Part shown: positions 1-36,398 of the stretch, in pieces
Layout of the letters: each line of letters starts with the position of its first letter
How positions within the stretch are numbered: position 1 is the stretch's first letter
Assembly (NCBI GenBank): GCA_002772545.1
Contig: PFDR01000040.1
Span: forward strand, 1-36,398
Direction: 5' to 3'
DNA from: Candidatus Peregrinibacteria bacterium CG10_big_fil_rev_8_21_14_0_10_49_10
GTDB taxonomy: Bacteria > Patescibacteriota > Gracilibacteria > Peribacterales > Peribacteraceae
Length of the DNA: 36,398 bases
Notes under the pieces: generated by a model
What the model was told of the DNA's origin: nothing
Database searches by the model: none
What the model saw: only the letters and a program-made list of their open reading frames with translations
Made by a program: the position numbers and the translations under genes

Positions 1-137
1 TCATAGTGTGTTACGAAAAATCACAGCATATCTCAGCTCTACCAAGCGCAAAAGTCCTTATTTCAGCCTGCAAAAATGTCCACATGCCCTTAATGAAGCT
101 AATCCAGCTAAGCACGCTAATAACGCTAGCTAAGCTC

Positions 138-827
138 CTAGAACTCCACCTGGTGCTTTGCATCAAAGAGTTCTGCATCTTCCACGCTTTCTTCTTTACG
201 CAGAGCTTCCAGGAGACCAACCGGCGTTTGGTTCTTTTTAGGGCGCACACCGTAGGTGAGTTCCATGCGGTCCGTTCGTGCATGTGCACTGAGTAACCGG
301 AACGATTCGGCAAGATTGCCGAAGAGCGCTTCGTAACTTGCTACGTTCACCGCAGAACCCTTGGCATCTGTTTTGCACATAATACGCACAACGGTCTCAT
401 GCTTACTTGTCATGCCGAAGTCCAGCCAGGTAAGAAGCAGAATGACGAGGCATGTAACCGCTGTTGCAATACCCGCAAGTACGTACAGACCGGCACCCAT
501 AGCAAGGCCCATGGAAAGAACCATAAGGATGTAGGCCATATCTTTTGGATCTTTAATGGCCGTGCGGAAGCGAATGAGGGAGAACGCACCCAAAATACCT
601 ATGGCACGGGTCAGGCTCCCTGTGGAAATCATCATAACAACAGAGCCGAGCATGCAGAGGAGCACGAGCGAGAACTGAAAGGATTGAGAATAGGAAAGAC
701 CCCTGTGTGTGGACTTGTACACCCACGCCGTAATCACCCCTATCAAAAAACTGCCGCAAATGCCCAGCAGAACAGCGAGAGGATCAACGCCTAGAGCACT
801 GCCAATGTCTGGAATAACGGGTCCCAT
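138..827 (-). CDS. DUF4956 domain-containing membrane protein
   Basis: 229-aa ORF with several TM segments; the segment GSLTRAIGILGAFSLIRFRTAIKDPKDMAYILMVLSMGLAMGAG is characteristic of DUF4956; lies downstream of a VTC-domain gene as often seen. Confidence 0.85.
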   Translation of the reverse strand: MGPVIPDIGSALGVDPLAVLLGICGSFLIGVITAWVYKSTHRGLSYSQSFQFSLVLLCMLGSVVMMISTGSLTRAIGILGAFSLIRFRTAIKDPKDMAYILMVLSMGLAMGAGLYVLAGIATAVTCLVILLLTWLDFGMTSKHETVVRIMCKTDAKGSAVNVASYEALFGNLAESFRLLSAHARTDRMELTYGVRPKKNQTPVGLLEALRKEESVEDAELFDAKHQVEF

Positions 828-877
828 AGTGATCGTAGGAAGAGTGTAGAAGAAACGGGAGAGAAAAAAAAGGATTC

Positions 878-1648
878 TTATGTCCAGCGTAAACGGAGAT
901 TTTCTACCGAAAGAGAGTACTTGGAGTGTGCCGTGCGTGTCAGTTGAAAATCCAGGATAATATCGTGGAACCAGGCGGGAAGAGCATGGTTACTCTTTAT
1001 TTCCATCACGCTATACCCGGGTGTGCAGAGCGCATAGAGGTGCGAACCAAGAAAGGTGCTGGGCTTCCATACGGAACGCAGGTCAGTATCTATGGTGATG
1101 CGGAACCGTTCATCCTGCATACCTACAAACGGCATACGGTGGTAGGTCACAAGAACCGTTGGCTGGAGATTGTACCAACCCTGCAGTACATGTGCTTCAT
1201 GTGTGACTTCTTCCGTTGCTTCTACGCGTTTCAGAAGATGATCCAACAGTCCGGACATGGGCAAGGAATCGTTGAGCTGACCAATGGAGAGGGAGAGACG
1301 ATCCTTCGACACAATAAAGTCATGTCTCCTTTTAATTTCTATAAAGGAATAAGCATTGGGAGAAAATTCCTCTTCGTAGGTACGAAGCCGGACTTTTCTA
1401 CGGGAGAGGAGTCCGGCCTCTTTTTCGTAAAGCGAATGTAAATCCGCAGAGTCAAAATAGAGAGAGGTGACAGGATACTGCGTACGTCCTCTTCCTTCCT
1501 CCACTAAGTAGGGGTCAAGATCCGTGTAAGGGGAAATACGATCTACAAAAGCCGGTATGAGACGATTGGGCAACAGAAACTTCAGCTCTATACGACGAAA
1601 GTGGAGAGGAGATCTGCCTGTGGGCCGATGGTCCTGAAGTGCAAACAT
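878..1648 (-). CDS. VTC domain-containing protein (polyphosphate polymerase-like)
   Basis: RRIELKFLLP, YPVTSLYFDSADLHSLYEKEAG, RRKVRLRTYE and FIEIKRR motifs typical of the VTC/TTM fold; start placed at the internal Met (MFALQDHRP) because the longer ORF overlaps the upstream CotH gene. Confidence 0.85.
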   Translation of the reverse strand: MFALQDHRPTGRSPLHFRRIELKFLLPNRLIPAFVDRISPYTDLDPYLVEEGRGRTQYPVTSLYFDSADLHSLYEKEAGLLSRRKVRLRTYEEEFSPNAYSFIEIKRRHDFIVSKDRLSLSIGQLNDSLPMSGLLDHLLKRVEATEEVTHEAHVLQGWYNLQPTVLVTYHRMPFVGMQDERFRITIDTDLRSVWKPSTFLGSHLYALCTPGYSVMEIKSNHALPAWFHDIILDFQLTRTAHSKYSLSVENLRLRWT

Positions 1649-1655
1649 AGGAGGA

Positions 1656-4355
1656 TTACTGTGCGGAGTCGATGGTAATGACTGCGCCACTGAGTGCCAA
1701 TGTATCCTGACCGTTTTTTTCAAACGTACTCTCTCGCACACTCACAGAGGGGGCAGCGAAGAACGGCTTTTTTATGTAGGACTCTATGGCTGTTGCGTTG
1801 TTCAGAAAGTGCACACGCTCCAGTTTGGCGTGAGAATCGTCTTTTACTGCTAAACCAATGGAACATCCTTTGAGTGTGGTATCGTAGATGAGCGGTGTGC
1901 TGCGTTCACCGACACTGATGCACTTGTCTCCGTTGCCGACACTTTCGACGTTACGGATAACAATGGGGCTCCATGAAATATCTATGCCATCATTGCCATT
2001 TTCCAAAAAGAGGCTGTTTTCCACTACACCCGAAAGAGGCATATCGATATCCAGTCCGTCGGCACTGTTTTTCTCAAATCGGACACGATTCACATCCACA
2101 TATACGTACTTCAAATTCAAACCGTCATCACCATGTGCATTGCGAATGACCGCATCTGCAACCGTAACAGGGCTGTTGTGAAAGGCCACCATGCCGCTGA
2201 AGAACGTACCGTTGATGTACGCATCTCCGCCATAGGCAAACTCAGCCCATTGAATAGCACTGGGCTCGGTTACATTCAGCACGGCAAATACTCCCCAGGG
2301 CTCTCCTTCTTTTAGTGGCAGAAAACGGATAAGTTGGTCTTTGTACCCAATGAGTGTGACCGGAGCATAGGAGAGTAGAGAAGTTCCTTTCGCAAAACGC
2401 AATGTTGTTCCCGGGATAATTCTGAGACGAACCGTGGAAGGAACAATAATGGTCTGTTGAATAATGTGTACCCCACGCAGTACCACACCATCCTCCCCCT
2501 CCGGAGCAAAGAAGGGGTAGTGAGCGAGGAATGCTGCACGACTGGCAGAGGCTTCATCCAGACGCTCGAATGTGCGCTCATCCACGAGAACATTCCCAAT
2601 GACATCTGCCTTTTTTTCCGTAACAGCATTCCGGATTTTGGGTTTAGGATGCATGTCATCGACATTGATTGCCGTGCCCTGAGAAACAAGGAAAAACCGG
2701 TGATGCGTATGCGGAGCGGTAATCACACCACCATTGGCATCCATCACGGGATCTCCCGACCACAGGAGCGACTGCAGTTCATCCTGTGTTTCAAACACAA
2801 CATCACCGTCATCCTGTGTTTCCAGGAACGAAAGTCCAATCCTGGTATCTGCAGTGCTCCAGATACCATCTCCGTTATCCCTCCAGAGCTGGAGCTTCCC
2901 ATCTTTTAGCATGTCTTTGTACGTCTCCTGAAAAACAATCTCGGAAAGGAGAGCAAAGGCAACACCACGCGCGGAGAAATCAAATGTGCGCACCACACCC
3001 TTCTGCTGATCAGCCTGGGAGGGAATGCGTTCTGTTTGGAGCACTTCTGAAACCTTCAGTTCATCGCGGATAAAATCAAGATTTGCTTCCACCTTCCATG
3101 AAAGCCTTTCTAATTCATGTTTTACCTGTCTGTTGCTCTGGAGCTTGAGAGGATCTCTGTAAGCAGTACGTTCAATAAGAGCATACAGACGGTCACGCTC
3201 TGCCAGGTCATCTGCAACTTGTTCATCATTCTGAACGTACTCCCAAAGTGCACGATGTGCCGCAAGTTTGAGCGCAGGAACACGGAAGACTTCATTCAGG
3301 AATTTGTTGCCCGGGAGGAACAGCAATGTGCGCGGAGCATACAGACTGATGTCCCAAGGCAACGGCTCAAACTGGCCACGGGAAGGATCAAAGAGGAAGC
3401 GGACGTTAAAGTCCAACACATGTCTGCTGCCCGCGAGCAGGCTCACCACATACCAGGAAACAAGGCTGTCTACATCTACAATACTTTTCAATTTTTCGAG
3501 ATAGTGGGGATCGGTATGCGCCCCCTCTCCCGAAAGTCTGAGGAGCAAGTCGACTTCTTCGTACGTATCGTTCCCCGGCTTGCTGAAGTATTTATCCCAG
3601 TACCCAATTTCATCGAACGCCGGATCCCACTGTTGGAAGTACGAATCTCCACCTCCTGTTTGGTAGACGTTTACATCCCCGGAACGCCCCTGCTTCTCCA
3701 GCATTTCCTTGGTCCAGTGTTCCACTTGTGTGTAGAGCAGCGGAGCACTCCCGTTGAGTGAAACGGTGACAAAACTCATGGGAGAATGGACCAGATGGAA
3801 CTTTTGCATGCGATACACATTTAAGGGTTCTGCAAACCACAGACGGTCTTCCGGGATAATAAGATTCACTTCCCGCATACCTCGAAAGAGATGATCTTTG
3901 GGAAATTCCACACGCCAGGACTTCTTGCGGTAGGCCCAGTGGTTAAAGATGTCCCCCCGCACACGCACCTTGACGTCATAGGACTCTCCATCGGCCGTAA
4001 AAACGCCCTTTGCCCACAGTTTGGAGTCTTCTGTAAGGAAAAAGTTGCCATACCAGGGGGAAGGTAGCTCTGTAGGAAGCGATGCTTCTATGCGGGCTAA
4101 ATCGTCCCTGTCGATATCAAGCTTGTACCGTGGCAGTTTTTCGGGTGGTTTTTGGCCCCTGTAAAAGACATTCAGGGAATGATCCAGTAAACGAACTGTG
4201 CGCAGAACACCCGGCATGCGCCCGACAAATGTTTCATGTGCAAGAACGCTATTGGGTGTTGCCTGGTAAATGAGCAAACCAAGGAGCGCCATACCAACTC
4301 CGAGCACGGTGAGGAGAAGAGTGATGATGCCAAGAATGAGGTGAAGACGACGCAT
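1656..4355 (-). CDS. CotH kinase-like protein with C-terminal right-handed beta-helix
   Basis: N-terminal TM segment; CotH-like core (KKSWRVEFPKDHLFRGMREVNLIIPEDR, LFDPSRGQFEPLPWDISLY); C-terminal parallel beta-helix repeats (VENSLFLENGNDGIDISWSPIVIRNVESVGNGDKCISVGE). Confidence 0.85.
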   Translation of the reverse strand: MRRLHLILGIITLLLTVLGVGMALLGLLIYQATPNSVLAHETFVGRMPGVLRTVRLLDHSLNVFYRGQKPPEKLPRYKLDIDRDDLARIEASLPTELPSPWYGNFFLTEDSKLWAKGVFTADGESYDVKVRVRGDIFNHWAYRKKSWRVEFPKDHLFRGMREVNLIIPEDRLWFAEPLNVYRMQKFHLVHSPMSFVTVSLNGSAPLLYTQVEHWTKEMLEKQGRSGDVNVYQTGGGDSYFQQWDPAFDEIGYWDKYFSKPGNDTYEEVDLLLRLSGEGAHTDPHYLEKLKSIVDVDSLVSWYVVSLLAGSRHVLDFNVRFLFDPSRGQFEPLPWDISLYAPRTLLFLPGNKFLNEVFRVPALKLAAHRALWEYVQNDEQVADDLAERDRLYALIERTAYRDPLKLQSNRQVKHELERLSWKVEANLDFIRDELKVSEVLQTERIPSQADQQKGVVRTFDFSARGVAFALLSEIVFQETYKDMLKDGKLQLWRDNGDGIWSTADTRIGLSFLETQDDGDVVFETQDELQSLLWSGDPVMDANGGVITAPHTHHRFFLVSQGTAINVDDMHPKPKIRNAVTEKKADVIGNVLVDERTFERLDEASASRAAFLAHYPFFAPEGEDGVVLRGVHIIQQTIIVPSTVRLRIIPGTTLRFAKGTSLLSYAPVTLIGYKDQLIRFLPLKEGEPWGVFAVLNVTEPSAIQWAEFAYGGDAYINGTFFSGMVAFHNSPVTVADAVIRNAHGDDGLNLKYVYVDVNRVRFEKNSADGLDIDMPLSGVVENSLFLENGNDGIDISWSPIVIRNVESVGNGDKCISVGERSTPLIYDTTLKGCSIGLAVKDDSHAKLERVHFLNNATAIESYIKKPFFAAPSVSVRESTFEKNGQDTLALSGAVITIDSAQ

Positions 4356-4367
4356 AGGACAATGGTA
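4356..4367 (-). promoter_or_regulatory. -10-like hexamer of putative leaderless promoter (CotH gene)
   Basis: TACCAT-N6-ATG; the paralog upstream has TACCAT-N8-ATG (6149-6162). Confidence 0.35.
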
Positions 4368-4369
4368 GC

Positions 4370-6148
4370 TTATAACGCCGGGAAGGAATCCTGAAATACC
4401 CGTTCATCCACAACCGTTGTGTGGATGACTTGAGCCGGCTGCCCGGTGACGGCATTGCGGACATCGAGCAGAATAGGCAGATCTCTGGCTGCAACTCTGC
4501 GCAGTCCCGTAAGGAAAAAAAGATGATGTGTTTGCGGTGTAGTCACAGGCATGCCCACCCCATCGGTTTCCGGCTGCTTTGGTGCAAGGAACGCATGTTC
4601 CGGAAAAAATGCGTACTGATCGGCCTGCAGCCCCTCTGTTCGTTCAAAGGAAAGCGGCATATCTGCAGCATTGAATTGACCGTCACCATCATCACGCAGA
4701 ATGGAAAATACAGAATCCTGAACGAGCGCCAGGGGAAGCGCCAGACCGGAAAGTTGTGCGGCAACGGGGCCACGCACGGTCACATCGAGAACGAGATCCA
4801 CACCCTGGGCCTGTTCAGCATCCGTAGGAATACGTTGCGTAACGAGCACTTCGGAAATTTGTAACTGTTCTTTTAGAAACTCAATGTTTGCCCGAATATC
4901 ACGTATGCGATTATCCAGATCATGTTTCACCTGCCTGTTGCTCGGCAGCTTTATGGGATCGCGGTAGGCCAGCTCTTCCACCATCGCACGGAGCCGGTCT
5001 GCCTCCCGCAGGTCATCCTTTACCTGATCTTCGTTTGTTACGTACTCCCACAAAAAGCGATGGAGTGCCAGGTTCCATTCGGGAATAGCAAATACTTCAT
5101 CCCACAGAGGGTTACCGGGAGCCACCAGGAGTGAACGGGGTGGAATGAGAAATACATCCCAGGGAATGGGTTCGAACCGACCACGGGAAGGATCAAAAAG
5201 CAAACGGATGTTATCCCCTCCCGCATGGAGGTTTCCCGAAAGCATACTGTGCGCATACCACCTCACAAGCTGCTGTACATCAAAGAGTGTGTCAACCTGT
5301 GCACGGAACCCGGGCTGTGTATGAGCCCCCGGCTTCATAATGGAAAAGAGCGCATCGAGCTCCTCATACGAATCGTGCGGACTGACTACGGACTTGGTGA
5401 ACTTACCCCAGTAGGCCATATCATCGAAAATGGGATCCCACCCGTTGAAGACCGACGTTTGTACCCCGCCGGTCTTATAAAAGTTTACATCACCCGGACG
5501 TCCCTGCTTCTCCAGCATTCCCTTGGTCCAGTGTTCCACTTCTATGTAAGCAAGGGACTTGCTTCCGTTGAGAGACACACCCACTACACGCATGGGTGGT
5601 TGGAGTAACCCCAGTTTCTCTGCCCGATAGGAATTAAAGAGTTCTGCAAACCATCCTCTATCTTCTGGAATAATTAATGAGATCTCCCGCATACCTCTAA
5701 ACAGATGATCCTTTTTAAACTTTACCCGCCAGGACTTCTTGCGGAATTGCCAGTGATTAAACCTGTCTCCTCGTATATGCATTTCTACGTCATAGGTTTC
5801 GCCATTGGCCCGGAAGGTCGCCGGAATCCAAAACTTGGCATCGTCTTCCAGAAAAACATCCAGTTTGGCTATCTCTGCATCCAGCTTGACCAGTTCTTCG
5901 GTCGCTATGTCTATCTGGTAGAGTGGGATGTCTCCCGGAGCCTTTGGACCGCGGTACAGAACATTCAACGACCTGTCTGCCAGGCGCGCAAAAAGCAGTA
6001 CGGGTTGAATACGTCCTATAAAGGTATCCCGTGCCAGCACACCGTTGGGTGTGACCTGGTAGAAAACAAATGTAAGGCCAAGAAGAGCAACCAATTGTAT
6101 TGCAGCAATAACCAACAGACTCATGATGATGAATTTCAGCCTATTCAT
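4370..6148 (-). CDS. CotH kinase-like protein, short paralog without beta-helix
   Basis: Close paralog of the 1656-4355 product over the CotH region (KKSWRVKFKKDHLFRGMREISLIIPEDRGWF, LFDPSRGRFEPIPWDVFLIPP); ends at VVDERVFQ where the paralog continues into the beta-helix. Confidence 0.85.
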   Translation of the reverse strand: MNRLKFIIMSLLVIAAIQLVALLGLTFVFYQVTPNGVLARDTFIGRIQPVLLFARLADRSLNVLYRGPKAPGDIPLYQIDIATEELVKLDAEIAKLDVFLEDDAKFWIPATFRANGETYDVEMHIRGDRFNHWQFRKKSWRVKFKKDHLFRGMREISLIIPEDRGWFAELFNSYRAEKLGLLQPPMRVVGVSLNGSKSLAYIEVEHWTKGMLEKQGRPGDVNFYKTGGVQTSVFNGWDPIFDDMAYWGKFTKSVVSPHDSYEELDALFSIMKPGAHTQPGFRAQVDTLFDVQQLVRWYAHSMLSGNLHAGGDNIRLLFDPSRGRFEPIPWDVFLIPPRSLLVAPGNPLWDEVFAIPEWNLALHRFLWEYVTNEDQVKDDLREADRLRAMVEELAYRDPIKLPSNRQVKHDLDNRIRDIRANIEFLKEQLQISEVLVTQRIPTDAEQAQGVDLVLDVTVRGPVAAQLSGLALPLALVQDSVFSILRDDGDGQFNAADMPLSFERTEGLQADQYAFFPEHAFLAPKQPETDGVGMPVTTPQTHHLFFLTGLRRVAARDLPILLDVRNAVTGQPAQVIHTTVVDERVFQDSFPAL

Positions 6149-6175
6149 AGGTCAGAATGGTAACACAGGGTATGT

Positions 6176-6195
6176 GTATGTCGTATATGGTATGT
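6176..6195 (-). repeat. 20-nt element ACATACCAYATACGACATAC, copy 1
   Basis: Minus strand reads ACATACCATATACGACATAC, 19/20 identical to copy 2; lies upstream of the CotH start at 6148. Confidence 0.8.
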
Positions 6196-6241
6196 AAACC
6201 CTGCATACGACGTACCACATTCCACATACGAAAATGAAAAT

Positions 6242-6913
6242 CTATTCGGATTTTCTCGCCGCCACGTAGTACCCCGAACTCAAAATCCCCTGTTCCTCTT
6301 TTTTGTGTCCAATGTCTCCGTACTCTTTGGTGATGATGCCGCGAAGAAGCATCATGAGTTTTGCCTTGAGAAACCACAAAACTTTAAAGGGTTTCAACCA
6401 GAGCGTATCGCACTGGAATCCAATGCGTTGGTAGAGAACAGCGAGTGTTTCTGCTGTGGAGGTTTCCTCCTGCAGTTCCTGTATGTCAAATGCACTCAGG
6501 AGGTGACGAAGGCCGTATTTTGTATAACGGTAGTAGTCTCCCGGCGCATCGTGGATGGGGAAGATGAAACGCGTGGAAAGGAGCAGAAGCCCACCGGGTT
6601 TGAGAACGCGATAGAACTCTTTCATGGCCTGAGCAGGTGTGTGCAGATGTTCAAGTACCTCCGTGCAGAGGATGACATCAAAAGAGGCATCTGCAATCTG
6701 TGAGAGATCATGTGCATCTGCAATGATATCTACCTGCACACCGGGCCGTGCCTCTCTATCCAGTGTAGTGCGGTTAGGAAAGAGTGCTCCGTACTGGTCG
6801 TTGCCACAACCTATATCCAGTGTGTTGGCATCGGATGCATACTTCTGCAGAAACGCACTCAGACGTGGCCGGGTAATTTTGCGGGTGAGACCGATAACGT
6901 CGAAAAAAGACAT
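6242..6913 (-). CDS. Class I SAM-dependent methyltransferase
   Basis: TLDIGCGNDQYG motif I, DVILCTEVLEHLHTPAQAMKEFYRVLKPGGLLLLSTRF; start at MSFFDVIGL, preceded by CATACT-N6. Confidence 0.85.
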   Translation of the reverse strand: MSFFDVIGLTRKITRPRLSAFLQKYASDANTLDIGCGNDQYGALFPNRTTLDREARPGVQVDIIADAHDLSQIADASFDVILCTEVLEHLHTPAQAMKEFYRVLKPGGLLLLSTRFIFPIHDAPGDYYRYTKYGLRHLLSAFDIQELQEETSTAETLAVLYQRIGFQCDTLWLKPFKVLWFLKAKLMMLLRGIITKEYGDIGHKKEEQGILSSGYYVAARKSE

Positions 6914-6925
6914 AAGAGAAGTATG
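6914..6925 (-). promoter_or_regulatory. -10-like hexamer of putative leaderless promoter (methyltransferase gene)
   Basis: CATACT-N6-ATG on the minus strand. Confidence 0.45.
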
Positions 6926-6940
6926 CCAATACTCTATACT

Positions 6941-6960
6941 ACATACCACATACGACATAC
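6941..6960 (+). repeat. 20-nt element ACATACCAYATACGACATAC, copy 2
   Basis: ACATACCACATACGACATAC directly upstream of the GT4 start at 6968. Confidence 0.8.
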
Positions 6961-6967
6961 TGCTTCT
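6956..6967 (+). promoter_or_regulatory. -10-like hexamer of putative leaderless promoter (GT4 gene)
   Basis: CATACT-N6-ATG; mirrored by the divergent CATACT-N6-ATG at 6914-6925. Confidence 0.45.
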
Positions 6968-8110
6968 ATGCGCATTCTCCTCGTTGTCACAACACTCAAG
7001 CCCCAGAGCGGTTGGGGAACCTATGGCCGCAACACGGCACGGGCATTGCAAAAGAAAGGACACACCGTTTTTGCCCTTGTGCAGGAAAAAGCAGAAGAAC
7101 ATCTGTGTGAGCAGAATGAGAGCCTGCCGGATCCACTCTCCCTTCTCAGCTCTCCCCGTGCATGGCTGCAGACTGCTGTAGCTCTGCAAAAAGCCGTGCG
7201 ACGGTACAAGCCGAATATTATTCACGTGCTTGTGGAACCGTACGCATTGGCAGTTCCCTTCTCTCGCACAACGGTACGCACCCCCTGGGTACTGAGTTTG
7301 AATGGAACATATTCCGTACTGCCGCTCTACCACTGGCATACACGTCCGTTACTGCACAGGGCCTACCGTTCTGCAAACTACATCTTTAGTCCGAGCGACT
7401 ACACTGCAAAGCGCACGCTTGCGGCACTCAGCGAACAGTGCGGCAAACGCAGTGCGTCTGCCATCCGGAAAAAAATCGTGCGTTTTAAGTTGGGTATAGA
7501 ACCACCTGCAACAGAGAGGGTGCACCAAAAACAAAGGGAGAAACAGTTTCTCTCTGTGGGTGGCATAAAACCACGCAAGGGCATTGCGGAAACCATACAA
7601 GCCTGTGCCTCCTTTCGGAAACAGAGTAACCTTCCGTTCCATCTGCACCTCGTGGGGACGTATCCTGATGACGCATACAGAAAGGAACTACAGGAGCTCA
7701 TCCGTACAGAAAATCTCCATGCAAACATCACCTTTCATGGACATATAGACGAGAACGCTCTGGAAGGGCTCTACACACAGGCAGATCTCTTTATAATGCT
7801 CAGCAAATCATTCGGACATCATTTTGAAGGGTTTGGCCTGGTGTTTCTGGAGGCAAACATTCGGGGAATTCCGGTCATAGGTTCCAAAGACTCGGGATGT
7901 GCAGAAGCCATACAGGAAGGAAATTCAGGTTATGCAACGGACCCGATGGAACCCGATCAGGTAGCACGGCGCATGCGGAAAATTGTGGAGGAAGATTGCA
8001 TACGCTCCGAAGACTGCCGCAGGTGGGCACAGAAACATTCGGTGGAACAGCAGGCCACCACCTTCGAAGAAACATACAAAAGGGCACTCAGCAACTCAGA
8101 AACTGCTTAG
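6968..8110 (+). CDS. Glycosyltransferase family 4 (GT-B)
   Basis: MRILLVVTTLKPQSGWGTYGRNTARALQKKGHTV N-terminus; FLSVGGIKPRKGI; EGFGLVFLEANIRGIPVIGSKDSGCAEAI GT4 C-terminal motif. Confidence 0.88.
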   Translation: MRILLVVTTLKPQSGWGTYGRNTARALQKKGHTVFALVQEKAEEHLCEQNESLPDPLSLLSSPRAWLQTAVALQKAVRRYKPNIIHVLVEPYALAVPFSRTTVRTPWVLSLNGTYSVLPLYHWHTRPLLHRAYRSANYIFSPSDYTAKRTLAALSEQCGKRSASAIRKKIVRFKLGIEPPATERVHQKQREKQFLSVGGIKPRKGIAETIQACASFRKQSNLPFHLHLVGTYPDDAYRKELQELIRTENLHANITFHGHIDENALEGLYTQADLFIMLSKSFGHHFEGFGLVFLEANIRGIPVIGSKDSGCAEAIQEGNSGYATDPMEPDQVARRMRKIVEEDCIRSEDCRRWAQKHSVEQQATTFEETYKRALSNSETA

Positions 8111-8811
8111 TGCAATTCTAAAACACCCTCTATTTCTCCGCGCACTATGCCTACATCAGCGCCGTTTGGAACAGGAATGTCCTCTGTAAGAATACCGGTG
8201 ATGAGCTCTGCGACTCTGTCCGCGCTCTGTTGCCGGCGACTGTCCTCTTCTCCGAAAAGCTGCTTACGCATATCGGTATCTATACCACCGGGAGAAATGA
8301 CAATGCAGCGTACTCCTGTGCCATCTTCTTCAAGTTCGCGCGCCAGTGCCTGTGTGAGTGCACACACAGCGGCTTTGGTAGCGGAGTACACTGCAAGACC
8401 GGGATGTGCTCTGCGGCCCGCACGCGAACCAATAGTGAGTATTGTTCCGCTCTTCTGCTTTTTCATGGCAGCCACGGTTTGCTGCAGCATGAAGAACACT
8501 CCGTCTACATTTGTGCGCATTTGCTTTTCATAGTCTTCCAGCGAAACGTCTTCCAGCGGCATCAGCGCACCGGCGTATCCTGCATTGTTGATGAGCACAT
8601 CTATGTGCCCATGCTCTGTGAGCACACCCTGGAGGAATGCCTGCACTGCAATAGCATCCTGCACATCTACTGGTTGTATGGAACGGGCAGGATCCCCATG
8701 CAGGGCACAACCCACGACGGTAGCACCAAATAACTGCAACCTCTGCACCAGAGCGGCACCCAGCCCGCGAGTGGCACCGGTAATCACAATGACTTTTCCG
8801 GAAAGATCCAT
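8107..8811 (-). CDS. Short-chain dehydrogenase/reductase (SDR)
   Basis: VIVITGATRGLGAAL Rossmann motif, NNAGYAG, YSATKAA active site. Start at MDLSGK (8811) preferred over 8820 because TATCAT-N7 precedes it. 3' end overlaps the convergent GT4 stop. Confidence 0.87.
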   Translation of the reverse strand: MDLSGKVIVITGATRGLGAALVQRLQLFGATVVGCALHGDPARSIQPVDVQDAIAVQAFLQGVLTEHGHIDVLINNAGYAGALMPLEDVSLEDYEKQMRTNVDGVFFMLQQTVAAMKKQKSGTILTIGSRAGRRAHPGLAVYSATKAAVCALTQALARELEEDGTGVRCIVISPGGIDTDMRKQLFGEEDSRRQQSADRVAELITGILTEDIPVPNGADVGIVRGEIEGVLELH

Positions 8812-8824
8812 ACCCCGCATGATA
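8812..8824 (-). promoter_or_regulatory. -10-like hexamer of putative leaderless promoter (SDR gene)
   Basis: TATCAT-N7-ATG(8811). Confidence 0.4.
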
Positions 8825-9010
8825 GCAGAGCCGGGAGACGAAAGAAGTATTCCCGGGAGAAACTCCTTTCTTCCGTGGACGGATGCGGTAGAAGCCTCTA
8901 GAATGCGGCACCGTATTTAAGGAAACAGATTGTTCCCTTGCAAGCTCATGCCGCATGTCACAGTCGCAACGGCGTCGCAACCCCTGCAAAAAAGTAGGAA
9001 GGACGTTTCC

Positions 9011-10246
9011 ATGGGGCATTTTCGGGAAGATTGTCGCCTGTGTCACAGCAGGAATATGGAAACATTCCTCGATTTTGGCATGCATCCCCACTCAGATGGC
9101 TTTGTACGCAAGGACCAGCTGGAACAACCGGAACCGGTCTTCCCGTTGGCAGCGGACCTGTGCACGGAATGCGGGCAGGTGCAAATAAACTACGTCGTAA
9201 AACCGGAGTACCTCTACGGAGAAGATTACCTGTACGACGGAGCCATTACGGCAACAGGACGAACCCACTTCCTCGGTTTAGCAAAGGAAATTGTGGAGAG
9301 GTATGGCATTGCTGCAGATTCTCTCGCAGTGGATATTGGTTCCAATGTGGGGCTTCTGCTTTCGGGATTCCGGGAACAGGGACTACGTGTACAGGGAGTG
9401 GATCCCACGCCCAAAATGACTGCCATTGCCATAGCAAATGGAATCGACACCATCACGGAATGTTTCTCCAAAGAAGTTGCCACGCGGATTGTAGAAGAAA
9501 AGGGACAGGCATCGGTGGTAACCGGAACAAATGTCATAGCACACATAGATGATTTGGATGACCTTATGGAAGGAATGGATATTCTGCTCAGGGAAGATGG
9601 AATTTTTGTGATAGAAGCTCCGTACCTCAGTAATCTCATTGAAAAACTGGAGTACGACACTATCTACCACCAGCACCTTTCCTACTTTTCGGTGCACCCC
9701 ATAGCACAGTTTGCAAAACGCTTTGGTATGGAACTCTTTGATGTAAAGCAAACCGATATTCACGGCGGAAGTATTTGCATGTTCATAGGAAGGAAGGATG
9801 TATACGACGTTCGACCTGTTGTAGGGGAACTTATGGCCGCCGAAAAATCAGCCAACCTGCACAGCCCTGCCCGCATGCAGCAATTTGCACAGGATGTTTT
9901 GGCACACAGGAATGCTCTCACAAAAATGCTCTATACCCTCAAGGACCAAGGGAACAGACTTGCTGGCATTGGCGCACCCGCCAAAGGTTCCACGCTCTTA
10001 AACTTCTGCGGCATCAATAAATCTATTTTGGATTTTGTCACAGAAAAAAATACGCTGAAGGTCGGCCGTTTCACACCGGGTCACCACATTCCCATTCTCC
10101 CGGACGCCGCTCTGGTGGAGCGTGCACCGGACTACGCACTGATTTTACCGTGGAACTTTGCACCTGAAATTATGAAAAATCTGGAAGCCTACAGAAAACA
10201 GGGCGGCAAATTTATCCTTCCTATTCCAACGCCGCAGATCTTATGA
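9011..10246 (+). CDS. SAM-dependent C-methyltransferase with N-terminal zinc-binding domain (NovU/TylC3-type)
   Basis: CRLCHSRNMETFLDFGMHPHSDGFV...CTECGQVQ putative Zn-binding domain, VDIGSNVGLLLSGF motif I, C-terminal IGAPAKGSTLLNFCGI typical of the Methyltransf_14 region. Confidence 0.85.
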   Translation: MGHFREDCRLCHSRNMETFLDFGMHPHSDGFVRKDQLEQPEPVFPLAADLCTECGQVQINYVVKPEYLYGEDYLYDGAITATGRTHFLGLAKEIVERYGIAADSLAVDIGSNVGLLLSGFREQGLRVQGVDPTPKMTAIAIANGIDTITECFSKEVATRIVEEKGQASVVTGTNVIAHIDDLDDLMEGMDILLREDGIFVIEAPYLSNLIEKLEYDTIYHQHLSYFSVHPIAQFAKRFGMELFDVKQTDIHGGSICMFIGRKDVYDVRPVVGELMAAEKSANLHSPARMQQFAQDVLAHRNALTKMLYTLKDQGNRLAGIGAPAKGSTLLNFCGINKSILDFVTEKNTLKVGRFTPGHHIPILPDAALVERAPDYALILPWNFAPEIMKNLEAYRKQGGKFILPIPTPQIL

Positions 10247-10638
10247 GTACCGTAAAAATTACCAGGCCCTCACCCGTCCATGAGGATGATCGCGGCATCA
10301 TTACCGACCTTATCAATACCGCAGAAAATCCTGTCTACCACATTGGAATGATCACCTTTACCAAGGGTGCCGTGCGTGCAAACCACTACCATAAGGTTTC
10401 GGAGCAGTACGACTACATACTGGAAGGCAGCATAGAACTGGTTACGAAGGAAACAGATCATCCGGATGCAGAAGTGCAAACAGTGGTTATGCATCCCGGA
10501 GATCTGGCCTACATTCCGGCGAATGTCATCCACGCATACCGTGCTCTTACGCCTGCTACCATTATAGATATGACAACGAGGTCCAGAGAGGCAACCGGAT
10601 ACGAAGATGACACCGTGCGGGCCGAGCCCATTTTGTAA
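10243..10638 (+). CDS. Cupin-fold protein (putative sugar epimerase/isomerase-like)
   Basis: RANHYHKVSEQYDYILEGSIEL...HPGDLAYIPANVIHAYRA cupin motifs; ATGA overlap with the upstream gene. Confidence 0.78.
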   Translation: MSTVKITRPSPVHEDDRGIITDLINTAENPVYHIGMITFTKGAVRANHYHKVSEQYDYILEGSIELVTKETDHPDAEVQTVVMHPGDLAYIPANVIHAYRALTPATIIDMTTRSREATGYEDDTVRAEPIL

Positions 10639-10771
10639 TACAGCTCTGCGAATATACGGATAATGGCTGAATAGGCTTCAAATTCCTATATAGCGGCGGA
10701 GCAATCGCTACGCAGTTATGACGTACGCAATACAAAACTCATGTATGATTCATACATTGCGAAACCGTACA

Positions 10772-12085
10772 ATGTCTTTCTTCAGACCACTACTGCGCAG
10801 CGCATTTGTGCGAGATATTGCGACCATGCAAGTGGGACGCATGGTTCTCATAGGCTGCAGTTTTCTCTCTTCCATAATCTACGCACGGTTCCTGGGTCTG
10901 GGTGGGTACGGGCACTACGCTGTTGTACTGGCCTTTACGGGAGTATTTGGACTGCTCACCAATCTGGGACAGCAGGCCACAACTCTGACGTTCTTTGCGG
11001 AAGCCTATGGGCGCAAAGACCGCACTGCATTGGCACAAATTCTGCAGTACTACATTGTACTTTCGGCCTGCACAGCAGGTTTGCTCCTTCTGTTTGCCGT
11101 ACTCGCACCTCTGGTAACCGATCGCATCTACGGGAACCCGGAGATTGGCCACCTTGCCCGTATTGTTTTCCTTTCTTCCATTTGCGAACTCATTTTCATC
11201 TACTACTCCATTGCCCTGCAAACCGTACGGAAAATTCGCCTGCTCACTCTGCTGGAAAATGCTAAAACAGTTCTACAGGTAGGTCTTGCGACCTTGTTTT
11301 TGGTACGGGGCTTTGGTGTGGCAGGCATACTCTGGAGCTGGATTATTGCCTCGGCTTCCTTCAGTGCACTCAGTTGCTTCCTCTACCCCAGCCTCCGGGC
11401 CGAGTACAATCTTCCGCACATGTACGAAGCACTGAGAGAAGGAAATGCATCCACACTATGGAAGCATACAAAAGACGGACTCTGGATTGCAGCTGATAAA
11501 TCTCTCGGGAATCTCTACCCCAATATTTTTCTCTTTGCACTCAGTACACAGGTGCAGGAATCGGTCGTGGGATCGCTGCGTCTTGCCTTTAAGTTGGGAG
11601 GACTGCCTGCCTCGTTCGGACTTGCAAGTGTGGGGAGGCTGGCTTCGTCCGTTCTTCCGACCTTTGCAGGCAAAGGACACACCGCCCTGCGCACAGGGCT
11701 GCGCAAACTTACAACACACACACTGGCCATGCATGGCCTCATAACACTCTGTGGATTACTGATTATTCCTCCACTGCTGCCGGTGGTGTACGGAAAGAGT
11801 TTCGGCATTGCCGTGTATCCCTTTTTGGTAATTGCGGTACTGAATGTACTCCTCGCCTTTCATGCTGTTACCACACCCATTCTTCGCATCTACTCCAAAA
11901 TTTCCGTTGCTGCTGTGCTGAATGCTGTGGGCACAGTGGTAGCCCTGGGCCTGTTCTTTGGTTTGGAAACAGTGCTTAAGCCCACGTTCGCACTGTACAT
12001 CGCACTGCTGGTCTACCACGGTATTATTGCACTGGTGTTCCCCACTGCACTCAAATTGATCCATAGGGCACCGCCAACAGCGTAA
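10772..12085 (+). CDS. Oligosaccharide/polysaccharide flippase (Wzx/MATE-like)
   Basis: About 12 predicted TM segments; N-terminal IYARFLGLGGYGHYAVVLAFTGVFGLLTNLGQQ typical of polysaccharide flippases; start within the ORF is uncertain. Confidence 0.82.
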   Translation: MSFFRPLLRSAFVRDIATMQVGRMVLIGCSFLSSIIYARFLGLGGYGHYAVVLAFTGVFGLLTNLGQQATTLTFFAEAYGRKDRTALAQILQYYIVLSACTAGLLLLFAVLAPLVTDRIYGNPEIGHLARIVFLSSICELIFIYYSIALQTVRKIRLLTLLENAKTVLQVGLATLFLVRGFGVAGILWSWIIASASFSALSCFLYPSLRAEYNLPHMYEALREGNASTLWKHTKDGLWIAADKSLGNLYPNIFLFALSTQVQESVVGSLRLAFKLGGLPASFGLASVGRLASSVLPTFAGKGHTALRTGLRKLTTHTLAMHGLITLCGLLIIPPLLPVVYGKSFGIAVYPFLVIAVLNVLLAFHAVTTPILRIYSKISVAAVLNAVGTVVALGLFFGLETVLKPTFALYIALLVYHGIIALVFPTALKLIHRAPPTA

Positions 12086-12128
12086 GAACTTTCTTTCTTT
12101 CGTACGCACTTTCGGAGAGAATCTTCTC

Positions 12129-12773
12129 ATGGTCATCTTCCAGCCGGACCGGCACCTCCTCAGAACATTCGTCGAAGAGCACGCAAAGAATTTCTCGGGC
12201 TCAGTGGTGGATATAGGTGCGGGGGAAAAACGTTACGCACAACTCTTTGCGCACTGTGCGGAGTACCGCACATTGGACGTACGGGAAGAAACCAAGCCGG
12301 ATATTGTGTCTTCCATAGAAGCCATTCCGCTACAGGATGCATCAGTGGATGGCGTCGTGTGCACGCAGGTGCTTGGCGACGTGTGGGATGTGCAGAAAGC
12401 AGTAACGGAGATGATCCGTGTGCTGAAGCCGGGCGGCTTGCTCCTCATCACCGAGTCGCTGCTCAATGAAGAGCACGACGAACCGCACGATTACTGGCGC
12501 TTTACGGAATTCGCCTGGCGAAAACTCCTGGAAGAAGCATGCACCATAGAAGTTTTGGAAAAACGAGGAGGTTTTTTTACAGAGCTTGCTCAGCAGCGCA
12601 TTCGTTACCGGATAGAGAAGCATCATCTGTACAGCAGAAAAATAGTGGGACGCCTGGCAAATATCTGGGCAACGATCCTGGGAAAATGGGCGCTGATGAG
12701 AGACCGTCTCGATACGAGTGCGGCAAACAAAAAGTTTCCCCTGGGCTACTGTATTTTTGCCAGAAAGAAATGA
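12129..12773 (+). CDS. Class I SAM-dependent methyltransferase
   Basis: SVVDIGAGEKRYA, DGVVCTQVLGDVWDVQKAVTEMIRVLKPGGLLLITE. Confidence 0.83.
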   Translation: MVIFQPDRHLLRTFVEEHAKNFSGSVVDIGAGEKRYAQLFAHCAEYRTLDVREETKPDIVSSIEAIPLQDASVDGVVCTQVLGDVWDVQKAVTEMIRVLKPGGLLLITESLLNEEHDEPHDYWRFTEFAWRKLLEEACTIEVLEKRGGFFTELAQQRIRYRIEKHHLYSRKIVGRLANIWATILGKWALMRDRLDTSAANKKFPLGYCIFARKK

Positions 12774-12849
12774 GAGAAGAAGCCTTGTTCTATAGAATGG
12801 CTAACCGTGCTATAAACACTGTCTTGCACATGTATTTTTCCTCTTCCTC

Positions 12850-12872
12850 TCTCCCCCTGGTGAAGGGGGAGA
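12850..12872. repeat. Palindromic REP-like element
   Basis: TCTCCCCC-tggtgaa-GGGGGAGA, 8-bp perfect stem within cctcttcctctctccccctggtgaagggggagaagcaggatgagggg. Confidence 0.7.
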
Positions 12873-12921
12873 AGCAGGATGAGGGGATCTGTGAGAATGT
12901 ATTCACTAACAGAACACCCGA

Positions 12922-13644
12922 ATGATGTTCACCACTTCCTGGGATGACGGCTATGCAGACGATACGATAATTGCAGATCTACTGGAGAAGTACGGCTGCA
13001 CCGGAACGTTTTACATCTGCCCCAAGCAGCAGCATGGAAATGTTATGCTCCGTACGGAACAAGTGCGTGCCATAAGCATCAGACATGAGATGGGTGCGCA
13101 TACCATAGAGCATCCGCACCTTACACAGGTCACGAAAGAGGTTGCCCGCAGTGAAATTGTACGCAGTAAGGAGTGGGTGGAGCAGCAGACAGGAAAACCC
13201 TGTACCCTGTTCTGCTACCCGTATGGCGATACCAATGAGCAGGTGGCACATTTGGTGCAGGAAGCAGGATTTGCAGGAGCAAGAACAGTGGAGCAATTCG
13301 CGTTTCAGAGTGATGGTCCTTTCTACCTCCCTACGTCCCTTCACGTCTTCCCGTTCCCTTTGCGCCCCGTATTGAACAGGAGATGTGTAGATCCGCTACG
13401 CAGAGCAAAACCTCACTTACAGAGATTGAATATTCCTCTGTATAAATGGAGAGGATGGCTTCCACTTGCCAAGGCACTCTTTACCCATGCCTACGAAACG
13501 AACCAGCCCTGGTTCCACCTCTGGGGACACAGTGCAGAGGTGAAAAAAATGCGGATGGAACATGTACTTGATGTATTTCTCCAATTCGTCTCCACACATA
13601 AAGATGTAGAACATGCTCCCAATAGTGCCGTTTTACACGCATGA
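12922..13644 (+). CDS. Polysaccharide deacetylase family protein (CE4/NodB)
   Basis: SWDDGYADD, GCTGTFYICP, MGAHTIEHPHLT (H-x3-H), LFCYPYGDTN motifs. Confidence 0.87.
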   Translation: MMFTTSWDDGYADDTIIADLLEKYGCTGTFYICPKQQHGNVMLRTEQVRAISIRHEMGAHTIEHPHLTQVTKEVARSEIVRSKEWVEQQTGKPCTLFCYPYGDTNEQVAHLVQEAGFAGARTVEQFAFQSDGPFYLPTSLHVFPFPLRPVLNRRCVDPLRRAKPHLQRLNIPLYKWRGWLPLAKALFTHAYETNQPWFHLWGHSAEVKKMRMEHVLDVFLQFVSTHKDVEHAPNSAVLHA

Positions 13645-14867
13645 ACATACTTCTGCTCAATGACCGATACCCTCCCCGTTACGAAAGTAGTGTGGCGTCC
13701 ATAACATACGGACTTGCAGAGCAGTACAAAAAACTCGGCCACAAGGTTACCGTGCTCACCTCACACAGAAAAAACGTGTCGAAGGTAATTCTCCGGGAGG
13801 AACATGTTATAAGTTTACCGGTTGAATACAGACCTTCACTCCGACACTACAAATCTCTGCGACAGAAGCAGGTATCTGCGATGCTCGAAGAAGAGATCAA
13901 ACGGATTGCACCGGATGTGGTGCATGCACACAACCTCCACATGTACCTCACCTACGATGCGCTCCGTATTGCAGCAACATATGCTCCCAAAGTCTTCATT
14001 ACCATGCATGACGTCATGAGCTTTCACTACGGCAGGCTCGCAACCGGCCGGTATCTTGCATCGGGAGGAGAGAAGGTACACACAAACTGGTTTGACCATC
14101 TTGATGAGGCCGGTCTGCAGTGGAACCCGCTCAGAAATAAGATGATTCTGCGGGCACTCGGGCACGTGACCAGAGTGATCGCAGTGAGTACCGCGCTTAA
14201 GAAGGCACTGGATGCGCATGGTATTCCCCGTACCTGCGTGGTGCAAAATGGCATAGACATAGCCTCGTGGAGAGCAACTGAGCAGGAAGCTGCGGATTTC
14301 CGACGTGCACACGCGTTGGAAGGAAAGAAGGTAGTGCTCTTTGGAGGAAGACTCAGCAGAGATAAAGGAAGTACGCCTCTGCTGCACGCCCTATCCGTGG
14401 TAAAGGAGACCGTGCCCACAGTCCGCCTGGTGGTGATAGGAGATCCCGGAAGGTGGGCGGGGCTGGTGCAAGAGGCGGGTGTAGGGAGTGAGGTTACCAA
14501 CTATGTGCAGTGCATAGACTGGCTCCCCAAAGAAAAGATGCGTGCGGCCTATGCCGCCTGCGATGTCGTTACAACACCTTCTCTGTGCCTAGATACATTC
14601 AATTTAATGAATGCGGAAGCCATGGCAAACAGCAAACCCGTGGTGGGAACATGCTTTGGAGGTACACCGGAAGTCGTGGAAGATGGCGTGACAGGATATG
14701 TTTGTAATCCGCTTAAGGAGAAGGAATACGCAAATCTGCTCAGCAGACTTCTGAAAGATCCGGAGCTTGCACACAAAATGGGTCGAGCGGGGAAGCAGAG
14801 AGTGGAAGAGCTGTTTACGGTTGAGAGACAGGCAGAAAAATATGTAGATCTCTACGGAATGCAATGA
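13641..14867 (+). CDS. Glycosyltransferase family 4
   Basis: ATGA overlap with the upstream gene; DVVHAHNLHMY, VVLFGGRLSRDKGSTPLLHAL, FNLMNAEAMANSKPVVGTCFGGTPEVVEDGVTGYV. Confidence 0.9.
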   Translation: MNILLLNDRYPPRYESSVASITYGLAEQYKKLGHKVTVLTSHRKNVSKVILREEHVISLPVEYRPSLRHYKSLRQKQVSAMLEEEIKRIAPDVVHAHNLHMYLTYDALRIAATYAPKVFITMHDVMSFHYGRLATGRYLASGGEKVHTNWFDHLDEAGLQWNPLRNKMILRALGHVTRVIAVSTALKKALDAHGIPRTCVVQNGIDIASWRATEQEAADFRRAHALEGKKVVLFGGRLSRDKGSTPLLHALSVVKETVPTVRLVVIGDPGRWAGLVQEAGVGSEVTNYVQCIDWLPKEKMRAAYAACDVVTTPSLCLDTFNLMNAEAMANSKPVVGTCFGGTPEVVEDGVTGYVCNPLKEKEYANLLSRLLKDPELAHKMGRAGKQRVEELFTVERQAEKYVDLYGMQ

Positions 14868-14920
14868 ACCATCGCTCGTTACTCCTTCCTAACCAGCCAA
14901 CGAACGAACAGGGAAACGCA

Positions 14921-15955
14921 TTAGAGCGTCCCCTCTCCTTTGAGTTCGGCTTCCATCATAAGACTCACCAGTGCCTCAAACGTGACTGTTGGCTGCCAAC
15001 CGAGCTTCTCCTTTGCATAACTGGCATCGCCACACAGATGATCCACTTCATTGGGACGGAAGAACTGAGGATCAACCACTACAACTGCTTTACCTGTCTT
15101 GGTATCTATTCCCTTCTCCTCGACTCCTTCACCCTCCCAGCGCACCTCTATGCCTGCATGCGCAAAAGCCTTTTCCGCAAACTCGCGAACGGAATGTGTT
15201 TCGCCGGTTGCCACCACGTAGTCTTCCGGAGTGGGCTGCTGCAGCATGAGATACATGGATTCCACGTACTCCGGTGCATACCCCCAGTCCCGGTGCGCAT
15301 GTAAGTTGCCCAGCGGAATGTGGTCCTGTTTTCCCTGCACAACATCCACCACACCTCTGGTAATTTTGCGTGTCACAAAGTTGGAACCACGGCGGGGACT
15401 CTCGTGGTTAAAGAGGATGCCATTGCACACAAAGAACCCGTATGCCTCACGGTAAATACGTGAAATTTCGTACCCGTAGAGCTTGGCCACACCATACGGA
15501 CTTCGCGGTTTAAAGGGCGTCTTTTCGTTTTGTGGCGCCTCACCGGGAGCGCCGCTAAAGAGCTCCGAGGTGGAGGCCTGGTAGAACTTGGAGTGCAAAC
15601 CCAGTATCCGAATGGACTCCAGAAGATTTTGAACCCCAATGGCATCGGAGAGTGCGGTGTAATACGGCACTTCAAAGGAAATCTGCACATGCGACTGCGC
15701 CGCGAGATTATAGACTTCATCGGGTTTGCATACAGAAACAACATGCAACAGGGAATTCATATCTGTCATATCACCATAGTGCAGCCAGGCATCTTTGTGC
15801 TTTTTAAAGTAGAGATCGTCAATACGCTGTCGGTTAAACGAGCTGGTACGACGCACGAGTCCGTGCACCTCGTACCCTTTATCCAGCAGAAACTCCGCCA
15901 GATATGAACCGTCTTGTCCGGTGATTCCCGTAATCAATGCTCTTTTTGCGCTCAT
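14921..15955 (-). CDS. gmd: GDP-mannose 4,6-dehydratase
   Basis: ALITGITGQDGSYLAEFLLDKGYEVHGLVRRTSSFN, YNLAAQSHVQISFEVP, YQASTSELFG-like, SPYGVAKLYGY, FNHESPRRGSNFVTRKI: near-canonical Gmd motifs. Confidence 0.93.
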   Translation of the reverse strand: MSAKRALITGITGQDGSYLAEFLLDKGYEVHGLVRRTSSFNRQRIDDLYFKKHKDAWLHYGDMTDMNSLLHVVSVCKPDEVYNLAAQSHVQISFEVPYYTALSDAIGVQNLLESIRILGLHSKFYQASTSELFSGAPGEAPQNEKTPFKPRSPYGVAKLYGYEISRIYREAYGFFVCNGILFNHESPRRGSNFVTRKITRGVVDVVQGKQDHIPLGNLHAHRDWGYAPEYVESMYLMLQQPTPEDYVVATGETHSVREFAEKAFAHAGIEVRWEGEGVEEKGIDTKTGKAVVVVDPQFFRPNEVDHLCGDASYAKEKLGWQPTVTFEALVSLMMEAELKGEGTL

Positions 15956-15994
15956 GCAAGATGGGGAGAATAGAGGCAGAAATCACCCTGCCTG

Positions 15995-16029
15995 TCCACC
16001 ATAGTGGGCTGAAAGCCTACGAAGGTGGA
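15995..16029. repeat. Palindromic REP-like element
   Basis: TCCACC-atagtgggctgaaagcctacgaa-GGTGGA with inner GGCT-gaa-AGCC. Confidence 0.6.
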
Positions 16030-16252
16030 AGCAAGCCAAAGGATGATGTCGATAATGGGTGATCCATTGTACATGTCCGCAAAAGTATAGTTGGATTAGT
16101 CTACACTAGGAAGAGTTGTATTGGCTTTCCCGATAAAAACCACCAAACGTGATTTGCAAAAAAAATCAAGACGCTTTACGAGGGGGCCGCAGAAAAAGAG
16201 TAAAGTCTATCTCGATGTCCATTTGACATATAAATTTCTACATCAAATCGCT

Positions 16253-17740
16253 ATGGAAAAATTCCCTCAAATACTACTACGCAAAAAGAAGATGACAAGA
16301 AATTGGATCCCGCTTGTTGTGATAGCTTCCATGCTGCTTGCAAACAGCGCCTATGCAGCCAACCGTTTTTGGGTGGGTTCCGGAAACAGTAGCGACACAT
16401 GGGAAGACACCGCAAACTGGGCAACTCTGGAAAAAGGTCTGGGTGGTGCCAGCATTCCCAGTGCCGCTGATACGGCTGTTTTTACCTTTAGTGGAAATAC
16501 CGTACAAATTCGGAGCGCTGTGACTGTTGGAGGAATCACACTGCAGGGTACGGGTGCACTGCTGCAGGGAACAGGAACATTGGCAGTGGGGACTGCCGGC
16601 ATTCGCATAGGAAGTGGTTCATTTACAGGAGGAACGGGACTCCTCACTTCTTCAGGCAGCTTCACGCAGACGGGGGGAACTGTGACGGGCATACAGGGTA
16701 CCTTTGCCCTTTCGGGAAGTCTTTCTGTCACAGGTGCTTCTTCTGCCTTCACTGCTACCGGTAATCTAATTATGCATGGAGGAACGCAAACACTGGATTC
16801 GAACAACAGCGCTTTAGCCTCTCTCACTATTGCCTCAACCACAAGTACGACCCTTACTGCAGATCAAAGTATTACTACAAAATTACAGGTAAATACCGGT
16901 GCAACGTTCTCTCTGGATACCTATACGCTTTTTGCAACCGGAGGTACTGTGGTGAACTATGGGACCATCAACGAAAATACGGGGAAAATTGCCCTAGCCG
17001 CTACAAACTTTATTATTAGCGACAGTACCTTTACCAGTGAGCAGGTTTCCTTAAGCACTCCGGGTACACTCTACTTCACCCTTACCGATAGAGATGAAAA
17101 TATTGACGGGACGGCTGCAGATACCGTCTTCATTTTGGTTTCTACAGCTGATGGTGATAATGAGGGAGTGACTCTCACAGAAACAAATAACACATCCGGT
17201 ATTTTCCAGGGATCAATTTCCGCAGTGAATCAGGGAGTGAACAGCGGAAGCAGCATTATAGAAGTCTTTAATTCCCAGACAGTGACCATTTCTTTTACAG
17301 ATGCCCAGGATGCTCTCAGCAGCACAGATACGACCTCACTCACCATTCCGTTCATTGGTGGTGGTGGTGGGAATACAGCACGTCTGTCCCGCACTCGCAC
17401 AGCTGAATCCAGTACGGCATCTTCTGCTCCAGAAACAGAGGAGCCAGCTGTACAGGTGGATTACAGTATAAATAGTGTCACCCCAAGAGAAGTTACAAAA
17501 GAGAAAAGTGATACTGATTTAAGCCGTGCCACTCAGGCTCTCCTGCGTAAACAAGAAGGGTCTCAGGACGGTCAAACGCACCTTGCTGCTACATCTTCAC
17601 CTGTACGAGAGAAGATAACCGAAAACTTTAAAATTCGTGTGTGCAATCGTGTCATGCATTGGTTCAAAGGAAATGAGAAAATGCTGGACCGGATCAACCG
17701 TCGACTCGCAGGAAGGTTTGATTTTGAATGTATGGAATAA
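16253..17740 (+). CDS. Secreted beta-rich surface protein with conserved-looking two-Cys C-terminal segment
   Basis: Signal peptide-like WIPLVVIASMLLANSAYAANRFWVG; Gly/Ser/Thr-rich beta repeats; TDRDENIDGTAADTVFILVS...LTETNNTSGIFQGSI domain; basic C-terminus CNRVMHWFKGNEKMLDRINRRLAGRFDFEC. Start may instead be 16292. Confidence 0.7.
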   Translation: MEKFPQILLRKKKMTRNWIPLVVIASMLLANSAYAANRFWVGSGNSSDTWEDTANWATLEKGLGGASIPSAADTAVFTFSGNTVQIRSAVTVGGITLQGTGALLQGTGTLAVGTAGIRIGSGSFTGGTGLLTSSGSFTQTGGTVTGIQGTFALSGSLSVTGASSAFTATGNLIMHGGTQTLDSNNSALASLTIASTTSTTLTADQSITTKLQVNTGATFSLDTYTLFATGGTVVNYGTINENTGKIALAATNFIISDSTFTSEQVSLSTPGTLYFTLTDRDENIDGTAADTVFILVSTADGDNEGVTLTETNNTSGIFQGSISAVNQGVNSGSSIIEVFNSQTVTISFTDAQDALSSTDTTSLTIPFIGGGGGNTARLSRTRTAESSTASSAPETEEPAVQVDYSINSVTPREVTKEKSDTDLSRATQALLRKQEGSQDGQTHLAATSSPVREKITENFKIRVCNRVMHWFKGNEKMLDRINRRLAGRFDFECME

Positions 17741-17760
17741 TCTACTGCTTCCCTCATTAT

Positions 17761-19452
17761 TCACCGAATAAGGTGCAGCAGAAAATTCTGCACGGGGGTT
17801 ACGTGCAACTCCGCAGCCTCCGGAGGCAACGGAAGAACCTGATACGCAGAAGACTCTTTTTGAATACGTTCCTGCAGCTCTTTGCTGTACCCCAGAAAGT
17901 GCGTGACGTCGTACAGCTCCATCACATCGTGAAATACACCTTCATGGAGAAGTTGATTCACGGTGCTCTCATCGAACATAGCAATGGTGCGGTTACTTTG
18001 CTGGGCCACTTGTTCAATCCGGGAGGAACCAATGCCCATGGCAAAAACAGCTTCCTCCGGAGCGGTGTTTACCATGTGTGCTATTTCCTCTATTTGCGGA
18101 ACAAAGGTTCGGCTGTATCGGTGGGCAAACACAACACGGTTCGCCTGCAGAAGTTGCAGACAGAGAATCACGACGATGAGAAGGGAAACTGTGTGTACCG
18201 AGAAACGCTTCTGCGATGCCGCAAAGGACTTGCCGGCAGAGAGTACTCCCAGTGCAGCCAACAGTGCCAGAATCCACCCGTAATCCATGATATGATCACG
18301 GGAATAGTGGAGCACAAAACGAATGACGAGTTCGGCAGAAAGAACAAGTCCGGTCAGAAAGAAGAAGAGAGTCTTTCTCTCACGCAAAAGGAGTATGACG
18401 CCGGGAAGGATGAATATCCACAACACCACTCCTCCCATGGTTGCCTGTTGAAATAAGGTGGGAAGAGCACCGAGAAAAAGCCATACACCGTTCAGAAAGA
18501 AGGGCACCAAACCAAAATCACCCACATCAAAGCTGATGAATGATTTTTGTATGCGCAGTTTTTCCAAAAGAGACATATCTGCGTACCGAGCAAGAAACTG
18601 GGCATCAAATGCGTCACGATTAAACAAATAGGTATACGGATCAGGATAGAGATGTAGGTAAAAAGCTTCCTGGAGTTTTGCCGCTCCGGGCCATATGCGT
18701 GCAAGGTTGTAGTTTACGGGATACCCCAATGTGCGAATGTCTCCGATATAGGGGAGGAGATATACAAGGCCAATGCAGAAAAAGAAGATGCCCATAGCAA
18801 CAAGAACTCTCTTCCCATGTGCACGATGTGAAAAGCAGTAGGAAACAAGAATCCACGGAAGGAAAATCAGGAACACATCCTTTGCTCCGGCACAGAGCCC
18901 GAAGAGCAGTCCGGAAACAAGAAGTGCGAGATATTCTGAACGTTTGTGAAGCAACACGTACGCAGCGGCGCTCCACGCAAGAAAGACATAACTTACACTG
19001 TAGTAGTCGAGCCACACTGCCTCTCTCCAGAAAAAGGGCATAAAAGCCAGCAGGGCGGAACTGGTCCATGCTAATTTGCGATCAAAGAGATCTGCCATAG
19101 TCACCCACCATCCCAGTAGTGTAAGCAAGGCCATGCAGGAGGAGAGCAAAGACCAATGCACAAGGCTGGAAAAGGGCACCCACTGCGAAATCCACCCCAG
19201 AAGCACTATGCTCACTCTCCCGTCAAAGGGCATGGGTGTACCCAGCGTGCAGAGAAGATCCGGACGGAGAAAACGACCCAAATCATCCATGAGCGTAAAG
19301 CACCCCGATGCGGCAAAGTTTCTGGCTGCAAGCATGGGAGGAACGTCATACATACGACCCGCCAGTAAGAGCGGCGACATCCATACAAGGAGAATGCCTG
19401 TCCCACAGAGCAGAAGGGCACCGAACAGAAGCAGACGGGAGCGTGTACGCAT
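17761..19452 (-). CDS. Polytopic membrane protein, GT-C (ArnT/PMT)-like glycosyltransferase
   Basis: About 11 hydrophobic segments, with a charged periplasmic-like loop near the N-terminus and a soluble C-terminal region; next to a DPMS-like GT2; start MRTRSRLLLFG preceded by TAGAAT-N7. Confidence 0.6.
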   Translation of the reverse strand: MRTRSRLLLFGALLLCGTGILLVWMSPLLLAGRMYDVPPMLAARNFAASGCFTLMDDLGRFLRPDLLCTLGTPMPFDGRVSIVLLGWISQWVPFSSLVHWSLLSSCMALLTLLGWWVTMADLFDRKLAWTSSALLAFMPFFWREAVWLDYYSVSYVFLAWSAAAYVLLHKRSEYLALLVSGLLFGLCAGAKDVFLIFLPWILVSYCFSHRAHGKRVLVAMGIFFFCIGLVYLLPYIGDIRTLGYPVNYNLARIWPGAAKLQEAFYLHLYPDPYTYLFNRDAFDAQFLARYADMSLLEKLRIQKSFISFDVGDFGLVPFFLNGVWLFLGALPTLFQQATMGGVVLWIFILPGVILLLRERKTLFFFLTGLVLSAELVIRFVLHYSRDHIMDYGWILALLAALGVLSAGKSFAASQKRFSVHTVSLLIVVILCLQLLQANRVVFAHRYSRTFVPQIEEIAHMVNTAPEEAVFAMGIGSSRIEQVAQQSNRTIAMFDESTVNQLLHEGVFHDVMELYDVTHFLGYSKELQERIQKESSAYQVLPLPPEAAELHVTPVQNFLLHLIR

Positions 19453-19465
19453 CACAGGAATTCTA
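19453..19465 (-). promoter_or_regulatory. -10-like hexamer of putative leaderless promoter (GT-C-like gene)
   Basis: TAGAAT-N7-ATG(19452). Confidence 0.4.
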
Positions 19466-19538
19466 CTGTACCAGCTCCCTGATACCCACTCCATTCCAAA
19501 GTAATGCATTCAACCGCTCAGGAAAGCAAAGAAGTGAC

Positions 19539-19574
19539 TTGTAAGAGAGTGGTAAACCTCTTCATAATGCATTG
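19539..19574 (+). promoter_or_regulatory. Putative leaderless promoter (GT2 gene)
   Basis: TTGTAA, 18-nt spacer, CATAAT, then N6-GTG at 19575. Confidence 0.5.
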
Positions 19575-20447
19575 GTGCAAATCTCCGTCGTTATTCCGGC
19601 CTACAACGAAGCAGCGTGTATAAAGGACGTACTGGAAAAACTCACTCAATTTCTGCAGGAAAAGAACATACCTGCATCCATTATTGTGGTGGATGACGGC
19701 TCAGAAGACGGCACTGCTGCAGAAGCCAAATCTGTTTCCGGGGTGAAGGTCATCAAACATGCAGAAAACAGAGGCTACGGTGCAGCACTGAAAACTGGTA
19801 TACGTGCAGCAGAAACAGAGTGGGTTCTTAGCTACGATGCAGATAGCCAGCACACACCCGACTTGTTGCCGGCGTTGGTGGCACAACTTTCCGACGAAGT
19901 GGATATGGTCGTGGGAAAACGTGAGGGGTACAAAGGACCCCTCCTTCGTCAGCCCGGCAAACTGCTTCTGAGTTGGGTGGTTAATTTTCTCACTGATACC
20001 AAAGTACCGGACTTTAACTCCGGGCTCCGTGCCTTTCGCCGTTCGGTGTTTCTGCAATACATGCATCTGTTCCCGAATACGTTCTCCCTTTCTACCACCA
20101 GTACAGTCTGTTTTTTGAAAGAAGGAAAGAATGTCCGCTTCGTGCCCATTATCATCCAGCCAAGGAATGGAAAGAGCACCGTACGTGCACGGGATGCCGC
20201 ACGGACCTTCATGCTTATTCTGCGACTCATTATGCTCTTTTCCCCACTGCGCATCTTTCTCCCTCTGTGCGTTCTTGTAGGACTCACATCGCTTGGACTG
20301 CTCGGCTATGAACTGGTCGTGCATCACAATGTTTCAGATGGAGTTGTTATGCTTATGTCACTGACTGCCACACTGTTTTTCTTCGGACTGATTTCAGACC
20401 AGGTTGCAGCCGTACGAAGGGAGCTGCGTGTAAAAAGTGACAACTAG
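19575..20447 (+). CDS. GT2 family polyprenyl-phosphate sugar synthase-like protein
   Basis: ISVVIPAYNEAACI, IIVVDDGSEDGTA, NRGYGAALKTGI, YDADSQH, DFNSGLRAFRRSV; C-terminal TM pair. GTG start at 19575 preceded by CATAAT-N6. Confidence 0.85.
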   Translation: MQISVVIPAYNEAACIKDVLEKLTQFLQEKNIPASIIVVDDGSEDGTAAEAKSVSGVKVIKHAENRGYGAALKTGIRAAETEWVLSYDADSQHTPDLLPALVAQLSDEVDMVVGKREGYKGPLLRQPGKLLLSWVVNFLTDTKVPDFNSGLRAFRRSVFLQYMHLFPNTFSLSTTSTVCFLKEGKNVRFVPIIIQPRNGKSTVRARDAARTFMLILRLIMLFSPLRIFLPLCVLVGLTSLGLLGYELVVHHNVSDGVVMLMSLTATLFFFGLISDQVAAVRRELRVKSDN

Positions 20448-20460
20448 TTCCCTCCGCACT

Positions 20461-21330
20461 ATGAACCGCAAATATCTGTACGCCGTAAAGGGGATAGGAA
20501 TTGGATTCTTTTTGTGGTTCTTCCTTACGGCAGACCGTGCCTCTGTTGCGGGAGCGCTGACAATGGCTTCACCCACAAAGCTGGTTCTGGCCTTTTTACT
20601 TTTTCCACTCATTTATGGACTCAAATCTCTGCGATGGCAGAAGCTGGCACAGACCGTCGGTCTGCAGCTCTCCTTTTGGGAGGCTGCAGAGATGTACTGT
20701 GCGGCACTGTTTGCCGGAATATTGACACCGGGTAAAGTGGGAGAAGCCATTAAAATCCCTCTGCTCAAAGCACACAATCTTCCGGTGAAACAAGGAATAC
20801 TCATCACCATAGCAGACAGGGCACTGGATGCCGTACTGCTGGGGTTCCTGGCAGTGTGCGGTCTGTTTGTGCTCAGGCAGTTGCCCCTCGCTCCGGAATT
20901 CATGTTCCTCTGTGTTGCACTTGGCATCGTACTGGCCTGGACACAGAAACGCCGATTGAAACAGGAAACACACTGGAATGATCTTCGCACACTCCTTGGC
21001 ACGCACACCGTACAGATCGTTGTACTTACAGTACTGAACTGGTGTGTGTACTTTCTCCAGCTCTACTGGATAGCACAGGCCCTCTCACTGGAAATTCCTC
21101 TCATTGAATTTATAAGCATCATGACTATTGTGGGTATTGTAAGTCTGCTTCCCGTTGCTCCGGCCGGTCTGGGAACACGGGAAGCAACACTGTTGTTCTT
21201 CTTCGCAGCCTACAACATACCGGCTCATAAAATACTTGCGTTTTCCTACACTATTTTTGCACTCACAGTCGCTGCAGCGGTCAGTATAGGAGGCTACTGC
21301 TGGCTTAAATTACCTCTTCACCATTCCTAG
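20461..21330 (+). CDS. Lysylphosphatidylglycerol synthase TM region / UPF0104 flippase-like membrane protein
   Basis: LKSLRWQKLAQTVGLQLSFWEAAEMYCAALFAGILTPGKVGEAIKIPLL and ADRALDAV; SLLPVAPAGLGTREATLLFFF: hallmark pattern of the family. Confidence 0.83.
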   Translation: MNRKYLYAVKGIGIGFFLWFFLTADRASVAGALTMASPTKLVLAFLLFPLIYGLKSLRWQKLAQTVGLQLSFWEAAEMYCAALFAGILTPGKVGEAIKIPLLKAHNLPVKQGILITIADRALDAVLLGFLAVCGLFVLRQLPLAPEFMFLCVALGIVLAWTQKRRLKQETHWNDLRTLLGTHTVQIVVLTVLNWCVYFLQLYWIAQALSLEIPLIEFISIMTIVGIVSLLPVAPAGLGTREATLLFFFAAYNIPAHKILAFSYTIFALTVAAAVSIGGYCWLKLPLHHS

Positions 21331-21331
21331 A

Positions 21332-23392
21332 ATGCAACAGAACACCTTCCGTATTGGTGACGTACGAGCCTTCTGGGACGGTGTGGCAGATGAGTACGAC
21401 CGCATCAATTCCGGTTTCAGCTGGACGCACACGGAACGGTTCGAGACGGCGCTCCTGTTTCTGCCCGAAAGAGAGAAGGCTGATGTTGTGAATATCTGGT
21501 CCCGGACAGGGGACGCTACACAGTGGATTCGCAAGAAGATTCCCGGCGCAACCATCCGCAATTTTGAAGTTTCTCCCCGCATGATTGAAAGAGCACAGGT
21601 AAAGTACCCTCACGAAACGTTTGAAGTGACAGATCTGCACGACCTGCCCTGTGCAACCGAAAGTCAGGATGTGGTACTCAGTCTGGAAACACTGGAACAT
21701 GTTCCGGATCCTCTCCACTTTTTGCTGGAGTGCCACCGCATTCTCCGTGTCGGAGGCACGTTGATTCTTTCTACCCCCCCGTCCATAGCAGAACTACCTC
21801 TTCGCTTGTATGAACACTGCTTTGCAAATCATGGAGAAGGACCGCACAGATTCCGCTCGGTGCATTCTGTGCTGCAAGCACTCCGGAACTGCGGTTTTAC
21901 CGTCGTGGAGCACAGAGGAACAGTGCTGTGTCCTGTAGGTCCGGATTGGCTCAAAAAACCGATTGAATGGTTTCAGCAGCACCTCCTGCGCTACATAGGA
22001 ACAAACCGCCTTGGTATCCGTCATTTTTTTGTTGCCGAGAAGAGAGAATCGCGTGATCCGGTTTGGGCAAAAATACACGAAGAAATTATTCGCCCGGGTC
22101 TCTGCATGCACTCGGGTACGGCTGTTGGCCTCTCTGAGGGGACTCTCCGGATGAAGGATATGGATGGGATCTGCGTGCCGGAACCTACCGGAACGGGGCC
22201 AATACCACCCGTTTGCTACAACGCATCACCGGAAATACACCCCTCCTATCCGGAAATGAATGCCAGCGTATTTGGCAAACCCGAACCACGGAGCTCCCTC
22301 CTGGGGGAATATAATCGCATAGCCGTAGGTCACAGCACAGATCCTGATGTACGGAGAGGTGGAGCAAGTGGAGGAATACTAACAGCGACCATTCTCCATC
22401 TTCTGGAAACAGAGAAGATCCGTGGTGCTGTGGTACTTGGCATGGACCCTGACGCTCCCTGGCGTGCCAAACCCATGATTGCACGCACGAAAGAAGAAAT
22501 TCTTGCTGCAGCACAGAGCAAATACGTTGTCTCCCCGGTCAATGTGATCCTGGCCGATCTGGAAAAGGAAGAAGGTCCTCTGGCGTACGTAGGGCTCCCC
22601 CACCAGGTCTTTGCTATCCGCCGGTTGCAGCAAATGCAACACCCTTCCGTGCGCAGTATTGCCTATGTGTTCGGTCCATTCTTTGGCAACGAACTCTTTG
22701 GCACAAGTATCGACAGCTTCCTGCGCAAGTTCCGGGTGAAAAAAGAAAACATTGCAGCCCTCTCCTACCGCACGGGCGAGTGGCCGGGGCATATGGAAGT
22801 GACCCTGAAAGACGGAAAGAAGTTACGAATGAAAAAATTCCATGCCAACTACCTTATTCCCTTTCACATTACGCAGAGTTCACTGCTTTCTCATGACCTG
22901 ACCAATGAATTTACCGACCTTTCAGGAGGGGATGCCTGGGCACCGGTGTATGAAAAACGGGGACAGGGATTCTCTCTGGTCATTTCCCGATCCGAAAAAG
23001 GCAAAACCCTTCTTCTGGAAATGGAACAGGCAGGGAAAGTGGAACTGAAAGACATCACCGAAGAAGAAGCTATTCAAATGCAATCGCACGGATTGGATTT
23101 AAAAAAGAGAGGAACATTCCTGCGTATAGACTTACAGAGGAAAAAAGGAAAGAGAGTGCCGGAATATGGTTTGGTCCTTGCAGAAAGTACCCGAACCCGA
23201 CGGTTGTTTGAGCGAGTGCTTTCTTCCCTCTTTGTACTGTGCAGCCTTCCGCTCTCCCGTTGGTTGGTGGATCGTACACCCAACTGGATTGTAGGAACGG
23301 CTTTTGAACAGTTTCGTACTGTCTGGAAGGCATGTACGAGAAATATGAAACGAACGGGGCTCTCTGCAAATAGCCTTACAATAAGGAATTGA
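21332..23392 (+). CDS. Fusion: SAM methyltransferase + FrhB/FdhB-like (coenzyme F420 hydrogenase/dehydrogenase beta subunit) domain
   Basis: N-terminus DLPCATESQDVVLSLETLEHVPDPLHFLLECHRILRVGGTLILSTPP; C-terminus RRGGASGGILTATILHLLETEKIRGAVVLG...YVGLPHQVFAIRRLQQ...FGPFFGNELFGTS...DLSGGDAW typical of the FrhB_FdhB family, in a single uninterrupted ORF. Confidence 0.8.
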   Translation: MQQNTFRIGDVRAFWDGVADEYDRINSGFSWTHTERFETALLFLPEREKADVVNIWSRTGDATQWIRKKIPGATIRNFEVSPRMIERAQVKYPHETFEVTDLHDLPCATESQDVVLSLETLEHVPDPLHFLLECHRILRVGGTLILSTPPSIAELPLRLYEHCFANHGEGPHRFRSVHSVLQALRNCGFTVVEHRGTVLCPVGPDWLKKPIEWFQQHLLRYIGTNRLGIRHFFVAEKRESRDPVWAKIHEEIIRPGLCMHSGTAVGLSEGTLRMKDMDGICVPEPTGTGPIPPVCYNASPEIHPSYPEMNASVFGKPEPRSSLLGEYNRIAVGHSTDPDVRRGGASGGILTATILHLLETEKIRGAVVLGMDPDAPWRAKPMIARTKEEILAAAQSKYVVSPVNVILADLEKEEGPLAYVGLPHQVFAIRRLQQMQHPSVRSIAYVFGPFFGNELFGTSIDSFLRKFRVKKENIAALSYRTGEWPGHMEVTLKDGKKLRMKKFHANYLIPFHITQSSLLSHDLTNEFTDLSGGDAWAPVYEKRGQGFSLVISRSEKGKTLLLEMEQAGKVELKDITEEEAIQMQSHGLDLKKRGTFLRIDLQRKKGKRVPEYGLVLAESTRTRRLFERVLSSLFVLCSLPLSRWLVDRTPNWIVGTAFEQFRTVWKACTRNMKRTGLSANSLTIRN

Positions 23393-23425
23393 TATATATA
23401 CAAAAGCATGAAACGTACACGGTAG

Positions 23426-23596
23426 GAAACCCGCGACCTTAAATGCGAGCGGTTTCAACCCCCGAGTGCGTAGCGTAGCAAAAATGCGGTGTGGTGACTG
23501 AGGGGATCATTTTTGCAGCGGAGCACTTGGCCCGGGCTGATCCGCGAGAAATCACGGGAGCGGAACTTTTTGGTTCTTTTTGGTTACAAAAAGAAC
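23426..23596. repeat. Cluster of four inverted repeats in an intergenic region
   Basis: GAAACC/GGTTTC (23426-23456), GCAAAAATG/CATTTTTGC (23478-23516), TCCGC/GCGGA (23541-23564), GTTCTTTTTG-gtta-CAAAAAGAAC (23573-23596). Confidence 0.75.
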
Positions 23597-23617
23597 AAGA
23601 AGGTACACTACAGGTCC

Positions 23618-24499
23618 ATGCTTTCTCTTATTATCCCCGTCTTTAACGAAGAAGGAGCTGTACGCCAATGTATTGCAGATGCACAAAAGGCACTTGCGCA
23701 GTGTGGTACGGACTTTGAAATTATTGTGGTGAACGACGGCAGCACCGACGGCACTTCATTGATTTTAGACCAGTTGACACTGGAACATGTCAGCGTAGTG
23801 AAGCACAGTACAAATCGTGGCAATGGTGCCGCCATCAAAACAGGTATCCGCCATGCACACGGAGACACTATTGCGACGGTAGATGCAGACGGCACCTACC
23901 CCATTGCAGACATCCCGAAACTATTCAAAATAATGCAGGAATCGGGTGCAGATATGGTAGTAGCTGCAAGGCGAATGGGTTCCGAGAATACGACCATCTG
24001 CAACCGTATTGGGAAATTGATTCTTACGCGTCTTGCCATTCATCTCACACAAATGCACATACCGGATATTAATTCCGGCCTTCGGCTCATCAACCGTTCT
24101 CTGGTAGAAAAGTTTGCTCATCTCTTTCCGGATGGATTTTCTACGCATATCACCATTACTCTGGCGGCACTCACAAACGGGTACCGGGTGGAGTATGTGG
24201 CGACGGATTACTATGAACGGATCGGGAAGAGCAAGCTCTCCACCAATATGTATGGTCCACTGAATTTTTTCCGCTTCCTTTGCATTGTGGGCCGTATTGT
24301 CCTGTACTTTCGACCCATGCGTTTCTTTGTAGCACCAAGCGTACTGCTGTGCTGTGCTGCCATCGTAACGTTCATCTACGGAATAGTCGTACAAAATGAC
24401 ATCGCTCAAATGAGCCTCGTACTCCTTGTTGCAGGACTACAACTTGCATGTTTTGGATTACTGGCAGATATGATCTCGCGTGATTCCCAGAAGAAGTAG
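23618..24499 (+). CDS. GT2 family polyprenyl-phosphate sugar synthase-like protein
   Basis: LSLIIPVFNEEGAV, IIVVNDGSTDGTS, NRGNGAAIKTGIRHA, VDADGTYP, DINSGLRLINRSL; C-terminal TM pair; paralog of the 19575 product. Confidence 0.87.
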   Translation: MLSLIIPVFNEEGAVRQCIADAQKALAQCGTDFEIIVVNDGSTDGTSLILDQLTLEHVSVVKHSTNRGNGAAIKTGIRHAHGDTIATVDADGTYPIADIPKLFKIMQESGADMVVAARRMGSENTTICNRIGKLILTRLAIHLTQMHIPDINSGLRLINRSLVEKFAHLFPDGFSTHITITLAALTNGYRVEYVATDYYERIGKSKLSTNMYGPLNFFRFLCIVGRIVLYFRPMRFFVAPSVLLCCAAIVTFIYGIVVQNDIAQMSLVLLVAGLQLACFGLLADMISRDSQKK

Positions 24500-24534
24500 A
24501 ATTGGAATTGCTATTGCACCCCAGGAAAGTGCGG

Positions 24535-24547
24535 TACTGTTTGTGTA
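24535..24547 (+). promoter_or_regulatory. -10-like hexamer of putative leaderless promoter (YfhO-like gene)
   Basis: TACTGT-N7-ATG(24548). Confidence 0.35.
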
Positions 24548-27007
24548 ATGAATCAGAATTTGCACTCGAAGCGTTTGCAGGGATGGCAGGGGCATTTACT
24601 GTATCACAGCCTGTTTCTCCTCCTTCTTTTGCTCCCGCTGCTCTTGGGAAAAGAGGCTTTTGGACACAAAGATGCACGCATGGAAGTGTACCCCTTCCTC
24701 ACACTTCTGCATGGGCGCATTGGAACTGTGAGCATGCTGTGGAATGACATAAACTTTCATGGATTCCCCCACTTCGTTACGAACGGATATATTTTTCATC
24801 CTTTATTTTATCTTCTCCTTCCGCTCCTCTCTTCTGTCTCCACATTGCACTGGACGATTTTTTTCTATCTGCTTGGCGGGGCAGTATGTTGTACACAGGT
24901 TTTAAAACGTGAGGGCTTTTCGAACTACGCGAGTATGGCGGTAGGTGCGGTTTTTTGCTTACGACTCTGGCCGTGGATGTTTGCACCCGGAAATGCATTC
25001 ATTCTTCTGCTTACGCCACTACTTCTTCTGGCCCTGCAAACAGCTACACAACGCACAAAAAAGGCAATAGTGATGGGAAGTGCCTCTATTGCATTTGCAT
25101 GGCTGGGTGCCCATTTTCATTACGCAGTCATTCTCATGGCTGTAGGCCTCTTTTTTGCCGCAGCTCAGATGGTGAAGCAGAAGCAAAATAGAAAGAAATT
25201 TCTCCTGGCTGTGCTTTCCATGTATGTCATTGGAACTACCATTGGATTGCTACGGATTCTCCCGGCACTCGGTTACGCAGCACTTTCGTCGCGGGGTGCT
25301 CTTGTAGAACTGGAGAGCCGTACTATCGGAACACTGTTCCCCTTCCTGTATGTGCTTCCGGATTTCAGTGCACCATTTTTGAGCGGATCCATTGAAGTTC
25401 TGCCCTATATGGGAGCTGTACCGCTCGCACTTGTGCTTATTGCTGTGGGCAGCAGATGGCGCAGTTCGCTGGTATGGGCATGCCTGGGTACCTACATCTT
25501 TTCTGTTCTCCTTGCAGTTCCGCATTCCCCGCTGCTTGCTCTGCTTTCTGTGCTACCGGGATTCCGGGCACTTGGGTCACCCGCACGCTGGATACTTATA
25601 GGTGCCACAGCACTCCTTCCACTCTGCGCAGCGGGCTTTGACCTGGTTATTCGAGATGCCGGAAAAGCCCAGCAATACGTTGCCCGAGGGATGTGTTTGG
25701 TAGGAGGGTTGCTGGCTGCAGCCTCTGCACTGGCCTCTCTGCTCCCTACGCTGCTGGAATCTTTTCAGGGAAGTATCGCACGTTCATTTGATGCACGATT
25801 TTCAGTATACCTCGAAACAATCCCCTCTAAAGCTGCAGAGGCACTCGGTACACACCGGGAGTACCTGCAAATATTTGTTTCCCGGTTTCTCCCGTCACTC
25901 GCAGAGCGCGTGAGTACACAGTACGGTCTTCTGCAAGCACACATGCTCTTCCCCATACTCACCCTTCTTGCAGGAGGCCTGCTACTCATGCCTCGCTTCT
26001 GGGAAAAGATACCTGCAGCAAAGCGCGGTACTGTACTTTTTACTGGCTGCACCGCATCGCTTCTGCTCGTCTACGTTCCTCTTCAGTGGAGCCGCACAGT
26101 GGAGAGAGGCAATTTGGAAGAACCTTCAAAGACAGTGGTGTTTTTGCAGGAAAATGCACAGCGATCATTTTCGTTCCTCCCGAGCAGAGGACTGCGGGAG
26201 CAATTGCAGTTGCGCAACGCAACGCAGGAAGAAATTTTGAGCGCACAGAAGCACATCATGTTCACAAACCAAAATCTCCTATGGGGTATAGACACCGCAG
26301 ATTACTACGAACCTCTGCACCCATTGCGTATGGCCAGACTCGTCGGTGCCATCGGCTCCGAAATAGTGCGACTGCCAGAGGCTGAATCTCTGGCACACTC
26401 TTCGCTCTCTATGGAAGAAACCCTCCGAGTATTGCAACAACGTCGCTTTGTTGTGAACCTTCTCGGCATCGACCATTTGGTGAGTACCTGGCCATTGGAG
26501 CAGGCAGGCTTCCGGAAGGTACACACAGAAGATGTGGCGGAAGGAAAAATGCTGGTATCTGTGTATGAAAACCCAGACACACTTCCCTTTGCCTATTTCC
26601 CCAAAGAAATCGAAACTATGGAACCGGACCCCGATGGCGCCTATGAAAGACTCCTTGGTCTCCGCGGCAATACCCCAGCAACACTCATCGAGTGTACGGA
26701 ATGTGCAGGAAAAGAACGCCATTCTGGATTGGGAAAAATAACAGTGGAGTACAAAGAACCCACCAGAGTGGGACTCTCCACTTCTTCCACAGAAGACCAG
26801 TGGCTGGTTGTATCACAAAATTTCCTTCCGGGATGGCACATGCTCCTGGATGGAAATCGCTCGCCTGTAAGTCTGGCCAACACCGTGTTCCCCGCAGTGC
26901 GCCTGCCTGCAGGCAACCATGAAGTCATACTACAATTCACCTACCGGCAATTACTGGAAGACTCCATCGCACTTCTACGAAACCCGCAAGCTTCTCTTTG
27001 GCTCTGA
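24548..27007 (+). CDS. Large polytopic membrane protein, YfhO/GT-C-like
   Basis: 819 aa with many TM segments; HKDARMEVYPFLTLLHGRIGTVSMLWNDINFHGFP N-terminal loop and C-terminal soluble domain ending VSQNFLPGWHMLLDGNRSPVSLANTVFPAVRLPAGNHEVILQFTY, typical of YfhO-like proteins. Confidence 0.72.
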   Translation: MNQNLHSKRLQGWQGHLLYHSLFLLLLLLPLLLGKEAFGHKDARMEVYPFLTLLHGRIGTVSMLWNDINFHGFPHFVTNGYIFHPLFYLLLPLLSSVSTLHWTIFFYLLGGAVCCTQVLKREGFSNYASMAVGAVFCLRLWPWMFAPGNAFILLLTPLLLLALQTATQRTKKAIVMGSASIAFAWLGAHFHYAVILMAVGLFFAAAQMVKQKQNRKKFLLAVLSMYVIGTTIGLLRILPALGYAALSSRGALVELESRTIGTLFPFLYVLPDFSAPFLSGSIEVLPYMGAVPLALVLIAVGSRWRSSLVWACLGTYIFSVLLAVPHSPLLALLSVLPGFRALGSPARWILIGATALLPLCAAGFDLVIRDAGKAQQYVARGMCLVGGLLAAASALASLLPTLLESFQGSIARSFDARFSVYLETIPSKAAEALGTHREYLQIFVSRFLPSLAERVSTQYGLLQAHMLFPILTLLAGGLLLMPRFWEKIPAAKRGTVLFTGCTASLLLVYVPLQWSRTVERGNLEEPSKTVVFLQENAQRSFSFLPSRGLREQLQLRNATQEEILSAQKHIMFTNQNLLWGIDTADYYEPLHPLRMARLVGAIGSEIVRLPEAESLAHSSLSMEETLRVLQQRRFVVNLLGIDHLVSTWPLEQAGFRKVHTEDVAEGKMLVSVYENPDTLPFAYFPKEIETMEPDPDGAYERLLGLRGNTPATLIECTECAGKERHSGLGKITVEYKEPTRVGLSTSSTEDQWLVVSQNFLPGWHMLLDGNRSPVSLANTVFPAVRLPAGNHEVILQFTYRQLLEDSIALLRNPQASLWL

Positions 27008-27011
27008 ATGA

Positions 27012-27992
27012 TCACTCCCCTGTATTTTTCTTCTCCTTCATCCACCCACGATGATCATTGAGAATATCATCAATGATGTAGGGAGGACGTTTCTTCACCT
27101 CATCGAATATTTTTCCGACGTACTCACCAATAATGCTCAGACTGAGGAGCTGTACACCCCCAAAGAAGAGTACAAGCAGATAAATGGTAATGAGACCCGG
27201 AGGACTCTTTTCCGGCGGGAGAACAATCCAGGCCGTAAAATAGCCCACAATAGCTAAAAAGGAGAGGACCGTGAAAAAGAATCCGAGGTAGGTTATCCAC
27301 TCCAGCGGTGCGCGTGAAAAGGAGATGATACCGTTCTTCGCATACCAAATGTAGCCACGCAGACTTGAGGGCGCACGCCTCCCGTCAAAGCGCTGGAGGC
27401 GGTGGTACTCTACACCGGTTTGCCTAAACCCGGTCCAGGCACGCAGGCCGCGGAGGAAGCGGTCGCGCTCGGGCATGGCATTTAAAGCATCTATCACCTT
27501 GCGATCCATGAGGGAAAAATCACCCACATCCACAGGAATACGAACGTAGGAAAGTTTGTGAAGCAACCGGTAAAACACTCTGCGGCAAAAGTGGATGAGT
27601 CTTCCTTCCTCGCGACTGGTGCGTACCCCGTATACCACTTCAAACCCCTCCAGCCAGTTCTGCACCATTGCGGGGAAAAGTGCAGGCGGATCCTGCAGGT
27701 CTCCATCAAGAATAATGGCAGCATCTCCCGTGCAGTAGCGAAGCCCGGATGTAAAAGCCATTTGCGAATTGAAGTTGCGGGAGTGCGTGATCACCGTGAG
27801 ATGCTGATCATTCTTTGCAAGTTCCCGAAAAATCTCCATTGCGCCATCCGGACTCCGGTCATTCACATAAATAATTTCGTAGTTGTTGGTAATCCCCTGC
27901 ATTACGTCTGTTACCAGTTTATACATCTCGCGCACAGACCCCTCATCTTTGTAACAGATGGGAATTACAGAGATCTTCTTGTTGGTGAGCAT
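27012..27992 (-). CDS. GT2 family undecaprenyl-phosphate glycosyltransferase (GtrB/ArnC-like)
   Basis: ISVIPICYKDEGSV, YEIIYVNDRSPDGA, SRNFNSQMAFTSGLRYCTGDAAIILDGDLQDPP, two C-terminal TM helices and IIGEYVGKIFDEVKKRPPY. Confidence 0.9.
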   Translation of the reverse strand: MLTNKKISVIPICYKDEGSVREMYKLVTDVMQGITNNYEIIYVNDRSPDGAMEIFRELAKNDQHLTVITHSRNFNSQMAFTSGLRYCTGDAAIILDGDLQDPPALFPAMVQNWLEGFEVVYGVRTSREEGRLIHFCRRVFYRLLHKLSYVRIPVDVGDFSLMDRKVIDALNAMPERDRFLRGLRAWTGFRQTGVEYHRLQRFDGRRAPSSLRGYIWYAKNGIISFSRAPLEWITYLGFFFTVLSFLAIVGYFTAWIVLPPEKSPPGLITIYLLVLFFGGVQLLSLSIIGEYVGKIFDEVKKRPPYIIDDILNDHRGWMKEKKNTGE

Positions 27993-28048
27993 AACGAGCC
28001 TAGTGTACAGTGATCCGCAGAGACTGCACGCAATTTTGCCGCTCTATA

Positions 28049-29188
28049 ATGACTCCAAACACCTTCCCGACGCCCTCCGGCGCACTCATCTGTACAGCGG
28101 GTCCTTCCATATCGGAGAAGGAAATTTCATACGTGACGGACGCTATTACAAACTGCTGGGACGCGCGATGTTATGAGTACATCCAGAAATTGGAAGTGAA
28201 AATGGCCGAGTACTGCAAAACAGAATTTGCCATTGCAACCGGGAGTTGTACGGGTGGCTTACACTTGAGCCTCTGGGCACTGGGAATAGGCCCGGGAGAT
28301 GAAGTGATTGTCCCCGATATGACCTGGGTAGCCTCCGCTGCACCCATTACCTACGTTGGTGCCACTCCGGTATTTGTGGATATTGAAAAAGACAGCTGGT
28401 GCATAGCAGCGGAAGCGATTGAGAAAGCCATCACACCAAATACAAAAGCAATTATTGCGGTACATACCTACGGCCACCCGGCCGATATGGATGCCATCAA
28501 TGCTCTGGCAAAAAACAGGGGAATTATAGTAATAGAAGATGCTGCTCCTTCATTGGGGTCTACCTATAACGGCAAGAGAACCGGCGACTTAAGCGATGTG
28601 GGTGTGTTCAGCTTTCACGGTTCAAAAATTGCCGTGGCTGGCGAGGGAGGAGCCATTTGTACAAACAACAAAGAGCTGCATGATGCCATTCGGGTGATAG
28701 GAAACCATGGGCGGGACGGAGGCAGAATTCTTACGGCTGCGCGCTGGGGGACCAAGTATAATATGAGCAATCTCCAGGCGGCTTTCGCACTTGCACAGGT
28801 GGAAAGAATGGACGAACTCCTGGAGAAGAAACGCATGAACTACGAGTGGTACAAATGTGAATTGGAGGGGATAGAGGGGCTGCAGCTTTCTACGGAACGT
28901 CCCGGAGTTTCTTCCAACTGTTGGCAGACATCGTTTGTCATGGAAAAAGATTTTGGCATTTCACAGGATGATCTCATGGTGAAACTGAAGGATGTAGGAA
29001 TTGATTCACGACCATTCTTCCCGCCTTTAAGCCGTCTACCTATGGTAGACCAGGATCTTCATGAGCAAAATCCCGTCGCCTACTTCGTTGGAGACCGTGG
29101 ACTCAACCTCCCGAGCAGGCACGATCTGACGGAGGAAGATGTGCAATACATTGGAAAGGAACTGCGACGCATTCTTCAGAAAGCATGA
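28049..29188 (+). CDS. DegT/DnrJ/EryC1/StrS aminotransferase (GDP-perosamine synthase-like)
   Basis: GIGPGDEVIVPDMTWVASAAPITYVGATPVFVDI, VIEDAAPSLGSTYNGKRTGDLSDVGVFSFHGSKIAVAGEGG (catalytic Lys codon 28625-28627), GLNLPSRHDLTEEDV; resembles PerA-type enzymes. Confidence 0.87.
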   Translation: MTPNTFPTPSGALICTAGPSISEKEISYVTDAITNCWDARCYEYIQKLEVKMAEYCKTEFAIATGSCTGGLHLSLWALGIGPGDEVIVPDMTWVASAAPITYVGATPVFVDIEKDSWCIAAEAIEKAITPNTKAIIAVHTYGHPADMDAINALAKNRGIIVIEDAAPSLGSTYNGKRTGDLSDVGVFSFHGSKIAVAGEGGAICTNNKELHDAIRVIGNHGRDGGRILTAARWGTKYNMSNLQAAFALAQVERMDELLEKKRMNYEWYKCELEGIEGLQLSTERPGVSSNCWQTSFVMEKDFGISQDDLMVKLKDVGIDSRPFFPPLSRLPMVDQDLHEQNPVAYFVGDRGLNLPSRHDLTEEDVQYIGKELRRILQKA

Positions 29189-29997
29189 AAATATTTCTTC
29201 TCGCCAACCAATGGCCGGGATGGAAAGTAGCAGAATTTCTGGCAGGCCAGGAAGAGGATGAAATCGTAGGCCTCTGTTTACACAAGCCAAACAGACAAAA
29301 GGGTGTAGAGAAAATTATTGCTGCAACAGGATTGCCGCCGGAACGTATCTACACTGCACCGGATCTGCGTGACCCGGAGAAGCTGCAGGAAATACAGGCG
29401 CTGGGAGCTGATATTTGTATTGCTGCATTTTGGTACTACATTCTCAAGCCCGACTTTCTTGCTCTGTTCCCGCATGGAACCATCAACTTCCACCCAGGGT
29501 ACCTACCCTACAACCGCGGAATGAACCCCGATGTCTGGCCATTTGTGGATGGGAGTCCTGCCGGTGTCACGCTGCACTACATAGATGAGGAGGTTGATAC
29601 GGGAGACATCGTCGCCCAACGCAAAGTGGAGTTAGAGCCGGTAGATAACGACAAATCGCTCTACAATAAAACCCTTCGCGAGATTGTGGATCTGTTTAAA
29701 GACACATGGCCCATCATCCGTACAGGAAATGTACAACCTGTAAAACAGGACGATTCCATTGCAACAAAGCACAAGGAGGAGGACCGCTATATTATAGAAA
29801 AGCTCAATCTGGATGCTCCTACAACCGGACGAAAGTTTCTCGACCTTCTCCGGGGTCGCACCTTTCGCCCTTACCCCTCCTGCTATTTTGAAGAAAACGG
29901 AAAGAAGGTCTACGTCCGTGCTGAACTGTGCTACGAGGAAGATGCGGAATGGAACGGAGGCAAAGGCAAATGGGACTACACCGAAGATTTGGAGTAA
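29185..29997 (+). CDS. Sugar N-formyltransferase (methionyl-tRNA formyltransferase fold)
   Basis: INFHPGYLPYNRGMNPDVWPF...YIDEEVDTGDIVAQ gives the Asn-His-Asp catalytic arrangement; C-terminal KFLDLLRGRTFRPYPSCYFEENGKKVYV typical of nucleotide-sugar formyltransferases; ATGA overlap with the aminotransferase gene. Confidence 0.87.
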   Translation: MKIFLLANQWPGWKVAEFLAGQEEDEIVGLCLHKPNRQKGVEKIIAATGLPPERIYTAPDLRDPEKLQEIQALGADICIAAFWYYILKPDFLALFPHGTINFHPGYLPYNRGMNPDVWPFVDGSPAGVTLHYIDEEVDTGDIVAQRKVELEPVDNDKSLYNKTLREIVDLFKDTWPIIRTGNVQPVKQDDSIATKHKEEDRYIIEKLNLDAPTTGRKFLDLLRGRTFRPYPSCYFEENGKKVYVRAELCYEEDAEWNGGKGKWDYTEDLE

Positions 29998-30051
29998 AAA
30001 AGCGGTCACTGCTATTTAGCTCATCTGTATTTCATGAGAAGATGCCTGTAC

Positions 30052-30882
30052 ATGGGTATTCTCTTAAAACAGGAATTGGCTGACTTAGAGAAGAAGAGCA
30101 GGCAGATTCGTGCGAGTGCGGTAGAGATGGTCTGCAACAGCCACAGTGCTCACTTGGGCTCCGCTCTCTCTATGGTTGATCTGCTGACAGTGTTGTACTT
30201 TTGGTACCTCAAGGTGGACCCGAAAAATCCAAAGGATTCCGAGCGCGACCGTTTTGTACTGAGCAAAGGGCACGGAGGTTCCGGGCTCTATGCCACTCTG
30301 GCGGAGAAGGGATTCTTTCCTAAAAAGGAACTGGAAACCTATGGAAAGGATGGCAGTTTATTTGCAGTGCACCCCAGCTCCAAAATGGTACCGGGGGTGG
30401 AAGCCTCCACCGGTTCGTTGGGGCATGGTCTTCCCATAGGACTCGGCATGGCTCTGGCCGCAAAGTTGGATGGAAAGCCCTACCGTACTGTTGTCATTAC
30501 AAGTGACGGTGAATGTGACGAAGGGTCCACATGGGAAGCAATTCTCGCTGCCGGACACTGGAAGTTAGACAATCTCATCTGCATTGTGGACTACAATAAA
30601 ATTCAGAGCTTCGGACGTACGGAAGAAGTGATGGATTTAGAACCCTTTGCGGAAAAGTTCCGTTCCTTCAACTGGAGCGTATGCGAAATAAATGGCCACA
30701 ACCACGAGGAGATTGCAGAAGCCCTTCATAAGGCACCACTGGAAAAAGGTAAACCCACAGCCATCATTGCCCACACAGTAAAGGGGAAAGGCTGGAGTGC
30801 GGAAATGGAGAACACCGTGGAGTCGCACTACACCCCACCAAATCAAAACGATGTGGATCGCTTAAAATCCTGCCTCAGCTAA
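30052..30882 (+). CDS. Transketolase-like, N-terminal (TPP-binding) subunit
   Basis: HSAHLGSALSMVDLLTVLYF, DRFVLSKGHGGSGLYATL, GSLGHGLPIGLGMALAAKL, GDGE-type CDEGSTWEA and DYNKIQ motifs. Confidence 0.92.
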   Translation: MGILLKQELADLEKKSRQIRASAVEMVCNSHSAHLGSALSMVDLLTVLYFWYLKVDPKNPKDSERDRFVLSKGHGGSGLYATLAEKGFFPKKELETYGKDGSLFAVHPSSKMVPGVEASTGSLGHGLPIGLGMALAAKLDGKPYRTVVITSDGECDEGSTWEAILAAGHWKLDNLICIVDYNKIQSFGRTEEVMDLEPFAEKFRSFNWSVCEINGHNHEEIAEALHKAPLEKGKPTAIIAHTVKGKGWSAEMENTVESHYTPPNQNDVDRLKSCLS

Positions 30883-31811
30883 TGCGCAATACGTTCATCA
30901 AAACTCTCACGGAGATCGGCAAGAAGGATACGAATGTTATGCTCCTCACCGGAGACCTGGGATTCAATGCACTCGAACCTTTTCGGGACGCCCTCCCCCG
31001 GCAATATGTAAATGTGGGTGTGGCAGAACAAAATATGGTGGGTGTGGCTGCCGGGCTGGCACTGAGCGGGAAGAGAGTATTTTGTTACTCCATCATTCCA
31101 TTTGCCACCTTTCGCTGCTGTGAACACATTCGTGACGATCTCGCCTATCACAATCTTCCTGTCACTATGGTGGGAGTGGGTAGTGGCTATGCGTACGGCA
31201 TTCTGGGCTCCACCCACCACTCACTGGAAGATGTTGCCGTGCTACGCTCGTTTCCCAATATGACTGTGCTCTGCCCGGGAGATCCCCTGGAAGTAGAAGC
31301 ACTCACGCATGGAATAATGAAACAACATGGCCCCTGCTATCTGCGACTTGGAAAGGCGGGTGAGCCAAACATTCACAAAAAACCTCTGGAGAACTGTGCT
31401 ATTGGCAAAGCTATCACGCTGCACACAGGTAAAGACGTGACCATTGTAGCTACAGGCTCCATGCTGCAGACGGCAGCGGAGGCAAGGGAACTTCTGGAAA
31501 CGGAACATATTTCTGCGGGACTGGTAAGCATGCACACGCTCAAGCCTTTCGATGAGGAAATTGTGCAAAGAGTAGTGCAGGAAACGGCACTGATTGCCAC
31601 CGTGGAGGAACACAGCGCTATAGGCGGTCTCTCTTCCGCTGTAGCCCAGGTGCTTTCGCAAATGTCCGGCCACGCACCGCACCTTACTATTGCAACTCCC
31701 GATTCTTTCGCTACAGACACAGGATCGCAGAAATTTTTCCGGGAGAAGGTGGGGCTGACCGCAGAGAAGATTGCCGCAAGTATTCGCCATTACCTTCCTG
31801 CCCATGCCTAA
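30882..31811 (+). CDS. Transketolase-like, C-terminal subunit
   Basis: VGVAEQNMVGVAAGLALSGKRVFCYSIIPFATFR, DVAVLRSFPNMTVLCPGDPLE, MHTLKPFD, EEHSAIGGLSSAVAQVL; TAATG junction with the N-terminal subunit. Confidence 0.92.
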   Translation: MRNTFIKTLTEIGKKDTNVMLLTGDLGFNALEPFRDALPRQYVNVGVAEQNMVGVAAGLALSGKRVFCYSIIPFATFRCCEHIRDDLAYHNLPVTMVGVGSGYAYGILGSTHHSLEDVAVLRSFPNMTVLCPGDPLEVEALTHGIMKQHGPCYLRLGKAGEPNIHKKPLENCAIGKAITLHTGKDVTIVATGSMLQTAAEARELLETEHISAGLVSMHTLKPFDEEIVQRVVQETALIATVEEHSAIGGLSSAVAQVLSQMSGHAPHLTIATPDSFATDTGSQKFFREKVGLTAEKIAASIRHYLPAHA

Positions 31812-31863
31812 ACCTATAGAAGCCATTGCACGCAGTACAAAAACAAGACACAATCATCTTCCC

Positions 31864-33057
31864 ATGGCAGATGAAAAGCGGAACATTGCATATACCAAGC
31901 CGGTCTTCGATGAATCGGAGATCGACGCCGTGTTGGAGGTACTCAAAAAGGGATGGTTGGGGATGAAGGATAAAGCGGAAGAACTCGAAGCATCCATAGC
32001 CAGGAAGATAGGCACAACACATTGCAGACTGTGCAATTCCGGATCCTCCGCGAACTTACTGGCTATTTCGGCATTGGAGCTCCCCAGGGGCAGCGAGGTC
32101 ATTACACCTGCCTGTACATTCCCTACCACTATCAACCCCCTCATACAGAACAACCTGGTCCCTGTACTGGTGGAAGTTACAACGGGGTTTGTGCTGGATG
32201 CCGAAAAGGTGGAACAGGCAGTGAGCGAAAAAACAAAGGCAATTATGGTGCCCCAATTACTGGGAAATGTGGCCAATATGGACCTCCTCACTGAGATTGC
32301 AGAGAAACATGATCTCGTCATTATTGAAGATTGCTGCGACGCATTTGAGAGCCGATGGAATGGAAAAAATTGCGGTACGTTTGGTAAGGCCGGAACCTAC
32401 AGCCTGTACGCCTCACATCACTTTACTGCTGCCGGGGAGGGGGGCGCTCTGGTCACAAGTGACAAAGACTACTACAACCTTATACAGCAGTACCGAGACT
32501 GGGGAAGGCGCGGTACATGGGGCTGGGATGAGAGTACGCGCTTTGATGTAAGTCTGAGTGACGGAACACCATTTGATGAACGTTACTACTTCCGCAACAT
32601 CGGGTACAATCTGAAAATGACAGAGATACAAGCAGCCTTTGCCTTAAAGCAAATGGCAAGGTTGGATGGCTTCCGTGAGCGACGCGTTACCCACTTCCAA
32701 AAGCTTTACGGCGCCTTCCGGGAACAATTCTCCGACTTCTTTGAGCTCGTTACCTGGCACGAGAAGGCGGATCCCGCCTGGTTTGTCTTCCCCTTCCTGG
32801 TGCAGGAATCCGCACCATTTACCCGCAATGAGGCTATTGGGTTCTTTAATAAATGGGGAGTAGAGGGCCGCACGCTCTTTGTGGGAAACATACTGCTGCA
32901 CCCGGCCTATCAGCACATTGAACACCGTGTTGCCGATGATCTTTCGTTCAGCAACCAAATTGCAAAACGAGGGATGTTCATAGGAATAGGACCACAAATG
33001 GAGCCGGAAGATCTCGACTACATCGTGGAGGTAACGCGGAAGCTCTGCACACAGTAG
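31864..33057 (+). CDS. DegT/DnrJ-fold sugar 3-dehydratase (RfbH/ColD-like, His at PLP site)
   Basis: CNSGSSANLLAISALELPRGSEVITPACTFPTTINPLIQN, IIEDCCDAFESRWNGKNCGTFG, SLYASHHFTAAGEGG (His-His where aminotransferases have Lys), RDWGR...FRNIGYNLKMTEIQAA. Confidence 0.85.
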   Translation: MADEKRNIAYTKPVFDESEIDAVLEVLKKGWLGMKDKAEELEASIARKIGTTHCRLCNSGSSANLLAISALELPRGSEVITPACTFPTTINPLIQNNLVPVLVEVTTGFVLDAEKVEQAVSEKTKAIMVPQLLGNVANMDLLTEIAEKHDLVIIEDCCDAFESRWNGKNCGTFGKAGTYSLYASHHFTAAGEGGALVTSDKDYYNLIQQYRDWGRRGTWGWDESTRFDVSLSDGTPFDERYYFRNIGYNLKMTEIQAAFALKQMARLDGFRERRVTHFQKLYGAFREQFSDFFELVTWHEKADPAWFVFPFLVQESAPFTRNEAIGFFNKWGVEGRTLFVGNILLHPAYQHIEHRVADDLSFSNQIAKRGMFIGIGPQMEPEDLDYIVEVTRKLCTQ

Positions 33058-33098
33058 CAAAGCAACTATGAGAACGAGCCTATGGAGGTAGCATTTGG

Positions 33099-33110
33099 TA
33101 TCATCCGTGT
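33099..33110 (+). promoter_or_regulatory. -10-like hexamer of putative leaderless promoter (MBOAT gene)
   Basis: TATCAT-N6-ATG, no Shine-Dalgarno. Confidence 0.45.
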
Positions 33111-34652
33111 ATGATTTTTAGTTCGTATGCATTTTTGTTCGTCTTTCTGCCCATTACGTTCTGTGGATTTGCGCTGCTCACCTATTTTAAAAACGAATAT
33201 GTACTTGTTGCCTGGCTTGTAGGGGCTTCGCTTCTTTTCTATGGTTACTGGAATCCCCCGTATCTGCTTCTGCTCCTACTCTCTACGGGATGTAACTATG
33301 CTTTTGGAAAAGCGATTCATAGAGCAACGCAAAAGAGGAAGATGTGGATGGTCATTGCTGTGGGGCTAAACCTCGCGTTACTGGGATACTTTAAGTACGC
33401 AAACTTCTTTGTGGCAAACCTCAATGCTGTATTGCATGCAGATGTACACCTGCAGCATATTTTCCTGCCACTGGGCATCTCGTTTTTCACTTTTCAGCAA
33501 ATTGCCTACATCGTGGATGTGTACCAGCGCAAGGCCGAACAGACGAGCCTGATGCATTACTGCCTCTTTGTCAGTTTTTTCCCGCAACTCATTGCAGGAC
33601 CCATTGTGCATCACAAAGAAATGTTGCCGCAGTTCACCAGGCAGAATATCTGCTCCATACAATCAAAGAATATTGCCATAGGTCTTACTATTCTCCTCAT
33701 GGGTTTTTGTAAAAAAACCGTGATAGCAGACAGCCTTGCCCCGTTTGCAAACAGTGTGTTTTTGGCTGCAAAAAGTGGAACTGCCCTCACCTTCTACCAA
33801 GCCTGGGGAGGCGCACTCACCTACACCATGCAACTGTATTTTGATTTTTCAGGATACATAGACATGGCCATAGGCATGGCTCTGCTCTTTGGCATTCATC
33901 TGCCACTGAACTTTAACTCCCCCTACAAAGCGCTGAATATTCCGGACTTCTGGCGCAGATGGCACATGACACTCTCGCGGTTCATTCGTGATTACCTCTA
34001 CATTCCCCTTGGGGGGAACAGAGGCAACCTCCTCAAGCGCTCTTCAACCCTCATCATCACCATGACGCTGAGCGGACTCTGGCATGGTGCAGGTTGGACA
34101 TTTATATTCTGGGGACTCCTCCACGGTTTTTACATGGTAGTGCATCACTGCTGGCATGCTCTGCGAAGAGAGGTGGTGGAATACCATTCAGGAATACATA
34201 TGGCGGTATCCGTATTTTCACGCTGGTTCCTCACCTTTCTTGCCATCACCATTGGATGGGTCTTTTTCCGATCAGAAAATTTTGCCTCGGCCTGGTCTCT
34301 GCTCAGTACCATGTTCTCTACAGAAACGCTTTCGCCTCTGCCCTACATACACGAGTTCGGCTTGTGGTGGGCAAAAGACATTGCGGGGATTCGGGTTCCC
34401 GAGTGGATATACGGAATGTTCTGGTTGGGAATGAGCAGTGCGATTGCATTCACTGCACCCAATACGCAACAGATCATGCAGAATGTTCTTGGCCCGTTCT
34501 ACGAAAAAGAACATCTGAAAACCTGGAGCTTATTTTCGGTGAAATGGCGACCGACCCTATGGTTCGCTCTCCTTGGTGCAGTGATAACCGTCATGAGTAT
34601 TGTCTTTCTCACGCTCTACCAGGAGCGTGAATTCCTCTACTTCCAGTTCTAA
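33111..34652 (+). CDS. MBOAT family O-acyltransferase (AlgI-like)
   Basis: LFYGYWNPPYLLLLLLS, LPLGISFFTFQQIAYIVDVYQ, FVSFFPQLIAGPI, FWRRWHMTLSRFIRDYLYIPLGGNRGN, SGLWHGAGWTFIFWGLLHG. Confidence 0.94.
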   Translation: MIFSSYAFLFVFLPITFCGFALLTYFKNEYVLVAWLVGASLLFYGYWNPPYLLLLLLSTGCNYAFGKAIHRATQKRKMWMVIAVGLNLALLGYFKYANFFVANLNAVLHADVHLQHIFLPLGISFFTFQQIAYIVDVYQRKAEQTSLMHYCLFVSFFPQLIAGPIVHHKEMLPQFTRQNICSIQSKNIAIGLTILLMGFCKKTVIADSLAPFANSVFLAAKSGTALTFYQAWGGALTYTMQLYFDFSGYIDMAIGMALLFGIHLPLNFNSPYKALNIPDFWRRWHMTLSRFIRDYLYIPLGGNRGNLLKRSSTLIITMTLSGLWHGAGWTFIFWGLLHGFYMVVHHCWHALRREVVEYHSGIHMAVSVFSRWFLTFLAITIGWVFFRSENFASAWSLLSTMFSTETLSPLPYIHEFGLWWAKDIAGIRVPEWIYGMFWLGMSSAIAFTAPNTQQIMQNVLGPFYEKEHLKTWSLFSVKWRPTLWFALLGAVITVMSIVFLTLYQEREFLYFQF

Positions 34653-35833
34653 TGTACAAACGCTATCTCATTGCCTACGGAATCTTTCTTGTCCCGCTGC
34701 TCACGCCGCTCATTACAAATTACGTGTATCTGGAAAAAGCGGGAGAATACATGCCACTGAGTGAAATAGTTGCGGAGCAGAGAGCACAACCATTCTGCCT
34801 CTATGGCTCCGGCGTGCACTCCGATTTCTTCCATTACAAACTGGAAGGGTACCGCCAGACAAAACCGGATGTGGCAGTCATAGGATCCTCCAGGGTTATG
34901 CAGCTACGTCAGGAGTTCTTTGCCGACTCTCTCTACAATCTGGGAGGGAGCATTACATCTGTAGATACTGCCGAACACATCACAAACCTCATGCTCCGGG
35001 AGCATATTCCAAAGGTCATTATTATTGGACTGGACTACTGGTGGTTCCTGGAAGAATCACGCTTTCCTGTAAAAACACTCGCGCCCCCAAAAGAGAAACA
35101 ACGCAGACACTTAAGCTCTCTTATTCTCCCCCTTTCCTGGTTCAAACGCGGTCGACTCAGTGTATCGACGTACACAGATGTATTGCTCCACGGTCGGGAA
35201 GCTGCAGCGGGTTGCCGTATAGGTGTACGGGCAATCCATGAAAATAGCGGCTTTAACAAGGACGGAGCGCACTACTATTCTTTTGCATATAAACCCGATG
35301 CGGGGGGAGAGCTTGCGTATGATCGTTTCGCCGAAGCACGGGAGTGGGTCACAACGGGGGAAAATGTCTACCGCCACTTCCAGACCGTTCGGGAAGACCA
35401 GGTAGAAAGATTTATTCGCCTCATAGAGCATCTGCAGGAACGGGGCATAGAAGTAGTGGTGTTTGTCCCACCGCTTCCACCGCAAATGCTTGCCGCCATT
35501 GCAGAAAAGCCGAATGAGTATGCCTACCTCCCAAGATTATTCTCTCTATTCCAAAACAAAGGATTCCCCTTTTACAACTTTCATGACACACAATCATTGG
35601 GGTCAAATGATTGTGAATTTTTAGATGAAGCGCATGGGGACCACATTGCGTTTGCACGGATTCTTCTGGCAATGGTAAGGGGAAAGAGTCTGACCTCACG
35701 TCTGGATACAGAAGAATTACAGAGAGTAGTACGCACTGCTGCCCCCCCCTTCACCAACGATCTGTACGCCATACGCTGTGAAAAGATTCAGAATGGCCAA
35801 ATACGGAGTTTGCAGGGAGGAGAACCGAAATAG
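34652..35833 (+). CDS. SGNH/AlgJ-like partner of the MBOAT acyltransferase
   Basis: N-terminal TM segment, KPDVAVIGSSRVMQL (GSSR-type block I), IGLDYWWFLEE; TAATG junction with the MBOAT gene; C-terminal D-x-x-H (DEAHGDH). Confidence 0.75.
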   Translation: MYKRYLIAYGIFLVPLLTPLITNYVYLEKAGEYMPLSEIVAEQRAQPFCLYGSGVHSDFFHYKLEGYRQTKPDVAVIGSSRVMQLRQEFFADSLYNLGGSITSVDTAEHITNLMLREHIPKVIIIGLDYWWFLEESRFPVKTLAPPKEKQRRHLSSLILPLSWFKRGRLSVSTYTDVLLHGREAAAGCRIGVRAIHENSGFNKDGAHYYSFAYKPDAGGELAYDRFAEAREWVTTGENVYRHFQTVREDQVERFIRLIEHLQERGIEVVVFVPPLPPQMLAAIAEKPNEYAYLPRLFSLFQNKGFPFYNFHDTQSLGSNDCEFLDEAHGDHIAFARILLAMVRGKSLTSRLDTEELQRVVRTAAPPFTNDLYAIRCEKIQNGQIRSLQGGEPK

Positions 35834-35934
35834 AAAGATACCTGTGGTGAGGAAAATTTTGCCACGCTGAAATTTATACAGACTCTGGTAACTTTAAAAA
35901 ATGGAGAAAACGGCAAGATTCTTCATAAAAGTCC

Positions 35935-35962
35935 TTGACCCCTCTTGCACATGAATTATGAT
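35935..35962 (+). promoter_or_regulatory. Putative sigma70-type promoter for the rRNA operon
   Basis: TTGACC, 16-nt spacer, TATGAT; upstream of 16S with no intervening gene. Confidence 0.6.
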
Positions 35963-36043
35963 GTTTCGGCTGTATCGGCCTCGGTGTGGTTTGTAGCCAC
36001 ATGGAGTCCGAATGTTTTTCAGCTCCTTACCCTTACAAAGTAT

Positions 36044-36121
36044 GGATAGCGCTCATTCACATCATTGTAGAGTAGAGAAGTGTGGCCATCTGCGCGCTAT
36101 CCCGAGCTTGTCGAAGGATAG
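36044..36121 (+). other. Overlapping alternative stems in the pre-16S leader
   Basis: GGATAGCGC (36044-36052) pairs with GCGCTATCC (36094-36102), which overlaps CTATCC (36097-36102) pairing with GGATAG (36116-36121). Confidence 0.6.
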
Positions 36122-36155
36122 ATGACGCAGCATGGACCTACTAAACTTATAAACT

Positions 36156-36201
36156 AAACTAGAAATAACTAGTTTTCCTTTGACCAAATTTTATATGGTC
36201 A
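36156..36201. other. Two adjacent dyads upstream of 16S
   Basis: AAACTAG-aaataa-CTAGTTT (36156-36175) and TGACCA-aattttata-TGGTCA (36181-36201), both perfect. Confidence 0.6.
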
Positions 36202-36310
36202 TCTCTTATACCATGGAGTGATGCTACTTGCCGTGTACCCAACGTGGTACGTGGTGCATCTACTTCGTGGTTGATCTGAGAGTCATGCCTCTGGCATGTA
36301 CTTGATGATC

Positions 36311-36398
36311 TTTTCGAAGAGTTTGATCCTGGCTCAGAGTGAACGCTAGCGGTGCGCCTAACACATGCAAGTCGCGCGAGGCTTCGAGCCGAGCGGCG
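36311..36398 (+). rRNA. 16S rRNA, 5' end (partial, runs off the window)
   Basis: Exact AGAGTTTGATCCTGGCTCAG at 36318-36337 followed by AGTGAACGCTAGCGGTGCGCCTAACACATGCAAGTCG. Confidence 0.97.

Follow-up and report, generated by a model that had tools for sequence, protein, structure and literature searches.

Candidate leaderless promoters, loss of Shine-Dalgarno signals and an altered anti-Shine-Dalgarno sequence in a Candidatus Peribacteria relative

The window, the whole stretch of 36,398 nucleotides analyzed here, comes from a Candidatus Peribacteria relative, a member of the CPR with a small genome. It encodes GT2 and GT4 glycosyltransferases, methyltransferases, two CotH proteins (one a CotH/beta-helix protein), an SDR, a DegT aminotransferase, an MBOAT O-acyltransferase, a YfhO-like membrane protein and a ~563 aa protein with no Pfam hit, and runs into a 16S rRNA gene at the contig end (Table 1). 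A preliminary description listed twelve hexamers a short distance before start codons in the window, and all twelve are found at the distances it gave. Seven are of the TANNNT type (starts 33111, 4355, 8811, 19452, 24548, 23618 and 6148) and five are not: CANNNT at 6968 and 6913, which form a divergent pair, and at 19575, GANNNT at 12129 and AANNNT at 31864. Genome-wide counts at starts give no enrichment of GANNNT or AANNNT, and CANNNT was dropped as a second class of box, with 26 observed against ~37 expected. Although that class is unenriched, the CATA-T subset occurs 6 times against a background of 3, and CATACT and CATAAT are plausible as individual boxes. A clear TACACT box before 27992, on the reverse strand, is absent from the preliminary list.

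Table 1. Candidate -10 boxes, related hexamers, pyrimidine tracts and 16S rRNA gene ends. Positions are those of the window, except in the last row.
Feature	Position	Strand	Context	pBox
-10 box TATCAT	33099..33104	+	N6 before ATG 33111, MBOAT O-acyltransferase	1.00
-10-like CATACT	6956..6961	+	N6 before ATG 6968, GT4 glycosyltransferase	0.99
-10-like CATACT	6920..6925	-	N6 before ATG 6913, methyltransferase	1.00
-10 box TACCAT	4362..4367	-	N6 before ATG 4355, CotH/beta-helix protein	
-10 box TACCAT	6157..6162	-	N8 before ATG 6148, CotH protein	
-10 box TATCAT	8819..8824	-	N7 before ATG 8811, SDR; overlaps alternative ATG 8820	
-10-like CATAAT	19563..19568	+	N6 before GTG 19575, GT2	0.78
-35-like TTGTAA	19539..19544	+	18 bp upstream of CATAAT 19563	
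-10 box TAGAAT	19460..19465	-	N7 before ATG 19452, ~563 aa protein, no Pfam hit	
-10 box TACACT	23604..23609	+	N8 before ATG 23618, GT2	1.00
-10 box TACTGT	24535..24540	+	N7 before ATG 24548, YfhO-like membrane protein	
-10 box TACACT	28002..28007	-	N9 (-15) before ATG 27992, GT2	1.00
Weak -10-like GAGAAT	12117..12122	+	N6 before ATG 12129, methyltransferase	
Weak AATCAT	31852..31857	+	N6 before ATG 31864, DegT aminotransferase	
C/U-rich tract	34632..34649	+	before coupled internal start 34652, TAATG junction	0.03
C/U-rich tract	21312..21329	+	before internal start 21332	0.05
16S rRNA gene 5' end	36311..36398	+	contig end	
16S rRNA 3' end with altered anti-SD	~161-240		contig C18 (L018)	

The hexamers bear on several start choices. 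The automatic start caller favoured ATG 8820 over 8811 for the SDR gene, and 8811 is a plausible start that would give the N-terminus MDLSGKVIVITGA. GTG 19575 is likewise a plausible start for its GT2 gene given CATAAT with the -35-like TTGTAA upstream. For the YfhO-like gene, coding score by itself picked 24629; the start is plausibly 24548, from which the predicted N-terminus runs into the first hydrophobic segment. The start caller favoured 31804 over 31864 for the DegT aminotransferase, and the ~563 aa protein may begin at 19452 or 19455. Two of the boxes can be followed into a same-genus relative, where the TACCAT of 4355 is kept in the ortholog at an identical offset and that of 6148 is kept at -14. 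Upstream of the internal start 34652 there is neither a -10 box nor a Shine-Dalgarno (SD) sequence, and no SD was found upstream of internal start 21332.

The whole MAG (1.25 Mb) was rebuilt and its start codons were picked by coding score alone with a home-made gene finder; mononucleotide (composition-preserving) shuffles, antisense ATGs, ATGs inside genes and shifted windows served as enrichment controls. TANNNT at -16 to -12 precedes 151 of 384 ATG starts of likely first genes and 11 of 97 operon-internal ones (odds ratio 5.1, p=3.8e-8). It is present before 78/205 ATG starts of divergent genes (shuffles 23.4 ± 4.5, with a maximum of 34 over 200) and 73/179 of same-strand genes with a gap of at least 100 (24.8 ± 4.8), and the 11/97 of operon-internal genes compares with 9.3 ± 2.9 in shuffles; ATGs inside genes or antisense have it in 4.5–4.7%. 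The peak is at -12: in exactly this position TANNMT stands before 130 in 1000 starts and 3 in 1000 antisense ATGs, and at -11 the rate falls steeply to 8 per 1000. The positional enrichment that the preliminary description had proposed as a check is thus present genome-wide, at -12, and at likely first genes rather than operon-internal ones. Upstream regions are pyrimidine-rich, and a pyrimidine- and A+T-rich composition might by chance have produced such hexamers, but none of the shuffles, antisense ATGs, internal ATGs or shifted windows reproduces the signal and we consider this explanation refuted.

How widely the boxes are used was estimated by expectation-maximization (EM), in which the best random-start runs recovered GGTATACT at the place of the -10 box. 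The final model has two signals; EM without a positional background had fused the -10 box with a pyrimidine tract. In cross-validation, with the threshold set at 5% false positives, a box is accepted at 44 to 49% of transcription unit (TU) starts whose start codon is unambiguous, compared with 10–16% in the shifted control. EM with start re-choice places a box at 69–81% of TU starts, an optimistic upper bound; EM also gives 37% of internal genes a box and therefore over-calls. The boxes are widespread, although their presence at "most" unit starts, as first described, is overstated, with ~40–50% of unit starts having a robust box; the extension to CANNNT, GANNNT and AANNNT hexamers is overstated too. 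The N6 to N8 spacings noted for the window do occur, and the range continues to ~N11. The ATGA/TAATG junctions described inside operons do occur in the window, yet genome-wide they account for a minority of same-strand pairs (51 of 540).

Alignment of upstream regions on the box reveals an extended -10 (TG-N) and a T/TTG -35 at 17 bp spacing, giving the consensus TG-N-TAYAMT with a weak -35, and as judged from sequence the hexamer is a sigma-70 promoter element. It does occupy the usual place of an SD, and an A/T-rich bias upstream of non-SD genes is documented for several phyla (PMC5397173), so that the hexamer could be read as a ribosome-binding element, A/U-rich or non-canonical, within ordinary 5' UTRs. 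However, an extended -10 and a -35 would be superfluous for a ribosome element, the signal ends abruptly at -12, and the box is missing from operon-internal genes, although these need translation signals too; a translational role is thus very improbable. With the hexamer taken as a promoter element, transcription probably starts ~0–5 nt before the AUG, from the -12 mode and the sharp edge at -11. A second possibility is that these are real promoters with short leaders (~5–15 nt), with variable start sites or miscalled start codons, and that few mRNAs are truly leaderless. Offsets of -13 to -17 are jointly more numerous than -12, and an excess of boxes at -26 to -33 hints at some leadered promoters; but -12 is the top single class, with a sharp edge, and puts +1 on the A of the ATG, and the pyrimidine at -1 and A at +1 fit a preferred initiation site, although the -1 pyrimidine occurs at internal genes too. 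We regard predominantly short-leadered transcripts as unlikely, and leaderless or near-leaderless transcription as the preferred reading.

The signature extends across the family. TAYAMT-N6-ATG occurs at 4.7 times control in 36 family genomes and 1.5 times in other families of the class, an outgroup comparison based on pattern counts, and it exceeds twice control in 35/36 family genomes versus 5/23 from other families. In an ortholog test of 115 starts (400 kb, four relatives) boxes are found again at the starts of orthologs (38/62 against 13/53, p=8e-5), and they persist while their flanks are near-random. Together with the extended -10 and the -35 at 17 bp, these patterns support the leaderless-promoter reading put forward in the preliminary description.

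SD words upstream of starts are at or below background genome-wide, internal genes included, and duplex energies for mRNA pairing to the genome's own or the canonical 16S tail are close to those of shuffled sequences. The genome's own 16S tail is ACACUUCCUUACC, with an anti-SD core of CUUCC and without CCUCC, which strengthens the leaderless case. An SD co-evolved to this tail (GGAAG or AGGAA) was ruled out, both words being depleted, with GGAAG, the complement of the own tail, in 4/607. Counts of AGGAG-N5-8-ATG in 59 genomes are ~1–2 times control in every family and dominated by coding matches, and are therefore uninformative. CCUCC is gone from 16 of 18 family tails, and in a set of 17 family tails G003 and G020 alone retain it; the family tails include CACUUCC, CAUCUCC, CGUUUCC and CGUUUCUG, while GGAUCACCUCC is retained in 5/8 tails from other families of the class. 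The anti-SD core covaries with a downstream hairpin partner (pair 12-26 is UA in 10, CG in 8 and broken in 0), and we note that for a single covarying pair few evolutionary events could account for the covariation. With SD signals essentially absent and the matching rRNA sequence lost, the organism looks like a natural, largely SD-free translation system. Era is a reader of the 16S 3' tail, and full-length Era was not found in this genome or the family. Families of the class that retain CCUCC lack Era too, and Era loss alone is therefore no predictor of tail decay. Loss of bS1 or IF3 was ruled out, as the genome encodes IF3 and a bS1-like gene with S1 domains; it also encodes IF2 (761 aa, identified by its GHVDHGKT motif). 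No bS21 was found in the genome, and across genomes there are weak matches scattered within and outside the family, so that bS21 loss was set aside as a marker.

Genes without a box have a C/U-rich tract at about -18 to -9. UUCCC is enriched there, concentrated at -16 to -14, and GGGAA is present in the 16S tail region downstream of the old anti-SD, which raises the idea of an inverted SD in which the tract pairs with an extended 16S 3' end. We rejected it as highly improbable: many other C/U words are enriched equally, the mature 16S 3' end, which may lie at ...CUUCCUUA, is not known to extend to GGGAA, and the covariation test goes in the wrong direction, since in genomes with a GGGAG tail CUCCC does not replace UUCCC and the shift is the opposite one (medians 1.49 versus 1.93).

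A joint explanation, to which we assign a probability of roughly 0.88, is that -10 boxes yield leaderless or near-leaderless mRNAs in a genome without SDs, with coupling or the C/U tract serving elsewhere and a drifted anti-SD. Sigma-70 -10 elements would set the transcription start on, or ~1–5 nt before, the start codon, so that about half of TU first genes would give leaderless or near-leaderless mRNAs. Ribosomes presumably load on the 5'-terminal AUG through a 70S- or IF2-type pathway, whereas box-less genes, operon-internal ones included, would depend on translational coupling and/or the C/U-rich tract, which bS1 may contact. The GAUCACCUCC tail of 16S rRNA, free of both known constraints because SD pairing is unused and the Era GTPase is absent, may have drifted while retaining only the pairing with its own downstream complement. 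A stronger version is that Peribacteria are obligately SD-free, with leaderless first genes, a positioned C/U element (about -18 to -9, with a pyrimidine at -1) that would replace the SD in all other genes and is probably read by bS1, and an anti-SD that is a hairpin strand only, SD mRNAs and Era being gone; we offer this tentatively and think it rather less probable than not.

These observations add promoter-level evidence of leaderless expression for a CPR lineage, where the earlier literature searched reports, for one species, just a low use of SD and the lack of CCUCC. A single clade joins leaderless promoters, SD loss, anti-SD decay and Era loss, offering a testable sequence of anti-SD loss, and gene finders that expect an SD likely misplace starts across the family (at least 39 genera). 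The leaderless signatures are of a known kind. A TANNNT lying ~12 bp ahead of the start codon has been interpreted as a -10 box that yields leaderless mRNA, with such TA-led genes making up >20% of genes in Actinobacteria and ~30–40% in Deinococcus-Thermus, and with TAtaaT-like cores at medium GC (Zheng et al. 2011, PMC3160421). The core near -12 and the preference for first or single genes over operon-internal ones are shared here, but SD is wholly absent and the anti-SD degenerate. In Deinococcus-Thermus a -10 motif abuts ~30% of ORFs, with promoter activity and leaderless mRNA demonstrated (PMC12340547, in which we found no Patescibacteria); D. radiodurans also has RBS-led genes, unlike the genome described here. 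Bacteroidia share SD-independent translation, but in them an intact anti-SD is sequestered by bS21/bS18/bS6 (PMC9976891), whereas here the anti-SD sequence itself is altered and bS21 was not found. Class iv of PMC10783764 (SD-scarce, no CCUCC) already lists loss of CCUCC for Ca. Peribacter riflensis, with 7% SD use; our genome likewise has a 16S tail without CCUCC, and its sequences ahead of start codons do not pair significantly with that tail. Peribacteria leaderless promoters, the C/U tract, the hairpin covariation and the family-wide spread, all described here, do not appear in the consulted portion of that study, and the combination seems unreported in the literature searched.

The twelve -10-like hexamers (boxes) that the preliminary description had placed 6–8 nt before start codons, and from which it proposed leaderless promoters, are all present at their positions (12/12). 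Genome-wide counts used all contigs of the MAG (1.25 Mb, 98 contigs, 90% complete; 1,253,722 bases, 72 kb of them masked as N) and 911 genes called with a purpose-written finder from coding statistics, with start codons picked without any upstream signal; the results thus rest on a fragmented MAG and our own gene calls. One window protein has its nearest named relatives in Candidatus Peregrinibacteria and Peribacteria. The share of ATG starts with TANNNT at -16 to -12 is 38% for divergent genes, 41% for distant same-strand genes and 11% for operon-internal ones, with shuffled controls at about 10–14% in each start class and ATGs within genes or antisense at 4.5–4.7%. The anticipated enrichment at first over operon-internal genes is found (odds ratio 5.1, p=3.8e-8). 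The CANNNT hexamers grouped with the box have no class-wide enrichment. The box maximum is at -12 (130 per 1000 starts vs 3 per 1000 antisense ATGs), dropping steeply at -11 (8 per 1000 starts). In sigma-70 geometry, a hexamer at -12 to -7 puts +1 at the A of the ATG.

When 151 boxed starts are aligned on the box, its consensus is TA[CT]A[CA]T with a TG extension at -3/-2. In this alignment, 23 nt before the first base of the box, T reaches a frequency of 0.54 and TTG occurs 12 times, versus 0–4 at positions further off, which points to a -35 with a 17-bp spacer. Judged by its sequence, the box is a sigma-70 promoter element, an extended -10 plus a -35 at 17-bp spacing. The best-scoring runs of random-start EM also converged on GGTATACT at the box position. 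The share of starts with a box is probably smaller than had been proposed. For 368 genes whose start is unambiguous by coding score alone, cross-validation at a 5% false-positive threshold gave 44% of divergent, 49% of distant and 20% of internal starts, with a shifted control at 7–16%. EM with free start choice gave 81% (divergent), 69% (distant), 58% (mid) and 37% (internal), which we treat as an upper bound. The kind of promoter proposed thus stands, but its presence at most transcription-unit starts was overstated, the unambiguous divergent and distant starts giving 44–49%.

Conservation was assessed by counting TAYAMT-N6-ATG against its reversed control. Across 36 family genomes there are 2360 matches vs 506 (more than twofold in 35/36), and pattern counts, the sole outgroup comparison, gave 1144 vs 785 in 23 genomes from other families of the class (more than twofold in 5/23). 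In four relatives, a box precedes 38/62 orthologs of boxed and 13/53 of unboxed starts (p=8e-5), and columns flanking the ortholog boxes are near random identity. The boxes of two CotH-type genes (4355 and 6148) are retained in a same-genus relative. As a sequence signature, the leaderless-type promoter is real, genome-wide and family-wide.

Unboxed genes have a C/U-rich stretch with its maximum at -18 to -9 (about 80% pyrimidine, whole genome), six-pyrimidine runs peaking at -20 to -14, and T or C at -1 in 80–90%, with G nearly absent. The tract and the -1 preference are also seen at operon-internal starts, and the tract has no single-word specificity. Pairing of the tract with GGGAA of the 16S tail failed when tested against tail variants. 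The genome encodes bS1, IF2 and IF3, and unboxed starts may use translational coupling and bS1-assisted binding.

In no start class genome-wide, internal genes included, do Shine-Dalgarno tetramers exceed background. The 16S 5′ end is the end of the window, and the 3′ end, on another contig, reads GGAUGGAACACUUCCUUACCAGGGAA in place of GGAUCACCUCC; its tail is ACACUUCCUUACCAGGGAA, with an altered anti-SD core. CCUCC is retained only in G003 and G020 among 17 other family tails, the rest having CACUUCC, CAUCUCC, UAUCUCC, CAUUUCC, CGUUUCC or CGUUUCUG; GGAUCACCUCC is kept in 5/8 tails recovered from other families. The former anti-SD is complementary to a downstream stretch, giving a predicted hairpin in which pair 12–26 changes from U-A to C-G in 8/18 family tails and is broken in none. 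Self-complementary 16S tails occur in other bacteria as well. Several family 16S genes (G011, G026, G035 and others) give split or partial covariance-model matches and may carry insertions or run into contig ends.

GAUCA and CCUCC are the sequences read by Era (PMC10582724). Full-length Era was not found in this genome or family, where matches cover the GTPase domain only and are mostly two-domain, Der-sized frames; it is present only in three relatives outside the family (G037, G048, G057). Some Era-less families retain CCUCC, so Era loss alone is not sufficient for the loss of CCUCC. In-frame TGA is read through in conserved GTPase genes of G044, G046, G048, G055 and G057, as expected of TGA-reassigning relatives.

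Coordinates of additional features
Feature	Location	Strand	Remarks
DUF4956, VTC-domain (polyphosphate polymerase-like) and two CotH-kinase proteins	window 138–6148	-	clustered
Methyltransferase domain fused to FrhB/FdhB N- and C-terminal domains	window 21332–23392	+	in glycan-synthesis cluster
146-aa ORF	window 14864–15304	+	ATGA-type junction; almost wholly antisense to the next entry; probably not a gene
GDP-mannose dehydratase gene	window 14921–15955	-	
16S 3′ end	contig C18 (L018), about 161–240		

For Ca. Peribacter riflensis, SD scarcity and CCUCC loss are already listed (PMC10783764). The literature searched held no description of leaderless promoters in Patescibacteria, which is no proof of their novelty. 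The promoter arrangement is the same as that of TA-led leaderless genes (PMC3160421) and as the -10-adjacent pattern of Deinococcus-Thermus (PMC12340547).
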